NCBI RefSeq assembly: GCF_020099275.1
Contig: NZ_CP083646.1
Coordinates: forward strand, 2,232,001-2,296,000
DNA length: 64,000 nucleotides
Reading direction: 5' to 3'
Origin: Corynebacterium falsenii
GTDB lineage: Bacteria > Actinomycetota > Actinomycetes > Mycobacteriales > Mycobacteriaceae
Shown: piece after piece, positions 1 to 64,000 of the stretch
Layout: each line of letters starts with the position of its first letter
Numbering within the stretch: position 1 is the stretch's first letter
The notes under the pieces: model-generated
What the model saw: only the letters and a program-made list of their open reading frames with translations
Databases searched by the model: none
What the model was told of the DNA's origin: nothing
Translations under genes and position numbers: made by a program

Positions 1-1
1 A

Positions 2-415
2 CCAACAATGATCGGCGAGTCCGGTCGCGTGGTGGATGCGGGGATCATGGCGGTGGCGTCGAACGAACAGAGTCCGGGCGAGGGCATTGAGCCGGGGTGT
101 GGCGTGCGCATCATGGCGGGCGAGCAGCGCGTGATCCCACTCAGCGGTGCGCTGCCGTTTGGTGAGTGGACGTGGCAGCTCAACGCGGCCGCGACGGCTC
201 CGTTGGAGGTGCGCATCACCACGCCGAATGGGCTGGAGACGCTCGAGGATGCGGAGGCACGAGCCACAACAGTGCAGGTGGGGACGGACTTGCGACCCCA
301 GTGGGTGCGAGTGTCCGGCGGTGGCGGCCTCATCGCTCTGCGCGTGAGTGGACCGGCGGGGGCGAGCCTGTGCGTGGGGCAGGGCGAGATCGGGCCGTTG
401 GTACCGCTGCGGTAA
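2..415 (+). CDS. C-terminal part of an unrecognised protein, cut by the window edge
   Basis: The frame is open to the left edge of the window, so the ATG at 8 need not be the true start and this is probably the last ~137 residues of a longer protein. What is visible is a Gly/Ala/Val-rich, beta-strand-like sequence with a run PFGEWTWQL and a final stretch ending GPLVPLR, which could be a lectin- or beta-sandwich-like tail of a cell-envelope protein. I do not recognise the family. The stop is followed by a repeat-containing intergenic region. Confidence 0.4.
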   Translation, partial: PTMIGESGRVVDAGIMAVASNEQSPGEGIEPGCGVRIMAGEQRVIPLSGALPFGEWTWQLNAAATAPLEVRITTPNGLETLEDAEARATTVQVGTDLRPQWVRVSGGGGLIALRVSGPAGASLCVGQGEIGPLVPLR

Positions 416-419
416 CCGT

Positions 420-449
420 TAATCACTGCTGATCACTGCTGATCACTGT
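420..449. repeat. Short tandem repeat, TGATCACTGC-type
   Basis: Three consecutive near-identical 10-bp units built on (T/A)ATCACTGCTG / TGATCACTG follow the stop of the first gene. Each unit contains the palindrome TGATCA. It could be a binding-site cluster for the regulator of the SDR gene downstream, or an inert repeat. Confidence 0.6.
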
Positions 450-533
450 TAACAACCGCAGGTGGCAGTTGGCAACAGTCGATGACAGTCAGCATCGGTC
501 AGAACTTACCGGAGACTGTTCGTGTCGGTTCGC

Positions 534-554
534 AATAATTATCGGACAATTATT
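534..554. promoter_or_regulatory. AT-rich inverted repeat, candidate operator of the SDR gene
   Basis: AATAATT, a 7-bp spacer and AATTATT form a perfect inverted repeat about 70 bp before the SDR start, in an otherwise GC-rich intergenic region. Position and symmetry suit a MarR/HxlR-type repressor site overlapping the promoter. No matching regulator is encoded beside it, so the assignment is inference. Confidence 0.4.
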
Positions 555-625
555 AGAAGCTAACTATACATGTGGCGCGTTTCATTGAAACGAGTCTATG
601 GTGGTGACCAGAAAGGAGTTTCACT

Positions 626-1264
626 ATGTCAAACGTCATTATCCTTGGTGGACACGGAAAGGTTGCCCTGCTGGCATCCCCGAAGATCACCGAAGAAGGC
701 CACGTACTCACCAGCGTGGTTCGTAATCCCGATCATGTCTCCGAGGTCGAGGCCACAGGTGCCCAGGCCGTCGTGGAGGACATGCAAGAACTCGATGTCG
801 ATGGATTCCGTCGTCTCTTCGACGGACAGGACATCGTCATCTGGGCGGCCGGTGCCGGTGGCGGCGACAAGGAGCGCACGTACGCCATCGACCGCGATGC
901 CGCCATTCGCGCCATCGACGCCGCCGGCGAGCGCCGCTTCATCATGATCAGCTACTTCGGCGCAGGCCAGGATCACGGCCTCAGCGAGGACGATGATTTC
1001 TACCCCTACGCCCAGTCCAAGGCCGATGCCGACGATCACCTGAAGAAGTCCGCCGCACAGTGGACCATCCTGGGCCCGAGCCGCCTCACCAACGACGAGG
1101 AGACCGGTGCGATCGACGTCAACCCGGAGGAAGGCGATTCCGTCAGCCGTGGCAATGTGGCCGCGGTTTTGGCTGAGGTTGTCAACCGCCAGGAGCTCAC
1201 CGGTAAGACCGTCGAGTTCAATTCCGGTTCCACCCCCGTGTCTGAGGCACTGGACAACCTGTAA
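626..1264 (+). CDS. Atypical SDR / NAD(P)H-binding (NmrA/BVR-B-like) protein
   Basis: A 212-residue protein with an N-terminal Rossmann dinucleotide motif (IILGGHGKVALL, residues 5-16), a VVRNP segment after the second strand and an IWAAGAG turn near residue 75, all typical of atypical short-chain dehydrogenases such as NmrA-like and biliverdin-reductase-B-like proteins. A YAQSKADAD stretch near residue 133 matches the YxxxK region. These cytosolic proteins bind NAD(P)H and act as oxidoreductases or redox sensors; the substrate here is unknown. AGAAAGGAG lies 7 nt before the ATG and fixes the start. It is monocistronic, behind a promoter region with repeats. Confidence 0.75.
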   Translation: MSNVIILGGHGKVALLASPKITEEGHVLTSVVRNPDHVSEVEATGAQAVVEDMQELDVDGFRRLFDGQDIVIWAAGAGGGDKERTYAIDRDAAIRAIDAAGERRFIMISYFGAGQDHGLSEDDDFYPYAQSKADADDHLKKSAAQWTILGPSRLTNDEETGAIDVNPEEGDSVSRGNVAAVLAEVVNRQELTGKTVEFNSGSTPVSEALDNL

Positions 1265-1336
1265 ACAGTATCTTTGGTGAGGTAACCCCCGGAAGGGGAT
1301 TGCCTCAGCCGAAGGTAACTACAAGGAGACAGGTTC

Positions 1337-2254
1337 ATGGCCGGTGGCCTCGCCGCACTACTCGACGACGTCGCGCTCATCGCGCGCAAAGCCGCAGCAA
1401 GCGTTGACGATATCGCCGCAGCAGCGGGGCGTACCAGCGCCAAAGCCGCCGGAGTGGTGGTGGACGATGCCGCAGTGACCCCACGCTTCGTGCAGGGGGT
1501 CACGCCTGCACGCGAACTCCCCATCATTTGGCGCATCACCAAGGGCAGCTTGATCAACAAAATCGTCATCATCCTGCCCGCCATTTTGCTGCTCAGCTGG
1601 TTGCTGCCGGGAGCGTTGACTCCCCTGCTCATGCTTGGCGGCTTTTATCTATCTTTCGAAGGCGCCGAGAAGGTCATCGACAAGTTCACCGGCGGCGGAC
1701 ACGATGAACCGGCCGCGGATAAGAACGCGGAATCGGAAGACTCCTTAGTCAAGGGCGCTATCACCACCGACTTCATCTTGTCCGCCGAGATCATGGTGAT
1801 CAGTCTCAACGAGGTCACCGATCTGCCAATTCTGCAGCGTGCGGGGGTGCTGATCCTCGTGGCCTTGCTCATCACCGCGGCGGTGTACGGAGCCGTAGGC
1901 GTGCTCATCAAGATGGACGACATGGGTCTGGCGCTGACCCAGCGCGATTCCGATGCCGCCAAGAGGTTCGGTCGCGGCATGGTCGCGGCAATGCCGAAGA
2001 TTCTGTCCGTCATCGCCGTTGTCGGCACGTTCGCGATGTTGTGGGTTGGCGGGCACATCCTGCTGGTTGGCGCCGACGAGCTTGGCTTCCACTGGCCCTA
2101 CCAGACTGTGCACCACATTGTGGAAGCCGTGCATCACCTCGGCGGGGCGGTAACCTGGATCGTTGAGACATTCTTCAGCATGGTCGCCGGCCTCATCATC
2201 GGTTCCGTTATCGCCGGCATCGTGCACATTCTGCCGTGGAAGAAGGGACACTAA
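1337..2254 (+). CDS. DUF808 family inner-membrane protein
   Basis: The 305-residue protein starts MAGGLAALLDDVALIARKAA, the hallmark of the DUF808 (YedI-like) family. A soluble N-terminal part is followed by several hydrophobic segments (roughly residues 72-110, 155-190, 215-245 and 275-300). The family is widespread and its role is not established. AAGGAGA sits 9 nt before the ATG. The next gene starts 8 bp after its stop, so the two probably form an operon. Confidence 0.85.
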   Translation: MAGGLAALLDDVALIARKAAASVDDIAAAAGRTSAKAAGVVVDDAAVTPRFVQGVTPARELPIIWRITKGSLINKIVIILPAILLLSWLLPGALTPLLMLGGFYLSFEGAEKVIDKFTGGGHDEPAADKNAESEDSLVKGAITTDFILSAEIMVISLNEVTDLPILQRAGVLILVALLITAAVYGAVGVLIKMDDMGLALTQRDSDAAKRFGRGMVAAMPKILSVIAVVGTFAMLWVGGHILLVGADELGFHWPYQTVHHIVEAVHHLGGAVTWIVETFFSMVAGLIIGSVIAGIVHILPWKKGH

Positions 2255-2262
2255 CGCTACCT

Positions 2263-3135
2263 ATGATCGCCGAGGACGTCGCGCTTGTCATCGAAGGCGG
2301 AGGCATGCGCAATGCGTACACCGCCGCCTGCATCGACCAGCTGTTGGCTCACGATATTCACTTTGGGTGGGTCGGCGGCATCAGCGCTGGGGCGAGCCAC
2401 ACGGTGAACTTCCTCTCCGGTGATCGTAAGCGCGCCCGCGAGTCTTTCGTGGAGCTCGGCTCCAACCCCAAGACAGGCGGCATCGGTTCGCTCTTGCGCG
2501 GTTCCGGGTACTTCAACGCGGAATACATCTATGAAACCGCGGGCGCACCCGGCAACGATCTTCCGTTCGATTGGGATGCCTTCGCTGCCGATCCCACTCC
2601 CCTGTGCATTGGCGCCACCCGCGCGGATACCGGCGAGTCCGTCTACTGGGGTCGCGAGGACTTCGCCGACCTCCCCGACCTCATGCGCAAGGTGCGCGCT
2701 AGCTCCACGCTTCCGGGGCTCATGCCGGTGCCAACCATCGATGGCGTGGATTACGTCGATGGCGCACTTGGTGATTCTGGTGGTCTTATTCTCGACGCCG
2801 CCATGCGTGATGGTTTTGAGCGTTTTCTGATCCTTCGCACGAAGCCCCGCGGATACGTGCGGCCGGAGCTGCGGCGCCCGCAGGTGGTGAAGCAGCTTCT
2901 GCGCAAGAGACCGGCAGTTGCCCAGGCCCTGATTGAACGCCCGGCGAAGTACAATGCGGCGTCGGAAAAAATCAACGAGCTGGAAAAGAGCGGCCGCGCC
3001 GTGGTGTTCTACCCCGAGAACATGAAGATTCAGAACACGGAGCGCAATTTCGCCAAGCTCGAGGAGGCGTGGGACCTCGGCATGGCGCAGACGAAGCGCG
3101 AGTGGGATAGCTGGATGGAGTTTTTGGAGAAGTAA
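2263..3135 (+). CDS. Patatin-like phospholipase
   Basis: A 290-residue patatin-fold lipid acyl hydrolase. It has the oxyanion-hole motif EGGGMRN near residue 12, the nucleophile elbow GISAG (Ser about residue 39) and the catalytic Asp in DGAL near residue 167, giving the Ser-Asp dyad of the family. The arrangement matches YjjU-type bacterial patatins. A longer frame begins with GTG at 2236 inside the DUF808 gene, but the ATG at 2263 lies just after that gene's stop and starts where homologous proteins do. The natural lipid substrate cannot be read from sequence. No signal peptide is seen, so it is probably cytosolic or membrane-associated. Confidence 0.82.
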   Translation: MIAEDVALVIEGGGMRNAYTAACIDQLLAHDIHFGWVGGISAGASHTVNFLSGDRKRARESFVELGSNPKTGGIGSLLRGSGYFNAEYIYETAGAPGNDLPFDWDAFAADPTPLCIGATRADTGESVYWGREDFADLPDLMRKVRASSTLPGLMPVPTIDGVDYVDGALGDSGGLILDAAMRDGFERFLILRTKPRGYVRPELRRPQVVKQLLRKRPAVAQALIERPAKYNAASEKINELEKSGRAVVFYPENMKIQNTERNFAKLEEAWDLGMAQTKREWDSWMEFLEK

Positions 3136-3565
3136 CCCTTTGGGTGCGGGGGAATTTTTACGGGATCTTGCGTTGGAGTTTCTGTGGAATTTTCTTCAGT
3201 GACGCCGTGTGGGGGCAGTTATCAACTAGAGAATTCTCCGCGTTTATCCTGTTCGCGCGAGATTTTTGCCCCCGTTGGGTGGGAAATTACCGTCCCGGGA
3301 GTTTCTTTCTGAGATCTAGCTGAGGGTGCGCGAGATTTTGCCATAGATTCTTTCTTCGCCTCTTCTAGTAATTTTGACAACAGGCATAGACTCCTTAGCT
3401 ATCGCGACGGTTGACCACCACCCAGGGCCACGCCGCATGGCCCCCACCATGGCTGTATTTGTTTCATCCAATTCGGTTTATCCAATTCGGTTCATCAGTC
3501 TTGGCTCGCCCCGCTCCCATGTTTTTTCGGGGTAGGTCACCAGAAACTTCGCCATAGGAGTCTCC
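3136..3565. other. 430-bp intergenic region upstream of the permease
   Basis: AT-rich relative to its neighbours and without a convincing gene. A TTGACA hexamer at about 3373 could be a -35 box. A near-perfect tandem duplication of a 14-bp unit (TCCAATTCGGTT(C/T)A) occurs at about 3467-3494. It probably holds the long leader and promoter of the permease gene. Confidence 0.4.
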
Positions 3566-5296
3566 ATGTCGGCACCTCACAATTCGCCGAGCGGCACAGG
3601 CCGCTCCCACGGCGGTGTCACAGTTCCCGAGCACAACACCGAAGGCCACCAGCTCCAGCGACACGTCGGTGCCGTTGGCCTGTTGTTCGCCTCAGTCGGT
3701 TCCATCATCGGTTCAGGTTGGCTCTTCGGCGCCCTCAACGCCGCGCGCGATACCGGACCGTCTGCCATCATTTCCTGGACGCTCGGCGGCATCATGATTT
3801 TGTTCATTGCCCTGAGCTACGCCGAGCTTGGCACCATGTTCCCGCTCTCCGGCGGCGTGGTGCGCATTCCCCACATCTCTTTCGGCGGTTTCGCCAGCTT
3901 CCTCACCGGTTGGATCAACTGGCTCGCGGCGTTGGCGCTGCCACCCATCGAGGTGGAGGGGGCATTGCAATACGCCACGAAGTACGCGCCATTTACCCAA
4001 GAAAACACGGTTGGGGACAAGATTGTTCACACGCTCACGCCGCTGGGCATTGTCACGGCCGTGATCCTCATGGCCGTGTTCGTGGCCATTAACTTCTACG
4101 GCGTGCGCTGGTTCGCCCGCGTCAATAACGTGCTGGTGTGGTGGAAGTTGGGCGTGATCGCGCTGGTGATCGTGGCTTTCTTCGTCATGGACTTCCACCC
4201 GGAGAACTTCAGCGCTGGCGAAGGCTTCTTCTCTAACGGCACCCACGGTGTGTTCACGGCTATCGCCACCTCTGGCATCGTGTTCTCCTTCTTGGGCTTC
4301 CGCCAGGGCATTGAGCTCGCTGGCGAGACGAATAACCCCCGCCGCAACGTGCCGCTTGCCGTGGTGGGCTCGGTGCTTATCTGCCTAGTGCTGTACGTGG
4401 GTCTGCAGACCGCCTTCATCGGTGTTCTGCCGCAGGGCGTGATCGACAGCATGGGCGGCCACTGGGCCACGCTGACGTTCAAGGATTCCTTCGACCCGCT
4501 CGCTGGCGTGGCCATGCTGCTGGGCGCAGGCTGGCTGGCGGTTCTGCTGTACGCGGACGCCGTGATCTCCCCGGCTGATACAGGGCTGATTTACGTCACG
4601 ACCACGGCCCGTATCTCCCACGCCATGGCCCGCAATGGCAACGCTCCCCGCGGCCTGGCCAAGCTGAACCGTCACGGCACGCCGGTGATCAGTATGATCG
4701 TGGCCTTCTTCGTGGGCCTGCTGCTGTTCCTCCCCTTCCCTTCGTGGCAGCAGATGGCAGGATTCATCTCCTCGGCAACGGTGCTATCCTTCGCCTCCGG
4801 CCCGCTGACGCTGGCCGCGCTGCGCAAGCAGCTGCCGAGGGCGAAGCGCCCCTTCAAGCTGCCCGGCGGCATGATCATCGCGTTCCTCGGCTTCTTCTCC
4901 TCCAACCTGCTGGTGTACTGGACGGGCTGGAACACGAACTACAAGCTGTTCCTCGCTGTGTTGCTGGGTTTTGTGATGCTGGGCTTGAACTACGTGTTCA
5001 ACCGCACCGAGCACCTGAACCGCGTGAACATGGCCTTCAAGGCTGGCCTGTGGTACATCCCGTGGCTGGTGGGCTTGGCCATCATCTCCTACATCGGTGA
5101 TTACGACGGCGGCAAGGGCATCCTGCACTTCGATACCGCTATCCCGACCGTGGCCGTGTTCTCCGCCATTATCTTCTGGATGGCCTACCGCTTTGCACTT
5201 CCGACGCACCAAGCCGAGCAACTGGCTTCCGTGATGCGCCGAGAAGCAGAGGAAGAGGAATTGGAGTTCGAAGGGAAGGTAATTCCCGCGACGTAA
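3566..5296 (+). CDS. APC-family amino acid permease
   Basis: A 576-residue membrane protein of the amino acid-polyamine-organocation superfamily. After a hydrophilic N terminus of ~30 residues comes the TM1 signature GLLFASVGSIIGSGWLFGAL, with the glycine-rich unwound segment that binds substrate, then FPLSGG after TM2 and about twelve hydrophobic segments. It should import an amino acid or related cation by proton- or sodium-coupled transport; the substrate is not determinable. The acidic C-terminal tail (EAEEEELEFEG) is cytosolic. GGAGTC lies before the ATG at 3566. Confidence 0.85.
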   Translation: MSAPHNSPSGTGRSHGGVTVPEHNTEGHQLQRHVGAVGLLFASVGSIIGSGWLFGALNAARDTGPSAIISWTLGGIMILFIALSYAELGTMFPLSGGVVRIPHISFGGFASFLTGWINWLAALALPPIEVEGALQYATKYAPFTQENTVGDKIVHTLTPLGIVTAVILMAVFVAINFYGVRWFARVNNVLVWWKLGVIALVIVAFFVMDFHPENFSAGEGFFSNGTHGVFTAIATSGIVFSFLGFRQGIELAGETNNPRRNVPLAVVGSVLICLVLYVGLQTAFIGVLPQGVIDSMGGHWATLTFKDSFDPLAGVAMLLGAGWLAVLLYADAVISPADTGLIYVTTTARISHAMARNGNAPRGLAKLNRHGTPVISMIVAFFVGLLLFLPFPSWQQMAGFISSATVLSFASGPLTLAALRKQLPRAKRPFKLPGGMIIAFLGFFSSNLLVYWTGWNTNYKLFLAVLLGFVMLGLNYVFNRTEHLNRVNMAFKAGLWYIPWLVGLAIISYIGDYDGGKGILHFDTAIPTVAVFSAIIFWMAYRFALPTHQAEQLASVMRREAEEEELEFEGKVIPAT

Positions 5297-5449
5297 CCGA
5301 CCATCGACACGATTCTTTCGCCGGGTTCTGCGAACGCCACTGACACTGTGGCGGGGACAGGGCCCGGTTTTTGTGTGGTGTTCTTTGCTCTGTGTTCTCC
5401 GCGGGAATGGTGTGTTCTTCGCAGGTGCGCGGTGTTCTGGGAGCCGGTG

Positions 5450-6106
5450 TTACAGAATCTTCGGCAGCCCCAAAAGGATCAGGATGGCAGCAACCACGTA
5501 CCCCGCCGATTTCGCCAAGGTGTCTTTGCGATGGCGGAGGTTCGCGATGAACGTAGCCAGCCAGCTTCTTGGGTAGCGCAGTACGAACCCGAGCGCTAGC
5601 CCGGAGAGCGCGGGCAGGCTGAGTGCGAGCGTTGCGTACAACACCAGGGCCAAATAGCGCACCACAGTGCTGAGATCAGTGGTGGTGAGGTAGGCGATAC
5701 CAATGAAAAAGGGCACGGACGTGATGGACTGAATGATTCCCAGTGCCGAACCGCTGAAGAAGGTCGCAGCCGAGGGCACGCGCAAGGGCTTGGTGAGTCG
5801 CGCGATGAGGGGCGCGGGGTCGCCACCGCGAAGAGTGAGCACCACGCTGATCAGGCCGAAGATGACGAGCACCCAGCCGAACTGCGCAGACTCGAGGGCG
5901 GTTCGGATCTGGGATTCGAACCGGTGCAGCACCGCGAGGGTGGGGATCGAGAGGATCAGCACGCCGAACCAGTCCCCCGCGACAAGCAACGTCGCCACCT
6001 TGCCGTAGCGGCGTGGGTTGGGGTGGATGACGGCCACTGCGAAGAGCACGCCGATGAGCAGCACGTTAATGGAGTCCATCAGTGCGAAGCTCACGGCATG
6101 GAACAT
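5450..6106 (-). CDS. Predicted six-TM membrane protein (GAP/LysE-like fold)
   Basis: A 218-residue protein dominated by six hydrophobic segments (about residues 5-27, 38-62, 75-98, 115-140, 145-172 and 196-216). The N terminus has a conserved-looking MDSINVLLIGVLFA and the layout resembles GAP/Sap-like and LysE-superfamily exporters of actinobacteria. It is probably an efflux or lipid-related transporter of the plasma membrane; no substrate can be assigned. AGGAG lies 9-10 nt before the ATG. A strong hairpin separates it from the DJ-1-like gene upstream. Confidence 0.6.
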   Translation of the reverse strand: MFHAVSFALMDSINVLLIGVLFAVAVIHPNPRRYGKVATLLVAGDWFGVLILSIPTLAVLHRFESQIRTALESAQFGWVLVIFGLISVVLTLRGGDPAPLIARLTKPLRVPSAATFFSGSALGIIQSITSVPFFIGIAYLTTTDLSTVVRYLALVLYATLALSLPALSGLALGFVLRYPRSWLATFIANLRHRKDTLAKSAGYVVAAILILLGLPKIL

Positions 6107-6138
6107 AAGGCGGGGTCTCCTAGGAAGGGATATGACAA

Positions 6139-6172
6139 CGAGCGAGTGGATCCGTGGGGATCCACTCGCTCG
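6139..6172 (-). terminator. Long perfect hairpin between two minus-strand genes
   Basis: A 15-bp perfect stem (CGAGCGAGTGGATCC and its complement) closes a 4-nt loop, between the stop of the DJ-1-like gene and the start of the membrane-protein gene. Only a weak T-rich tail follows on the minus strand. It may terminate the upstream gene or be a regulator palindrome. Confidence 0.6.
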
Positions 6173-6250
6173 GATTCTACAGGCCTACGCTCAATGCCAG
6201 ATTGTCGCTGGCAGGTTCATGCTGGCCTTGCGCGGGCTCTAGTGCGCGCT

Positions 6251-6784
6251 CTAGTGCTCGCCCTCGGCAAACTCTTCGATGATCTTCTCATTGAAGGCGG
6301 GCAGGTCCTTCGGAGTGCGGGAGCTGACCAAGCCCTGGTCACACACAACCTCCTCGTCGACCCAGTCGGCGCCGGCGTTGGTCAGGTCGGTCTTCAGCGA
6401 CGGGAAGGATGTGATCGTGCGTCCCTTGAGCACATCGGCCTCGGTAAGCAGCCATGCAGCGTGGCAAATAGCGCCTAGAGGCTTATCTGCTTCCACGTGA
6501 GCCTTGACGATCGCAACGGCATTGTCGTCCATACGGATGGCATCGGCGTTGCCTGTGCCACCGGGGAGGATGATGCCGTCGAAGTTCTCGCCCTTGGCTT
6601 GCTCCGTCGTCATGTCGACGTCGACAGTGGTGCCGTTCTTTCCTTCGATGGATCCGCTTTCAGTCGAGATGACCTTCACGGTGGCTCCGGCGGCCTTGAC
6701 TGCCTCGAGCGGAGAGGTCAGCTCAGAGTCTTCGAATCCGTCGGTGGCGATGACGGCGATGGTGCGGTTGGACAGTTCAGACAT
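6251..6784 (-). CDS. DJ-1/PfpI family protein (type 1 glutamine amidotransferase-like)
   Basis: A 177-residue single-domain protein of the DJ-1/PfpI superfamily. The N-terminal strand and FEDSEL turn (Glu near residue 18), the GIILPGGTGNAD segment near residue 72 and the nucleophile elbow AICHAAW (Cys near residue 108) are all present. Members act as deglycases, chaperones or proteases in stress protection and are cytosolic. Length is normal for YhbO/PfpI proteins. AAGGAGAAAC precedes the ATG at 6784. Confidence 0.88.
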   Translation of the reverse strand: MSELSNRTIAVIATDGFEDSELTSPLEAVKAAGATVKVISTESGSIEGKNGTTVDVDMTTEQAKGENFDGIILPGGTGNADAIRMDDNAVAIVKAHVEADKPLGAICHAAWLLTEADVLKGRTITSFPSLKTDLTNAGADWVDEEVVCDQGLVSSRTPKDLPAFNEKIIEEFAEGEH

Positions 6785-7247
6785 GCGCTGTTTCTCCTTA
6801 ATTGAAAATTAAAGCTTGTAAGTGCTGCGAGCGGGTACTGCGAACGAGTTGTGAACAAGCGCTGCGTACTCAACCTCGCACTGCCCGAGGCTAGGCGCTT
6901 TTTCCGATAGATGCTGTGAAGCCTGGTTCTGTAAGACCCACGCATGTTACTTCAGGGATTAAAGTGATTCATGTGGCGCATGTGACTTGCGAAACGAGCG
7001 GGACTAAGGTTCACTGTTTTGCAGGTAAAAAATTTCGCGATGCGATACCGTTGCTGTAGCGTAGAGCGTTATTGAATCTCGATCCTTGTGCAGCGCGATA
7101 TATCGCGCGTTATGCCCAGCTCACGCGCGCCTTTCACTGTATTGCGTCGTGTTGCGTCAGAAATTTATAACGGAGCTGTAACGCGGGTCGAGCCACCGTC
7201 GATTGTTCTATTGCTGCATTTAGACGACACTTATTTTGGAGAGTGAC
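6785..7247. other. 463-bp divergent intergenic region
   Basis: Lies between the minus-strand DJ-1-like gene and the plus-strand SGNH hydrolase gene, so it must carry promoters for both. No protein of convincing composition is present. It contains the palindrome listed at 7093-7108. Confidence 0.5.
7093..7108. promoter_or_regulatory. 16-bp perfect palindrome, candidate operator
   Basis: GCGCGATATATCGCGC is fully self-complementary and lies about 140 bp before the SGNH hydrolase start. The size and symmetry fit a dimeric repressor site, but no regulator is adjacent. Confidence 0.45.
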
Positions 7248-8078
7248 ATGCTGAAGAAACTGGCCCGCACCTTGGTGGCTGCGTCCGCCGCCGTTGCTGC
7301 TGTGGGTGGCCTTGCGCCGGCCGCACAGGCAGTCCCCGGTAACACCGTTGTGCTGGGCGATTCCCTGGCAGCGAACCCCACCATCGTTGACTACGTCTCC
7401 GGCAAGGGCAACATCCCTCTCCCCGGTGGGCGCGTGAACACCATGGGCTGTGGCACTGACTTCCGCTTCTCCAACGCCATCGGCGCTGCCAACGGCACCC
7501 CTGCTGCGAACTTCACCTGCGCAGGTGCTTCCTACCGCACTGGCGGCATCCACATGATGGATCAGCTGAACCTCGCCGCCGAGAAGGGCGAGCTCAACGG
7601 CGCTACCAAGCAGGTCGTTCTCTTCTCTGGCGCTAACGACACCTACCCCTACGTCGTTAATGACAAGATGCCCGTCCCGCAGATCAAGGCCAATCTCCAG
7701 GCCTCCATGCGGGATGCCATCAACCGCGCCAAGCAGCTGGCCCCCAACGCCCGCATCAAGGTGGTCGGCTACCCGACCATCTCCACCCCCGAGGGCAAGG
7801 TGTGCCTGCTCAACGTCATCCCGGGTCAGCCCATCCAGGATGCTTTCACCAACATCCGCGAGATCGAGGATGCTGCCCAGTGGGCTGCTGTCGACGCCGC
7901 TAAGGAAACCGGCACGCAGTTCGTCGATCTGAAGCCGATGAGCGCCGCCCACGGTATGTGCTCCAACGATCGCTGGATCGCTGGCATCATCGACACCACC
8001 GCTGGCCCCCACAACCTCATCCTGCACATGACGGACGCTGGTCTGGACGCCGTCGGTGCCGCAGTGGGCCGCGCCTAA
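7248..8078 (+). CDS. Secreted SGNH/GDSL-type hydrolase
   Basis: A 276-residue exported protein. Residues 1-28 form a Sec signal peptide (MLKKLART, hydrophobic core, then AQA cleavage motif). The mature part starts with the block I motif VVLGDSLAANP (nucleophile Ser near residue 38), has FSGANDTYPY resembling block III and ends with an LHMTDAGLDAVG segment holding the likely catalytic His. It should be an extracellular esterase or lipase. Four cysteines suggest disulfides. The ATG at 7248 is chosen over an upstream TTG because GGAG lies 5 nt before it and the signal peptide starts correctly. Confidence 0.85.
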   Translation: MLKKLARTLVAASAAVAAVGGLAPAAQAVPGNTVVLGDSLAANPTIVDYVSGKGNIPLPGGRVNTMGCGTDFRFSNAIGAANGTPAANFTCAGASYRTGGIHMMDQLNLAAEKGELNGATKQVVLFSGANDTYPYVVNDKMPVPQIKANLQASMRDAINRAKQLAPNARIKVVGYPTISTPEGKVCLLNVIPGQPIQDAFTNIREIEDAAQWAAVDAAKETGTQFVDLKPMSAAHGMCSNDRWIAGIIDTTAGPHNLILHMTDAGLDAVGAAVGRA

Positions 8079-8130
8079 GCTTCCGAAGCCCTCTGTAACT
8101 TTCGGTAGCTTTCTGTAGCTCTCCGTTCCT

Positions 8131-8183
8131 CGAGGCACCCGATTTCCCCGCATTATGTGGGGTGAGTCGGGTGCCTCGTTTTT
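8131..8183 (+). terminator. Rho-independent terminator of the SGNH hydrolase gene
   Basis: CGAGGCACCCGA and TCGGGTGCCTCG form a 12-bp stem with an inner partial stem, followed by GTTTTTG. Placed about 50 bp after the stop codon. Confidence 0.85.
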
Positions 8184-8343
8184 GTGTGAGAAATTCTCCA
8201 CTTCGTCCTCCCTGTCATCCGCCCAAGTCTCTGCCTCCTGCAGAGCGCGCAAAGTGCGCCTACCCTCGATAGTGAAAGGGATTTGTTCCCCCCAACTGGG
8301 AAGAAATCCCCGACAAAAGATCACAACGAAGGGAAGAAACACT

Positions 8344-8820
8344 ATGAGTAATGACACTAAGGTTGTCGCCGTCACCGGTGCGGGCGACGGCATCGGACGC
8401 GCCATCGCCGAACGTCTCGGCAAGGATGGTTACACGGTCATCGTCTCAGACATTAGCGAAGAAAAGGGCAACGAAACCGTCCAGATCATCAAGGACGCTG
8501 GTGGCACCGCCGATTTCGTATTCGTCGACGCGGGCAAGCTTGAAGACAACGAAAACCTCGTGAAGTTCGCACTCGACAAGTACGGTCGCCTCGACGCTGC
8601 CGTAAACAATGCCGGCCTCGGTGCCCCGCCCGCTCCGCTGGCCAAGATTGATACCGCAGCATTCGATCGCGCGATGAGCGTGACACTTCGCGGCACCTTC
8701 TTCGGCATGCACGCTCAGCTCGATCACTTCGCGGAAGTGGGCAAGGGCGACATCGTCAACATCATCTCGATCGGTGGTCTGCAGGCCACGAAGAACCTCT
8801 CCCCCTACATTGCCGCCAAG
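8344..8820 (+). pseudogene. Short-chain dehydrogenase/reductase, 3' end lost to an IS6 insertion
   Basis: The first ~159 residues of a classical SDR. Visible are the cofactor motif TGAGDGIG (residues 11-18), the NNAGLG motif near residue 90, a catalytic-Ser region (IISIGG) and the YIAAK active-site motif near residue 153. The frame then runs directly into the IS6-family end at 8821 and stops at 8919 with IS-coded residues, so about 95 C-terminal residues are missing. The product resembles acetoin/diacetyl reductases. GAAGGGAAG precedes the ATG at 8344, which is preferred over a longer upstream frame. The missing 3' half is not found elsewhere in the window. Confidence 0.8.
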
Positions 8821-9658
8821 GGTGCTGTTGCAAAGTTGGGCCAGGGTCGAAAAGCCCAACCTCAAGACATTAGTTGTCCTTGCTCCGGGGTGCTTAAGCC
8901 GTCTCGAAGACCCGGTTGACGATCACCGCGTCTGGGTTCGGTTGCCCGTAGGCAAACACCGTGCCTTGCTCTTTCCGCAATGAGTGCATCGCCTCCATCC
9001 CTTTCAACGTCCGATATGCAGATGTCCGGTTCTTAAACGCGCCTTTCGGCCCGAGGATCCGCTTCAGCCGACCATGGTCGCCTTCCAGGATGTTGTTGAG
9101 GTATTTCACCTGCCGGTGTTCCACTGTTGGCGGGCAGATTCCCTCCGCCTTCAACTCGGATATTGCCTTGGCCAGAGCTGGTGCCTTGTCGGTGTTGATG
9201 ACCCGCGGGGATCCGGCTGTCGTATTCGATCGCAGCGTCTTGGCCAGGAAACGCTTCGCTGCGGCCACGTTCCGCTTCGGAGAGAGGTAAAAGTCCAGGG
9301 TCTGGCCACCGGCGGTGATTGCCCGATAGAGGTAGCACCACCTGCCGCCGACCCGGATATAGGTCTCATCCACCCGCCAGGAACTGGCCTGCCAGTCAGG
9401 TACCTGCCGGTACCACCGTGTTTGCTTGTCCAGCTCAGGGGCGTATTTCTGGACCCAGCGGTAGATCGTGGTGTGATCGACCGGCACGACCCGCTCGGTC
9501 ATCATTTCCTCCAGATCGCGGTAGCTCACCCCGTAGCGGCAGTACCACCGCACTGCCCACAGAATGATGTCACGGGGGAAATGACGACCGGAGAAGATAC
9601 CCATGGCTGTGATTATTTCACGTCGCTCTTCCTACTGCCCCAACTTTGCAACAGCACC
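8821..9658 (-). mobile_element. IS6-family insertion sequence (IS1628-like), copy 1
   Basis: An 838-bp element with matching terminal inverted repeats starting GGTGCTGTTGCAAAGTTGGG at both ends and one transposase gene. The 8-bp flanks (CCGCCAAG left, CACGGCGG right) differ, so there is no target duplication. It interrupts the SDR gene on one side and a small signal-peptide gene on the other. A near-identical inverted copy lies at 25672-26494. Confidence 0.9.
8894..9604 (-). CDS. IS6-family transposase
   Basis: A 236-residue DDE transposase of the IS6 family. It has the N-terminal HFPRDIILWAVRWYCRYGVSY segment, the first Asp in WRVDETYIRV near residue 77, the second in VINTDKAP near residue 138 and the Glu in LEGDHGRLKR near residue 173. 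These enzymes carry out replicative transposition and form cointegrates. It differs from copy 2 by Glu/Lys in the MMT(E/K)RVV segment. Confidence 0.92.
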   Translation of the reverse strand: MGIFSGRHFPRDIILWAVRWYCRYGVSYRDLEEMMTERVVPVDHTTIYRWVQKYAPELDKQTRWYRQVPDWQASSWRVDETYIRVGGRWCYLYRAITAGGQTLDFYLSPKRNVAAAKRFLAKTLRSNTTAGSPRVINTDKAPALAKAISELKAEGICPPTVEHRQVKYLNNILEGDHGRLKRILGPKGAFKNRTSAYRTLKGMEAMHSLRKEQGTVFAYGQPNPDAVIVNRVFETA

Positions 9659-9715
9659 CACGGCGGTGAGCACCGCGGCAACCGCGATGGCGGCCCTGCG
9701 GGGTGTGCTCGGCAT
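9659..9715 (-). pseudogene. Signal-peptide start of a gene cut by the IS6 copy
   Basis: An ATG at 9715, preceded by AAGGAGATC, starts MPSTPRRAAIAVAAVLTAV, an export-signal-like sequence that runs straight into the IS6 end at 9658. It is probably the remaining 5' end of a secreted copper-island protein. The 150 bp between it and the oxidase gene hold no convincing gene. Confidence 0.5.
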
Positions 9716-9864
9716 GGATTAGATCTCCTTATTCCGGGGCGGTGGGGAAGAAGACGGTGTTCTGGTTGTCCCGGAAGACCACAACACCGAGGAAGGTCAT
9801 CGTGCTGCCCGGTGGAAAGTCTGCAGCGACCCAGCTCACCCCAGCGACCGACCATGCTGTGGGG

Positions 9865-11346
9865 TTAGGCGTACCGCAGGGAACTCATCATCCCGGTTTC
9901 CTGGTGATAGGCGTTATGGCAGTGAAACGCCCACTCACCGGGGTTGTCAGCGATCAGGTCGGCGATCATGGTTTCACCGTGGCGGAGAAGGACGGTGTCC
10001 TTGCGTAGCCCGCCGCTGCCGGGCAGCGCCCACGTGTGGCCGTGGATGTGCATGGGATGGGGCATCATGGTCCTGTTGCGCATGACCATCCGCAGGCGCT
10101 GGCCCTCCTGCACGGTCGCGGAGGAGGATTGGCCGTCGGTGAGAATGCTCCATTCATACGGCATCATCTGCCCGCCCAGGTCGATGCTGACTTCTCGGTC
10201 TGGTGTGCCCTCGGGCAGGAGTGCATGGTCTGCTGGCTTCAGGGAGGACAGAAGCAGTCCGGTGGACGACAACTCGGGGAAGTCGACATCGGGGCGGGGG
10301 GCCTGGCCGCCGGCGGTGCGGATGACGGCGAAGGCGCGGTCGTCCTTACCCACCGCCAAAGCCGTGAGCGGGAAGATGCCGTCGCCGAGGATGACCTCGA
10401 CGTCGACACGCTCGCCCATCGACAGGTAGATCGATTCGGTCTCCCAGGGCTGGACAGGGAAGCCGTCGGTGTGGGTGACGGTCATGCGGTGACCACCGAG
10501 GGCCACCTTGAAGATGGTGTCACCGCCGGAGTTGATAAACCGCAGGCGGGCCTTGTCGCCCGGGCGAGCCTCGAAGGTCCGGTGAGCACGGGGGATACGC
10601 CCGTTGATGAGGTAGTGCGGATACATCACATCGCCGGCATCCCCGCCCAGTACCCGGTCCGGGGTGCCGTGCGTCATCTGGCCGTGACCTCCCATGTCCA
10701 TGTTTCCGTGTCCGCCCATGTCCATCCCCGTCAACATGGTCAGCTGATCTTCGGGACTGCTGCCGTCGATGCCGTCCAGCCAGTCGTCGAGCACGATGGT
10801 CCACTCGACGTCCTGGTCCTCAGCGTCTTGCGGGTCACGGATGATCAGTGGGGCGTGGAGGCCGCGATCAAGCTGCAGGCCGGAGTGGGAATGGTAGAAG
10901 TAGGTGCCACCGTGGGGGACTTCAAAAACATAGGAGAACGACTCGCCAGGTTCAATGGGGTCCTGGGTCATGCCGGGCACACCGTCGGCTGCGTTGTGGA
11001 GTGCGATGCCATGCCAGTGGATGGAGGTGCTCTCAGGCAGTTCATTGGTGATATCGACCTGGATGACGTCGCCGGCGGTGGCCTCAATGGCCGTATCCCC
11101 GGTGTCAGAGACGTATCCCCACGTCTTGGCTTCGATGCCGCCGATATCCAGAGACAGGGGCCGGGCGGTCAGTGTCCGGCGCACCGTCGGCTCACCGAGC
11201 GCAGTGGGGGTGGGAGTGGGGCGAAGAGAGGAACCTGGTGCCGAGGCAGCGGGTCCAGGGTCGCTGGTGCAGGCGGCCACGGCCCCGGTGCCGGCGAGGA
11301 CGAGCCCGCCGAGCAGAATCTGTCGTCGGGAAAACGCGTTCATCAT
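9865..11346 (-). CDS. Multicopper oxidase, Tat-exported lipoprotein
   Basis: A 493-residue three-domain multicopper oxidase of the CueO/CopA type. It starts with a twin-arginine signal (SRRQILLGG) followed by a lipobox (AVAAC), so it is folded in the cytoplasm, exported by Tat and anchored outside. Copper-binding motifs are complete: HWHG near residue 108, FYHSHSG near 152, HPMHIHGH near 434 and HCHNAYHQETGMM near 474. A Met/His-rich loop (MDMGGHGNMDMGGHG, near residue 205) resembles substrate-copper loops of CueO. It should oxidise Cu(I) to less toxic Cu(II). The CueP-like gene is directly upstream in the same direction. Confidence 0.92.
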   Translation of the reverse strand: MMNAFSRRQILLGGLVLAGTGAVAACTSDPGPAASAPGSSLRPTPTPTALGEPTVRRTLTARPLSLDIGGIEAKTWGYVSDTGDTAIEATAGDVIQVDITNELPESTSIHWHGIALHNAADGVPGMTQDPIEPGESFSYVFEVPHGGTYFYHSHSGLQLDRGLHAPLIIRDPQDAEDQDVEWTIVLDDWLDGIDGSSPEDQLTMLTGMDMGGHGNMDMGGHGQMTHGTPDRVLGGDAGDVMYPHYLINGRIPRAHRTFEARPGDKARLRFINSGGDTIFKVALGGHRMTVTHTDGFPVQPWETESIYLSMGERVDVEVILGDGIFPLTALAVGKDDRAFAVIRTAGGQAPRPDVDFPELSSTGLLLSSLKPADHALLPEGTPDREVSIDLGGQMMPYEWSILTDGQSSSATVQEGQRLRMVMRNRTMMPHPMHIHGHTWALPGSGGLRKDTVLLRHGETMIADLIADNPGEWAFHCHNAYHQETGMMSSLRYA

Positions 11347-11417
11347 GATTTAACCTTTCTTGGTGCAAGATTTCAGTGACACGGGAGGCAGGCGCAGGTG
11401 AGGACCCTGCTGAGCCA

Positions 11418-11993
11418 TCACGTCAGGTGCAGGTTTGTGACACAGGTGGCACCGTCGTCGGCGGTGGAAAACTCCGCGGTGCCGGTACGCCCCTGGTAGC
11501 TGACCTCAATCAGGCCGGTGGCATCATCGGGAAGCCAGAAGCCAATAAACCCGTTGTCGAAGGTGGTTGTTGCCTCGTCCACCAGTACCTCACCGGTCGC
11601 CTCATCGGTGATCGTGACCTGGATATCCTCATTGTCGAGTTCCCCCAGGCAGGTCGTGAGGCTGTGGTAGAAGCAGTCGTGGGTGGAGGTGAGATAGGGT
11701 GCGATCGAGACATACGTCTGATTGTCGGGAAGATCGACCACGACTTCCTGGTCATCGCTCGAGAGCAGCAGTTCATCGGCACGTACTGAGGCGATCAGAT
11801 CCGTAGGACGCTCAGTGACCTTCTGCCGGTCGAGGTGATCAATGATCTCCACCGCGTCCATGGCGGCCAGGCCATGGGCAGTCAGGAATGTGTCCTGGGA
11901 CACCGTCCCATCGGCGGTGGGTTCCGGGTCGGCGGCTGAACACCCCGTGAGGGCGAGGGCGAGGGCGGCGGCTGCGATCGCTGCTCGTTTCAC
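11418..11993 (-). CDS. CueP-family copper-binding lipoprotein
   Basis: A 191-residue exported lipoprotein. From the GTG at 11993 (AAGGAGA 6 nt before it) it reads as a signal peptide with lipobox LTGC (Cys about residue 18). The mature part has the CueP hallmarks FLTAHGLAAMDAVEIIDHLD, ECF-like HDCFYHSLTTCLGEL and FDNGFIGFWLP. CueP binds copper outside the cytoplasmic membrane; the conserved Cys residues in the middle and near the C terminus are the likely ligands. It lies about 70 bp upstream of the oxidase, probably one transcript. Confidence 0.82.
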   Translation of the reverse strand: MKRAAIAAAALALALTGCSAADPEPTADGTVSQDTFLTAHGLAAMDAVEIIDHLDRQKVTERPTDLIASVRADELLLSSDDQEVVVDLPDNQTYVSIAPYLTSTHDCFYHSLTTCLGELDNEDIQVTITDEATGEVLVDEATTTFDNGFIGFWLPDDATGLIEVSYQGRTGTAEFSTADDGATCVTNLHLT

Positions 11994-12068
11994 GTCATTC
12001 TCCTTGGATCGTGGTAAGGCCATAAGAAGACACCGCCTCAAGGTCGATGCCATACCTTTATCTAGCAC

Positions 12069-12395
12069 GGGTGCCTGACGGGCTAGAATTCAAAAACCCT
12101 GCTCACAGTCTTATAACAGGGCGAAAAGGGGGTGAATTCGGTGGGCTGGGTCACCACCGGGACACCACGCCACAGCCGTGGGCGATGTCCTTCCACCCGC
12201 CCCGGGTATGCGGTGCAGGCAGTGAAATCCCTGGTGGCGCCTGCTGAACCGACCAGGGGAGGCGATGTCGCCGGCCCGGGGTGGGGCACAGGGGTGACGG
12301 CGGTCGAAGGGTGATGTTTGAAGATTTGATGAAGTTTTCCCCGCCAGGCACTGAGCGAGGGTGGTATTCCCCTGGCCGGAGCGATACTGGGGTCT
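12069..12395. other. 327-bp divergent control region between cueP-like gene and copR
   Basis: Holds the promoters of the oxidase/CueP unit (minus) and the two-component pair (plus). The recognised element is the CopR-type box at 12319-12338; the rest carries no convincing gene. Confidence 0.5.
12319..12338 (+). promoter_or_regulatory. CopR-type operator
   Basis: TGAAGATTTGATGAAGTTTT is a direct repeat of TGAAG(A/T)TTT with 2-bp spacing. It closely matches the direct repeat known (from memory) for CopR of Corynebacterium glutamicum. It lies 57 bp before copR and upstream of the divergent cueP-like gene, so it could control both. Confidence 0.7.
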
Positions 12396-13118
12396 ATGGC
12401 TGACCGCACACCGACCACCGCCACGCCCCCGGAGCGGGTGCTGGTCGTCGATGATGAACAACCCCTGGCTCAGATGGTGGCCTCCTACCTCATCCGGGCC
12501 GGCTTCGATACCCGCCAGGCGCACACCGGCACCCAGGCCGTGGACGAGGCCCGTCACTTTACCCCCGATGTTGTGGTGCTGGATCTGGGGCTTCCCGAAC
12601 TCGACGGCCTGGAGGTGTGCCGACGGATCCGCACCTTCTCGGACTGCTACATCCTCATGCTCACCGCGCGTGGCAGCGAGGACGACAAGATCAGCGGTTT
12701 GACCCTGGGGGCGGATGACTACATCACCAAACCTTTTAGCATCCGGGAACTGGTGACCCGGGTGCATGCGGTGCTGCGCCGCCCGCGCACCAGCACCACC
12801 CCACCGCAGGTGACCACCCCTTTGATCGTTGGTGACCTCATCCTTGACCCCGTCGCCCATCAGGTGCGGGTGAGGGAGACGACCGTGGAGCTCACCCGCA
12901 CGGAGTTCGAGCTGCTGGTTGCCCTGGCCCTGCGCCCCGGCCAGGTGCTGACCCGCCACGACCTGGTCACCGAGGTCTGGGACACCACCTGGGTCGGTGA
13001 TGAACGCATCGTCGATGTCCACATCGGCAACTTGCGTCGCAAGCTCGGCACCGACACCCGGGGCCGGGGGTTTATCGACACCGTGCGTGGCGTGGGCTAC
13101 CGGGTGGGGCAGCCATGA
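12396..13118 (+). CDS. copR: OmpR-family response regulator, copper-responsive (CopR-like)
   Basis: A 240-residue response regulator. The receiver domain (residues ~14-125) has the acidic pair in VVDDE, the phospho-acceptor Asp in VLDLGLPELDG (about residue 63) and the conserved Lys in ITKPFS (about 111). A winged-helix DNA-binding domain of OmpR type follows (about residues 145-238, ending GRGFIDTVRGVGYRV). The sensor gene overlaps its last codon. Position inside a copper cluster and the upstream direct repeat point to copper-stress control of its neighbours, as in C. glutamicum CopRS; the ligand assignment is by context. Confidence 0.88.
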   Translation: MADRTPTTATPPERVLVVDDEQPLAQMVASYLIRAGFDTRQAHTGTQAVDEARHFTPDVVVLDLGLPELDGLEVCRRIRTFSDCYILMLTARGSEDDKISGLTLGADDYITKPFSIRELVTRVHAVLRRPRTSTTPPQVTTPLIVGDLILDPVAHQVRVRETTVELTRTEFELLVALALRPGQVLTRHDLVTEVWDTTWVGDERIVDVHIGNLRRKLGTDTRGRGFIDTVRGVGYRVGQP

Positions 13119-14242
13119 ATCACGGACCCGGCCTGACCTTCCGCTTCCTGACCGCCCAGGTGTTGGTCGTGGTGATTAGCCTGCTGGTGGCCGCGGCCGT
13201 CGCCACGATGGTGGGCCCGACCCTGTTCCATGATCATATGTTGATGGCCGGCCGGGAGGACCCCTCGCTGGAGCTGTTCCATGCCGAGCAGGCCTACCGG
13301 GACGCCAACCTGATCACCCTGGCCGTCGCCCTGCCCACCGCCTTGATCAGCGCCCTGCTGGCCAGCCTGTGGTTATCGCGTCGCCTGCGCACCCCCCTGC
13401 AGGATCTCACCCGCGCCGCTACCAGCCTGACGGCCGGCAACTATCGTATCCGCGTGCCCGCCGGAGAAGCAGGCCCCGAGGTCACCACCCTGGCGCATGC
13501 CTTCAACACCATGGCCGACCGGCTGGAACACACCGAACAGGTCCGCCGCCAGATGCTCTCTGATCTGGCCCACGAAATGGGCACCCCCTTATCGGTGCTC
13601 ACGGTCTACCTCGATGGTCTCCAGGACGGGGCCGTGGACTGGAATAATGCCACCCACACGATCATGGCTGACCAACTCACCCGCCTGACCCGGTTGATGG
13701 AAGACATCGACGATGTCTCCCGGGCCCAGGAACACCGGATCGAGTTGGACCTGGCGGAGGAAGGGCTCGGAGATCTGCTCCATACCGCCGCTGCTGCCGC
13801 GGGGGAAGCTTATGCTGACAAAGGCGTCGATTTACAGGTCGAGACCATTACGGACACCGCCCGGGTGCTCGTGGACCGGCAACGCTTCGGCCAGGTGATG
13901 AGCAATCTCCTGTCGAACGCGCTACGGCACACCCCGGCCGGCGGGCAGGTCCGGATCAGCGTCCACCGACAGGGGGCGTCCACCGCGCTCATCCACGTCG
14001 CCGATGACGGCGAGGGCATCCCACCTGGCCAGCTCGGACACATCTTCGAACGCTTCTACCGGGGGGATGCCGCCCGCAGCCGGGACAACGGCGGGGCCGG
14101 TATCGGCCTGACCATCTCCAAGGCATTGGTCGAGGCCCACGGCGGCACTCTCACCGCCACCTCCCCCGGACCCGGTCGCGGAGCGGTGTTTGCCCTCCGC
14201 CTCCCGCTGTCTCCTCCCGGCAGTGAGGAGGCTGCTCGGTAA
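13115..14242 (+). CDS. copS: Sensor histidine kinase, copper-responsive (CopS-like)
   Basis: A 375-residue membrane sensor kinase. Two transmembrane helices (about residues 9-33 and 71-93) enclose a short extracytoplasmic loop rich in His/Met/Glu (HDHMLMAGRED, ELFHAEQA) that could bind copper. A HAMP domain, the H-box LAHEMGTPLSVL (His about 153) and an ATPase domain with NLLSNALRHTP, DDGEGIP and GAGIGLTISK motifs follow. Its ATG overlaps the regulator's stop (ATGA), so the two are translationally coupled. It should phosphorylate the regulator upstream. Confidence 0.88.
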   Translation: MNHGPGLTFRFLTAQVLVVVISLLVAAAVATMVGPTLFHDHMLMAGREDPSLELFHAEQAYRDANLITLAVALPTALISALLASLWLSRRLRTPLQDLTRAATSLTAGNYRIRVPAGEAGPEVTTLAHAFNTMADRLEHTEQVRRQMLSDLAHEMGTPLSVLTVYLDGLQDGAVDWNNATHTIMADQLTRLTRLMEDIDDVSRAQEHRIELDLAEEGLGDLLHTAAAAAGEAYADKGVDLQVETITDTARVLVDRQRFGQVMSNLLSNALRHTPAGGQVRISVHRQGASTALIHVADDGEGIPPGQLGHIFERFYRGDAARSRDNGGAGIGLTISKALVEAHGGTLTATSPGPGRGAVFALRLPLSPPGSEEAAR

Positions 14243-14285
14243 CCACACCCTGCCCCGCGTGAGGGCCGTGCCCTCCACCCCTTGA

Positions 14286-14311
14286 AAATGTACCCCGGGG
14301 GGGTATATGCT
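14286..14311 (+). promoter_or_regulatory. Metal-type promoter dyad before the chaperone/ATPase unit
   Basis: A GTACCCCGGGGGGGTATA dyad with flanking AT lies about 45 bp before the HMA chaperone start. It resembles the C/G-tract palindromes used by CsoR-type copper repressors, and the T-A-T tail could be part of the -10 region. No csoR gene is present in the window. Confidence 0.5.
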
Positions 14312-14353
14312 AGCGAGCGTTACCGCATCCCACCGACCCATAGGAGCTTTCCC

Positions 14354-14680
14354 ATGATCACCTCCCCGCCCCGCCTCTTGCCGATGGCCTCCCACGGCTG
14401 CAGCTGTTGCGGACCTGCCTCACGTGCCGACACCGCCTCCACCCCTGCCGCCAGCGACTCGTCAGCAGGAGGGTCCTCCCCTAGCTACCAGGTCACCGGC
14501 CTGACCTGCGGGCACTGCGCGAAAAGCGTGACCCAGGCCCTTCAGGCCCTCCCCCAGGTCGACGACGTCCAGATTGATCTCGCTGCTGGTGGTGTTTCCA
14601 CCGTCACGGTCACCGGTGTCGTACCTCCGGAGATGGTTCGCCGGGCCATCGAAGAGGCCGGCTACACCGTCTTATCCTGA
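14354..14680 (+). CDS. Heavy-metal-associated (CopZ-like) copper chaperone
   Basis: A 108-residue protein. Residues ~42-106 form one HMA domain with the metal-binding motif GLTCGHCAKSV (CxxC about residues 51-54) and the ferredoxin-like strand pattern. The first 40 residues are unusual for a CopZ: they carry CSCC and a Ser/Ala-rich linker that may add a second metal site. It should pass Cu(I) to the ATPase encoded 51 bp downstream. AGGAGC precedes the ATG at 14354. Confidence 0.85.
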   Translation: MITSPPRLLPMASHGCSCCGPASRADTASTPAASDSSAGGSSPSYQVTGLTCGHCAKSVTQALQALPQVDDVQIDLAAGGVSTVTVTGVVPPEMVRRAIEEAGYTVLS

Positions 14681-14731
14681 TCAGTTTTACCCATCATCTC
14701 GACCCCGACCGGGTTGAGCGAAAGGAACGTC

Positions 14732-16951
14732 ATGAGCACTCCCCACCATTCCGGTGATCACCCCGCTCCGGAAACAGACCACACCCACCACCCGGATCAT
14801 GCTAGCCACGAACACCACGCAGATGCCGACACCCACGGCCAGGCGATGCCCCACGATCACCCGCACTCCGCCCTGGACGAAGACCACCACGTTCATGGTC
14901 ACGGCGAACACGCCGGACACAGCACCGCAATGTTTCGGGACCGCTTCTGGTGGTCGCTGATTCTGTCCATTCCCGTCGTTATTTTCAGCCCCATGGTCGC
15001 CCACCTGCTCGGCTACCACCTCCCGGCATTCCCCGGATCCACCTGGATCCCCCCGGTGCTGGGCACGATCATCTTCGTCTACGGCGGAACGCCTTTCCTC
15101 AAGGGCGGATGGAACGAACTGAAATCCCGCCAACCCGGGATGATGCTCCTGATCGCCATGGCCATCACCGTGGCGTTTGTCGCCTCCTGGGTCACCACTC
15201 TGGGGCTGGGCGGTTTTGACCTGGACTTCTGGTGGGAGCTGTCCCTGCTGGTGACCATCATGCTGCTGGGCCACTGGCTGGAGATGCGTGCTCTCGGGGC
15301 CGCGTCCTCCGCGCTTGACGCGCTGGCTGCCCTGCTGCCGGACGAGGCCGAGAAAGTCATCGACGGGACCACCCGCACCGTGGCCATCTCCGAGCTGGTC
15401 GTCGACGACGTTGTGCTGGTGAGGGCCGGTGCCCGGGTGCCGGCCGACGGAACCATCCTCGACGGAGCCGCCGAATTCGATGAGGCGATGATCACCGGCG
15501 AATCCCGTCCCGTCTTCCGCGACACCGGTGACAAGGTGGTCGCCGGTACCGTGGCCACCGACAACACCGTCCGCATCCGGGTGGAGGCTACCGGCGGGGA
15601 CACCGCCCTGGCCGGGATCCAACGCATGGTCGCCGACGCCCAGGAGTCCTCCTCCCGGGCCCAGGCCCTGGCGGATCGGGCGGCGGCGTTGTTGTTCTGG
15701 TTCGCGCTGATCTCCGCTCTGATCACCGCGGTGGTGTGGACCATTATCGGCAGCCCGGACGATGCCGTGGTGCGCACGGTCACGGTTCTGGTCATCGCCT
15801 GTCCGCACGCCCTGGGCCTGGCGATTCCGCTGGTCATTGCGATCTCCAGCGAGCGGGCCGCGAAATCCGGGGTGCTCATCAAGGACCGGATGGCGCTCGA
15901 GCGGATGCGCACCATCGACGTGGTGCTCTTCGACAAAACCGGCACCCTGACCGAGGGTGCGCACGCGGTCACCGGTGTCGCGGCAGCTGTCGGCGTCACC
16001 GAGGGCGAGCTGCTGGCCCTGGCCGCCGCCGCGGAGGCCGACAGCGAGCACCCCGTGGCCCGCGCCATCGTGGCGGCCGCGGCCGCCCATCCCGAGGCCT
16101 CCCGTCGGCAAATCCGTGCAACTGGTTTCAGCGCCGCCTCCGGCCGGGGGGTCCGGGCCACTGTCGATGGCGCTGAGATCCTCGTGGGCGGGCCGAACAT
16201 GCTGCGCGAGTTCAACCTCACCACCCCGGCCGAGCTCACCGACACCACCAGCGCCTGGACCGGGCGTGGGGCCGGTGTGCTCCATATTGTCCGCGACGGT
16301 CAGATCATCGGTGCGGTGGCCGTCGAGGACAAGATCCGCCCCGAATCCCGCGCCGCCGTGAAAGCCCTGCAGGACCGCGGGGTGAAGGTCGCGATGATCA
16401 CCGGTGACGCGCAGCAGGTGGCCCAGGCGGTTGGCCAGGACCTGGGGATTAATGAGGTCTTCGCCGAGGTCCTGCCCCAGGACAAGGACACCAAGGTCAC
16501 CCAGTTACAGGAGCGTGGCCTGAGCGTGGCCATGGTCGGCGACGGTGTCAACGACGCCCCCGCTCTGACCCGCGCGGAGGTCGGTATCGCCATCGGGGCC
16601 GGCACGGATGTGGCCATGGAATCCGCCGGAGTGGTCCTGGCCAGTGATGACCCGCGTGCAGTGCTGTCGATGATTGAGCTCTCGCAGGCCAGCTACCGCA
16701 AGATGATCCAGAACCTCATCTGGGCCTCTGGCTACAACATCCTCGCCGTGCCGCTGGCCGCCGGCGTGCTCGCCTCGATCGGGTTCGTGCTGTCCCCGGC
16801 CGTGGGCGCGATCTTGATGTCTGCCTCGACCATCGTGGTGGCCCTGAACGCCCAGCTGTTGCGCCGCATTGATTTGGATCCGGCCCACCTGGCTCCGACC
16901 GAGTCGAAGGAGGAGAGGGCTGCTGTGAGCTCTGTAGCCCCCGTCCGCTGA
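14732..16951 (+). CDS. P1B-type copper-transporting ATPase, CPH type (CopB-like)
   Basis: A 739-residue heavy-metal P-type ATPase of the plasma membrane. The first ~65 residues are a His-rich tail (HTHHPDH, HEHHADADTHG, DHHVHGHGEHAGH) instead of an HMA domain. Motifs: TGES near residue 254, the ion-binding ACPHALG near 358 (CPH rather than CPC, the CopB/P1B-3 class), DKTGTLTEG near 401, SEHPVA near 437 and GDGVNDAPAL near 603. It should export copper using ATP. The ATG at 14732 has GAAAGGAAC before it; a TTG at 14714 is less likely. Lies in the chaperone-ATPase-DUF305 unit. Confidence 0.92.
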   Translation: MSTPHHSGDHPAPETDHTHHPDHASHEHHADADTHGQAMPHDHPHSALDEDHHVHGHGEHAGHSTAMFRDRFWWSLILSIPVVIFSPMVAHLLGYHLPAFPGSTWIPPVLGTIIFVYGGTPFLKGGWNELKSRQPGMMLLIAMAITVAFVASWVTTLGLGGFDLDFWWELSLLVTIMLLGHWLEMRALGAASSALDALAALLPDEAEKVIDGTTRTVAISELVVDDVVLVRAGARVPADGTILDGAAEFDEAMITGESRPVFRDTGDKVVAGTVATDNTVRIRVEATGGDTALAGIQRMVADAQESSSRAQALADRAAALLFWFALISALITAVVWTIIGSPDDAVVRTVTVLVIACPHALGLAIPLVIAISSERAAKSGVLIKDRMALERMRTIDVVLFDKTGTLTEGAHAVTGVAAAVGVTEGELLALAAAAEADSEHPVARAIVAAAAAHPEASRRQIRATGFSAASGRGVRATVDGAEILVGGPNMLREFNLTTPAELTDTTSAWTGRGAGVLHIVRDGQIIGAVAVEDKIRPESRAAVKALQDRGVKVAMITGDAQQVAQAVGQDLGINEVFAEVLPQDKDTKVTQLQERGLSVAMVGDGVNDAPALTRAEVGIAIGAGTDVAMESAGVVLASDDPRAVLSMIELSQASYRKMIQNLIWASGYNILAVPLAAGVLASIGFVLSPAVGAILMSASTIVVALNAQLLRRIDLDPAHLAPTESKEERAAVSSVAPVR

Positions 16952-17003
16952 CTTTCAATCCTTCATCGACTCCCCCATACACAACCTCCGAAAGGGAACC
17001 CCC

Positions 17004-17666
17004 ATGAAGCGCACCATCACCATCGCCGCTCTCGCCTTGACCTCCACCCTGGTTTTGTCCGCCTGCGCAGATAACACTGAGGGAGAAAACACCGACACCA
17101 CGACCATCGCCACTACGTCCGCCCCCGACACCACCGAAACGACCGGGGCCACCACGGATCCTGAGACAGAGACGGGGGCGGCCGGAGAGGTCTCCGCCGA
17201 GCACAATGACGCGGACATCATGTTCGCGCAGATGATGATCCCGCATCACCACCAGGCTGTGGAGATGAGTGAAATCCTCCTGGCCAAGGACAATATCCCG
17301 GCCGAGGTCATCGAGTTCGCCCAGGGTGTTATCGATGCCCAGGGCCCGGAGATCGACCGGATGAATACCATGCTCGAGACCTGGGAAGAAGATCCGGTCA
17401 CCGGTGATATGGGTGAGATGGACCATGGCGGGATGAGTGGAATGATGAGCGAGGAGAACATGACAGCCCTCGAGGATGCCCAGGGCACCGAGGCTGCCCG
17501 GCTCTACCTTGAGCAGATGACCGCCCACCATGAGGGCGCGGTCGATATGGCCCGCGATGAGGTCACTGATGGCCAGAACCCGCAGGCCATCGCTCTGGCT
17601 GAGCAGGTCATTGAAGACCAGGAGGCCGAGATCGCCGAGATGGACCAGATGCTCAACGAGCTCTGA
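17004..17666 (+). CDS. DUF305 family copper-island lipoprotein
   Basis: A 220-residue exported lipoprotein (signal peptide with lipobox LSAC, Cys about residue 21, then a Thr-rich spacer). Two ferritin-like DUF305 half-repeats follow, each with Met/His motifs: MMIPHHHQAVEMSE near residue 76 and QMTAHHEGAVDMARDE near 172, plus a Met/Gly/His loop (GDMGEMDHGGMSGMM) between. Such proteins are common next to copper genes and probably bind metal outside the membrane. It lies 52 bp after the ATPase gene. Confidence 0.85.
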   Translation: MKRTITIAALALTSTLVLSACADNTEGENTDTTTIATTSAPDTTETTGATTDPETETGAAGEVSAEHNDADIMFAQMMIPHHHQAVEMSEILLAKDNIPAEVIEFAQGVIDAQGPEIDRMNTMLETWEEDPVTGDMGEMDHGGMSGMMSEENMTALEDAQGTEAARLYLEQMTAHHEGAVDMARDEVTDGQNPQAIALAEQVIEDQEAEIAEMDQMLNEL

Positions 17667-17724
17667 ACAAGGACATTCCGCGACCACCCCAGATGAGAAA
17701 CACGACCTTCCACCATAAGGGAAA

Positions 17725-17757
17725 GACCCCAACTGCCCGAGGGCACTTGGGGTCTCA
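17725..17757 (+). terminator. Hairpin after the copper unit
   Basis: AGACCCCAA and TTGGGGTCT form a perfect 9-bp stem, with an inner TGCCC/GGGCA stem around CGA. It follows the DUF305 gene by about 60 bp. It has no clear T tract, so efficiency is uncertain. Confidence 0.6.
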
Positions 17758-17783
17758 CCGACTCACTGAGGACACAGTAACAC

Positions 17784-18182
17784 ATGGCAATCAGCAATGA
17801 GAACACACCCCTGACAGATCTGTACGCCATTGTTGACGAGTTGGTCAGCAAAGGGGTCTCGGTGAAGTTCCTCAAAGAGGGGCAGATCTATTCGAAAGAC
17901 TCCACCCCGATCGCCAAGCTGATGCTGGGGTTGTTGGGTTCGGTGGCGGAATTTGAACGCTCGATCATTCGCGAGCGTCAGGCAGAAGGAATCGCCCGGG
18001 CGAAAGAGCGCGGGGTGTACAAGGGTCGCGCTCGCGCGCTCACTGATGAGCAGATTCTTCAGGCACGCGTGTGGGTGGACGCTGGTGTGCCGAAAGCAGA
18101 AGTTGCGCGACGTCTGAAGGTGGGGCGGACCACGTTGTACAGCTATCTAGATGCGGCCGGTGGTAAATCTGCGCACGCTTAG
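17784..18182 (+). pseudogene. Serine resolvase (Tn3-type), N terminus missing
   Basis: A 132-residue remnant. From about residue 11 it aligns by eye with the second half of Tn3-family resolvases: VDELVSKGVSVKFLKEG, then LLGSVAEFERSIIRERQAEGIARAKERG and a C-terminal helix-turn-helix (ALTDEQILQARVWVDAG ... VGRTTLYSYL). The N-terminal catalytic Ser region and the YxR segment are absent, so it should not be able to recombine DNA. It marks a lost Tn3-like element next to the copper genes. Confidence 0.8.
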
Positions 18183-18370
18183 TGAGAGATGTGTGGAGAT
18201 CGGGAAGCTATACAGTCCGAGATTTCTGTGAGCAAAGACAACGCTTGCGCTTTCTTCAACGCCGATAGGCTCTATGCTTGCCCCTTGCTTTCCCTTTCGG
18301 CAGAATCGCCTCTGTGACGAAACTCGGCGTCACCTCCGGGCGCTGCACATATTTACCATCAGGGTGCTTT
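18183..18370. other. Short non-coding stretch between resolvase remnant and IS3 copy 1
   Basis: No gene is visible in these 188 bp. The last bases (GGGTGCTTTT) abut the IS3-family end at 18371. Confidence 0.5.
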
Positions 18371-18392
18371 TGAAGTGCCCTAGGTTTTGTTC

Positions 18393-19157
18393 CTAGGCAT
18401 TTGCCCTACTTTCCATTATTCCTTGGGCAGGGTTGTGGCTCCAAAACTCTGATTCAACCTCAGCTGGCGTGCGGTATCCCAAGGACTGATGGAGCCGTGA
18501 CTCGTTCCACCGGGTAACCCACTCGAAGGTGGCGATCTCCACGTCCACCACATCGCACCACGTGCGGGTATGAATCAGCTCGTTCTTGTAGGAACCGCTA
18601 ACATTTTCTGCCAGCGCATTGTCATAAGAATCGCCCACCGTGCCGGTAGAAGCAGTAATCCCATATTCCGCAAGTCGCTCGTTGTAGACAATGCTCACGT
18701 ATTGCGAACCGTGGTCAGAGTGGTGGATCAGGCTTGAGGTTTCCTTTGCGCTGATGATCGCCTGGTTGAGCGCTTGCAGCGGCAACGCCTCGGTACGCAT
18801 CGAATCCGATAGCGCCCACCCGACGATCCGTCGGGAGAACGCGTCTGTCACGAACGCCGTGTACACAAAGCCTTTCCGGGTACGCACATAAGTAATGTCA
18901 GCTACCCACAACTTTTGCGGTTGCTGAGCCTTGAAGTCTCGCCTGACTAGGTCTGGACGCGGATCCGGACCTTTGGGCTTGCGAGTCGTCACAGGAGACC
19001 GGCCTTTCCCCTTGCCGGTAACGCCAGCAAGGCGCATCAGACGCGCGGTCTGCTCACGCCCAATATCGATGCCGTCTCGACGGAGAGCATGCCACATCTT
19101 GCGAACGCCGTAGACTCCGTAATTGGCGCTATGAACAGTACTTATATGTTCGAGCAA
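18393..19157 (-). pseudogene. IS3 OrfB transposase (DDE), 5' part out of frame, copy 1
   Basis: The main frame codes 254 residues with the integrase-core DDE: the first Asp in WVADITYVRT, the second in IHHSDHGSQYVS and the Glu in YDNALAENVSGSYKNELIH. The normal N-terminal ~60 residues (a segment starting MIQFIDEHRDRFTVEF) are encoded upstream at 19129-19314 in another frame; the register changes at about 19185. An uninterrupted OrfB is therefore not made from the standard start, though a TTG at 19157 could give a shortened product. Confidence 0.75.
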
Positions 19158-19310
19158 TGCAGCGTCGCGAAGACTGCGGGCACTTCAGCCCTCGAGCTTT
19201 GGATTGGCGGTACCCACGAGAGGTAATGAAGCCTCCTTCGCGATTGCTCTTCAACGTCTGGCAGATGAACTCGACTGTGAAACGATCCCGGTGTTCATCG
19301 ATGAACTGGA

Positions 19311-19628
19311 TCATTTCCGACGTTGTGGGTCGAGTTCTGACGCGAAAAAAGCCGATGCGGCTTTCAATAACTCGTTGGTGTCGCGAAGCTCTTGATTCTC
19401 ACGGCGCAACTTGGCTACCTCTGCAACGAGGTCTACGGGCAAAGGCTCAGCAACTCGGCTTTCGCGGCGAGCGGCCTGTGTCCATTGCCGGGCTGTGTGC
19501 CATGACACGCCCAACTTCGGTGCCACAGCCTGGCACGCGGCATACATCGAAAGGTTCTCTGCCAGAATGCGGTCTTCTACGAGACGGACTACGCGATCCT
19601 TCGCATCCTGGCCAAATTTCTTTGGCAT
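19311..19628 (-). CDS. IS3 OrfA, copy 1
   Basis: A 105-residue helix-turn-helix protein (MPKKFGQDAKDRVVRLVEDR, then GVSWHTARQWTQAA near residue 40) with a C-terminal leucine-zipper-like helix (AEVAKLRRENQELRDTNELLKAA). This is the DNA-binding subunit of IS3-family transposases, normally joined to OrfB by -1 frameshifting near its end. Confidence 0.88.
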   Translation of the reverse strand: MPKKFGQDAKDRVVRLVEDRILAENLSMYAACQAVAPKLGVSWHTARQWTQAARRESRVAEPLPVDLVAEVAKLRRENQELRDTNELLKAASAFFASELDPQRRK

Positions 19629-19678
19629 ATTCCAGATTTTCCCATCTACTCAGACGGAACAAAACCTGGGGCACTTCA

Positions 19679-21018
19679 CAGCGTGCCCCACAAAAAAGTC
19701 CCACTGGGACGCAGCCCAGCTGATCACCCACACCCTGGGTGCCACACCCACCACGCTCGGCTCATTCGGCGTCACCGAACAAGATCGCCAACAACTCATT
19801 GACCACCTCGGGCGCAAAACCTTGCAGGGAAGCCCCACCCGTGATTTCAAAGCTGCCTGGCGCAAAGACAAAAACGGTCACACCGTCCCCAAGCTCTACC
19901 GCGTCGAAACAGCGGCTCTCAGACGCTGCCAATACGTCGCACTAGCGCACAAGCAACGCTCCGCCGTCCTGGTCATTGATATTGACCGCCGAGGACACCA
20001 CGGTGGAACCATCAACTGCATCGACGAGATGGCTCGCCAGAAACTGTCTGTCCTCGCTGCTGGCAATGCAGGGCCCGCCTGGATCGGGGTAAACCCGATG
20101 AACGGTAAGTGCCAACTGATCTGGATGATTGACCCCGTCTATACCGACGAGAGGGGAGATGCCTCTAACGCGCGTCTCTTGAGGGTGGTGATGACCATTC
20201 TGGCTGAACTACTCGGTGGTGACCCTTCTTTCTCTCACAGGCTCTCCCGCTCGCCGTTTTATACAGGCGACGATCCCACGGCATATCGTTGGCATGTACA
20301 ACACCACAGAGTCGATCGACTCGCCCACCTGCGCGACGAGGTGAGAACCATGACCGGACAACCAGCCCACACCACCGAGACAAAGAAGCAAAACTTCTCT
20401 AGCGGACGTGAGCTGATCGAGGCTGTCCGCACACGGCGTGAACAAGCTCAACAAGCCCATGCGCTCCTGGACTCGCTGAAATCAGATCTTCCTAGCGCGG
20501 ATGCGCTCGACGGCGACCGTATCGACGGCGTGAAGGTGTTGTGGATCTCCGAGGGGCGCGCAGCGCGAGACGAGACCGCATTCCGGCACGCGCTCGCCGC
20601 CGGTCATCGACTCCGGGAGGCAGGGGAGCGGATGACGGACGCGAAGATCATCGATGCTTATGAACGTGCCTACAACATCGCCCAGGCCGTTGGCGCGGAT
20701 AACCGTGAGCCTGAGATGCCGCCGCAGCGTGATCGTGTGACTATGGCACGCCGCGTACGTGGCTACGTGATGTCTAACAACCGCTCGTCTGGGGCGTCCG
20801 CCTTTAGCGGTGCTGCAGACGGCGTGAACGCCCGTGAGCGCAAAGCGCTAGCCACGATGGGACGTAAGGGCGGGCAAAAAGCCGCAGAACGATGGAACGA
20901 TCGGGACAGCGAGTACGCCCAAAAGGAACTAGAGAAGTTACGAAAGACGCAACAGCGGAAGAAAGCTAGAGGACGTTCCACCCGTTCCCGTATCTCTCAG
21001 TATGTCAACGACCAATAA
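19679..21018 (+). pseudogene. Plasmid replication initiator (Replicase/PriCT type), N terminus cut by IS3, in-frame stop
   Basis: About 445 residues of a theta-type plasmid Rep like those of pAL5000- and ColE2-like corynebacterial plasmids. Visible are RRCQYVALAHKQRSAVLVIDIDRRG, PAWIGVNPMNGKCQLIWMID and YTGDDPTAYRW, the Replicase domain, then a PriCT-like region. The first residues are replaced by IS3 sequence at 19678. The frame ends with TAA at 21016, but the same frame continues for 40 more sense codons (YIETGLVPTWKEIAAEVNAS...) giving the expected C-terminal helix-turn-helix. It is therefore a doubly damaged gene or, less likely, a recoded one. Confidence 0.75.
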
Positions 21019-21141
21019 TACATAGAGACGGGTCTCGTTCCTACCTGGAAGGAGATCGCAGCTGAAGTGAACGCTTCACGTAGAACAGTGGCCTATCACA
21101 TGTCCGCACTCAAGAAACTAGAGGAGATTCCCGAGAGCTAG
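21019..21141 (+). pseudogene. C-terminal HTH segment of the Rep protein, beyond an in-frame TAA
   Basis: Forty codons in the same frame as rep, directly after its TAA, encode WKEIAAEVNASRRTVAYHMS, a clear helix-turn-helix, and end at TAG 21139. No start codon precedes the HTH, so it is best seen as the severed end of Rep. Confidence 0.65.
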
Positions 21142-21758
21142 GGGGTGCAATACCGTAAGCAATACACGGTTCCCCTGCCCCTCTTTTGGGCAGTTAGCTT
21201 TTAGAGAAACCCACTCTTACAGGGGCACCATGGTGCCTGCTGAGATCACTCAAGAGTCTGCTGGAAGACTGGGGCTGATTTTCTCCGAGCTCTGGTACGT
21301 AGAAGTTGAATACAGTGGGTCAGTGAGTGTGAGACTTCTTCAAGCACACACGCGTGCGTGTGTGCTATTAGCCGAGGGGCGGGCTCTGTTGCAGAGGTAG
21401 AGACCCCCAGAGTTAGCCACGAACTAACTACAGTGCAACGCCCTGGCGCTCAACGGTAGCTACTCAAACTTGTCGAACCACTGAGTGTCAACAGTCGGAC
21501 GCAGCTTCACACCAGACTCCCCATTTGAACGAATGAGCTTTGCAAGACGATCGCAGCTATTGAGGTCAACCGTCGGAACAGCCGATGAAGCTGCCCTGCG
21601 AGCAGTTCGGCCCCTGGCAAATGGTCTGGACTTGGCTGCGTGTTTTAGGGGCCACGCCCTAACCCAAACCGCGCTATCCACTCCGTCTCCACAGGGGTCC
21701 ACCGAAAAGAGGTTGACCCTGATCCTCGACGGGGTCCGAGGTCAATTGCGTGACCGGA
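21142..21758. other. Region after rep with no secure gene
   Basis: Contains an ACACACGCGTGCGTGTGTG-like alternating purine-pyrimidine palindrome near 21345-21365, a possible part of the plasmid origin. A minus-strand frame at 21460-21702 (80 codons, ending DTQWFDKFE) has a protein-like C-terminal half but no recognisable family, and could be a gene fragment. Confidence 0.4.
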
Positions 21759-22937
21759 CTACGGCTTGAGCACCACCTTGATGCAGCCGTCCTCCTTCTT
21801 CTGGAACTTCTCGTACATCGCCGGCGCCTCCTCCAACGACGCGGTGTGCGTTTTGAGGTCGAGCACGCCCAGCGGATCGGACGGATCGTCCACCAGCGGC
21901 AGCAGCGTCTCGGTCCAGGAGCGCACATTGCACTGGCCCATACGCAGCTGGATTTGCTTGTCGAACATCGTCAGCATCGGCATCGGGTCCTTCATGCCGC
22001 CGTATACGCCGCTGATCGAGATCGTCCCGCCACGGCGAACGGAGTCGATGGCGGTGTACAACGCGCTCATCCGGTCTACCCCGGCCCTGCCCATTGCTGC
22101 GCGCCCCAGCGGCGACGGCAGTTTGCCGACGGCTGCCTGGGCCGCGCTGGCTACCGGCGAACCGTGCGCTTCCATGCCGACGGCGTCGACCACCGAGTTC
22201 GGGCCACGCCCGTCGGTCAGATCCTTGAGCTGCTCCGCCACGCCGTCCTCGGAGGAATCCAGCGTTTCAATGCCGTAACGCTCGGCCATGGCGCGACGCT
22301 CGGGCACTGCATCCGTCGCGATCACCCGGTATCCCAGGTGCTTGCCGATCCGGGCGCTCATCTGGCCGATCGGGCCCAGGCCCAGCACCGCCAGCGAGCC
22401 GCCGTCGGGGACCGCCGCGTAGTCCACGGCCTGCCAGGCGGTGGGCACGACGTCGGAAAGAAACAGGTAGCGCTCGTCTTCACCGACGGTGGGAACCTTG
22501 ATCGCCCCGTAGTCCGCGTGCGGCACGCGCAAGTACTCCGCCTGTCCGCCGGGCACCGAGCCGTAAAGCCGCGAGTAACCGAGGAACTGCGCGCCGGTGC
22601 CGTATTCGCGGACCTGGGTGGTTTCACACTGCGACTGCAGGCCCTGGCGACACATGAAGCAATGCCCGCAGGAAACGTTGAAGGGGATGACCACCCGATC
22701 CCCCGGCTTGATGTGGGTGACGGCTGAGCCGACCTCCTCGACGATGCCCATGGGCTCATGGCCGATGATGTCGCCCTCGTCCATGAACGGAGTCAGCACC
22801 TCATAGAGGTGAAGGTCAGATCCGCAGATGGCGGTCGAGGTGACCCGGATGACCGCATCGGTGGGTTCCTGGATCTGTGGGTCCGGGACCTCCTCCACGC
22901 TCACCGTATTTGACGCCTGCCAGGTCAATGCTTTCAT
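21759..22937 (-). CDS. Zinc-dependent alcohol dehydrogenase (MDR family)
   Basis: A 392-residue medium-chain dehydrogenase. The catalytic zinc ligands are in ICGSDLH (Cys about residue 39) and GHEPMG (His-Glu about 61), the structural zinc cysteines in CGHCFMCRQGLQSQC (about 90-104), and the NAD-binding motif VLGLGPIGQMSA near residue 178. The length and the insert with CETTQVREYGTGAQ match the glutathione-independent formaldehyde dehydrogenase-like subgroup. Cytosolic; substrate uncertain. GGAGGA precedes the ATG at 22937. Similar genes are often carried on plasmids with metal-resistance genes. Confidence 0.85.
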   Translation of the reverse strand: MKALTWQASNTVSVEEVPDPQIQEPTDAVIRVTSTAICGSDLHLYEVLTPFMDEGDIIGHEPMGIVEEVGSAVTHIKPGDRVVIPFNVSCGHCFMCRQGLQSQCETTQVREYGTGAQFLGYSRLYGSVPGGQAEYLRVPHADYGAIKVPTVGEDERYLFLSDVVPTAWQAVDYAAVPDGGSLAVLGLGPIGQMSARIGKHLGYRVIATDAVPERRAMAERYGIETLDSSEDGVAEQLKDLTDGRGPNSVVDAVGMEAHGSPVASAAQAAVGKLPSPLGRAAMGRAGVDRMSALYTAIDSVRRGGTISISGVYGGMKDPMPMLTMFDKQIQLRMGQCNVRSWTETLLPLVDDPSDPLGVLDLKTHTASLEEAPAMYEKFQKKEDGCIKVVLKP

Positions 22938-23189
22938 GTGTCCTCCTCGCCAGGGCGGCCGCCTCAGCTGAAACGGCGCCACTGTTTGGTTGGTTGAGTC
23001 CGACTGTACTGAAAACACGGTGGGCGGGTTGCCCACGTCGCGGCCGGGGTCTCGCATCCCGACGGGGCCCTAGGGAGTGTTTTCTACATGGCCGTGGCCT
23101 GAGCCCTACCTCTCCGCGTCCAACGCACCGCGGGCGGGCATACGCATAGGCGTACATGTACGCACAAGTCTCTCCCAGGTCTTGATCAC

Positions 23190-23208
23190 GCCCCGCTTTA
23201 AGCGGGGC
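23190..23208. terminator. Hairpin between cadD and the dehydrogenase gene
   Basis: GCCCCGCT and AGCGGGGC close a TTA loop in the ~330-bp space after cadD. It has no good T tract on the minus strand, so its role as a terminator is weakly supported. Confidence 0.4.
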
Positions 23209-23265
23209 TTATGCCGCATATCGTCTCCATCATCCAGTCCAAAGGAGGCACGGGGGATGAGCTTA

Positions 23266-23862
23266 TTAAAGGCCGAAGGCGCCGCCGCTGACGAGGATGA
23301 AGATGCCCAGGCCAATCAAAACGATCGGGAACAGCACATGCTCCCAGCGTTCGAGAACCTCCGCGATCGGTGGACGGGTGGCCACGAACTTCGCCAACAG
23401 GACCAGGCCTGCCACCAGGATCAGAAAGACGACGCAGTAGATGATAACGGTAGCGGTATCCACGTTGAGAAAAACCGGGACATAGACGCCGATATTGTCG
23501 CCACCGTTGGCAAAGGTCACCCCGGCGACGATCAAGGCGCTTACGTTCTTTCCGCTGACTTTCGCGTCATCGTCGTCGTCATCGTCTCCCTGCCAGGCTT
23601 GCCAGGCCGCCCAAAGCCCCAGGGCCAGGGGGATCAACCCGAAGTAGGGGATCGCCTCGGTGGGCAGGAAGGCATCCGCCCCTAGGGTGACCAGGATCGT
23701 GGCTGCGAGGATGCCCGCGAAACCAAGGTACTGCCCGGCCAGGATCCGAAGTGTGGTCCCTGCTTGACCGGCCCCGCGGGCGAAGAACAGCGAGAGCACG
23801 ATGATGTCGTCGATATTGGTGGCGATAAACAGACCAACCGCCCCCAGGAGACCAGTTACCAC
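23266..23862 (-). CDS. cadD: CadD-family cadmium resistance transporter
   Basis: A 198-residue membrane protein with the CadD signature at its start (GLFIATNIDDIIVLSLFFARG), about five to six hydrophobic segments and an acidic cytosolic loop (GDDDDDDDAKVS near residue 92) followed by VTFANGGDNIGVY, the second half-repeat of the ND-D motif. CadD proteins give cadmium resistance, presumably by efflux. Its GTG follows the regulator's stop without a gap, so the two are co-translated. Confidence 0.9.
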   Translation of the reverse strand: MVTGLLGAVGLFIATNIDDIIVLSLFFARGAGQAGTTLRILAGQYLGFAGILAATILVTLGADAFLPTEAIPYFGLIPLALGLWAAWQAWQGDDDDDDDAKVSGKNVSALIVAGVTFANGGDNIGVYVPVFLNVDTATVIIYCVVFLILVAGLVLLAKFVATRPPIAEVLERWEHVLFPIVLIGLGIFILVSGGAFGL

Positions 23863-24222
23863 TTACCTGTTCCCCTCTCCGGTGGCGCACCCGGGCACGT
23901 CACATGCCGAGTCAATACATGGGGCATTCTCGTCGGCAGCCAGAGTGGTATCCAGCAGTGAGTTCAGCGCCTGGACAAGATGGGCGTCGACGATCTCGTA
24001 GCGGGTCTTCCGCCCCTGCGGTTCGGCGACCACAATTCCGCAGTCCCGTAGGCAAGTGAGGTGGTTCGACACATTTGACCGCGTCAGTTCCAGCTCCCGG
24101 GCGAGAGCGGCCGGGTAGGCCGGGCCGCCCAGCAGGGTCAGGAGAATACGGGATCGGGTGGGATCGGCCATCGCCCGACCCAATCTGTTCATCACGTCCA
24201 AGCGCGAAGAAATAGTCAGCAT
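23863..24222 (-). CDS. cmtR: ArsR/SmtB-family metal sensor, CmtR-like
   Basis: A 119-residue winged-helix repressor closely resembling CmtR of Mycobacterium tuberculosis. The recognition region LTRSNVSNHLTCLRDCG contains the two helix-4 cysteines that bind Cd(II)/Pb(II), and the C-terminal PCIDSAC segment gives the third ligand. Metal binding should release it from the shared promoter and induce cadD, its direct partner. The extra C-terminal cysteines (CDVPGC) are an added feature. It starts at ATG 24222 with no strong Shine-Dalgarno visible. Confidence 0.88.
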   Translation of the reverse strand: MLTISSRLDVMNRLGRAMADPTRSRILLTLLGGPAYPAALARELELTRSNVSNHLTCLRDCGIVVAEPQGRKTRYEIVDAHLVQALNSLLDTTLAADENAPCIDSACDVPGCATGEGNR

Positions 24223-24385
24223 GCACTGAACTATACAGCTGTTGCTGAACTGTTGCCACGAGGGGCGAACGTCGGCCCGACGGTGTTGTGTTTCTGAGCC
24301 TGTTTCCGCGCGGCTTTAGTGTCTTCCCTTTTTGTGTTTGTGTGGTTGTTGAATCTGTGCCTGTGAAGTGCCCTAGGTTTTGTTC

Positions 24386-25150
24386 CTAGGCATTTGCCCT
24401 ACTTTCCATTATTCCTTGGGCAGGGTTGTGGCTCCAAAACTCTGATTCAACCTCAGCTGGCGTGCGGTATCCCAAGGACTGATGGAGCCGTGACTCGTTC
24501 CACCGGGTAACCCACTCGAAGGTGGCGATCTCCACGTCCACCACATCGCACCACGTGCGGGTATGAATCAGCTCGTTCTTGTAGGAACCGCTAACATTTT
24601 CTGCCAGCGCATTGTCATAAGAATCGCCCACCGTGCCGGTAGAAGCAGTAATCCCATATTCCGCAAGTCGCTCGTTGTAGACAATGCTCACGTATTGCGA
24701 ACCGTGGTCAGAGTGGTGGATCAGGCTTGAGGTTTCCTTTGCGCTGATGATCGCCTGGTTGAGCGCTTGCAGCGGCAACGCCTCGGTACGCATCGAATCC
24801 GATAGCGCCCACCCGACGATCCGTCGGGAGAACGCGTCTGTCACGAACGCCGTGTACACAAAGCCTTTCCGGGTACGCACATAAGTAATGTCAGCTACCC
24901 ACAACTTTTGCGGTTGCTGAGCCTTGAAGTCTCGCCTGACTAGGTCTGGACGCGGATCCGGACCTTTGGGCTTGCGAGTCGTCACAGGAGACCGGCCTTT
25001 CCCCTTGCCGGTAACGCCAGCAAGGCGCATCAGACGCGCGGTCTGCTCACGCCCAATATCGATGCCGTCTCGACGGAGAGCATGCCACATCTTGCGAACG
25101 CCGTAGACTCCGTAATTGGCGCTATGAACAGTACTTATATGTTCGAGCAA
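24386..25150 (-). pseudogene. IS3 OrfB transposase, 5' part out of frame, copy 2
   Basis: Codes the same 254 residues as in copy 1 and shares its register change (here at about 25178), with the N-terminal segment in another frame at 25122-25307. Sharing the same defect shows that the copies are recent duplicates. Confidence 0.75.
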
Positions 25151-25303
25151 TGCAGCGTCGCGAAGACTGCGGGCACTTCAGCCCTCGAGCTTTGGATTGG
25201 CGGTACCCACGAGAGGTAATGAAGCCTCCTTCGCGATTGCTCTTCAACGTCTGGCAGATGAACTCGACTGTGAAACGATCCCGGTGTTCATCGATGAACT
25301 GGA

Positions 25304-25621
25304 TCATTTCCGACGTTGTGGGTCGAGTTCTGACGCGAAAAAAGCCGATGCGGCTTTCAATAACTCGTTGGTGTCGCGAAGCTCTTGATTCTCACGGCGC
25401 AACTTGGCTACCTCTGCAACGAGGTCTACGGGCAAAGGCTCAGCAACTCGGCTTTCGCGGCGAGCGGCCTGTGTCCATTGCCGGGCTGTGTGCCATGACA
25501 CGCCCAACTTCGGTGCCACAGCCTGGCACGCGGCATACATCGAAAGGTTCTCTGCCAGAATGCGGTCTTCTACGAGACGGACTACGCGATCCTTCGCATC
25601 CTGGCCAAATTTCTTTGGCAT
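25304..25621 (-). CDS. IS3 OrfA, copy 2
   Basis: Identical to the 105-residue HTH/leucine-zipper OrfA of copy 1 and intact. It would form the DNA-binding half of the transposase. Confidence 0.88.
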   Translation of the reverse strand: MPKKFGQDAKDRVVRLVEDRILAENLSMYAACQAVAPKLGVSWHTARQWTQAARRESRVAEPLPVDLVAEVAKLRRENQELRDTNELLKAASAFFASELDPQRRK

Positions 25622-25671
25622 ATTCCAGATTTTCCCATCTACTCAGACGGAACAAAACCTGGGGCACTTCA

Positions 25672-26494
25672 TTGGGGCAGTAGGAAGAGCGACGTGAAAT
25701 AATCACAGCCATGGGTATCTTCTCCGGTCGTCATTTCCCCCGTGACATCATTCTGTGGGCAGTGCGGTGGTACTGCCGCTACGGAGTGAGCTACCGCGAT
25801 CTGGAGGAAATGATGACCAAGCGGGTCGTGCCGGTCGATCACACCACGATCTACCGCTGGGTCCAGAAATACGCCCCTGAGCTGGACAAGCAAACACGGT
25901 GGTACCGGCAGGTACCTGACTGGCAGGCCAGTTCCTGGCGGGTGGATGAGACCTATATCCGGGTCGGCGGCAGGTGGTGCTACCTCTATCGGGCAATCAC
26001 CGCCGGTGGCCAGACCCTGGACTTTTACCTCTCTCCGAAGCGGAACGTGGCCGCAGCGAAGCGTTTCCTGGCCAAGACGCTGCGATCGAATACGACAGCC
26101 GGATCCCCGCGGGTCATCAACACCGACAAGGCACCAGCTCTGGCCAAGGCAATATCCGAGTTGAAGGCGGAGGGAATCTGCCCGCCAACAGTGGAACACC
26201 GGCAGGTGAAATACCTCAACAACATCCTGGAAGGCGACCATGGTCGGCTGAAGCGGATCCTCGGGCCGAAAGGCGCGTTTAAGAACCGGACATCTGCATA
26301 TCGGACGTTGAAAGGGATGGAGGCGATGCACTCATTGCGGAAAGAGCAAGGCACGGTGTTTGCCTACGGGCAACCGAACCCAGACGCGGTGATCGTCAAC
26401 CGGGTCTTCGAGACGGCTTAAGCACCCCGGAGCAAGGACAACTAATGTCTTGAGGTTGGGCTTTTCGACCCTGACCCAACTTTGCAACAGCACC
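25672..26494 (+). mobile_element. IS6-family insertion sequence (IS1628-like), copy 2, one end trimmed
   Basis: Inverted relative to copy 1. The right inverted repeat is complete (ending CAACTTTGCAACAGCACC at 26494), but the left end begins inside the repeat: 15 terminal bases are missing where IS3 copy 2 abuts. It truncates the relaxase gene to its right. Sequence differs from copy 1 at only a few bases. Confidence 0.9.
25711..26421 (+). CDS. IS6-family transposase, copy 2
   Basis: A 236-residue transposase identical to that of copy 1 except Lys for Glu in MMT(K)RVV. All DDE residues are present, so the enzyme may be active even though this copy of the element has lost one end. Confidence 0.92.
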   Translation: MGIFSGRHFPRDIILWAVRWYCRYGVSYRDLEEMMTKRVVPVDHTTIYRWVQKYAPELDKQTRWYRQVPDWQASSWRVDETYIRVGGRWCYLYRAITAGGQTLDFYLSPKRNVAAAKRFLAKTLRSNTTAGSPRVINTDKAPALAKAISELKAEGICPPTVEHRQVKYLNNILEGDHGRLKRILGPKGAFKNRTSAYRTLKGMEAMHSLRKEQGTVFAYGQPNPDAVIVNRVFETA

Positions 26495-27299
26495 ATTCGT
26501 CGCTCAGCACACTCGCCTTGCGGCGGCGTATGCGGGGCTTGTCGCCGGTCTCGTCGCGCATCTTGTACGTCCACCCGACCGACTCGCGTTCAGGCGACTT
26601 CCCGTCGGCCGATGCTTTAATCGTGTGTCGCTTCTCCACCAACTCGATACCGCGCTCCGCGAGCCGCTCCTTGAAGATCGCCGCGCTCGTCGTCTCGTCG
26701 GCCAGGATCTCCTCGATCTGATCGCCGAGCCGCTGCTCGAAAGCGGTCACCGCCGCGCCGTCACGGCGGTGTTCCCACGTCGACTGTTCCCTGCGCTTAC
26801 CGCGCTCCGTGACGCGGAGGCTGTGCTCTCGCATCAGCAAGTCGTTTGCCTTCGCTACCTGCCAGTGCAGCGTGTTGGTGGGGACTTTGCCGGTCTTTTT
26901 ATCGTGATTGATCACTTTGATGTGGTTGTGCGGGTGCCCGCCGGCGCCGTCCAAATGAGTAATCACCAGTGCGTCGGAATCGGGGTACAACCTTTTCGCC
27001 AGCATGTACCCGAGGTCATTGATCGCCTGAATGTCATCTCGATTGCCGACATCGAAGTCGCCGGCTGGAAAAGACTGGATCAAGCTCAGTGTCTCGACCT
27101 TGCGACCGTGCGCCGCCGCCATCAATTCAGCATGATCGACGAACTCATCGGCGGTCGCCCGGTCGCAGGTGATCGCGGCGATGCGGTCGGTCCCGGCAGC
27201 GATGTTTTCCCGCCGCTGCCGTGTCCCTTTGCCGCCGAGCACCTCGTACTCGACCGCCGACCTCGTATGCGCGATCTTCCTGATGTGAGTGACGCTCAT
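26495..27299 (-). pseudogene. mobA: MobA/MOBQ-type relaxase, C terminus cut by IS6
   Basis: The N-terminal ~268 residues of a relaxase. The histidine cluster ITHLDGAGGHPHNHIKV (residues ~118-134) is the metal-binding HxxxHxHxH region of MobA/VirD2 enzymes, which nick oriT and carry the strand to a recipient. After SVLSDEW the frame runs into the IS6 end and stops at 26442. The relaxase start overlaps the mobC stop (ATGA). With the R1162-like oriT upstream it forms a MOBQ-type module, but the enzyme here is incomplete. Confidence 0.8.
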
Positions 27300-27622
27300 C
27301 GCGACCTACCTCCGAGATGCTCCCGGACGTCCCGCATCACCGACGCCACCTCGCCGAGCGCCGCCATCAGATCCTCGTGCTCACGAAAATCGCGACCGCT
27401 GAGACGGCCCGCATTGAATTCTCGCACGACCTGATTCAGATTCACTCCGACGTGGTTGACCTCGGTACGGAGCTCTGCGAGCTCCGCTGAGCGGCCCGCA
27501 GGGCCGCTGTCGATCGCTGGCGCGATCGCCGCCGACATCGCCGCGAGTTCGGCTTCGCCGAATCTCGCCGTGAAGCGGGCATCAAGCGACGGCCTTCGCC
27601 GATCCCGGTTCGCCTGTGCCAT
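27296..27622 (-). CDS. mobC: MobC-like mobilization accessory protein
   Basis: A 108-residue basic protein. The C-terminal half has the MobC signature region LAELRTEVNHVGVNLNQVVREFNAG. MobC proteins bind oriT and help the relaxase melt it. The ATG at 27622 with GAAGGAGGCGG just before it is preferred to a longer frame. It sits between the predicted oriT and mobA and overlaps mobA by 4 nt. Confidence 0.78.
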   Translation of the reverse strand: MAQANRDRRRPSLDARFTARFGEAELAAMSAAIAPAIDSGPAGRSAELAELRTEVNHVGVNLNQVVREFNAGRLSGRDFREHEDLMAALGEVASVMRDVREHLGGRSR

Positions 27623-27730
27623 CACCGCCTCCTTCGTCGGCGCTGACGTCACACCTGATGCTCTCCGGGAAGGGTCGCAAGCAGACAGATTGTCCGACAT
27701 AGCTGGCGCTCGTCGGAAATCTGTTGCTTG

Positions 27731-27787
27731 CCGGGGAGGGCTTGCGCCCTCCCCGGGACCCCTCCCGACGACACCGCAGAGCGGTGT
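27731..27787. other. Predicted oriT of the MOBQ module
   Basis: An 11-bp perfect hairpin (CCGGGGAGGGC / GCCCTCCCCGG) contains TGCGCCCTCCCC, the exact nic-region core of the R1162/RSF1010 oriT as I remember it. A second hairpin (ACACCGC/GCGGTGT) follows at 27771-27787. It lies directly upstream of mobC, as expected. Confidence 0.65.
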
Positions 27788-27826
27788 CACCCGGGCAAAG
27801 CCCGCCGGAAATTCCGGTCGCCGACG

Positions 27827-28174
27827 TCACGGCTGATCACCGCCACCGTGACCGTCGCCGATCGCCAGCTGCGGCTCATCCGTCCTCGAGGACTCCGCCG
27901 CCCGGCGGCGCGCCTCCGACCGCTTCGCGCGCTCCGCATCGAGCTCCGCCCGAGCTGCGTCTTCCGCATGCGTCCACGCGTCCGCAAAATCCCGCCGGAT
28001 GATCTCGACGGCGCGAGCCTCGATCCGAGCACGCTCGCGCGCCTGCCGCCGCTCCAGCCGAGCGATCCTCTCGGCCGCGTCCTCCTTCGCGATCTCGATT
28101 TCCGCATCGAGCCGCGAGAGACCGTCAGCGATCTTCTGCTCGATCCGCTCCCGCTTGGTCATCTTCTTAGCCAT
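27827..28174 (-). CDS. Small charged coiled-coil protein of the replicon
   Basis: A 115-residue, Arg/Glu/Ala-rich protein predicted to form one long helix (IEQKIADGLSRLDAEIEIAKEDA through about residue 90), with a disordered tail. I do not recognise a family. It sits between the polymerase gene and the mobilization genes in the same direction, so an accessory role in replication or mobilization is possible. Confidence 0.5.
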   Translation of the reverse strand: MAKKMTKRERIEQKIADGLSRLDAEIEIAKEDAAERIARLERRQARERARIEARAVEIIRRDFADAWTHAEDAARAELDAERAKRSEARRRAAESSRTDEPQLAIGDGHGGGDQP

Positions 28175-28306
28175 TGGTCTTATCTCCCGACGTCTTCGTC
28201 TTCATCTTCTTCACCGCATCGCCGATCAAGTTCGGCGCAATGTCTCTTGTCTCTCCTGCAACAGCCGCCGGGGCGGACCACGCGCGGGGATCGGGGTGGC
28301 GCTCAT
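28167..28306 (-). other. Small gene with disturbed frame between polymerase and coiled-coil gene
   Basis: An ATG at 28306 overlaps the polymerase stop (ATGA) and has GGAGG at the right distance, but that frame ends after 26 codons (28226). Another frame (ending at 28167, overlapping the next ATG) continues with a more natural sequence, DIAPNLIGDAVKKMKTKTSG. A single frameshift would join the two into a ~45-residue protein. This is either a small broken gene or two tiny overlapping ones. Confidence 0.35.
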
Positions 28307-30151
28307 GGTGCACCTCCGGAGTTGTGCCATGCGCAGGCCGGATCCGTACAGGACGGCAGCCGGCGGTGCTCATGCGCGACTTCCGGCCACTGCGGGACTT
28401 CCTCGCGGTAGCAATCGAGCCAATCCCGCCCCGGCGGCGACACGTCGGCGCGGATGTAGATCGAAGCCTCGCCCAAGGTCGCCGCACAGCCACCGAGCTC
28501 GAGTGCATCGAGCAGAACCTCCCGAGCCTCGTCGGCGCGGGCACGCGGCACGCTGACGAAAATCTCGTCGTGGACGACAAGGCGCAGCCCGTCGGCGAGC
28601 CAGCCGGGAAGTCGCAGCACGCCCTCCATCATCAGATCACGCGCGGTTCCCTGGCCCATCGCCGCGGGCGCCTGCGTCCACTCCCGTCCGGGCTCAATCC
28701 GCATCGTCCGGCCAAATGGGCGTGCGGAGGATCTGCTGTCGCGCCTCCTCCCGGATCCATGCCTTATACGCCGCGAGCTGCGGGAACTGCTGGTCGAGAC
28801 GGGCCAGCAGTGCGGCGGCCTCATCCTCGGGGATGCCCGCCGACCGCGCCAGCCCCGCAGGCCCCATTCCGTAGGAGGACCCGTGCGTCACCGGTTTTGC
28901 ATCCGACCTGCGCGGATGCCGACCAACACCGTCCCAGCCGTCCGTGCCGAAGATCGCTTCGGCCATTGCAGAGTGGAAGTCCTTGCCGTCGTCGAAGGCC
29001 GCGATGTAGGCAGGATCACCACTCAGCAACGCCATCGCGCGGGCGTCGATCTGCGACAGATCGGCGGCGATCAGCACGTGATCGTCATCGTCCGGCAGGA
29101 GGAGGGCCCGCTCCATCAGCGCCTTGCGATCGCGCTTCCCGCTGGTGGTCAGCCCGGGCCGCGTCACCGAAATACGGCCAGTGGCCTGCTCCGCCGATAC
29201 GCGCGGATGCACGCGACCGTCGCTGGTCACGTGCTTCATCACCGTTTCGGCGAAACCTCGCTCGCCGGTCACTGTGCCCAATGCATCGACGAGCTCCGCC
29301 AGCGCCCCGTTGTCGGGATGGGCGGCGGCAAGCTCCGCCAGCGCGTCCCGGTTCGTCGCCAGGGCGCCCTTGGGCGTCCGCGGCGGATTCACCCCGCACG
29401 CGACCATGGCCGCCTCAATCGCGGTCTTCCCGGCGGCCGTCGCGTGAGGGGCTTTCCCCTCCAGCGGCATGCCCGTCAGATCCGCCGGCCGACGCATCGC
29501 GACCCCACGGCGGACCTCCTGAGCTGCAATCCTGTCGCGCGCGACATCGACGGCCACGCGCACCCCGTGCCGCTCGATAACGCCCAGACGCCACATGACG
29601 CGCATCTCGCGACGGCAGTAGGCGTCGACGCGCAGGCACGCGGCGACCGCACGGGTCAGCTCGACGTCCTGGGCGGCATACGCGCGATACGTCGAGTCGT
29701 CGACGGGGATGCGGTCGTAGCCACCGTGGCGATCGGCGAGCTTTTTGAGCGCCGATCCGCCGGCATCGGCGCCCAGCTTGTCGGCACCGACTAGGCGCTT
29801 TCCAAGCTCGCTGAGCCGGTAGCGGCCGCGATCCACGCCGCCGGCGCGCGGCGGGTCATTCTGGCGAGCCACCAAGAGCGTGTCCACCACCCGATCCGCC
29901 TCGACCAGCGCGTCGACATCAAGACCGTGGCAGCGCTCCAGCGCCGGCAGATCGAACGCGAGCACGTTATGGCCGACGACCACGGCCGCACGGTCGATCT
30001 CCGCTACCAGCGCGTCCACGTCGTCGGTGACCGTCACCGGCCCGTCGTCCCAGGCCCATGCCGCCAGCCGCACGAAGCCCTCACCGTAGTCGTGCAGGCG
30101 GTCCGCGTCGGCCGTCTCCAAGTCGAAGTACAGGACACCCCGCCTACGCAT
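28303..30151 (-). CDS. Family A DNA polymerase with 3'-5' exonuclease domain, interrupted by a +1 frameshift
   Basis: A mobile-element-type PolA relative of about 615 residues if read across one frameshift. The exonuclease domain starts with YFDLETAD (DxE, residues ~9-16) and has HNVLAFDLPAL. The polymerase domain has ADLSQIDARAMALLSGD (motif A), KPVTHGSSYGMGPAG (motif B, O-helix) and LRLVVHDEIFVSV (motif C). Motifs A and B are in one frame ending at 28694, motif C in another. The register changes at 28717, in CCC-A-TTT, right at the conserved FGR segment. It could be a mutation, a sequencing error or a +1 frameshift site. The primase-helicase gene is directly upstream, overlapping by a few bases at most. 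Confidence 0.75.
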
Positions 30152-32696
30152 CGCGATCACCGCCCATCGACGCGATCGACTCGCCCTCGATCTCCGGCAT
30201 CACCCGGACATGGGTCTCCACGTGGCCGTCACGACCCTTGACCTGCATGTGTTCCGTGGGGACCGCGGGGGCCGACACCGGCACCGGCACCCGGGACTCC
30301 ACGCGCCACGCGGCGACATTGCCGTGAGCCTTGCCGTCGGCAACGATCCGCCGACCGTCGAACCACCTGCCCGCGACCCCCTTCCACAGGCGCCCCAATT
30401 TCCTGGAGTCGAGATCCTCCCAGGACGCCCCGTACGGAGCATCGGCATCGGGATCAGCCTTCGCCGCGGCCAGCACGTCACGTGCGGTGAACCGCGGCGC
30501 CGTCTGCAGACCGGCCGCAGCTCCCTCAAGCCAGACGAGATGATCGGCCCAGTCCACGGCCTCAGAGTCGGCCGTGCGCCGCACCTCCAGAACGCCGTCC
30601 AAAAACCCGGTGAGGCCCGCCATGTGACAGATCCCGCCGATGACGCGCTGCCACTCGGTGAATCCGACGAAACCAAACCGACGCGGGTGACCGGGCTGCC
30701 CGCGGTCGTACCAGGCACGCACCAAGGTCAGCGCCGCAGCAAGGAGGTCCGCGCGATGCTCACCCACCCAGCGGTCCAGGTCATGCCGAAAATTGTCCCG
30801 GATGTCCAGATCTTCACGGTCACTGGACAGACGGATCGGCAAGATCCTCCGCACCATGTCACCGGGGATGTCGACGTTATTACCCGTCGCCGCCCACACG
30901 GAATCCTGCCGGAGACCGACGGCCTCGGACCTGCCCAGTCGCCGACCGCCCCAAACCGGCGTCGTGAGCGCCGCGGTAAGCGCGGGCGACCGCAGCTTGC
31001 ACGTCGAACCATCCATGACCTCATCGAGGACGATGAGCGAGCGCCCGGCCATCAGCTCAGCCGTGACCCGCTTTTCGAGCTCCGCGTTGGTCGCCGGCGC
31101 CGCCATCACGGTCGCGGGACCGCCGTACGCCACCCGATGGACCGTCTGGATCAACGCTCCCTTTCCCACGCCGCGCTGAAGACCATCAAGCACCATCATC
31201 GGGGCCGACGGCATCGCCGAGCGCGTCAAGCACGTCAGTAAGAACGCGATCGCGTGGGTGCGATCGGCCTCGGAGGCGAAAACCCAGCCGTCGAAACCGT
31301 CCGTGCCGTCGACCTCGAAAAGCCCGTCACGCAGGAGACGCGCCGCATCTTCGATCTGCGCATCGGACGGATGCTCGGGCACCACGAGGTTCCGCACGTC
31401 ATCCGCGAGATCGACGAAAACACCGGTGGCCTCATCGAACCCGTCTCGCGTGACGATCGAACCATCCTCTCGCACGACTGGCGCAGTCGACACGCGGACG
31501 ACCTCAGGCAAACGGCGGCGCACGTGACCGCGGACAATACCCACCGCATCACGCTTAAGGCCCGGCACCACAACAAGGTTCCCCTCGCGATCAGTGCCGA
31601 TCAGCCGTACCACGCCGAGCGCCACGCGGTGAAGGTCATCCCCGTCGACCTCGGACAACGCCACCTCGGTTCCGACCGAAACCCTCTCCACGAGCCCACC
31701 TCCACGGACGAAGAGTTTCCGGCCACCCACACGGGCCACAACGAGATCTGCGACGGCCATGCAGTCGACTTGGTGATCGCCGACCAACTCGACATCCACC
31801 CGATCACCTGCAGATTCGCGAATGGCCCGCCGCGCATCCTTGCGCCGCTGCTCCGCGCGCAGCTCCTTCAACGCCGCCGCGGAAAGATCAGCGGGCTTGT
31901 GCGCGGCACCCGCCACCAGCTCCGCCATCAGCGCGCGACGGGCATCATCATCAACCTGGCCTGCCAGGACGTCGTCGAGACCGTCCTTGCCGGCGCCGGG
32001 CACACACGCGAACGCCACAGACGTCGCGCCGGCGGCACCAGCCGCCTTGCCCAGCGCGGTCAGACCGTCGTAGACGGCGGCGTTGGTCGCGGCGTCGGCG
32101 TCGCCGACGATGACGACACGGCGCCCGGCCACAGCAGCGGCCAGATGAGGCGTCGGAGAACCGTCCGCTTTCCACGCCCAGATGCCCGCAATCCGGTAAA
32201 CGGCAAGGTCATCGGCGGCCCATGCGTCGGCCGCGAGCGCCTGCTTGACGCCCTCGACCATGAGCACGGTGTCCGCGTCGTCGACTTCTCGGACCACAGG
32301 GAGCTGCGGAGGCTGTGCCCCGGAACTCCGTTTCGACGGCCCGACATACTTCAGCTCGCGGCCGGTCCTGTCCTTTACCGACCCCGGATGCGGCTTCACC
32401 TGGCCGGTCACCGTGCCGTCGCACTCCGTCATCGGATAGACCAGGGCCGGCAGCGCGCCATCGCGCTCACCGATCCACCGGCCCCACTCGGGCAGGTCGT
32501 CAACGGTCTCCGCACTGTAGACGCCGTGCCGCACGGCCACCTCCAGCGGAATTGCCGACGCGCGCAGCTCATCGACGTGCGCGGGGAGCAGTTGCCCCCG
32601 GGCACCGCCATGCGGTAAAATCTGTCCCAGACTAGGAACGATCTCGTTCGAAGGGGCCTCGCCGTTAGCCGCAGCGGGGCTCTTTTTTTCGGTCAT
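30144..32696 (-). CDS. Toprim-primase/helicase of the replicon
   Basis: An 850-residue two-part replication protein. The N-terminal half has a Toprim-like fold (VLMVEGVKQALAAD near residue 155, VVIVGDADA near 205), typical of DUF3854/phage-plasmid primase regions. The C-terminal half is a helicase with a P-loop-like GLQRGVGKGALIQ near 490, a Walker B-like LIVLDEVMD near 545 and an arginine-rich sensor region (GDMVRRILPIRL). It would prime and unwind for the polymerase encoded next. The ATG overlaps the HTH gene's stop (ATGA), so the three genes form an operon. Confidence 0.8.
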   Translation of the reverse strand: MTEKKSPAAANGEAPSNEIVPSLGQILPHGGARGQLLPAHVDELRASAIPLEVAVRHGVYSAETVDDLPEWGRWIGERDGALPALVYPMTECDGTVTGQVKPHPGSVKDRTGRELKYVGPSKRSSGAQPPQLPVVREVDDADTVLMVEGVKQALAADAWAADDLAVYRIAGIWAWKADGSPTPHLAAAVAGRRVVIVGDADAATNAAVYDGLTALGKAAGAAGATSVAFACVPGAGKDGLDDVLAGQVDDDARRALMAELVAGAAHKPADLSAAALKELRAEQRRKDARRAIRESAGDRVDVELVGDHQVDCMAVADLVVARVGGRKLFVRGGGLVERVSVGTEVALSEVDGDDLHRVALGVVRLIGTDREGNLVVVPGLKRDAVGIVRGHVRRRLPEVVRVSTAPVVREDGSIVTRDGFDEATGVFVDLADDVRNLVVPEHPSDAQIEDAARLLRDGLFEVDGTDGFDGWVFASEADRTHAIAFLLTCLTRSAMPSAPMMVLDGLQRGVGKGALIQTVHRVAYGGPATVMAAPATNAELEKRVTAELMAGRSLIVLDEVMDGSTCKLRSPALTAALTTPVWGGRRLGRSEAVGLRQDSVWAATGNNVDIPGDMVRRILPIRLSSDREDLDIRDNFRHDLDRWVGEHRADLLAAALTLVRAWYDRGQPGHPRRFGFVGFTEWQRVIGGICHMAGLTGFLDGVLEVRRTADSEAVDWADHLVWLEGAAAGLQTAPRFTARDVLAAAKADPDADAPYGASWEDLDSRKLGRLWKGVAGRWFDGRRIVADGKAHGNVAAWRVESRVPVPVSAPAVPTEHMQVKGRDGHVETHVRVMPEIEGESIASMGGDRDA

Positions 32697-33019
32697 GACG
32701 CCGCGCCCCCACGGAAGATCCGGGCGACGGCCGCGGCCTGGGCCGCGGTCATCGGAGGCGCCTCGGCCGCCGCGCGGCGCGCGAAAGCCTCGATCTCGGG
32801 CGTCAGAGCCGAGTCCGTGGCCGCAAGCCATCGGTCGAGGTCAGCCCGGCGGTACACGGGACTGCGCCCGTCGTACCGGTAGACGCGGGGGCCCGTGCCG
32901 CGATGACGCAGTGCGGCCAAAGATTCATAGGTGTGGCCGACGTAAGCAGCGGCCTCGCGCGCGAAGAGCTCGTCATCGGAAGCGCGCGTCGGAGAGGAAA
33001 CAACGCGAGAAGAAGACAT
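32693..33019 (-). CDS. Small HTH (excisionase/MerR-like) protein heading the replication operon
   Basis: A 108-residue protein with a winged helix-turn-helix (REAAAYVGHTYESLAALRHRG, then VYRRADLDRWL) and a helical C terminus (APPMTAAQAAAVARIFRGG). It resembles excisionase-like DNA-binding proteins and could be a replication initiator or regulator. A protein with the same layout and a related C terminus heads the polymerase operon of cassette K2 (46378-46692). Last gene 5' of the GC-rich origin-like region. Confidence 0.7.
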   Translation of the reverse strand: MSSSRVVSSPTRASDDELFAREAAAYVGHTYESLAALRHRGTGPRVYRYDGRSPVYRRADLDRWLAATDSALTPEIEAFARRAAAEAPPMTAAQAAAVARIFRGGAAS

Positions 33020-33359
33020 CAGGAGTCCTAGACATGCTGGATTCTCCCAGGGCGGGCCGCTTGTTGCCGGTTTCTCTCCAGGCCCCGTGTGGGTGCGTGT
33101 CTGCTTTACGGGAGAGGGTCTCCCTACCTGGCCGCCGTCTTGTCTTTTGTACGTGCCTTCTGTCGCTACCAGCGGGGGCCCTTAGTCCCCACCCTCCCGG
33201 GGTCGCGTTAACCGGGCAGGCGCACGAGGTGTAATACCCGGCGAAGCCCCTTGCAATAGCGGAGCCTCACTCTACACCTTATTTTACACACGCCGTAATA
33301 GATGGTCAACCAACGGCAAAATCCGGGGGCCGGGGGGTTGAATCCCGCCTGGGGGGATG

Positions 33360-33634
33360 CTGGGGGGATTGAAATCGGCAACCCCCCAGGCGAAAACCAC
33401 GCCCCACCTGGGCTTTCACCTCGAAACTCAGGCACCGGGGGGATCGGGGGGATTAAACGCTCACCTCCCACATGTATGCGTGCGTGCGCGCACGTACGCG
33501 CACGCGAAGGCGCTTCGCGCGCACGCGCGTAAAATTTCAAAACATCCCCCAATCCCCCCAATCCCCCAGCGGCACTGTTGCCGCAGGTCAGAGCGCCGGG
33601 GCGGCGGGGAGATTGCCGATTTCAATCCCCCCAG
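33360..33634. repeat. 22-bp perfect inverted repeat pair
   Basis: The 22 bp at 33360-33381, containing GGGGGGATTGAAATCGGCAA, recur as an exact reverse complement at 33613-33634. Related GGGGGGATNGGGGGG-type motifs occur between them (about 33437-33453) and, inverted, near 33544-33568. This looks like an initiator-binding repeat family. Confidence 0.8.
33474..33532. repeat. Alternating purine-pyrimidine (Z-DNA-prone) tract
   Basis: About 58 bp of mostly alternating GT/GC/AC steps (ATGCGTGCGTGCGCGCACGT and so on), including the self-complementary GCGCGAAGCGCTTCGCGC-like centre near 33507-33524. It lies midway between the two 22-bp repeats. Confidence 0.7.
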
Positions 33635-33872
33635 AATCCGGGCCACCCCCCGCAAGCCTCCGGGCCTCACTTCCAGCGCTGAACCGCACTTTCCAGTGGC
33701 TACTCGAGTGGCGCCGTAGTGACCATCACCCCAGGGTCCCGCCGCTGCAACCCGCCCTCCTGCGCGTCATCGCGCACCGCCGGCGCGGCAGGGGCCGCGC
33801 CCGGGTCCGGGATTGCCGCTAATCATCATCGACCACCAGTTCGATTAAGGCGGCGCATGAAGGAGGAAGATC

Positions 33873-34430
33873 GTGAGTACATCCTTGTACCGCCCGGACA
33901 TCGAAGCTCGAGCATGGATCGGCTGTCTGAGCTGCTACAACGCGGGCGATCTCATCGGTGACTGGTACTCGGCCACCGAGGCCGCAGACGTCACCGTCGC
34001 GGGCCTGCACGCGGGCAGCGGCATCGATATAACCGCACGCGGTTGCGAAGAACTATGGGTTTTCGATCATGAAAATATACCTGAACGCGGAGAAATGGAT
34101 CCGGCCCGCGCCGCGGCATGGGGTGCCCGCATCGCAGAAGTCGACACATGGCAGCGGCCAGCCTTTCTGGCGTGGACGGGTACCGGCGCGCACGTCGTCG
34201 ACGCCGACGACCTCCCCACCGTCGACGATTTCCAAGAACGCTACTGCGGCGAATGGACCCATTTCCGGGAGTTCGCCGACAATCACGTCGACGAAACGGG
34301 GATCCTCGACGGCGCCAGCGAAACGGCCCGGCGCTACTTCGACTACGACAGCTTCGCCGACGACCTCGCCCACGATTACATCACCGCTACCTGCGACGAC
34401 GGCGGAATTTTTGTGTTCCGCGCCCTCTAA
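33873..34430 (+). CDS. ardA: ArdA-family antirestriction protein
   Basis: A 185-residue, strongly acidic protein. The N-terminal signature WIGCLSCYNAGDLIGDWY and the ELWVFDHENIP segment (residues ~60-70) are those of ArdA, a DNA mimic that blocks type I restriction enzymes when mobile DNA enters a cell. Length matches the family. GGAGGAAG lies 5 nt before the GTG start. It runs divergently from the replication operon, as expected for an early-expressed plasmid gene. Confidence 0.9.
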   Translation: MSTSLYRPDIEARAWIGCLSCYNAGDLIGDWYSATEAADVTVAGLHAGSGIDITARGCEELWVFDHENIPERGEMDPARAAAWGARIAEVDTWQRPAFLAWTGTGAHVVDADDLPTVDDFQERYCGEWTHFREFADNHVDETGILDGASETARRYFDYDSFADDLAHDYITATCDDGGIFVFRAL

Positions 34431-34443
34431 GGAGCACCCCGCC

Positions 34444-35148
34444 ATGACCCTCGAAACCCCCGCCCTCATGGCCGCCGACACCGCCGGCCGTTGCCGCAGC
34501 CTCCGGCTCACCGCCCCCGTCGCCGACGTGGACAGCCGCATCCGCCGCGTCGCCGACGGTCACCTCGTCATCGCCGATCTCGCCATCGACACCCTGATCG
34601 ACGTCCTTCTTGTCCTAGCGCGCCGCCTCGCCCCGCACGTCGACGATCTCAGCGACGATCTGGCCGGCATAATCATCGACCTCGATGCCGAAGCTATCGC
34701 CGTCGACGACCTCGATCATGACGACGTGACTTTTGGTGCGGCCTCTACGTCAGCCGCACGCCGATATCGCCCGGCTCATAACGACAAAACCCCGGTGACC
34801 TGCACGGTCACCGGGGGTTTTGTTTTTCACCTGTCAGGTTACATTAAACTTGAACTCGACCGAGTTCCGGCACAGACCAACCTTTTACGACCGATTACCA
34901 GGCCCGACCGCGCAGGTCGACCGCACCCACCGGCCAATCGGCGATCTCATCCTCAACCGGCAGGATCAGCAACGGCTGCCCCGGCGGGTCTTCGCGAGGT
35001 CGGCCTGACGTATCGATCGAACGCTCCGCAGCAGAGATCCGAGTCCAGCCGCACGAGGCGTAGAACGAGACCACCTCTTCACGACAGCCGAGATACCCGA
35101 ATGCGACGCCATTGGCTACCTTCATCGACTCCGCAGCAGCGCCCATGA
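34444..35148 (+). CDS. Unrecognised gene after ardA, 3' part probably false
   Basis: AAGGAG and an ATG 14 bp after the ardA stop give a good start. The first ~95 codons look protein-like (helical, acidic: LVIADLAIDTLIDVLLVLARR, DDLAGIIIDLDAEAIAVDD). The frame then runs through a strong terminator hairpin at 34785 and a ychF-end repeat, and over the acetyltransferase gene, which is unlikely to be natural. The gene was probably truncated by an insertion or deletion near 34740. No family recognised. Confidence 0.35.
   Translation: MTLETPALMAADTAGRCRSLRLTAPVADVDSRIRRVADGHLVIADLAIDTLIDVLLVLARRLAPHVDDLSDDLAGIIIDLDAEAIAVDDLDHDDVTFGAASTSAARRYRPAHNDKTPVTCTVTGGFVFHLSGYIKLELDRVPAQTNLLRPITRPDRAGRPHPPANRRSHPQPAGSATAAPAGLREVGLTYRSNAPQQRSESSRTRRRTRPPLHDSRDTRMRRHWLPSSTPQQRP
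34785..34826. terminator. Strong terminator hairpin
   Basis: A stem of about 14 bp (AAAACCCCGGTGACC paired with GGTCACCGGGGGTTTT, one unpaired G) with a 5-nt loop is followed by GTTTTT. It ends the ardA unit and is A-flanked on the other side, so it may work in both directions next to repeat S7. Confidence 0.85.
34834..34860 (-). repeat. ychF-end repeat S7 (codes VEFKFNVT-stop)
   Basis: Read on the minus strand, these bases give V-E-F-K-F-N-V-T-stop, the usual C terminus of actinobacterial YchF, though no ychF gene is here. It is followed (on +) by CGAGTTCCGGCACA, shared with S6. It is the most distal repeat of the array and may be the original chromosomal ychF end or an older insertion end. 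Confidence 0.75.
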
Positions 35149-35449
35149 GCCGACCCCCGACGCGCTCACCCCTCACAACATCAGAGATCAGTACTCCCCC
35201 GACACCGCCAATCTCGATCTCATCACCGCCGACGGCTATCGTCCGCCTCGCCCAACCAACATGCCCGACGATCCCCCCGCCTCTCCGTGCAATGACATGA
35301 ACGGCGTGAGGCGCATACCCGTACGGCATATCGGGGTCCCACTCACCGAAGTCATCCAGGTACTCGGCATCGAAGAGTCGACGCAACCCCTCGAGGTCAC
35401 TGGACGTCAGTTCCTCGTGCGCAACGATCTCGATCGCGACTTCTGGCAT
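34895..35449 (-). CDS. GNAT acetyltransferase, AAC(2')-like (cassette K6 cargo)
   Basis: A 184-residue single-domain GNAT protein. Visible are HVIARRGGGIVGHVGWARR, the acetyl-CoA loop region GVLISDVVRGERVGGRLM and FYASCGWTRI. Length and the C-terminal layout (LILPV, DWPVGAVDLRGRAW) resemble the AAC(2')-I aminoglycoside acetyltransferases of mycobacteria (which end ...CDWRAGDVW). It may modify an aminoglycoside or another amine; this is by eye only. The ATG at 35449 is favoured over a longer frame from 35536. It is the only gene in its ~0.7-kb cassette. Confidence 0.75.
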   Translation of the reverse strand: MPEVAIEIVAHEELTSSDLEGLRRLFDAEYLDDFGEWDPDMPYGYAPHAVHVIARRGGGIVGHVGWARRTIAVGGDEIEIGGVGGVLISDVVRGERVGGRLMGAAAESMKVANGVAFGYLGCREEVVSFYASCGWTRISAAERSIDTSGRPREDPPGQPLLILPVEDEIADWPVGAVDLRGRAW

Positions 35450-35576
35450 GCCCCCAAGCCTACGGCCGTCGTCATCGTGCGTCTGATCAACATCTCGAAT
35501 CGCCGACGTGCCGCTGGCCGACCTCGCGCAGGCCACCCTGAAGAGCCTCGATCAAGAGGAGTTGCAGCTTCAGAGG

Positions 35577-35600
35577 TTAGATCGAAAAGCGGAACTCCAC
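35577..35600 (-). repeat. ychF-end repeat S6 (codes VEFRFSI-stop)
   Basis: On the minus strand the sequence reads V-E-F-R-F-S-I-stop. Together with adjacent bases it forms GGAACTC-CACC-GAGTTCC, a perfect 7-bp inverted repeat around 4 bp. The 23 bp at 35592-35614 match S7's 34852-34874 except at one base. Confidence 0.75.
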
Positions 35601-35827
35601 CGAGTTCCGGCACATAGGTACATCTGAACACGGGGTTCACGTGCGCCCTCCCCCCCCCCCACGGTCACTGCTCGCTACTGATCAGGGGACACAGGCTCAC
35701 CCTCGACGTGGGTCAGCCTGCAGGACGCCACGAAGGCGGTAGCGCGCCATCACGGCGGCAGGGAACCCGGCTGAGACGCCACATACTAGGGATCTGAAGA
35801 GGGCTCGACCATGCCAGCGGTCGGCCC
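35601..35827. other. Non-coding 3' part of cassette K5
   Basis: About 230 bp between S6 and the stop of the HEPN-like gene, with a run of C residues near 35651 and no gene visible. Confidence 0.4.
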
Positions 35828-37774
35828 CTATTCCTTCGCGAGCACGGCGTTATCCGTCAGGCAGAAGTCATCGTTGATCTTGATGATCAGCGCAACGAGT
35901 AGGCGGAGCGCTGTTAGATACGTGTGGCGGTGAACGCGGTCGTCGTCACCGTCTGCCTGTGATCCATGGAGGTAGCGGTTGCGCAGGCTAGGTCCGTTGC
36001 TGAACTCCTTATCGTTAAGGAAGTAGTTGAAGTAGCTGACCTCCGCGGCGCTGAGCAGCGTTGATCGATGCGTCAGCCATCCGGCGCTCACCATCTCGTC
36101 AATGGCTTTCTGGCCGGCCGCCGAGTGATGGAGACAGCTCGTCACCTCGCACTCCCAGAGTTCCTTGAGCACATGCAATTGTGGCGCGCTTGCAAACGCA
36201 ATTCGGTCACGATCTCCGGTCAGGATGCCCTTCTCGACCAGGAAGTCGATGTTGCGCTGTTGGTACTCGTGGAACTGGTCGTAGGCGATGTCATTGGCGA
36301 TGACCAAGTGCAGAAAGCTCTCTGCCTCCAGATCGCTGCTGATGTGCACCAATCCGGATTGGTCCGAGAAGAGCAGGTGCTGAATTCCTTGGATGTCTGC
36401 GTTGTTGGCAACGTAGGCGTACTTATCCACAACCTGACTCGGGATGTCGCCGTAGGAAAGCTGCTCCGATGTGATTGTCAGCAGCTCCGGGCCAACCTCG
36501 CCGTAGTCGACATGCAGCGTGAACTGCTTGAGGACGCTCTCCATCTCTGAGAACAGATGGCGGCTCTTCTCAAGGTAGGTAGCGGTCGGGCTGGAGGCGC
36601 GGTACTTCAGCCCCTTGGCACCGAACTCCTGCTCAAGGTAGTCCGTGAAGAACCAAGCGATGACCGACTCGAGCTCTATACCTTCGGAGCTGAGGAAGCG
36701 CTCGTACATCAAGGTCTGGAGCAAGGACGCCTGGTCCTGGAGCCTGAACGCCGCCCCCGTCCGGTAGTCGCCCTTGCCCGGCGTACCCATGAACCGCTCG
36801 AAGACGCCAAGTTGCGCTCCGTAGGAAGGGAGTTCCAGGAGCATGTGGTCGTTGGCGAACTGGAACAGGTGAACGAAGTTATTCAGGATAGTCGGGTAGT
36901 CGAGGTTCTCCGTGAGCCAGGTTCGACTGTAGGAGTACTTGCCAACCATGCCGTCCAAAGACTGGACGACCTCTTCGACCTGATCGGCCGAGATGCCCAC
37001 TTCGCAGCCGGTCTTGATCCCCTCCGTGGACTCGAACATCTTCTTCGTGAGCGCATCTGCCTTGCGACGAGCCTTTAGCTTCAGTCGTGCATCGACGCCG
37101 GTGTTCTTGTCAGCTCGTGCGGATGCGATCAGCATGACGAAGTTGAGGTTGGGCTCTTCCTCATCGAGGTAGCGGTCAAACAGGCCACGCTGATCCGCGG
37201 GAGTGAAGCTCTTCGGAAGATGGATTGGATCCCGCCCCTCGGACTGGAGGAACTTCCGCGCAAGCAGCTCAGCATTGCGCGGCCCAGCGAGTAGCAGGGC
37301 CCGAATCTCCTGGTCGTAGGCACGCACGAGTGCCTGGCATGAGAGCAGATCGTGCGGGTGGAAACTCTGCTCTTGAAGTGCAGCAAGCACGATCGAGTCA
37401 ATGCAGCGCTCGAAGACCTTGTTCTTTCCGAGGAGATCGAGGACGTCTGTGCGGTACTGAAAGTCAACGTCCTGAACGAGCGTTGAGAAGGTGGCGTCAG
37501 TCACTTTGCCGAAAAACCTGCCGATGACTTTCCGGATCTCGGGGAGGTGCGCCAGAGGCGCGTCTCGCTCTGCTTCGGCCAGGTCCTTCGGGAGAACTTT
37601 GTGTTCTAGGAACAACGCGAGATGATGCAACTCAACGATGTCGTTTATGCCTTGATCGCCACGAGTAGCATCGAATTCACGGACGAGCTCTAGGAGGCGG
37701 TCGGCCTGCCAGAAGGTTCCGTAGTCGCTGAGGCCGAAGAACTTCAGTCTCTTCTCTGGTCCGCTTTCCGACAC
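35828..37774 (-). CDS. Large protein with HEPN-like C terminus (cassette K5 cargo)
   Basis: A ~648-residue protein of no family I can name. It is helical and lacks membrane segments. Near the C terminus it has NGPSLRNRYLHGSQAD, an R-x4-H motif in the context typical of HEPN domains, which are RNases in many abortive-infection and toxin systems. I choose the GTG at 37774, which has GGGAGGGAG 6 nt upstream; a longer frame from GTG 37831 has no ribosome site. It is the only gene in its ~2.5-kb cassette, which suggests self-contained activity, perhaps phage defence. Confidence 0.6.
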   Translation of the reverse strand: MSESGPEKRLKFFGLSDYGTFWQADRLLELVREFDATRGDQGINDIVELHHLALFLEHKVLPKDLAEAERDAPLAHLPEIRKVIGRFFGKVTDATFSTLVQDVDFQYRTDVLDLLGKNKVFERCIDSIVLAALQEQSFHPHDLLSCQALVRAYDQEIRALLLAGPRNAELLARKFLQSEGRDPIHLPKSFTPADQRGLFDRYLDEEEPNLNFVMLIASARADKNTGVDARLKLKARRKADALTKKMFESTEGIKTGCEVGISADQVEEVVQSLDGMVGKYSYSRTWLTENLDYPTILNNFVHLFQFANDHMLLELPSYGAQLGVFERFMGTPGKGDYRTGAAFRLQDQASLLQTLMYERFLSSEGIELESVIAWFFTDYLEQEFGAKGLKYRASSPTATYLEKSRHLFSEMESVLKQFTLHVDYGEVGPELLTITSEQLSYGDIPSQVVDKYAYVANNADIQGIQHLLFSDQSGLVHISSDLEAESFLHLVIANDIAYDQFHEYQQRNIDFLVEKGILTGDRDRIAFASAPQLHVLKELWECEVTSCLHHSAAGQKAIDEMVSAGWLTHRSTLLSAAEVSYFNYFLNDKEFSNGPSLRNRYLHGSQADGDDDRVHRHTYLTALRLLVALIIKINDDFCLTDNAVLAKE

Positions 37775-38126
37775 TCGAATCTCCCTCCCGGTAGGCGTCA
37801 CTCTATACAGTTCGGGGGCGCCTAGTGGCACGAATTTGAAGTTGTTGCCTGATCGTCCAGCAGTCCCCTTGGGCGGAGCCGTCGTCCACGTCGATCGTTG
37901 CGCCGGCTCCTCGTTCTGTCGTGGAAGCGAGCCGAACTAGCGGCGCATCACCCCGAGGCGGACACGACCTACGTCTCCATGGGCATAATCCCGCGCCCCA
38001 TCGGGCTCCTCCCCACCGCGGAGCGGCGCACGACGGACGATGCACAACTACGGGGGTAGGTCCCTTGCAAAAGCGCCGGGCACTAGTCCTGACTCAACAC
38101 TCGACAAGAATCATCAACGAATCTCA
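37775..38126. other. Upstream region of the HEPN-like gene
   Basis: About 350 bp between the gene start and repeat S5. No gene seen; it should carry the promoter unless the gene is read from outside. Confidence 0.4.
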
Positions 38127-38159
38127 CTAGTTATTGAAACGGAACTCCACCACGTCGCC
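38127..38159 (-). repeat. ychF-end repeat S5 (codes GDVVEFRFNN-stop)
   Basis: The minus strand gives G-D-V-V-E-F-R-F-N-N-stop, ten residues of a YchF C terminus. It is the longest match to the intact gene (which has ADGDVVEF at the same place) and so may derive from a chromosomal half-site. It lies 18 kb away from ychF. Confidence 0.8.
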
Positions 38160-38343
38160 GCAGTTAGCGAACGTCTGAAGACTGTCACCTGATGTGCCGG
38201 CCACGCACTCGGGCGCGAAGCCGACGTCGATAGCCTCGAGGTCGCCGTACGACTGTCCTTGACCTCGGCCAGCGCCTTCCTCCACCTCGACGCGAGTCAG
38301 CTCGCGGATGGGTCTTCGTGCCCCGGCACTCCGACACGTAGCG

Positions 38344-39891
38344 TTACTCGCACGCATTGCCCCGGTCAAGGTCGTGCGGCACGACGAAGCTGCGTATGGC
38401 GTCCGCCTCGTCGATCGCCGCGGCGAACTCCTCCTCGGTGGCCGAGCTCAGCAGCTCGAGGGGTGATCGGTCCGAGCCATCCGCGCCATGGGGCAGGTCC
38501 GGGTGCGGCGTCTGCCACCAGTCCAGTAGCGCCCTGGCGACGTCGGTCGGATCCGAGCCTCCGCAGGACCGGGCGAGCGCCTGGTTGATCTCGGCAAGCG
38601 CGTCGATGATCTTCCCGTCGCGGAACTGGAAGGCCGGATAGAACTTTGTCCCTCCGAGCTCGACCTCGATCACGACGTTGTGCTTGAGGTAGGTCCGCAG
38701 CAGGCTGCGCTGGGCGGCCTTCTTCGCGCGCGCCGCCTGCGCCGGGGTACGTGTCCGCTCCGCGTCGATCACTTCCGCCCCCGTCAGCGATGCGCGGGTC
38801 TCGGCGGCGGTCATGCACTCGGCTCGGTCGAGCAGGCTCGCGGCCATCATCGGTGAGCGGTCGAGCGCGAAGGCCCGATCCCAGATCGGGCTGCTCCTCC
38901 AACTGTCGGGGAATCCGAGCTGCTCCATGCCGAAGCCGACGGTGCGGGACTTCTCTTCGACGAAGTCGGCCAGGTCCACGACGTCGCCCTTCTCCGGCGC
39001 GATGCTCAGCAGGAGGTGGCGCAATACGAGCAGCACTCCGTAGAGCCTGTTGTTCGTCCCTTCTTCCGCGAGCGACGCGAGCAGGTCGTCGGCGTCCTTT
39101 CGAGCCTGCCCCGGCGCGTCGATGAGCACATCGAACGCGCGGTTCCACACACGGCCGTAGTGGGCGCAGATGTTCCGCACGTTCCTGAGGTTGTTGAGCC
39201 AGTTCCCGAGAGCGCCGCGATCTCCGTGGCCGTCGGCGGTGCGGACCTGGAACCGTGCCGCGAGGATCTCCTGGTCGGGCTGCAGCATCAGGTCGTAGAG
39301 GCTGCTCAGCACTCCGAAGGACATCACTTCTGTCGCGACCCAGATGGGCAGGTGCGGACCGTACTGCTGGCGGAAATGTACGACGAAGTCGCCCCGGGCG
39401 CGCTGCTCGTGCCGGTCGTACTCCTCGAGCCACTCGCGGTAGGCGGCGGTCGGCTCGGGCGGCGCGCCGGGATCTTCCTGCCTCGTCGCGCCGAGCGCCC
39501 AGGGGTGCCTGTGCGCGAACGCGTCGATCCTGCCGAGCCGGTGGCCGATGAAGAACCGGAAGGCCGTCTCGACGGTACCGAGGACGTCGCCGAGGCGCAT
39601 GCGCAGCTCGTGGTCGAACTCGTACAGCGAGACCACGTGCGCGAGGCCGGTCCCGGGCACGAACGTGTCCAGGCGGATCTCGCGGTCCTCTTCGTCGAAC
39701 CGGGGCGCAGGAGGAGCGGGCCGGTCACGGTAGAGGTGCCAGTAACCCGAGAGCCGGTAGTAGCCGTATCGCTGCAGGACCTCGGCCGCGTAGGCGTTGT
39801 CTCCGCAGTCCATGCCGCGCCCGCGCAGCCGGCGGATCTGCTCGGGGACCGTGAGGAACGGCTTGGCGTAGGTGCTGTTCGGGGTCGTCAC
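38344..39891 (-). CDS. Abi_2 (AbiD/AbiF-like) abortive-infection protein (cassette K4 cargo)
   Basis: A 515-residue protein. Residues ~8-300 match the Abi_2 family: PFLTVPEQIRRLRGRGM, YYRLSGYWHLYR, LYEFDHELRMRLGDVLGTVE and IWVATEVMSFG, then the HEPN-type motif LRNVRNICAHYGRVWNR near residue 240. Abi_2 proteins such as AbiD/AbiF block phage growth at the cost of the cell. About 215 extra C-terminal residues, with a basic helical stretch (RTPAQAARAKKAAQRS), are longer than the usual ~300-residue family. It starts at a GTG at 39891. The cassette also holds an IS1380-type insertion. Confidence 0.85.
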   Translation of the reverse strand: MTTPNSTYAKPFLTVPEQIRRLRGRGMDCGDNAYAAEVLQRYGYYRLSGYWHLYRDRPAPPAPRFDEEDREIRLDTFVPGTGLAHVVSLYEFDHELRMRLGDVLGTVETAFRFFIGHRLGRIDAFAHRHPWALGATRQEDPGAPPEPTAAYREWLEEYDRHEQRARGDFVVHFRQQYGPHLPIWVATEVMSFGVLSSLYDLMLQPDQEILAARFQVRTADGHGDRGALGNWLNNLRNVRNICAHYGRVWNRAFDVLIDAPGQARKDADDLLASLAEEGTNNRLYGVLLVLRHLLLSIAPEKGDVVDLADFVEEKSRTVGFGMEQLGFPDSWRSSPIWDRAFALDRSPMMAASLLDRAECMTAAETRASLTGAEVIDAERTRTPAQAARAKKAAQRSLLRTYLKHNVVIEVELGGTKFYPAFQFRDGKIIDALAEINQALARSCGGSDPTDVARALLDWWQTPHPDLPHGADGSDRSPLELLSSATEEEFAAAIDEADAIRSFVVPHDLDRGNACE

Positions 39892-40182
39892 GTGCGCATC
39901 GTCCTGGTGTCCCCGGCACCCGGGGGTAGAAAGAGAACAGGCCCGCGTCTCATCTAGAGAAGCGAGCCTGTCGTGTTACTTCGAGGATACGGGTTCCACC
40001 TGCGCAAGTCAAACACTGCTCGGTCGCTCAGCGTCGGCAGCTCCGGGCACTGCTTGCCCCGGCCACGACCTCGGTGCTGGAACCAACGCGCTGGTGAAGC
40101 GCCCTGGGTTCCGTTAGGGAGGCAGTCGGCTCCTGCGGAGGTTCCGCAGGGGCCGGTTAAAAGCGAAGGTCAGCGCCATTAA
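39892..40182. other. Upstream region of the Abi_2 gene
   Basis: About 290 bp without a gene. An interrupted palindrome (ACAGGC ... GCCTGT, about 39939-39972) lies close to the Abi start and might be its operator. Confidence 0.4.
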
Positions 40183-41888
40183 CCTCGATGTTTCATGGGG
40201 CTGGTGAGCGGGGTGGGTCGGCGTCGTTGCCGGTGTTGAGCTGCTGATTCTGGCATTCGGGTATGACAGATCGTCGCAGTGTCCGTTGCAGGCGGTCGGG
40301 TTCCACTCCCGAGAAGAGGAGCTGCTGGTCGTAGGGGCGGGTGGTCTCGCCGGGTTAGGTCTGTGCGACGGTGGTGCGGAGCCGGTTGACGCCGGTCAGG
40401 CCCCTCACGGCTTCGGGTGCATGTTCGGCGAGGTGGAGGACCTTGTGCCGGGCGCGGCGCACGAGGGTCGCGGGGATCTCGAACAACCGCGCGCGGAGCC
40501 GTTTGGGTTCCCATTTCCTCGCGTCGTGCCTGGTGAAGGCGATGGTTTGCATCCAGGCGACGAGCTCGGAGGCGAGTTGGATGATCTGGCACCAGATCTG
40601 GTTCTGCGCGAAGCCCTGCAGCGGGAACTTCTCAAGGCCCATGTCCTTGGCGTTACGGATCCGGTCTTCGCAGCGTGCACGGCGACGGTGCCGCAGTTCC
40701 AGGACGGGAAGCTGGCCGCGCGGGGAGTTGGTGGCGAACGCGGTGATGCGCATCCCCTCGTGATCGGTGATCCGCAGCTGCGCCCCAGGATGAGGACGTT
40801 CCTTCCGCACGATCACCCGCATCCCGGGCGGCCAACCCTGAAGATCCAGCAGCTCGGTCAGCTCCGCCACCCATGTCCCCTCGCGGATCCCCTCGTCCTC
40901 GCTGTCGTAGGCGGGGGTCCACGCCTTTGCCTCGTCGATACGTTCCAGTAGGTCAGGCGCGTTCGCAGGCAGGGTGAACCCGACCGAGTAGGCCAGACGC
41001 TGCCGCTGGAGCCAGGCCAGGAAGTCTTTGGTGCCGCCGGCCCCGTCGGTGCGGATCAAGATCTTCTTCGATCCCCGACCACCCCGAGCCAGCAGGCCCG
41101 CAGGCAGCTGGGCCAGAGCGTCACGGGTGACGGTGATGTGATCAGCGGCCGTGTTCGAGCCGGCGTTGCCGGGGCGCAGCTGGATCGCCAGTGGTTCCCC
41201 GGTCCCGTCGCTGCCGTGGTCAAGGAACGCACACAACGGGTGGTATCCGAAGCCGCGTTTGAACGTCGGTGCGGCCTGCTCCTTCTCACTGTGGGCGGTG
41301 ATCAGGGTGGCGTCGAGGTCGATGACCAGCGGGCTCTTCACGCTCGCCCCCACAGTCGGAGAATGGTCTCCGGCCAGGGCCCAGGCCTGTTCACGCGCGG
41401 CCCGGCGGGCTTTCGAGATCGCCTCGATCACGGTGGGCGCGTCCTGGGCGAGGGTGGTGAGCGTGCGGGAGATCGTCGGGGCCGAGGCGACATTACCGAA
41501 CAGGCCCGGCTCGCAACGCAGCAGATCAGTATCCGAAGCATGCTCCCCGCCGATTGCGAGAGTGAGTGCGAGGTCCAGCAGGACCTTCGCCGCGTGGTGC
41601 TCGGCCAGCGGCTTCGTCCACGGAGCCAGTGCTTCCCGCAGCGAAGAGGCGAGGCCGGTGGCGTGGATCGCGTCGGTCAGCAGCACCGCACCAGCATGCG
41701 AGACCGCTGGAACCGGGGCGATGTCCACGCGCGGGCGGGGGTAGAAGAACAAGGTAGGGTGGGACACTTGAAAGGTGCTCCTTCCAGTGGATGGCTACGA
41801 GCTTCAACACCCCGTATCATCCCAGGCCAGGAGCACCTTTCTCTATGCCTCCCACCCATCGAGACCATACCGCTATGAAAACTCGAGG
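40183..41888 (-). mobile_element. IS1380-family insertion sequence
   Basis: A 1.7-kb element with inverted ends CCTCGATGTTTCAT / CCTCGAGTTTTCAT and a 4-bp target duplication TTAA on both sides (40179-40182 and 41889-41892). Removing it and one TTAA restores a continuous cassette K4 sequence. It is a clean, probably recent insertion. Confidence 0.85.
40355..41767 (-). CDS. IS1380-family transposase
   Basis: A 470-residue DDE transposase of the IS1380 group. Landmarks: VIDLDATLITAHSEKE (first Asp, about residue 150), IRTDGAGGTKDFLAW (second Asp, about 240) and the C-terminal YREKG-like region with RCEDRIRNAKDMGLEKFP (Glu, about 365). It fills most of the element. Confidence 0.88.
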   Translation of the reverse strand: MSHPTLFFYPRPRVDIAPVPAVSHAGAVLLTDAIHATGLASSLREALAPWTKPLAEHHAAKVLLDLALTLAIGGEHASDTDLLRCEPGLFGNVASAPTISRTLTTLAQDAPTVIEAISKARRAAREQAWALAGDHSPTVGASVKSPLVIDLDATLITAHSEKEQAAPTFKRGFGYHPLCAFLDHGSDGTGEPLAIQLRPGNAGSNTAADHITVTRDALAQLPAGLLARGGRGSKKILIRTDGAGGTKDFLAWLQRQRLAYSVGFTLPANAPDLLERIDEAKAWTPAYDSEDEGIREGTWVAELTELLDLQGWPPGMRVIVRKERPHPGAQLRITDHEGMRITAFATNSPRGQLPVLELRHRRRARCEDRIRNAKDMGLEKFPLQGFAQNQIWCQIIQLASELVAWMQTIAFTRHDARKWEPKRLRARLFEIPATLVRRARHKVLHLAEHAPEAVRGLTGVNRLRTTVAQT

Positions 41889-41978
41889 TTAACGCTCAGC
41901 AACTGATGGTAGATCGAAACTCATCCGTCGACCCCAACAGGAAGCCGAGAAGGTAAAACCCCTGGTCAGACGACCTTT

Positions 41979-42005
41979 TTAGACGTTGAACCTGAATTCA
42001 ACCAC
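41979..42005 (-). repeat. ychF-end repeat S4 (codes VVEFRFNV-stop)
   Basis: The minus strand reads V-V-E-F-R-F-N-V-stop, identical to the typical bacterial YchF C terminus. The site contains GTTGAA...TTCAAC, an inverted repeat around 6 bp, as expected of a serine-recombinase site. AACGTCTAAA here also occurs at S2. Confidence 0.8.
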
Positions 42006-42097
42006 ATTCCATATCCTTATAACGTCTCGAGCGATGTGCATACACACTCCAGCTCACAGTGTCCTGCAAACTCGCTGCGTGACGCGATTTATGCCGC

Positions 42098-45000
42098 TCA
42101 GTGCAGCCGGCGCCGGAAACGTTCTGCGTCCTCCTCGTTCCGTCGTGCGTCGTTTTCGTACGAGACAGCGATTCTCCTAAACAAACCAGCCACCCGAGGC
42201 GCGATGTCGGCGAATGCTTGGGCCTTGACTCGATAGTCCGCAGCAAGCCTGAGCTCCTGCTCGCCACCGTCTTCCAAGCCGCGACTAGTAACTCCACGAC
42301 TATTAAGGATATAGAGGTACAAGCCGGTCTCAATGTGATCAAGCTGCACTTCTTCAATGAGATCCCGCACGACGTTGCCCGGCCAGGTGCCGTCAGCGTC
42401 TGGTGGGGTGTGGCCGAGAACCTGGCCAATCTGCTGCAGGCCGACCTCGGTCCGGCCTCGTTCAGCCAGGAGCTCCATAGCTCGATCAAGCCAGGCTCGA
42501 AGCACCTCGGCATTCATGACGCCATCGACGAGGCCGGGCGGTGTGTCCCATGCATTGAGTAAGCGGTACGCACTGGTTGTCAGGGAAGCGTCGCATTGTT
42601 CTTCGCCAGCCGGGTCCTCGGCGCCTTCTTCGTCCTCACCGCTCGGCCGGGCACGGTAAACAGCGCACACGATCTCGACGAATTTTGCAGGGTCGGCAGC
42701 TAAACTTTCGGATAGCGCTGGGACTCTCGCGTCATAGCCGAGCGCCGGAAGGTACGACCACTGCAGTCGAACAAGACAGCCAGGCTCAAGGTGCTCGCGC
42801 ATAGCTTCGAGGTAGGCGAAGAGCCGCTGAAAATCATAGGACGATAGATCACGAGCAGCGGCAGATGGAGTTTGATCTGCCAGGAGCCCGTCCAGTGCTC
42901 GCACAATGAGTTTCGCTACCTGGGGACGCGGACCGTCCTTGTCGATGTAGGTGTACATGCTCATGAGATGTACAACGTCGGCGTGGCGGCCAACTTGGAT
43001 CAGGTGCTCAGCAATCTCGTCGATCTTGTCAATGTCTTGCCCCAAGCCGATTGTCTGGAATTCCCTCCAGTACCGGGCCTCAAGATCCGGGTCCGTATCA
43101 ACCAGAGCCCATACCTCCGCGAGGTTGTCGCGCGCGACAAGCAGGAGTCGAACACGTTGATCGACCGTAAGATCGCTCTGTTCAAGGAAGTCTGTGATCA
43201 GAGCGAAACCTTCTAGGGAATAGCGAGTCGAGAAATACGACATCGCGGTGCTGGCGAGATCCTGGTCGGCAGACGTCAACCAACCGAGCAATTCATCATC
43301 GTGCGACGAGCCGATTTTCGCCAAGGCGATACCAACGGCCCCCGGCACCGACGCGTCTCGTGCCAGTCTCGTGATGGCGTCAAAACCGCCCTCGGCCTCG
43401 ATCTTCTCTACGGCTTGGACGCGTCGGCGCCCGAGCTCACGTTCAAAGGCTTCATAATCATCTTGTCTGTGAGCGCCGATATACGGAGTCCATGATTGAA
43501 AGAGTCCGATCAGTCGGACATACGCGGACTTCGGCTGGTAGCGCGCTGCCAGTGCGTCGAGCTTGCCGAGCTCCTCGTCGGGAAGTGTCCAGGCAGCATC
43601 CGGAAACTCGCGATGACGGCCGATGAGGTCCACCAGGGTTCGCCACACCGCTTCTCGAAAGTCAGCCGTAAACTGCGGCTGGTCGGCCATCGATTCGAGA
43701 GCATCCACCACTCGCGCTCGGTCTTCTGGTGGTAACTCTGCCGTGTGAGAAAGGATCGTTGACCAGCGCTGCGCATCCTGACCAGCATCTTCGATGCAAC
43801 TCTCTACCGCGGCGGTCGTCATCTTCCAGAATTCGCCGTATGTCACAGATAGTTTGTCCGGCCTCCAAGTTCGGAACGCAGGTGTACTAATCGGGAAATG
43901 TGTCCCGTGCCCCTCAGGAAGCATGCTGCACTCCAACTTCCAGGCGACGCCAGGGCGTCTTCGGCGCAACGTGTCGAGGACAATAAGTCGCCGGTCAGGA
44001 TCGACAGAGCTATCTGGATGCCACGGGCGGAATATTGCAGCCAAAGAGGCCGCGGGACGGTTAGCCATCCGACCACCCGGATCGATCTCGTCAAGGCGTG
44101 CCAGGAGATCGACAGCACGTCCGAAATGATTAGAGGACCAGGACACGCACTCGAGCGCCCACAGCAGATTGCTGTGGGGAGTTCCGCCCGAGAAGATTCC
44201 CGGTTCGTCGGCGTTGTCCTGGAACATGGTGGCCAATAGAGGGGCATCGCCCGCTGTTGCTGCACTGACCGCATCGAGGAAGGCGTCCGGCCCGGCCTCA
44301 GCGAGGAGGGGCAAGATGTCAGCTAGTGATTGCCACGCTCGCCCGGTATCATCTGTCGACGCCCATTCGAGTAGCTTCCCAACCAGATAGTTTGCGAAGT
44401 CTGACCCTGATACTCCACCCGACAAGACGATAGTTTCGCCGTACATTCCCAATAGAGCGAGCGACTGAGCGAGGCCGCGGCGGAGGTCACCGGAGTAGCG
44501 ACGGGTTTTGCCATCAATCGATGCTCTCCACCGTTGGTCCCGCGGCAGGTCGAGGGCCGGATCGCCCTCTGCGAAGACCCTCTCGACGATGGTCTCGAAC
44601 CGCTTCATGTCATCGTGAGTCAGCTTCGACACCAACAGCATCCAAGCATCCACCGGTGAGACAAGATGCCAAGCTTCGCCAGTGCGGATTACCAGAGGAT
44701 CGGTAGGATTGTCGGCTATTCCTGTGATCGCCTCTCTAAACGACTCGTAGTCGGTTCCCGTGAGCACCTCGAGGATCGAACGATCCCCTTCTGCATTGTC
44801 TCCCCAGGAGCCAGCCAACAGGATTGATCGGAAGTTTCGGGACGGACTCGCATCAGCCCAGGTCGGTCGATGCAGGACGGCCTTTACAGCCAAGTTTCGC
44901 CGCAGACCGGTCAAGCTTCGCCGTGCGAGCCTACCGAGCTCATCGACCCTATCTCTATCTGTGACTCCGGCGCTCGTCAGCGCGACTGCTGCCTCAGCAG

Positions 45001-45919
45001 CATCCAACGCTGGAAGTGTGACGTCGGCACCTTCGTTGGAGACAACCGGCACACAGAAGTTGTGCACAGTACCTGCGGGGATCTCGCTTGCCAACTCGGG
45101 CGTGCGAGGGACCAAGACAAGCGGTTGGGACGAGGTTGTCAACTGCCTCCATGTGGATATGTCGTCGACGAATGCGAGCCGTGCGAGCATCTGGCCGCTG
45201 CCCTGGTCATCAAGGTTGACGGCGATCGCAGCGATGAAGGCGCACACTTCCTCCATCGAGGCGCCAGCAATCGTAGTGACGGAGCCGGATGAACCAAGCC
45301 GGTCTTCAAGATCCTTGGCAGTGTCAGTTCGACCGGCGAGCACAACTTTCGGTATCAATGTTGGATTCGTTTGTGCTGCCCAGTCTCGCCACCAGGTCAG
45401 ACCGGTGCGAAGTCCGTATGGAGAAAGCCCCAGTTCTTCCGACAGCCACGCCCATGTAATTGGGGCGGCCTCAAGCCAGGTCTCGATATCATCAAGCCCG
45501 AAAGCCTTGACGTCTCTCCAGACCTGGTCGTTTCGCTTATTTGTAGCCCATTTGTCCCGTGCCGTCCAAGTGCGCAGGATCACTTCGATGTAGGTGCATT
45601 CAGCGGTCCGTGTGCCGTCTGGAGTCTCTGTTCGCTTAGAATAGTCCTCATCGGCCTTCTTGTTAGGGCTGGAATTAACCGACAGCTCCCAAACCGACAA
45701 ACCATCTGGAACCCAAGCCGTCGCTTCGGTTGCCCGAACAGAACCGTCCCAATCCCCTGCCGCCACACCGTCGCCTGCGGGCATCCCTAGCTCGACCAAC
45801 CCCGGTGTCGTTTCAAGGATGAGACGACGAACCAGACGCGGGAGTTCAGACTCCGAATGACGAGTATCGGCCCAGTTCTTCAGCTTACTTCGGTCAATGT
45901 AGCCTGCTCTAGTCCTCAC
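42098..45919 (-). CDS. 1273-residue predicted defence protein (cassette K3 cargo)
   Basis: A very long protein filling its cassette. Residues ~20-150 resemble the N-terminal nuclease-like domain of several large defence proteins: GDWDGSV, VWELSVNSSPNKKADEDYSKR, a PD-(D/E)XK-like pattern. The middle (PKVVLAGRTDTAKDLEDRL) looks like a degenerate STAND/TIR-associated region without a clear P-loop, and the C-terminal half is helical, repeat-like. I cannot name a family. Lower-GC patches and codon use unlike the neighbours suggest transfer. A single self-sufficient effector-sensor protein is plausible; the function is inferred from context. Confidence 0.6.
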   Translation of the reverse strand: MRTRAGYIDRSKLKNWADTRHSESELPRLVRRLILETTPGLVELGMPAGDGVAAGDWDGSVRATEATAWVPDGLSVWELSVNSSPNKKADEDYSKRTETPDGTRTAECTYIEVILRTWTARDKWATNKRNDQVWRDVKAFGLDDIETWLEAAPITWAWLSEELGLSPYGLRTGLTWWRDWAAQTNPTLIPKVVLAGRTDTAKDLEDRLGSSGSVTTIAGASMEEVCAFIAAIAVNLDDQGSGQMLARLAFVDDISTWRQLTTSSQPLVLVPRTPELASEIPAGTVHNFCVPVVSNEGADVTLPALDAAEAAVALTSAGVTDRDRVDELGRLARRSLTGLRRNLAVKAVLHRPTWADASPSRNFRSILLAGSWGDNAEGDRSILEVLTGTDYESFREAITGIADNPTDPLVIRTGEAWHLVSPVDAWMLLVSKLTHDDMKRFETIVERVFAEGDPALDLPRDQRWRASIDGKTRRYSGDLRRGLAQSLALLGMYGETIVLSGGVSGSDFANYLVGKLLEWASTDDTGRAWQSLADILPLLAEAGPDAFLDAVSAATAGDAPLLATMFQDNADEPGIFSGGTPHSNLLWALECVSWSSNHFGRAVDLLARLDEIDPGGRMANRPAASLAAIFRPWHPDSSVDPDRRLIVLDTLRRRRPGVAWKLECSMLPEGHGTHFPISTPAFRTWRPDKLSVTYGEFWKMTTAAVESCIEDAGQDAQRWSTILSHTAELPPEDRARVVDALESMADQPQFTADFREAVWRTLVDLIGRHREFPDAAWTLPDEELGKLDALAARYQPKSAYVRLIGLFQSWTPYIGAHRQDDYEAFERELGRRRVQAVEKIEAEGGFDAITRLARDASVPGAVGIALAKIGSSHDDELLGWLTSADQDLASTAMSYFSTRYSLEGFALITDFLEQSDLTVDQRVRLLLVARDNLAEVWALVDTDPDLEARYWREFQTIGLGQDIDKIDEIAEHLIQVGRHADVVHLMSMYTYIDKDGPRPQVAKLIVRALDGLLADQTPSAAARDLSSYDFQRLFAYLEAMREHLEPGCLVRLQWSYLPALGYDARVPALSESLAADPAKFVEIVCAVYRARPSGEDEEGAEDPAGEEQCDASLTTSAYRLLNAWDTPPGLVDGVMNAEVLRAWLDRAMELLAERGRTEVGLQQIGQVLGHTPPDADGTWPGNVVRDLIEEVQLDHIETGLYLYILNSRGVTSRGLEDGGEQELRLAADYRVKAQAFADIAPRVAGLFRRIAVSYENDARRNEEDAERFRRRLH

Positions 45920-46377
45920 AGGATACGCCTCCAGTCGCGCAAGTTACTCCCCATAAACTACGGTCGCTCCAGATCCAGCTTTAGAGAGTTTAATGGATAA
46001 ACGATTCCTTATACCTGAACGCGCAGTCCCAAATTGATCAATATCAGAAGAGTAATTACGGCAGAGCACTATATGTTGAACTGGACCACTACGTTTCACA
46101 TAACTATAACTTCACAGCGCTCAGTCACGCTCTGGGCCGCCCATCCGTGTTATTCTGGCGTCACGTTGTGCTGGTGTGACTATCCTTCATCTACAGCATG
46201 ACGGGAGTAATTGCCTGGGGCGTCATTGGATTGGACGTCTGGCGGCATAGTCGCCACTGGCCCGCGCGACGGAACGGGCTCGCCGAACACGCCTGAGGGG
46301 ATGGACCCCGGGCCGGAGCGCCGATTGGCTCCAGTAGCGCCTTCTTGACGGAAGGTGAAACGCTACCGGGAGTTGCC
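45920..46377. other. Junction of cassettes K3 and K2
   Basis: About 460 bp with the upstream region of the K3 gene, repeat S3 and the promoter region of the K2 polymerase operon. An AT-rich stretch (45960-46110) stands out. No gene seen. Confidence 0.45.
46069..46092 (-). repeat. Diverged ychF-end repeat S3 (codes VVVQFNI-stop)
   Basis: The minus strand gives V-V-V-Q-F-N-I-stop: VV and FN-hydrophobic-stop as in the others, but one codon shorter. It is the weakest match and relies partly on its position between K3 and K2. Confidence 0.5.
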
Positions 46378-46692
46378 ATGGGAGCATTCGCCTTACCCTC
46401 ACTAGAAGACGAGAAAACACTTCTTACCCTGCAGGATGCGGTGGCCGAAGGTTTCGGCGGCTACTCCACCCTCCGCAAGTACATCTCCGAGGGGTATCTG
46501 CGCGCCAGCAAAATCGGTGGGCGCATCAAGATCGAGAGAGCCGACCTCGAGGCCCTCAAGCGCCCCACCGGCCGCCAGCCGACATTTGAGGATATCGAGT
46601 TGGCCGTGAGCCGCATCGCCGCCGCTGCTCCCCCGCTGAGTGATCAGCAGATCCACCGTCTCGCTCGGCTCCTGGGCGGTGGCCAGCAATGA
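46378..46692 (+). CDS. Small HTH (excisionase-like) protein heading the K2 operon
   Basis: A 104-residue protein with a winged HTH (LTLQDAVAEGFGGYSTLRKYI, then IKIERADLEAL) and C-terminal helix (APPLSDQQIHRLARLLGGG) related to the 33019 protein. GGGAG precedes the ATG at 46378; a TTG at 46345 is less likely. Its stop overlaps the polymerase start (ATGA), so the two are coupled. It probably controls or starts replication of the element. Confidence 0.7.
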   Translation: MGAFALPSLEDEKTLLTLQDAVAEGFGGYSTLRKYISEGYLRASKIGGRIKIERADLEALKRPTGRQPTFEDIELAVSRIAAAAPPLSDQQIHRLARLLGGGQQ

Positions 46693-47628
46693 GCACAAAG
46701 AAAAACCCCGCCAGCCTGGACGGGGATTCTTGGGAAATCGAACGTTCTGGTTCTAATGATAGTTTACCCTGCGGCATTAAAAAGACGCACCTGTCGATCG
46801 TCTCCGACGTGGAGGATACCGATTGGACTGCCCGCCTGGTTGACGTCTCCCTGGGTAATCCAGATGTCAAGAACGCCTCATTTTTCAGCGTCCTGATCCG
46901 TCGTGTGGAGCGGGGAAATATGGGGTGGGTCTCGGAGACCCGCCCCACGGATTCATTCGAACAAAGCTCTGAAACTGCTGGTCAGGTCATTCGAACACTT
47001 TCAGGCCAAAATCCCCTATGGGAGAGCAGATTGGCTGGCCTGAAAGGACAGCCAACGTGCGACCCCGCCGGGGCCGCGGTCCCGGCGTTCGGAGACCTCG
47101 CCACGGTCCGGTCGATGGGCACTGGACAGCGCTCGCATGTCATCGGTTTCGACACCGAATTCACTTACGTCAGTGAGACTGAGCGGGTGATCGATAGCTA
47201 CCAATTCTGCTGCCTCGATCCCACCGACGAGGGTGTGCGTATCGACGTGGTGATCCTGCCGCTGCAGCGGCAACGCATCCTGGTGGAAGACGCGCTGTAC
47301 ATCGTCGTCCGCGCCGCCGGCCTGCATCGGTTGGTTGAAGGGCTCCACCCTCGGGGTGTCGCTCATCGAGATTTCTGGGAGAGCGGTGATTACAAAGGGT
47401 CGCTCGATGCACTGTTTAAGCATCGTGTCCCCCTGGTCTTGGCAGGTCATTACCTTCCGGCTGACCTCACGGCGTTCGCCCGACCTTCACGGCAGCGTCG
47501 CGGTGGTGAGAAGTACAACGATCTTCTTCGGCGCGTGACTAGTGCCAGTGGCGGTCTGGTGGGACTTAACCCTATCCGTGTGGTTTACCGGGGAGGTCGT
47601 AGTGACGGTTCCCGATGGATGCGGGGCC
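46689..47628 (+). pseudogene. Element-borne DNA polymerase, N-terminal (exonuclease) part, cut by IS3
   Basis: The first ~313 residues of a polymerase. The exonuclease motif I is HVIGFDTEFTY (DxE, about residue 154) and LVLAGHYLPADLTAF (about 250) fits Exo II. An IS3 element enters at about 47629. Joining this to the sequence after 48928 restores a continuous frame (RGRP-LPMSV...). Confidence 0.75.
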
Positions 47629-47693
47629 GTCCCCTGTTTGGTGGACACGCTGACCCTGGCCCAGAATGGGCCGGAGAATGCGAGAGACCACCA

Positions 47694-48004
47694 TGCCGAA
47701 GAACACCTACACCGATGAGTTCAAAGCCGACGCGGTCCGGCTCTACGAGGACACCAAGGGCGCTTCTTTTTCCTCAATCGCCGTGGACCTCGGCATCAGC
47801 CGGGCGACGTTGAAGAACTGGGTCTACGCCGCCCGCAGGGCCCGCGGCGTCCAGCCCAGCCGCACCGCCGAGGACCCCACCGACGAGCTGCTGCGCCTGC
47901 GCAAAGAAGTCCAGCACCTGCGCTCGGAGACCCAGAAGCTTTCCACCGAGCGCGATATCCTGCGCAAGGCCGCGAAGTATTTCGCGGGAGAGACGACCTG
48001 GTGA
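47694..48004 (+). CDS. IS3-family OrfA (element in polymerase gene)
   Basis: A 103-residue HTH protein (YTDEFKADAVRLYED, then DLGISRATLKNWVYAARR) with a heptad helix (LLRLRKEVQHLRSETQKLSTERDILRKA). The ATG at 47694 matches typical IS3 OrfA starts. OrfB overlaps its last 4 nt. Confidence 0.85.
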
Positions 48005-48897
48005 TCCGCTTCCAGTTCGTTGACGACTACGCCACCACCTACTCGGTGAAGCGGTTGTGTCATGTCCTTAATCTGAACCGGTCAAGCTTTTACAAGTGGC
48101 GGGACGGCAAGCCTGCCCGCAGGCAGCGCCAGCACGCCGATGAGGTGCTGGTGGCCCAGATGCGGGACTACCACGAGGAGTTCGACGCCACGATCGGAGT
48201 GCGCCGCATGACCGCCGAAATCAACGACACCGCGCCCACGCCGGTCAACCACAAACGCATCGAACGTCTCATGCGCCAGCACCAGATCGCCGGGGTGAAC
48301 CTGCGCAAGAAGAAACGCACCACCATCCCGGACCAGGACGCGAGGGTCTTCGACGACCTCGTCGGCCGAGACTTCACCGCCGAGGACTGCAACCAGCTCT
48401 ATATCGGCGACATCACCTACTTGCCCTGCGGGAAAGGAGGATTCATGTACCTGGCCACGGTCATCGACGTCTGTTCCAGGCGTCTGGTCGGCTACTCGCT
48501 TGCGGACCACATGCGTACCAGTCTCGTCCAGGACGCGATTGAGGACGCGGCACGCACGAGAGGCTCCCTGGACGGGGCAATATTTCACTCGGACCACGGC
48601 AGCGTCTATACCTGCTCAGCGTTCCAGACCACGTGCCGGAGGCTGGGGATCCGCCAGTCGATGGGCCGGATCGGATCGAGTGCGGATAACGCGATGGCTG
48701 AGTCGTTCAACGCCTCGCTGAAGCGGGAGACGCTGCAAGGTTCTGGTGGTTGGGCGTCGCCGGTTCAGTGTCGACGGGAGGTGTTCCGGTGGATCACGAG
48801 GTACAACACACGTCGTCGGCACTCCGGGATCAGTTACTTATCGCCGAGAGCTTTCGAACACCGCGCCACGGCTGTTACCGTGGCACCCGCTGCTTGA
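48001..48897 (+). CDS. IS3-family OrfB transposase (element in polymerase gene)
   Basis: A 298-residue intact integrase-core protein. DDE residues are in LYIGDITYLP (about residue 139), IFHSDHGSVYTC (about 200) and SADNAMAESFNASLKRE (Glu about 236). The GTG start overlaps the OrfA stop (GTGA), so either coupled initiation or frameshifting would make the transposase. Confidence 0.88.
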   Translation: MIRFQFVDDYATTYSVKRLCHVLNLNRSSFYKWRDGKPARRQRQHADEVLVAQMRDYHEEFDATIGVRRMTAEINDTAPTPVNHKRIERLMRQHQIAGVNLRKKKRTTIPDQDARVFDDLVGRDFTAEDCNQLYIGDITYLPCGKGGFMYLATVIDVCSRRLVGYSLADHMRTSLVQDAIEDAARTRGSLDGAIFHSDHGSVYTCSAFQTTCRRLGIRQSMGRIGSSADNAMAESFNASLKRETLQGSGGWASPVQCRREVFRWITRYNTRRRHSGISYLSPRAFEHRATAVTVAPAA

Positions 48898-48928
48898 TCA
48901 ATCCTGCGTGTCCACTCAAAGGGGGACA

Positions 48929-50375
48929 CCCCCTGCCGATGTCGGTCATCGTCCGCGACACGATGGGGCAGGTGGCCCCCGGTCAGAAGACTCTTGCTGC
49001 GCTGGGCGAGTCTTGCGGAGTAGAGAAGTTGGATATCGGTGAGTCGATCTCGGACATGAGCGCTCTACGCAGTGATCATCTCGTGGAGTTCCTGGAATAC
49101 GGTGCTAACGATTCGGTCATTGTCTTGGAGTATTTGAGTGCCCTGTGGGGGTTGAACACGGTGCCTCCGGTGACGATTTCCGGTGGTGGTGCCCGTGCCC
49201 TCCGTGATGGTGTCATGGATTACTGGGGGATTGACTCACCGGCTGATTTTCGCATGAAATTTCAGGGTCTCGTGGAGCTTTCGACTGCTCAGGCCGAGGG
49301 CAACGACGGTGATGATGGTCTGTCTTACTACGCCGTGCGCGATCTCGCGCCAGTGGACGGTGACGCGAATCAGACCCACACTGCGTGGAAGAAGGCTTTC
49401 CATGGTGGGTGGAACGGGTGTATCGCTCCGGGGTATCACCCGTATCCGACCTATGACCACGACATCCAGTCCGCGTATCCGTCAGCGATGGCCTCGATTT
49501 ATGATGTCGATTACGTAGGGGGAGCGATCGATAGGGTGATCAAGGACCGGGATCTCACCCTGGATGATTTCGACCGTGGGCCGATCACGCCGATGGTGGT
49601 CTATGCCTCGTGGGAGTTCCCTGGTGACACCGTGACCCCGTGCCTGCCAGTGCGCTCTGGTGACTCTGTGATCTACCCGCTGACTTCTCACGGGTGTGGT
49701 GCTGCCCAGGGCGATGATGTCAACGGGTATCAAGGTTTTGAAGGCGCTTGGTGCGCCGGGCCTGAGCTGTATCTCACCCTGCAGCTGGGGGCGCGGGTAG
49801 CCGTGCAGATTGGCTACACGATGTGCGTGATGGACGCACCGGATGAGAACGAGGATGGTTCTCGTTCTCTCCGATCGGCGTTGCGGCAGATGGTCGCTGA
49901 TCGGGCCTTCGCTAAGGAGGTTTTCGGCAAAGAGTCGCTTGAAGAGCAGACCATCAAGGTCGGGACTAATTCCGGCTACGGCAAGCTCGCGCAGGACGTG
50001 GCCGAGCGGAATGGCTGGGATGCATGGGAAGAGCGGATGGAGTCCATCGGTGGGTCCGCAATCACGAGTCCGTACCACGCGTCCATGACTACGTCTTTGG
50101 TGCGTGCCTTGCTGCTGGCCATGGCCAACGAGATTGAGATTCTATCCGTGACCACGGACGGTTTCATCACTGCTGTCGAGAAAATTGAAGCATTGGAGTG
50201 CTTCGGCATCGCTGATGTTTTCCGCGACACCCGCCTGGCTCTGGCTGATGATCCGACCGTGTGGGAGGTCAAGCACGAGCAGGACGATTTGATCAATCTT
50301 TCGACCCGGGGGAACGTCTCTCTGTCTGACGGTGGGGTGCTGGCGAAGGCTGGGCTGAAGACCCCAAAAGCATAG
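48929..50375 (+). pseudogene. Element-borne family B DNA polymerase, C-terminal part (zero frame)
   Basis: About 480 residues carrying the polymerase motifs of family B: YDHDIQSAYPSAM (motif A, D-x2-SLYPS type), KVGTNSGYGKLAQ (motif B, K-x3-NSxYG) and LSVTTDGFI (motif C, TTDG for the usual DTDS). The zero frame stops at TAG 50373, just after a C-CCA-AAA heptamer, and a conserved-looking 230-residue tail continues in the -1 frame to 51061. The 5' half is separated by IS3. Such polymerases are known on linear plasmids and mobile elements, here in a 9.5-kb cassette. Confidence 0.78.
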
Positions 50376-50428
50376 AGCGCGAAAGTCTAGAAGAACGACG
50401 GTGGTTTCGTGCCACCGCACTTTCGCGC
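50363..50428 (+). promoter_or_regulatory. Programmed -1 frameshift signal
   Basis: A slippery heptamer C-CCA-AAA (50363-50369, in the correct frame) is followed after 7 nt by a hairpin: a 10-bp stem GCGCGAAAGT/ACTTTCGCGC (50377-50386 with 50419-50428) enclosing a second 6-bp stem CGGTGG/CCACCG (50399-50404 with 50412-50417). The zero-frame stop lies in the spacer. Confidence 0.8.
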
Positions 50429-51061
50429 GAAGGAAAAGTACCCAATCCGTACACGTCATTTCCCACGTTCCGGGAGCTGTCCCGGTCTGAAGACCGCAAG
50501 GATTTTTACCCAGTGACGCGTGAACCGCACGTCTCAACCCTGGACTTCGATTTGAAGCGACGTCCCGACATGTCCACGCTCCGCGTGGATATCGTCGACG
50601 GGCATGAGTTAGCGGGCTTTCGCACGGTGCCCTGGAAGAGTGTCACTGACTATGAGCGGGCTCGTGGAATTGCCCGTCATATGCAGGACGTGCGTCCCGG
50701 AACCGTGGGCGAAGACCGACCGTCTGGATGTCTGCGGACTGGTGATGACTGGCGCACCTGGGAGAAGCGGTTTAGCTCTGTGAAAGGGCGTCGTGTGCGC
50801 ACTGCCAACGATGCCCTGGTGACTGAGCTGGTAGCAGGGCACAAGGAAGGCCTATGGTCCCTGCCGGTGCTGGCGTCGAAGTTGTCTGTGGTCGACAAGC
50901 TCACCTGGTTGTCGGGTCTCGGCTATGGCACTTTCACCCGCGCTCAGTGGGACCACATGAGTAAGCGGGATAGGCGGGTGCGGGTGCTCGACAATGCGGA
51001 TATGAACCTACTGGAGAGCGTCGTCGAGGGGGTACTCGACATGGACCGTGATGTGGCATGA
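50369..51061 (+). CDS. -1 frame extension of the element's polymerase
   Basis: Open for 230 codons in the -1 frame from the slippery site to TGA at 51059, with protein-like composition throughout (ERRWFRATALSREGKVPNPY, then VTDYERARGIARHMQD and KLTWLSGLGYGTFTRAQWDH). A GTG at 50513 could start a shorter separate product, but no Shine-Dalgarno is seen and reading continues well upstream of it. The family of the tail is not recognised; it could be a DNA-binding or terminal domain. Confidence 0.7.
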   Translation, partial: SIERESLEERRWFRATALSREGKVPNPYTSFPTFRELSRSEDRKDFYPVTREPHVSTLDFDLKRRPDMSTLRVDIVDGHELAGFRTVPWKSVTDYERARGIARHMQDVRPGTVGEDRPSGCLRTGDDWRTWEKRFSSVKGRRVRTANDALVTELVAGHKEGLWSLPVLASKLSVVDKLTWLSGLGYGTFTRAQWDHMSKRDRRVRVLDNADMNLLESVVEGVLDMDRDVA

Positions 51062-51179
51062 CATCACCGAAACCGCACCGGGAGTGTGTCCGTGCCCCGC
51101 CTATTCTCGGCGACACTGACGCACCTCGCATCCTCCCGAATTCAGCCCACAACACCCCCCGAAAGGACACCAACCATCA

Positions 51180-51496
51180 TGGCTACTGCCACCGAAATTC
51201 AGGCCCAGATCGACGCCGAGAAGCAGGCCCATGCCCGTCGCCTGGCCGAGCTGGAGCAGAAGATGCTCATCGCTGAACGCGAGGAGCTGGCTGAGTTGAT
51301 TACCACTCACGCCGGCACCCTGCCCGAGGATGAGATCGAGGCCCTGGAGCTGGCCCAGATCCGCCATGATGTGACCCGCCTCAAAGCTGATATCAAGGTT
51401 GCGAAGAAGATTCTGGAGCAGGCCTCTGGGGCCGGGAATGCGGGTCAGAATCGGGTCATTTCTAACCCGGAAACTGGATCAGAAATGACCCCGTAA
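51180..51496 (+). CDS. Small coiled-coil protein before the mobilization region
   Basis: A 105-residue protein, mainly one helix (IQAQIDAEKQAHARRLAELE, then EALELAQIRHDVTRLKADIK) with a disordered tail. GAAAGGAC stands 9 nt before the ATG at 51180. Unknown family; by position and composition it resembles small accessory proteins of mobilizable plasmids. Confidence 0.55.
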
Positions 51497-52026
51497 CTTA
51501 GGCAACGTGGCCTCCGTGACCACGTGGTGGCGACCCCTTGCAGAGAGCATCTGCAGGGGGTCGTTTTCATGATTTTTGACCCCGAAGTTGCGAGAGTCGC
51601 AGCAACGAAGGGGTCTAAAAATCCGCCCTGAATGGCACAAACCGAGCGAGCGAGGGCTTGGGCTAGTCAGGGCCAGCCCCCGGCAGGGCACGCCCCTTAT
51701 GTTTACGATGGAGCGCCAGCGACTGAGTATAAGGGTAGTGTGTTACGCTTATCTCTAAACGTGGGCATGTGGAGTAGCGGAGCGAGAGGCTCCACGTGTT
51801 CAGGGTTAGAGATAAGCGGGGGCCACAGAGGCGGCCCGATCGACGAGACCGTGACCGGGGTGAGGAACGAAACAACGGCCGTGTCTGGCGAGCGGGGCAC
51901 CGATGTGGACCCACCGTCGGGGCTGAGACAGTGCACCAAAGCTGATCGACTGGACCGTGCGGGGACGACGTCATCCGCTGGGGCCAGCGATGGGCGAAGT
52001 GGAACTGGCGCGGACGCGACGACTGA
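51497..52026 (+). other. oriT-bearing leader of the relaxase gene
   Basis: Contains the oriT described separately. A frame from 51632 to 52030 (132 codons) overlaps the relaxase ATG but has low-complexity composition and is probably not a gene. A further short inverted element (CACGTGG/CCACGTG-type) lies near 51506-51522. Confidence 0.45.
51736..51818 (+). other. Predicted MOBV-type oriT with nested hairpin
   Basis: TAGTGTGTTA at 51736-51745 matches the nic core of pMV158-type oriT as I remember it (TAGTGTG/TTA). Directly after it, 13-bp perfect arms CGCTTATCTCTAA (51746-51758) and TTAGAGATAAGCG (51806-51818) enclose an inner GTGGAG/CTCCAC hairpin. It lies about 210 bp before the MobV-type relaxase gene. 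Confidence 0.72.
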
Positions 52027-53916
52027 ATGATGGACGGGACGGGGGCACGGATGTCTGAGGGGTACTCGACGGTCCTCCGGTGGGAGGGTGTCGCCAAAGC
52101 GGACGTCAAGCCGAGGATGCGCCATAACGGACGTGAAGCGGAAGAAGAAGCCGGCATCGTGGCGGTGCACGGCAACGAGTTGATCAACGCCGCGATGACA
52201 GCACGCAACGAGTCCTACATTTGGCCTGACGGGGTACGTGAACCGCTGACGGGGCCGAACCCGATCGGCCAGATGTACGCCGTGGCTGAGGCGCGGTGGT
52301 CCCAAGCCCAACACGCCCGGTTGAACAAGAAGACAGGCGAGTACACCCCGCGCGGCACCCCATCGAACGCGGCACACGTGGCTGAGTTCGTGCTGCAGCT
52401 GGATCCGAAGTTCACCGGGCCCAGTTGGAGTCAATTCGAGGACACCTTCGAGGACGGCGCGGTGGCCTACCTTAAGGAGCTGGAGCGGCGCCGCGATCAC
52501 TTCGCTGAGGCGTTGGAGTCGGCTCGTATAACCGGTGAGGACTTCTACGAGGCCCAGCTTGACGCCGAGGGTGCTCAGATCGAACTTGAAGAAGGTCGTG
52601 AGGACGTAGACCGCTGGCGCGGAACCATCACCGAACGCCGGGAGGCGACGGACACGCTTCTGCGCGCGATGATCGACAAGGTCCACGAGTGGATGGATGT
52701 CGACGGTACGAAAGCTAGCCTCGTCTCCGACCACATCCATCATGATGAGACGAGCCCTCATGCCCAGATCTTCGCCGTCCCTGTGGGTGACGAGCGTGAG
52801 CTGCCGGGCGGCGTGACGGAGAGAAAGCTCTCTCTCAAGCAGCTGCTCGTCGGCCACTCCCCGACCCGATCCGAGGCTCAGTGCAACTACTCCGAGCGAC
52901 ACGACGAGATGCGCAGCCACATCAATGACGTCGCCCGGGCCCACGGCATCGACTACGTGGCGACGATGGAGCGCGTGGACAGCCAGCGGTCGAATCTGGG
53001 CAAGACCCAGTTGCGTCGTCACAGGGCCGAGCAGCTGCGCCAGCGGATGCATGACATGCGGGTCGCCGATAACGTCGTGGAGGCCGGTGACCGGCTCAAG
53101 GACCTGGCCTCGCGTGAGGCAGCGGTGACCGCGCGCGAAGAGGCTCTGAGCGAGCGTGAAACGGCTGTGGCTGGTCGTGAAAACTCGCTCCGCACTGAGA
53201 TGGATAAATTCAACGACCACGTCAGTAAGAAGCGGACTGAGTGGGCCGCCCGAGAGGAATCGGTCGCCACGATCGAAAAGAGGGCCACCGAGACGCTCGC
53301 CGAGGCTGAGGCGCCAGAGATCCGTCGTCTGGCGAAGGCTGCCGGCACGGTTGAGGCGCAGAGTGATTCCGACCGCATCCGCAGCGAGGCTGACGACTAC
53401 GCGGCCCAGACGAAGGATGCGGCGGATCAGGTGCTGCAGAAGGCTCAGGCCGATGCGCGTCGTCGACGGGAGGAAGCCGACGAGCTCGTGGCCGAAGCCG
53501 AGCGGGAGCGCCAGGCTGTAGTGGCTGACCGTGAGGCCGCCGCTCAGCAGCGTGCCCGTGCGGCGACCGCGCTCGTCGATGCAGAGGAAATGCTTTCTTC
53601 GGTGAAGTCGATCCCCGACTTCAACCCAGCCGTACTCGACGGCGACACCCGCGACGCCATGAAACAGGTCGACGCTGACTTCCTTGACCGGCTCTGCGAG
53701 CAGAGCCCGAAGATAGCAGGGATGCGTGAGCGTGAGCACGGATCCCTGTGGGTGAAGAACCAGGCGCAGCGCGACCTGGCCAACCGCACCGTCGAGGAGA
53801 ACCGGCTCCGCGCTCGGCGCCTCCGTGAGCGCATGGATAGTCCAAAAATGGGCCGGGAAGACCGGAGCTGGCAGGAACGTCACCGCGGCCCCTCCGGCCC
53901 GCAGGCGAACTTTTAG
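52027..53916 (+). CDS. MobV/Pre-family relaxase
   Basis: A 629-residue relaxase. The N-terminal domain (residues ~10-290) has the family's start (GYSTVLRWEGVAKADVKPRM), the E/D-rich middle and the metal-binding motif SDHIHHDETSPHAQIFAVP (about residues 233-251, H-x-HHDE-x3-PH). A coiled coil follows (about 310-560). MobV enzymes nick oriT and start conjugal transfer. An ATG at 52051 (MSEGYS) is an alternative start. It is intact, unlike the MOBQ relaxase at 26.5 kb. Confidence 0.88.
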   Translation: MMDGTGARMSEGYSTVLRWEGVAKADVKPRMRHNGREAEEEAGIVAVHGNELINAAMTARNESYIWPDGVREPLTGPNPIGQMYAVAEARWSQAQHARLNKKTGEYTPRGTPSNAAHVAEFVLQLDPKFTGPSWSQFEDTFEDGAVAYLKELERRRDHFAEALESARITGEDFYEAQLDAEGAQIELEEGREDVDRWRGTITERREATDTLLRAMIDKVHEWMDVDGTKASLVSDHIHHDETSPHAQIFAVPVGDERELPGGVTERKLSLKQLLVGHSPTRSEAQCNYSERHDEMRSHINDVARAHGIDYVATMERVDSQRSNLGKTQLRRHRAEQLRQRMHDMRVADNVVEAGDRLKDLASREAAVTAREEALSERETAVAGRENSLRTEMDKFNDHVSKKRTEWAAREESVATIEKRATETLAEAEAPEIRRLAKAAGTVEAQSDSDRIRSEADDYAAQTKDAADQVLQKAQADARRRREEADELVAEAERERQAVVADREAAAQQRARAATALVDAEEMLSSVKSIPDFNPAVLDGDTRDAMKQVDADFLDRLCEQSPKIAGMREREHGSLWVKNQAQRDLANRTVEENRLRARRLRERMDSPKMGREDRSWQERHRGPSGPQANF

Positions 53917-54035
53917 GCCGGGAAACGTGGCGCATTCCGCGGACCGAGCCTCGTGGTGTGGATCGATTCCATCCATAATCTAGTGCAGGGAAGGCCTGTC
54001 ACTGCACAAGACAGCGTCAGCTGGGATGCACGAGG

Positions 54036-55625
54036 TCAGTTCCACTCAATGGTGACCGAGCTCGGGTCAAAACCTTTTTTCCCTTGTCTCGCCTTATGAA
54101 GGGTGACGGTGCACAGTGCCGTGATCACTGCCCGGCGTGTGTCCAGGTCTGCCTCTAGAAAGGTCGTCGCAGGGTCGTCTGTGCTGAGGAGAGGGACGGT
54201 CGTGGCCCCGTGTGCCAGTGTGAGTTTCTCAGTCTCCAATGTGTCGATCTTCTGCTTAGACTGGTCACGGATGCGTTTAAGGTCGGCGGCCTCGATCAGC
54301 TCCTCGTCGTAGTCTCGTTCAGCTCGCGCGATCCGCGCGTGCTGAATGTCGATCTCGCCGATGATCTCTGTGAATCGTGGGCCCTCGCTGCCAGGTACTG
54401 TCTCCAGAACGTCAGGCTGTCGTAGTCGCTCGGCGATGACGGCCTGCACAAAGGTGTCGATGGCCTCTGCCGTGCGGTTGACGTGCCCCTTGGTCTTGCA
54501 CCGGTAGCCCGTCTTACCGCCAAGGTTCGCGCTTCTCACCCGGTTTTCGCACCCGTCGACGCCGCATCGGTAGATGCCGCTGCCCAGATGCGTTCTCGCT
54601 ATGTTTGTGGTGGTCGCGCGGCTCGGGTCGTCGAGAATTGCCTGCACCGTGTGCCAGGTCTCCACGTCGATCAGCGACTCCCACTGCCCCATGATGGGCT
54701 GACCGGCCTCGTCGGTGACGATGAACTGTCTCCAGTCCTTGCGCTTACCGCGGTAGGGCCCTCCAGCTTCGACACGAGCCCGGTTCTCAAGCCTCGCCTG
54801 CCGACGGGCCTTTGTCGGCGTGTACGCCGAATAGCCGGTGTACCTCGGGTTTCTGAGGATGCCGAGTACGCTGCTCGGGTCCCACGGCGTGTCAGCAGGC
54901 ACCGGCCTGGGCTCAAGACCTTCGGCGACGCGCTTGGCGTTGCGCTCGAGCGCGAGTGTTCGTGTGTGCTTGGTGACCGTCGGGATCTGGCTCCGTCCAT
55001 CCTCTGGTGTACCGCTTAACGCACGAGCGATGCCGCGGAGCGTGCCTCCTGAGACGAACGAAGAGTAAATCGCGCGAACTGCATAGGCCTCTTTCTCAAT
55101 GACGTCACCGTCAACGGAATAGCCGAGTGGCCGCACACCTTTGGGCGCGCGTCCTTGTTCCGCACGTTGTTTCTGTGCGCGTGATTGGCGCGCGGACTTG
55201 CGTTCCATCTCTGCGCGGGCGACGGCAGCCTTGATGCGGGCATACATCCTACCGCCGTCCGTGCTTAGATCGGCGTCACCATTGGCGGTCACCAGTGCCA
55301 GGCCATGGCTCTCGGCCCGGTCTATCCAGTCCTCCAGCTCTCGCGGCTGGCGCGTGAGACGGTCGAGGTCGTAGCAGATGATGGCGCTGAACCTGTCGGC
55401 CTCGTAGTCCGTGACCATGCGTGTGTACGCGGGCCTGACCTTGGTCTTGTCGGTAGCACTGACGGACTGATCGACATAGATCTCGACAACGTCCCAGCGT
55501 CGGTATGCTGCGAGGTTCTCACAGTCCTCGCGCTGGCGGTCGATGGCCAAGCCGTCCATCTCGCGGTCCTGCGAGATGCGGAGGTAGATGGCGGCCTTGC
55601 GAGTGTCTTGTGGTGGCGGGTTCAT
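54036..55625 (-). CDS. Large serine recombinase (integrase) of cassette K2
   Basis: A 529-residue large serine recombinase. The catalytic domain (residues ~10-150) has AAIYLRISQDRE with the nucleophile Ser about residue 18, YDLDRLTRQPRELEDW and RMYARIKAAVARAEMERKSAR. A recombinase domain (about 165-290: RPLGYSVDGDVIEKEAYAVRAIY, WDPSSVLGILRNPRYTGY), a zinc ribbon (YRCGVDGCENRV...YRCKTKGH) and a coiled coil (about 430-480) follow. It is convergent with the relaxase gene. Its start lies 20 bp from repeat S2, so it most likely acts at these ychF-end sites. Confidence 0.9.
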   Translation of the reverse strand: MNPPPQDTRKAAIYLRISQDREMDGLAIDRQREDCENLAAYRRWDVVEIYVDQSVSATDKTKVRPAYTRMVTDYEADRFSAIICYDLDRLTRQPRELEDWIDRAESHGLALVTANGDADLSTDGGRMYARIKAAVARAEMERKSARQSRAQKQRAEQGRAPKGVRPLGYSVDGDVIEKEAYAVRAIYSSFVSGGTLRGIARALSGTPEDGRSQIPTVTKHTRTLALERNAKRVAEGLEPRPVPADTPWDPSSVLGILRNPRYTGYSAYTPTKARRQARLENRARVEAGGPYRGKRKDWRQFIVTDEAGQPIMGQWESLIDVETWHTVQAILDDPSRATTTNIARTHLGSGIYRCGVDGCENRVRSANLGGKTGYRCKTKGHVNRTAEAIDTFVQAVIAERLRQPDVLETVPGSEGPRFTEIIGEIDIQHARIARAERDYDEELIEAADLKRIRDQSKQKIDTLETEKLTLAHGATTVPLLSTDDPATTFLEADLDTRRAVITALCTVTLHKARQGKKGFDPSSVTIEWN

Positions 55626-55644
55626 GCCCCTAAGATTACCGTTT

Positions 55645-55668
55645 AGACGTTAATCCAGTTTTGAACTC
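55645..55668 (-). repeat. ychF-end repeat S2 (24-bp core, codes EFKTGLTSKR-stop)
   Basis: The 24-bp core is identical to S1 at 58020-58043 and includes AAACTGGATTAACGTCT. Read in the YchF frame it gives E-F-K-T-G-L-T-S then K-R-stop. It lies just upstream of the recombinase gene and marks the K1/K2 junction. Confidence 0.9.
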
Positions 55669-55720
55669 GACATGGCTTAAACCTCTGGTTACATAGGGGT
55701 CAAGGGTGCGGGTGACCAGC

Positions 55721-57244
55721 TCAAAACAGTACGTTCTGCGGCTCCTGGTCGAGCTGGCCGAACCGACCCGGCATGTCTGCTGCCCTGGCAGGGTCGAACT
55801 CGACGCCCGCCTCAGTGGCGACGGTCAGGGCCTGACCAAGCACCTCATCCACATCGATCTGCAGACGGTTCAGATCGAGACGCGCCAGCAGCTTCTTGGT
55901 GATCGGCCGCTTAGAGTCCCAGAAGACCAGCGACTCGATCAGGTCCACGCACGGCTGCGACTGCAAGACAGCGGTGACCATAGCCGCCTCAGTGCCATCT
56001 TCAAACGGCAGTAGGTAGCACGTGTCGTCCATCACCACGGGTTTGTCCGCCAGTGGAGCCACCAGACGAAAACGTGGTTCCTTATGAAGTCCCGACACCA
56101 CGACTTTGTACGGCGCGAACGTGTAGTCACCGTGACCGAAGACGGAGAACCGCGGCCGGTTGCGATAGATAGAGGACTTACGTCCGTCCACCACCTCAGC
56201 GTTACGTGTCAGGTAGCTCCACAACCGCGGAGCGGTGTGCTCCAGGTGGTCTGTATTGTCGCCAAACTTCATCTGGGGAACGATCACCCACTTCGTCAGC
56301 TCACGATGACGGCCACGGAAGATATCCGTGCTCTTCAGGAATGGGTACAGGTACTGCTCCTCAATATCGAGGACCTCACCAGCCTTAGTTGTCGGCTCCG
56401 GTGCTGCCTTGAGTTCGAAAACCTTTGATGCGTCATGCTTGAGGCCTGATCGCCACGTGTAAGGGCTGGTTCCGTCGGCCTGGCGCACCTCAGCATAACG
56501 CTGCACATTAGAGACCATGACCCCATCGACCACACCGAAAGCCTTAGCCGGGGTCTCCCCCGGGTCGAACAGGTCCCCGTAGATATTCGCGTGGTAGCTG
56601 GCCGGAGCGTGTGGGTCGACGCTGACCACGAAGAAACAGGCATCCACGCCTGCGTTGAACCACTTCTTCGCGTCGATCGGGTAGATGCCTGAGCCATTGA
56701 TCTTGATGCCGACCTGGTGCGCATGCTCGATGACATTGCGTGCCACCTGAGTCTTGCAGAGCATGCCTAACCTAAATGTTTGCCCGGCGAGCTCCTTGAG
56801 CATCTTCAGAATGATGTATTCACACACATCGAAGTTCGAGCCGCCCAGCATGGCATCGAGCCCTTTAGCGCCCTTGAAGTTCTCCTTCTTCGGGATATTC
56901 CCCGACTCCATGCGAGCAAGGTCCGCGGAGTTGACCCACGGAGGGTTGCCGACCACGAATAACAGCCCGTCAGTATCCCATGAAAGTGTGTTCCCCACGT
57001 GATTGTCGAACACGTTTGCCTGGGTTACCCGCCCCCACTGGCCGGCCTCTGCGGCATAAACCTCGTTGATCTCCAAACCGACACGCTCACTACCTGGAGC
57101 CAACTCTTGTGCAGCCTGCAGGAACGCCCCCACACCGCACGTGGGCTCGAGGACGCGGGCATCGGAGGAGATATTGAGAACCTCCAAGCACCGCTTTGCC
57201 AGGGCTAACGGGGTTTGAAAGTCACCGAACTCATTATTAGCCAT
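55721..57244 (-). CDS. DNA N6-adenine methyltransferase of a type II RM system (cassette K1)
   Basis: A 507-residue adenine methyltransferase. Motif I is VLEPTCGVGAFL (about residue 31-42) and the catalytic motif IV is VGNPPWVNS (about 97-105). The N terminus FGDFQTPLALAKRC is the motif X/Q region of Eco57I/TaqI-like enzymes. A target-recognition domain fills the C-terminal half. It should protect host DNA from the partner nuclease. The ATG at 57244 overlaps the nuclease stop by 8 nt, so the two are coupled. A longer frame from 57280 is not favoured. Confidence 0.88.
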   Translation of the reverse strand: MANNEFGDFQTPLALAKRCLEVLNISSDARVLEPTCGVGAFLQAAQELAPGSERVGLEINEVYAAEAGQWGRVTQANVFDNHVGNTLSWDTDGLLFVVGNPPWVNSADLARMESGNIPKKENFKGAKGLDAMLGGSNFDVCEYIILKMLKELAGQTFRLGMLCKTQVARNVIEHAHQVGIKINGSGIYPIDAKKWFNAGVDACFFVVSVDPHAPASYHANIYGDLFDPGETPAKAFGVVDGVMVSNVQRYAEVRQADGTSPYTWRSGLKHDASKVFELKAAPEPTTKAGEVLDIEEQYLYPFLKSTDIFRGRHRELTKWVIVPQMKFGDNTDHLEHTAPRLWSYLTRNAEVVDGRKSSIYRNRPRFSVFGHGDYTFAPYKVVVSGLHKEPRFRLVAPLADKPVVMDDTCYLLPFEDGTEAAMVTAVLQSQPCVDLIESLVFWDSKRPITKKLLARLDLNRLQIDVDEVLGQALTVATEAGVEFDPARAADMPGRFGQLDQEPQNVLF

Positions 57245-57998
57245 TGGAGACATCACCGGCTGCGGCGTGGCGCAGATCAACTACCTCGGGGAGGGCGACC
57301 TTCTCCGTTGCTGCCTTAATGGCACGGTTATACTGCAGCCGCCACTGCAACGCGTTAGAGATGGTGATGTAGCCCTGCAGTGGCGGGTCAGCGACGATTT
57401 GCTCAGCGAGCGTGATGCGGCCGGCATCATCGAGCGGTACGTTCTTGTCCTGAAACAGCGCGTCCAGTTCGTCGATTGCGACATCCCGGTCATGGGGCCC
57501 GTCACCCATGTCATCGAGAATGGCCCGAATCATCCGGGTCAGCGTGTAATCGCCGGTGCGGTCCTCGTCAATGTAGATTACGTGATCGATATCCAGACGC
57601 GCTGTCTGAGCCTCAACGTCATCAGTCTTCGTGTACACGACGACAAGTAGATTGTAACCGAGCCCATAAACCTTCTGACTGGCGTTACGGAACGGGCACG
57701 ACGACTGAGGCTGCCGCGAAGAGGTCACCTTGAGGTCAGTGTTCAGGCTCGGGAAGTCGAGTCCTTTTGCAGCATTACCGATCTCGAAGTTGTAGCTCTC
57801 CTCCAAGAACGACTTGAGCCGCGCCTCGACCCAGGTACCCACTGCCTTGCCGTCGGTGACACCATACAGCTCAGGAACATCGTGGCGCGACAGTTTATCA
57901 GCAAACTCCCTGGCAGCTTGCTGGAACAGCTCCAGCGTAAGAGGAGGTAACGACACTTCGCCAGCTCCGTCGATTATTTTATCTTCGTGATTATCCAT
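57237..57998 (-). CDS. Type II restriction endonuclease (cassette K1)
   Basis: A 253-residue protein with a PD-(D/E)XK-like core: GTWVEARLKSFLEE (Glu about residue 57), GLDFPSLNTDLKVTSSRQPQSSCPF (D...D-L-K, about residues 80-104). This DFPSLNTDLKVTS/QPQSS signature recurs in type II endonucleases paired with such methyltransferases; the recognition site cannot be predicted. Its ATG is only 6 bp after the ychF stop, so it is probably read from the ychF transcript. Confidence 0.82.
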   Translation of the reverse strand: MDNHEDKIIDGAGEVSLPPLTLELFQQAAREFADKLSRHDVPELYGVTDGKAVGTWVEARLKSFLEESYNFEIGNAAKGLDFPSLNTDLKVTSSRQPQSSCPFRNASQKVYGLGYNLLVVVYTKTDDVEAQTARLDIDHVIYIDEDRTGDYTLTRMIRAILDDMGDGPHDRDVAIDELDALFQDKNVPLDDAGRITLAEQIVADPPLQGYITISNALQWRLQYNRAIKAATEKVALPEVVDLRHAAAGDVSNG

Positions 57999-58004
57999 GG
58001 GTAA

Positions 58005-59117
58005 TTACTTCTTACTCCCAGACGTTAATCCAGTTTTGAACTCCACCACGTCACCGTCGGCCATGATGTAGTCCTTGCCCTCCTGGCGGACCTTGCCGTG
58101 CGCGCGAGCCTCCGCCATGGAGCCCGCCTCGTCCAAGTCCTCGAAGGACACGATCTCAGCCTTAATGAAGCCGCGCTCGAAGTCCGTGTGGATCACGCCC
58201 GCCGCCTGCGGGGCGGTGGAACCCTTCTTGATCGTCCACGCGCGGGACTCCTTCGGGCCAGCCGTCAGGTACGTCTGCAGCCCCAGAGTCTCGAAGCCCG
58301 CCTTAGCCAGCGTCTGCAAGCCCGGCTCCGTCTGCCCCACCGATTCCAGCAGCTCGGCGGCTTCCTCGTCGTCGAGCTCCAGCAGTTCGGCCTCCGTCGC
58401 CGCGTCGAGGAACACACAGTCAGCCGGAGCGACGAGCTGGCGAAGTTCGTCCTTGCGGGCGTCGTCGAGCAACACCGACTCGTCCGAGTTGAACACGTAC
58501 AGGAAGGGCTTGGCGGTCATCAGGTGAAGATCACGGACGCTCGCCAGATCGATCTCGCCGTTGGTGGCGGCAGAGGACAGTGTGCGGCCATCTTCGAGAA
58601 TCGTCTGGGCAGTCTTGGCACCCTCGACCTGCTCGGCGATCTCCTTATTCTTGCGGGCTTCCTTCTCCAAACGCGGCAGAGCCTTTTCAATGGTCTGCAG
58701 GTCGGCGAGGATGAGCTCAGTCTCGATCACAGAGATGTCGCTCGCGGGATCGACCCGGCCATCAACGTGAATCACGTTGTCATCGGAGAAAGCACGGACA
58801 ACCTGGCAGATCGCGTCCGCCTCGCGGATGTTGGCGAGGAAGGCGTTGCCCATGCCTTCGCCGTCCGAAGCGCCCTTGACGATGCCGGCGATGTCCACGA
58901 AGGACACCGTGGCGGGAAGGATGCGCTCCGAGTTGAAGATCTCGGCCAGGCGGGTCAGGCGCGGGTCTGGCAGTTCCACCAAGCCGACGTTCGGCTCGAT
59001 GGTGGCGAACGGGTAGTTCGCAGCCAGCACATCGTTGCGGGTCAGGGCGTTAAACAAGGTGGACTTACCAACATTGGGCAAGCCGACGATTCCGAGAGTC
59101 AAAGTCACACTGCTCAT
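58005..59117 (-). CDS. ychF: YchF/OLA1-family GTP-dependent nucleic acid-binding protein with altered C terminus
   Basis: A 370-residue Obg-related GTPase/ATPase, a cytosolic ribosome-associated stress factor. The G1 motif GLPNVGKS (about residues 10-17), G3 DIAGIVKGAS (about 72) and NSDES-type G4 region (N-x-x-E in place of NKxD) are as in YchF, followed by the coiled coil and the C-terminal TGS domain. The family ends VVEFRFNV; here VVEF is followed by KTGLTSGSKK, encoded by the inserted cassette K1 through repeat S1. The ATG at 59117 fits the family start (MSSVTLTLGIVGLPN). This end swap defines the integration site. Confidence 0.93.
   Translation of the reverse strand: MSSVTLTLGIVGLPNVGKSTLFNALTRNDVLAANYPFATIEPNVGLVELPDPRLTRLAEIFNSERILPATVSFVDIAGIVKGASDGEGMGNAFLANIREADAICQVVRAFSDDNVIHVDGRVDPASDISVIETELILADLQTIEKALPRLEKEARKNKEIAEQVEGAKTAQTILEDGRTLSSAATNGEIDLASVRDLHLMTAKPFLYVFNSDESVLLDDARKDELRQLVAPADCVFLDAATEAELLELDDEEAAELLESVGQTEPGLQTLAKAGFETLGLQTYLTAGPKESRAWTIKKGSTAPQAAGVIHTDFERGFIKAEIVSFEDLDEAGSMAEARAHGKVRQEGKDYIMADGDVVEFKTGLTSGSKK
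58020..58043 (-). repeat. ychF-end repeat S1, current integration junction in ychF
   Basis: The 24-bp core inside the last codons of ychF is identical to S2 at 55645-55668, in the same orientation, 2375 bp apart. It marks the chromosome-proximal end of cassette K1. Upstream of it the sequence is normal ychF (ADGDVVEF). Confidence 0.9.
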
Positions 59118-59474
59118 CCTATCGTGGCCACCGATAACGAGCCGAACCACCCCTGAGCGCCATACAGGGAGCTCCATACAGGAAGCTCCACACGACAGGC
59201 GCCACACAGAAAAGACCACGGACGACAATTGTTGTTCCCACATTGATATATCGCCCTCATCACCGAGCCACGCCAACCCCGCACGGTGGGCAATCGGACT
59301 GTTTACGGGCTCATACTCCCCCGCGCACTAGACCACCTGCACAACAGGACCACATTGTCCACCGTGATTCGCCACTCATCCCACCCAACGCGTTCTACCG
59401 TGTCCGGACACTCATCGATGCCCCCAACACCCCGGGGAGCATCGCACCTCCAGCACCCCAAGGTAGGCACCTCC

Positions 59475-61124
59475 ATGACACGCTCCCCGACTCACACCCC
59501 TCGGGATACTTTCAATACTCGCCTGGTCTTCCTCATGGCCGCCATTGGCTCCGCTGTGGGCTTGGGCAACATTTGGCGGTTCCCCTACGTCGCTTATGAC
59601 AACGGCGGCGGCGCCTTCCTCATCCCGTACCTGATCGCCCTACTCACCGCCGGTATTCCACTGTTGTGGTTCGACCTTGCGCTGGGGCACCGCTTTCGCG
59701 GCTCCGCCCCACTCGCGTATCGCCGAATGAACCGGAAGGCAGAACCGATCGGCTGGCTCATGGTGGGCGTCAATTTCTTCATCGCGGTCTACTATCCGGC
59801 CATCATCGCGTGGGCGGGCATCTACACGTGGAAGTCCTTCACCAAGGCGTGGGGCGATCACCCAGACTCGCATTTCATGAATGATTTTCTCCAGGCCGAT
59901 GATTCCTCCGTGTGGTCTGGCGACTTCATTGTTCCTATTCTCTTGGTGATGGTCGGTGTGTGGGCGCTGTGTATCACGGTTCTTTCCACGAATATCAACA
60001 AGGGAATCGGCCGGGTCACCAAGTTCTTCGTCCCCATCCTCATTGGCTTGTTCGCCATCATCGTCGTTCGTGCCCTGTTTCTCGACGGCGCCACCACCGG
60101 ACTCAATGCCTTCTTCAGCCCCGACTGGTCCATCCTCACCGACACTTCCGTGTGGATCGCCGCCTACGGGCAGATCTTCTTTTCCCTCTCTGTCGGCTTC
60201 GGCATCATGATGACCTACGCCTCCTACCTCAAGCCGCGTACGAACCTCACGGGCATGGGCATGGTTACCGCCTTCGCCAACTCGTCGTTCGAGGTGCTGG
60301 CGGGCATTGGCGTGTTCGCCACGCTTGGCTTCATGTCGGTACAGGCTGGCATTCCTGTGGACGAAGTCGCATCCTCCGGCATCGGTCTGGCCTTCGTGGC
60401 CTTCCCGACGATCATCAACCAGATGCCCTTTGGAGAGATCTTCGGCGTATTGTTCTTCGGCTCGTTGTTCCTGGCCGGAATCACCTCCCTCATTTCCGTG
60501 ATGGAGGTGGTCGCCTCGGCGGTGGCGGAGAAGTTCGGGCTATCGCGCCGCCGCGTCGCCGTGGTGGTGGGCAGCATGATGGCCCTTCTGTCTACTGTGT
60601 TGTTTTCCACGACTAGTGGCGTCGTCACCCTAGATATTATGGACAAATTCACGAACAACATTGGGATTGTCTTCTGCGCAATCATGTCTGCGGTGATCGT
60701 GGGGTGGGTGCTCGGGCGCCGGCGAGAGGTTTCCCAGCACATCAACGCCGTATCCCACCTGCGGGTGGGCGTGTTGTGGCGGTCGAGCGTCTTTATCTTG
60801 ACGCCAGCAGTCCTCGCCTTCTTCCTGATCCGCGAGGTACGGGCGTTGGCCACTGAGCCCTATGGGGGTTACGGAGCGGACACAGTGTTCACCTTTGGCT
60901 GGCTGATTGTCTTGGTTATCGCCGGCGGAGCGGTGCTGTGGACGGTAATCCCCTACCCACAGGGCGTCTGTGTGAACGGGCTGCCCAGCTCCGATTACGG
61001 TGTCCCGGCGCGGGGTCGGCCACGAGGAGTACCGAATCCGTTGTCGGAACCAGGCCATCACAGGCAACGGGCGGGAATGCGAGGCGCGCTCGAAGGTGAA
61101 CGTTCCAATGAATTTCTCAGGTGA
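59475..61124 (+). CDS. NSS-family sodium-dependent transporter, first copy
   Basis: A 549-residue neurotransmitter:sodium symporter. TM1 has AIGSAVGLGNIWRFPYVAYDNGGGAF, the unwound Na+/substrate site, with about twelve hydrophobic segments in total. It is ~70% similar by eye to the MetP-like protein downstream, so it probably takes up methionine or another neutral amino acid. The C-terminal tail (after SSDYGVPARGRPRGVPNPL) is of different composition and no small MetS-like subunit follows it. ATG 59475 is chosen because it aligns with the second copy; the frame is open further upstream. Confidence 0.85.
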   Translation: MTRSPTHTPRDTFNTRLVFLMAAIGSAVGLGNIWRFPYVAYDNGGGAFLIPYLIALLTAGIPLLWFDLALGHRFRGSAPLAYRRMNRKAEPIGWLMVGVNFFIAVYYPAIIAWAGIYTWKSFTKAWGDHPDSHFMNDFLQADDSSVWSGDFIVPILLVMVGVWALCITVLSTNINKGIGRVTKFFVPILIGLFAIIVVRALFLDGATTGLNAFFSPDWSILTDTSVWIAAYGQIFFSLSVGFGIMMTYASYLKPRTNLTGMGMVTAFANSSFEVLAGIGVFATLGFMSVQAGIPVDEVASSGIGLAFVAFPTIINQMPFGEIFGVLFFGSLFLAGITSLISVMEVVASAVAEKFGLSRRRVAVVVGSMMALLSTVLFSTTSGVVTLDIMDKFTNNIGIVFCAIMSAVIVGWVLGRRREVSQHINAVSHLRVGVLWRSSVFILTPAVLAFFLIREVRALATEPYGGYGADTVFTFGWLIVLVIAGGAVLWTVIPYPQGVCVNGLPSSDYGVPARGRPRGVPNPLSEPGHHRQRAGMRGALEGERSNEFLR

Positions 61125-61231
61125 AATGCAGCAAAATGATATTAAAACTTGTCATGGCACATATAGTGAGAACACTACGTTTTCACTCCCCGCCCACGTC
61201 GCTGCGGCGGGCCGCTGAGGAAGTTTGACCT

Positions 61232-62896
61232 ATGACAGATCAAAGTTCGACCCGAGCAACTCGGGAGACATTCAACACCCGCCTGGTGTTCCTCATGGCA
61301 GCCATCGGCTCCGCCGTGGGTCTGGGAAACATCTGGCGTTTCCCCTACGTCGCCTACGACAACGGCGGCGGCGCCTTTCTGATCCCCTACCTGGTCGCCC
61401 TACTCACCGCAGGTATCCCCCTGCTGTGGTTCGACCTCGCCGTGGGTCACCGCTTCCGCGGATCCACCCCGCTATCCTTCCGCCGCATCAACCGTTACTC
61501 GGAGCCGATCGGCTGGCTGAAGGTCGGCGTGAACTTCTTCATCGCCATCTACTACGCAGCCATCATCGCGTGGGCTGGCCTGTACACCATCAAGTCCATC
61601 ACCAAGGCCTGGGGCGAGAAGGCCGACGAGTACTTCATGAGCGACTTCCTCAAGGTCGACGACTCCTCGGCATGGAGCGGCGACTTCGTGATGCCGATCC
61701 TCATCGCCATGATCGTGGTGTGGGTCATCTGCATCCTCACCCTGGCCACCAACATCAACAGCGGCATCGGCCGCATCACCACGGTCTTCGTGCCGGTGCT
61801 GACCGTGCTGTTCATCATCATGGTGGTGCGCGCGCTGTTCCTCGACGGCGCAGCGGACGGCCTCAACGCCTTCTTCACCCCGGACTGGAGCGTGCTGACC
61901 AATACCTCGGTGTGGATCGCCGCATACGGACAGATCTTCTTCTCCCTGTCTATCGGCTTCGGCATCATGATGACCTACGCCTCCTACCTCAAGCCGCGCA
62001 CCAACCTGACCGGCACCGGCATGGTGACGGCCTTCGCGAACTCCTCCTTCGAGGTGCTGGCGGGCATCGGCGTGTTCGCTACCCTGGGCTTCCTGGCCGC
62101 ACGCTCCGGCGTGCCCGTGGACGAGGTTGCCTCCTCCGGCATCGGTCTGGCCTTCGTGGCCTTCCCGACAATCATCAACCAGATGCCCTTCGGTGAGCTC
62201 TTTGGTGTGCTGTTCTTCGCATCGCTGTTCCTGGCCGGCGTGACCTCCCTGATCTCCATCATGGAAGTGGTCATCTCCGCTGTGAAGGACAAGCTGAACC
62301 TCTCCCGCCCGGTTGCCGCTATCTCCATCGGTGGCGTCATGGCAATCGCGTCCATCCTGCTGTTCTCCACGACCACCGGCCTGATCACGCTGGACATCAT
62401 GGACAAGTTCACCAACAATCTGGGCATCGTGTTCTGTGCGATTACCGCCACCGTGGTGGTTGGCTGGATCCTCGGCCGCCGCAGCGAGATCAACCAGCAC
62501 CTCAACGCCGTGTCCTCCGTGCGCGTCGGTGGCCTGTGGCAGGCCTGCGTGTTCGTGATCACCCCGGCCGTGCTGGCATTCTTCCTCTTCCAGGAAGTAC
62601 GCAACCTGCTGAACGAGCCCTACGAGGGCTACTCCACCGGCACGATCTTCCTGTTCGGCTGGCTGGTGCTCATCCTCATCGTGGTCGGCGCCATCCTGTG
62701 GTCCATCGTTCCTTTCCGCGGCAACCAGATCCTCAACGGTCTGCCCAGCACCGACTACGGTGTACCGCCGAAGGGCCGCCCGAAGGGTGTGCCCAATCCC
62801 CTGAGCTCCGCTACCAACACCGTGCCCGCCGGGGCTCCCGGCACCACGACTAATCCGACAGGCACAACCTCTCACTCTCAAGGAGATGATCACTAA
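61232..62896 (+). CDS. metP: Methionine/alanine importer, NSS-family subunit (MetP-like)
   Basis: A 554-residue NSS transporter with the same TM1 motif (AIGSAVGLGNIWRFPYVAYDNGGGAF) and 12-TM layout as LeuT-type carriers. It is followed by an overlapping MetS-like gene, the arrangement of MetPS in C. glutamicum, a sodium-coupled importer for methionine and alanine. GAGGAAG lies 8 nt before the ATG at 61232. It is a tandem duplicate of the gene at 59475. Confidence 0.9.
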   Translation: MTDQSSTRATRETFNTRLVFLMAAIGSAVGLGNIWRFPYVAYDNGGGAFLIPYLVALLTAGIPLLWFDLAVGHRFRGSTPLSFRRINRYSEPIGWLKVGVNFFIAIYYAAIIAWAGLYTIKSITKAWGEKADEYFMSDFLKVDDSSAWSGDFVMPILIAMIVVWVICILTLATNINSGIGRITTVFVPVLTVLFIIMVVRALFLDGAADGLNAFFTPDWSVLTNTSVWIAAYGQIFFSLSIGFGIMMTYASYLKPRTNLTGTGMVTAFANSSFEVLAGIGVFATLGFLAARSGVPVDEVASSGIGLAFVAFPTIINQMPFGELFGVLFFASLFLAGVTSLISIMEVVISAVKDKLNLSRPVAAISIGGVMAIASILLFSTTTGLITLDIMDKFTNNLGIVFCAITATVVVGWILGRRSEINQHLNAVSSVRVGGLWQACVFVITPAVLAFFLFQEVRNLLNEPYEGYSTGTIFLFGWLVLILIVVGAILWSIVPFRGNQILNGLPSTDYGVPPKGRPKGVPNPLSSATNTVPAGAPGTTTNPTGTTSHSQGDDH

Positions 62897-63069
62897 TGAC
62901 CGCTCCCGCAATCCTGCTGATGGTCCTGTTCATCCTCGTCATCTGGGGTGGATTGGTGGCCTCCGTCATCCTCCTCAGCAACAATGATGATGAAACTTCC
63001 GGCGAGCTCGGCAACGCCCCCGGCACCGACGATGAAACGTTGATGCACCAGGGCGCGGCAACAATGTAG
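62896..63069 (+). CDS. metS: MetS-like small membrane subunit
   Basis: A 57-residue protein with one N-terminal transmembrane helix (ILLMVLFILVIWGGLVASVI) and an acidic tail (NNDDETSGELGN). It starts in the last base of the metP stop (TAATG), so it is co-translated. This matches the MetS subunit that MetP needs for activity. AAGGAGATG lies 7 nt before the ATG. Confidence 0.88.
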   Translation: MTAPAILLMVLFILVIWGGLVASVILLSNNDDETSGELGNAPGTDDETLMHQGAATM

Positions 63070-63104
63070 CCCGGCTGACCCAGTACACAAAACATCCACG
63101 CACT

Positions 63105-63142
63105 AAGAACCGCCGCCGAGACAACTCGGCGGCGGTTCTTGC
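63105..63142 (+). terminator. Terminator of metPS
   Basis: A 16-bp perfect stem (AAGAACCGCCGCCGAG and complement) with a 4-nt ACAA loop ends in CTT; the A-run on the other side could allow use from both directions. Confidence 0.8.
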
Positions 63143-63244
63143 ATGGAGGTTAAGGAAGTCACCGTCCAAAGGCGCAGAATCCGCCCTGATTTCTCAGCCC
63201 CTCCCGTTGCTTATTTTCGGCCACCATAGTGCAGAATAGGAAGA

Positions 63245-64000
63245 ATGAGTCCACATCACGACAGCGGCACAAACCGCGGAAATCACAGCGACCGCGATTT
63301 CGCAGATTTCCTCGCAGGATCTGATCGCCTGGATCCCCAAGCCCAACTGCCGATTCCCGACGACCATAAGCAGAAGGTCCACCCTGCTGTATACACCGAG
63401 CCGTCAGAAACGGTCGGAAAGCTCGGCACGGCCTACGCCAGTGAGGTGAAGACCGCGCGGCAAACCACTGGTGACGCCGAACCTCTTGAGGATCAACCCG
63501 AACCGAGCAAAGCAAAGTCTGCCGTCGATGAAGATTTGCGGCCCGAACTTCGCGACCGCGCGGAAGTCATTGGCACCTCCGTTCGCTGGTTCGCAGGCTG
63601 GTGTGTTCGTTTCATCATTATGATTGCGGCCGCTTACCTCGCCGCCATGGCCTTCGGCAAGCTCTGGGCCGGAATCTTGCCCGTGGTGCTCTCCATCATC
63701 GTTTGTACCGTCCTGTGGCCGGTGGTTCGCTTCCTCCGCCAGAAGGCCAAGTTCCCTAAGGCTCTCGCTGTCCTCGTAACCATCCTCGGGTTCTTCGCCC
63801 TCATAGCCGGAGTCTTTGCCCTCATTGCTCCCGGCGCCGTGGACCAAAGTCGAACACTCATCAACCAGGCAAACGGCGGTGTTCGAACCATTCAGAACTG
63901 GCTACAAGGTCCCCCGCTGAACCTTCAGGAAAGTCAGTTCAACGATTATCTCGACCAGGCAACGAATTGGATTCAGAACAAATCCGGGGATATCGCTACA
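63245..64000 (+). CDS. AI-2E-family transporter, cut by the window end
   Basis: The first 252 residues of a membrane protein. After ~110 hydrophilic residues come helices at about 122-140 and 143-160 (AAAYLAAMAFGKLWAGILPVVLSIIVCTVL), then ALAVLVTILGFFALIAGVFALIAPGAV, the pattern of AI-2E family (YhhT/PerM-like) exporters. The AGGAAGA immediately before the ATG at 63245 sets the start. The function of actinobacterial members is not known; the frame is open at 64000. Confidence 0.75.
   Translation, partial: MSPHHDSGTNRGNHSDRDFADFLAGSDRLDPQAQLPIPDDHKQKVHPAVYTEPSETVGKLGTAYASEVKTARQTTGDAEPLEDQPEPSKAKSAVDEDLRPELRDRAEVIGTSVRWFAGWCVRFIIMIAAAYLAAMAFGKLWAGILPVVLSIIVCTVLWPVVRFLRQKAKFPKALAVLVTILGFFALIAGVFALIAPGAVDQSRTLINQANGGVRTIQNWLQGPPLNLQESQFNDYLDQATNWIQNKSGDIAT

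Follow-up and report, generated by a model that had tools for sequence, protein, structure and literature searches.

A probable array of cassettes at the ychF 3′ end in Corynebacterium

The staphylococcal SCC islands and the integrons are the described systems closest to the locus reported here. For SCC, eight site copies are cited in S. epidermidis ATCC 12228 (PMC3900703), units lacking recombinase genes are referred to as pseudo-SCC (PMC4651549), and the cargo is described as including restriction-modification and metal resistance (PMC3900703), as is also the case in the arrays at ychF. Pneumococcal prophages are reported upstream of ychF, a different place from that considered here, and a defective one may switch expression of the gene (PMC8637289, PMC10383233), and a further source mentions ychF regarding completeness (PMC6951406). 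No arrays or insertion by a large serine recombinase (LSR) at the 3′ end of ychF were reported in the titles and abstract openings within reach, most subscription papers and preprints being outside it. We analysed 64,000 nt of Corynebacterium falsenii (GCF_020099275.1, NZ_CP083646.1, positions 2,232,001 to 2,296,000), the whole stretch being termed the window, and consider it quite probable that this locus is a ychF 3′-end cassette array, in which most units start at a GT inside a Val codon with a stand-in YchF C terminus and stop, and which was likely built by successive insertions via a ychF-specific LSR.

Sites and cassettes in the C. falsenii window

The ychF gene is the sole PF06071 match in the genome. 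A first-pass annotation of this DNA had assigned only site S1, the end of the real ychF, to such a gene. Genes that natively flank ychF in relatives have counterparts in the window only below ~6,800, and the foreign DNA therefore spans ~6.8–58.0 kb, an island bigger than that annotation had stated. The features, with sites labelled S and cassettes K, are as follows.

58005..59108, minus strand: ychF (PF06071, 131 bits), ending in ...GDVVEFKTGLTSGSKK and a stop, this end apparently supplied by K1
58005..58046, minus strand: S1, K1 left end within ychF; GT at 58046-58045, then the replacement end and stop
57237..57998, minus strand: K1 type II restriction endonuclease (PADLOC REase_II, E 1.1e-70)
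55721..57280, minus strand: K1 type II DNA methyltransferase (PADLOC MTase_II, E 2.7e-113); limits of the open reading frame, the true start may be further in
55629..55671, minus strand: S2, K1 right arm, GT, K2 left end (VEFKTGLTSKR-stop)
54036..55625, minus strand: K2 LSR, 529 aa (Pfam Resolvase, PF00239, 100.9 bits, and Recombinase, PF07508, 51 bits, both above cut-off)
52027..53916, plus strand: K2 protein with weak likeness to MobV relaxases (NCBIfam MobV 25.9 bits, below the curated cut-off of 100)
46069..46092, minus strand: S3, site of the first-pass annotation, rejected as a boundary
42098..45919, minus strand: K3 uncharacterised protein, 1273 aa, conserved gene
41979..42002, minus strand: S4, K3 right arm, GT, K4 left end (VEFRFNV-stop)
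40355..41767, minus strand: K4 IS transposase, DDE group 1 (PF13701, 259.8 bits)
38344..39891, minus strand: K4 AbiD/Abi_2 abortive-infection protein (PF07751, 143 bits; PADLOC AbiD, E 4.7e-54)
38127..38150, minus strand: S5, K4 right arm, GT, K5 left end (VEFRFNN-stop)
35828..37831, minus strand: K5 PDC-S56 phage-defence candidate (PADLOC, E 1.1e-245)
35577..35600, minus strand: S6, K5 right arm, GT, K6 left end (VEFRFSI-stop)
34895..35536, minus strand: K6 GNAT acetyltransferase (Pfam Acetyltransf_9, 37 bits)
34834..34860, minus strand: S7, K6 right arm, GT, next left end (VEFKFNVT-stop)
6800..34833, no strand given: outer island part beyond S7, rearranged
8894-9604 and 25711-26421: two IS240-type transposase genes in the outer part
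9659-17707: copper-oxidase segment in the outer part, inverted here and a unit of other arrays

The first-pass annotation had proposed seven ychF-end sites bounding six cassettes. All seven sequences lie on the minus strand where it had placed them and six hold as sites; S3 was ruled out, since between 46719 and 42160 the window is collinear with genome G069 straight through S3, so that the split between K2 and K3 fails and the window holds six sites, which bound five units (K1, K2+K3, K4, K5 and K6). With a scoring matrix built on 79 ychF ends, one of which is that of the window, S1 to S7 reached 12.0, 10.9, 12.1, 29.0, 19.3, 4.6 and 32.4 bits, and because the top plus-strand score in the window was 11.4 bits, only S4, S5 and S7 are clearly above chance on score alone. 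S7 is also an exact match of the genome-wide site pattern used below, S2 shares 24 identical bases with S1 (GAGTTC...ACGTCT), and the left arm TGTGCCGGAACTCGGT is common to S6 and S7. The K3 region is 97.4% identical to G069 DNA over 4.6 kb, and the S4 left arm GGATATGGAATGTGGT is also present at the first site of the next G069 stretch, after 4.6 kb of K3-like DNA, which confirms S4 as a site. K5 recurs in G036 (98.2% identical over 2,567 bp, next to a ychF 77% identical), with its left end directly at ychF (98.5% over 600 bp), and S5 and S6 were confirmed as sites because the identity begins and ends there. The K5 body in G016 is also 98.2% identical and ends at S6, and its identity begins only 58 bp past the ychF stop, and therefore this copy has a different left end.

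The first-pass annotation had proposed one cargo unit per cassette, transcribed in the ychF direction; K4 departs from this in also holding an IS. The ATG of the K1 endonuclease lies six bases past the ychF stop. The K3 protein has 410 relatives at E ≤ 0.001, with 46–97% identity among the 120 listed; it matched no Pfam, PADLOC or NCBIfam family, and no named function was found among the relatives listed. Some cassettes contain genes with a predicted role in metal resistance or in defence against phages. Labelling K6 as a resistance gene was rejected, as the NCBIfam AAC(2′) models scored 19–28 bits against cut-offs of 350–400.

Repeated gene ends and whole-unit differences across genomes

A survey of 97 regions downstream of ychF (1.87 Mb, threshold at least 19 bits) detected 84 ychF-end-like sites in the ychF orientation, with none on the opposite strand and one in reversed sequence, controls in which matches had been sought as counter-evidence. 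At least one downstream site was present in 38/97 loci, a positive outcome of the check for repeats in other genomes that the first-pass annotation had proposed, and at least two in 21/97, with 59/97 having none; the phenomenon is genus-wide in Corynebacterium. The exact site pattern was searched in 121 genomes, and the 150 matches listed comprise 61 in ychF itself, 75 on the ychF strand no more than 40 kb downstream of it (35 genomes) and 14 elsewhere. The reversed pattern had no match in any of the 121 genomes, nor had the exact pattern in a collection of viral contigs. Ectopic arrays are present in G035, G050, G092 and G108; that of G035 is an exact insertion relative to G064, at an empty site without GT, and no clean empty site was found for those of G092 and G108.

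Related genomes were shown by alignment to differ by whole units of 2.1 kb (G075 versus G053), 3.2 kb (G053 versus G078), 15.0 kb (G119 versus G061) and 17.5 kb, which end within sites. G019 and G058, with flanks 99.4% identical, differ by the 17.5-kb unit and by a replacement of 1.4 + 3.2 kb with 4.7 kb, and the breakpoints in the compared pairs are inside the site core, giving the empty sites in related genomes that the earlier proposal of insertion called for. Short units (0.6–3.2 kb), complete at both ends, are found again in several genomes and in differing orders, units of differing cargo have right-arm motifs in common, and the LSR-bearing units at ychF are ~14–17 kb in length. The commonest cassette, a mercury-reductase (mer) unit of 3.2 kb, is 96.2–99.8% identical among 12 loci where ychF is 68–96% identical, and is found with both ends next to different neighbours and at different array positions. 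Its merA gene runs antisense to ychF, so that the single cargo direction proposed earlier fails in the genus; two long open reading frames of the cassette (685 and 208 aa) were rejected as its genes, being on the wrong strand. Plasmids were rejected as vectors of this cassette, with 0/17 matching records covering 80% of it; the inner mer genes occur at 95–99% on four plasmids.

The exchange point was mapped with 133 pairs of internal sites with a common left unit and 183 with a common right unit, using unrelated pairs as baseline. Common-left-unit pairs had a mean identity of 0.95 over the 18 bases left of the GT, compared with 0.47 just right of it (unrelated 0.45) and 0.34 beyond base 20 (unrelated 0.30). 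Common-right-unit pairs had 0.39 left of the GT (unrelated 0.41) and 0.94 over bases 21–40 (unrelated 0.30); their linkage is full from about base 17–20, and between the GT and there is weak at third codon positions (base 2, 0.53 versus 0.45 unrelated; base 11, 0.56 versus 0.51). By this measure, left-hand linkage was shown to end at the GT in the Val codon, the left edge of the repeated end, and, given where the two linkages stop and become full, the new gene end was shown to arrive, at least in its last part, with the incoming cassette. The weak third-position linkage, found despite mer bodies 96–99.8% identical, implies that one fixed crossover does not explain the pattern. The pair G053/G078 fits the GT, with GACGTG-GT-A in the empty site and GACGTG-GT-G and CATACC-GT-A in the occupied one. 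An in-frame stop lies within 10 codons in 82 of the 90 internal sites (29 and 44 in the other frames), and third-position differences number 350 against 72 at first and second positions, a pattern partly built in because the sites were picked with a ychF-end matrix tolerant of third-position changes. In a palindrome search around the GT the best centre was 8 bases rightward for most settings.

The recombinase and competing explanations

Of the 18 Corynebacterium genomes with an LSR at E ≤ 1e-50, 14 carry it at most 10 kb from ychF, and in a named collection of 14 loci (Tersicoccus, Tessaracoccus, Schaalia, Gordonia, Rothia, Actinomyces, MAGs and one C. glyciniphilum) it lies within 2 kb of a YchF-type end in 10, eight found by script and two (L154, L161) by eye. 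By the genome-wide pattern, 12/35 genomes with a downstream match contain an LSR, some of them weak or remnant, and several arrays have it only as short remnants; class-wide, it was detected in 4/394 genomes at E ≤ 1e-60. The top phage match is Microbacterium phage SuMoo (34.8% identity, 96% of query). A plasmid-borne LSR was discounted, since each of the 167 matching records has <60% identity. An LSR homolog at E ≤ 1e-20 is present in four and absent from 17 of the 21 genomes with at least two downstream sites, a count made within the first ~19 kb, which one 14–17 kb LSR unit can fill; since most array genomes examined are of the latter kind, the role of the LSR, and with it serine recombination as driver of the arrays, remains an inference.

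In our preferred explanation a circular cassette would carry one site, made up of a right arm (often ...CGACAYNCC or ...GGAACNNG), the central GT and a left end encoding V-E-F-K-F-N-V-stop or a variant such as V-E-F-R-T-G-L-T-S-G-S-K-K-stop. Exchange, which would occur exactly at the GT, would join ychF to the cassette left end, so that YchF gains a new last 7–13 residues and the old gene end passes to the far side of the cassette, where it becomes an internal site. The ychF promoter would also serve genes a few bases past the ychF stop, such as the K1 nuclease and some LSR genes. Cassettes would pass through circles, the LSR would presumably be the enzyme and act in trans also for units without a recombinase gene, and the coding pattern would exist because each left end must serve as a working YchF C terminus. 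The first-pass proposal of successive site-specific insertions, each of which supplies a substitute end and displaces its predecessor outward, is supported by the exact empty sites, the GT left edge and the distal end that follows the cassette. We counted against this explanation the LSR-less arrays and LSR remnants, the weak third-position linkage, the matrix bias, the differing K5 left ends (G036/G016), the palindrome result, the ectopic arrays with a G035 site without GT, the 59/97 siteless loci and the class-wide 4/394.

Several of these observations would fit other explanations. At 62% GC, GAGTTC...stop strings might be common by chance, and the scores of S1, S2, S3 and S6 indeed exceed the top plus-strand score in the window by little or not at all, with S3 being no boundary at all; the 84 versus 0 sites and the empty reversed-pattern search refute chance for the array as a whole and leave it next to no probability. 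Independent LSR-coded elements inserted serially at ychF, as in an ordinary ICE or prophage hotspot, and since decayed to cassette-like remnants, would account for the 14–17 kb LSR units, the LSR and weak MobV-like gene in K2 and the LSR remnants within arrays. Remnants of independent decay would not recur across genomes as 0.6–3.2 kb units that keep both ends and stand in differing orders, which weighs against the strong form of this explanation; we regard it as rather unlikely overall, although it may account for how the LSR-bearing units arose.

After a few ancestral LSR insertions, the ~20-bp repeats or longer flanks could instead have recombined, by homology or replication slippage, so that units are gained and lost, with the LSR not moving the small cassettes. 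The 17/21 LSR-less genomes favour such a process, as do third positions weakly tied to either neighbour, as if there were several exchange points. Left linkage nevertheless ends at one dinucleotide on the left edge of the repeat and not gradually, the mer cassette keeps both ends beside different neighbours in its 12 loci, and the right-arm motifs are common to units of differing cargo, and we regard repeat recombination as unlikely.

Comparison with SCC, integrons and phage integrases

Like SCC, the ychF arrays have a serine recombinase, occupy the 3′ end of a housekeeping gene that is conserved, and consist of tandem units delimited by repeated sites, some without recombinase. They differ in the target, which is ychF and not rlmH/orfX, and in the recombinase, as the LSR scored 65.9, 41.7 and 30.3 bits with the NCBIfam CcrB, CcrA and CcrC models, whose cut-offs are 900, 700 and 900. 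Unlike SCC, many units are only 0.6–4.7 kb with one or few genes, the small cassettes reappear in varied orders across species, and a unit supplies 7–13 variable codons of the target protein.

Small exchangeable cassettes that recur with common ends in varied orders across genomes, with defence- or resistance-type cargo, recall integrons, whereas the ychF arrays are entered at a housekeeping gene, include antisense genes and lose left linkage at a GT within a gene end. The seven weak IntI tyrosine integrase (TIGR02249) matches in the genome were all below cut-off, and an Rfam search of window positions 6000-60000 (54 kb) gave no match. Actinobacteriophage serine integrases are of the same type as the LSR, which has Resolvase and Recombinase domains in a protein of LSR length; in contrast to phage integrase elements, the annotated small ychF cassettes show no phage genome, and the site pattern was absent from the viral contigs.

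If the preferred explanation is true, Corynebacterium would have its own route to gather at one address, in small cassettes, genes for defence, heavy-metal resistance and rRNA methylases, every unit flanked by two sites would be a source of candidate defence genes, and YchF would be a natural case of a conserved GTPase with a repeatedly swapped C-terminal end; the LSR and its short site may be usable as a genetic tool. Such a serine-recombinase counterpart of the integron could represent a third kind of cassette array beside integrons and SCC, one that enters a housekeeping gene with each cassette fronted by a portable working C-terminal end, so that with each insertion YchF acquires new last residues, the gene stays functional and the newest cargo comes under its promoter; we put this forward tentatively, at not quite an even chance. 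In the tests made, the array fits the definition of neither family, and it seems to combine the working of a staphylococcal SCC island with small cassettes of integron type.

Copies of the ychF 3′ end in the window and the genus

The Corynebacterium genome hosting the window is closed (2.68 Mb). Its single ychF match is on the minus strand and ends at 58005. The first-pass annotation had proposed seven copies of the ychF 3′ end (S1–S7) as the boundaries of six cassettes (K1–K6); all seven strings are present at the places named, but S3 is not a boundary, as genome G069 is collinear straight across it. With a scoring matrix built from 79 ychF ends, S4 (29.0 bits), S5 (19.3 bits) and S7 (32.4 bits) clearly stood out in the window, and S1 (12.0 bits), S2 (10.9 bits), S3 (12.1 bits) and S6 (4.6 bits) did not do so by score alone, since the top plus-strand match reached 11.4 bits. 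It is not the score but the 24 bases in common with S1 that identify S2 as a site, and S6 was upheld by comparison between genomes, with the end of a shared cassette falling at this position.

A ychF match was found in 119 of the 121 genomes of the same-genus sample, including the window's own, and approximately 20 kb downstream of ychF was taken from 99 of the other 118 genomes, giving 100 loci (L052–L151). L071, a second stretch of G068, was left out, L068 is just 5 kb long, and the ychF end was located in 97 loci, with L141 and L144 yielding none. Within these 97 loci (1,869,608 bases), the repeats expected downstream of ychF were indeed detected, with 84 sites of ≥19 bits on the ychF strand, none on the opposite strand and one in the reversed sequence; 59 loci had no such site, 17 had one and 21 had two to five. 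A search of all 121 whole genomes with the exact degenerate site pattern gave at least 150 matches. Among the 150 listed, 61 were at ychF itself, 75 were on the same strand within 40 kb downstream of ychF (35 genomes), and 14 were elsewhere, either on the ychF contig (five; three in G035, the others in G092 and G108) or on other contigs (nine). The reversed pattern had no match in any of the 121 genomes.

Some YchF proteins end in CDFKIGG instead of FKFNV and lack the usual site (L064, L070, L072–L075, L117, L120–L122, L126, L139, L140 and L148), and no downstream site of ≥19 bits was found in the stretches taken from these loci. This end is perhaps an escape from insertion.

Gain and loss of units and the position of the exchange

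Strains lacking a cassette, as envisaged in the first-pass annotation, do exist: a 17.5-kb unit of G019 is absent from G058, with flanks 99.4% identical and the compared 300 bp of ychF identical, and further out G019 has a pair of 1.4 and 3.2 kb where G058 has a 4.7-kb unit. Other units are present in one relative and absent from another (2.1 kb, G075 and G053; 3.2 kb, G053 and G078; 15.0 kb, G119 and G061, respectively), and the breakpoints of gained or lost units lie inside the ~25-base site cores. G042 and G067 have units of 1.4 and 0.8 kb, followed by a native flank that is related to that of G099 at 76–78%.

Sites were sorted by their left or right neighbour unit (in the ychF direction), with unrelated pairs as baseline. 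Internal pairs sharing the left unit showed 0.95 agreement over the 18 bases left of the GT dinucleotide (in the Val codon at the site's left edge), whereas right of GT their agreement at third codon positions, and past base 20, was close to that of unrelated pairs. Pairs sharing the right unit resembled each other no more than unrelated pairs did left of GT, and reached 0.94 over bases 21–40. At third codon positions from GT to base 17, same-right pairs were just slightly better conserved than unrelated pairs (0.53/0.45, 0.85/0.66, 0.72/0.57, 0.56/0.51 and 0.70/0.56, with 0.83/0.55 at base 17). Linkage to the left-hand unit thus ends at GT, the stand-in end from about base 17–20 onward belongs to the right-hand unit, and the core in between is not cleanly assigned to either. 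GT is consistent with the clearest individual comparison, G053/G078, which has an empty site of GACGTG-GT-A and occupied ends of GACGTG-GT-G and CATACC-GT-A. Units of the GLTSGSKK type alter the protein directly after V-E-F-K/R.

An in-frame stop within 10 codons is present at 82 of the 90 internal sites, in 69 of these exactly at codon 7; the other two frames have one at 29 and 44 sites. Copies of one left end (the stand-in C terminus with its stop) have 350 third-position versus 72 first- or second-position codon differences. Together with the stop, which lies outside the scoring matrix, this pattern would point to selection that keeps the YchF C terminus functional, a reading toward which the site-picking matrix is biased by being built from coding ends.

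Cargo, island extent and the serine recombinase

Features of the window discussed here are:
8894-9604 and 25711-26421, a pair of oppositely oriented IS240-type transposase genes with equal Pfam scores
42098-45919, 1273-aa protein
54036-55625, large serine recombinase (LSR) of K2

The window's cargo comprises a type II restriction-modification pair, the LSR with a weak MobV-like gene, an IS, AbiD, PDC-S56, a GNAT acetyltransferase and the 1273-aa protein without assigned function. The latter matched no Pfam, PADLOC or NCBIfam family and has 410 relatives (46–97% identity among the best 120 of 410); it is a candidate defence protein because it moves as array cargo. For other arrays, a chosen subset of the 94 excised units was annotated from the longest ORFs, the ORF choice being wrong in at least one unit, and included a heavy-metal P-type ATPase, a multicopper oxidase, an ArfB-like hydrolase, ApeA, a Dyp-type peroxidase, an Erm-family 23S rRNA methylase (above the broad Erm cut-off), a ThsB-like TIR protein with SLATT, and further units without a family. 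The Erm-family methylase (L099 9795-10691) and P-type ATPase (11873-13804) are in adjoining units, which form one block common to G053, G075 and G078.

Certain cassettes are common to distant genomes. A 3.2-kb unit with a mercuric reductase gene antisense to ychF (TIGR02053, 554 bits versus a cut-off of 454) is 96.2–99.8% identical among 12 loci with ychF identities of 68–96%, directly at ychF in some and within arrays in others. In the whole-genome search, 16 genomes had ≥3,027 of its 3,251 bases at ≥97%, on the ychF contig in 15 and on another contig in G070. Similarly, K5 is 98.2% identical to its counterparts in G036 and G016 (ychF identity 77 and 81%), with a different left end in G016.

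Because native ychF neighbours of relatives match the window at about 1.3–6.8 kb and nowhere else, the island is estimated at about 51 kb. In its outer half, a copper segment corresponds to a unit of other arrays, inverted in the window, and one gene of the IS240-type pair sits at the segment's edge; this inversion is likely an IS-driven rearrangement. The matrix scan of the window showed no ychF-end remnant of ≥10 bits at the outer island edge.

The LSR shares 35% identity with the serine integrase of a Microbacterium phage, and matches at E≤1e-20 were present in 28 of the 121 genomes. At E≤1e-50, it lay no more than 10 kb downstream of ychF in 14 of 18 genomes (on the opposite strand in G106), the other four being G035 and G050 (arrays away from ychF), G051 (contig without ychF) and G064 (49 kb off). 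In a named collection, it was ≤2 kb from a YchF-type end in 10 of 14 loci (eight by script, two by eye), including the C. glyciniphilum locus, which is also genus-sample genome G003. It is uncommon at high similarity, with 4/394 genomes class-wide at E≤1e-60. At E≤1e-20, homologs were found in only 4/21 genomes whose first ~19 kb contain ≥2 sites, and in 12/35 genomes with a downstream pattern match genome-wide, which is a point against a simple story; short LSR remnants occur in several array genomes. Either the LSR works transiently or in trans, or its loss followed array formation.

By eye, many right arms (the unit ends left of GT) resemble ...CGACAYNCC or ...GGAACNNG, and some resemble neither. 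The ...CGACAYNCC arm closes the LSR-bearing units of G069, G068, G037 and G033, and another arm is found at the end of the G035 LSR unit and the G059 remnant unit; we suggest that arm classes may match recombinase subfamilies.

Insertions were also observed away from ychF. In G035 (L166 1943-12683), an LSR unit and cassettes are inserted exactly, without duplication, relative to the empty site of G064 (L199), which has no GT; the G035 ychF has the CDFKIGG end and lacks the usual site. A 1,408-bp cassette occupies the identical ectopic place in G108 (L171 1194-2602) and G092 (L170 1462-2870), where ychF also ends CDFKIGG, and the G019 ychF array contains a unit of this length with similar ends.

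Relation to known mobile systems

The mechanism works like SCC accretion combined with integron-like cassettes. The array falls outside SCC, as neither the Ccr models nor the SCC target site were matched, and outside integrons, as no IntI scored over the cut-off. If the portable gene end is taken as the defining trait, the array could represent a new kind of system.
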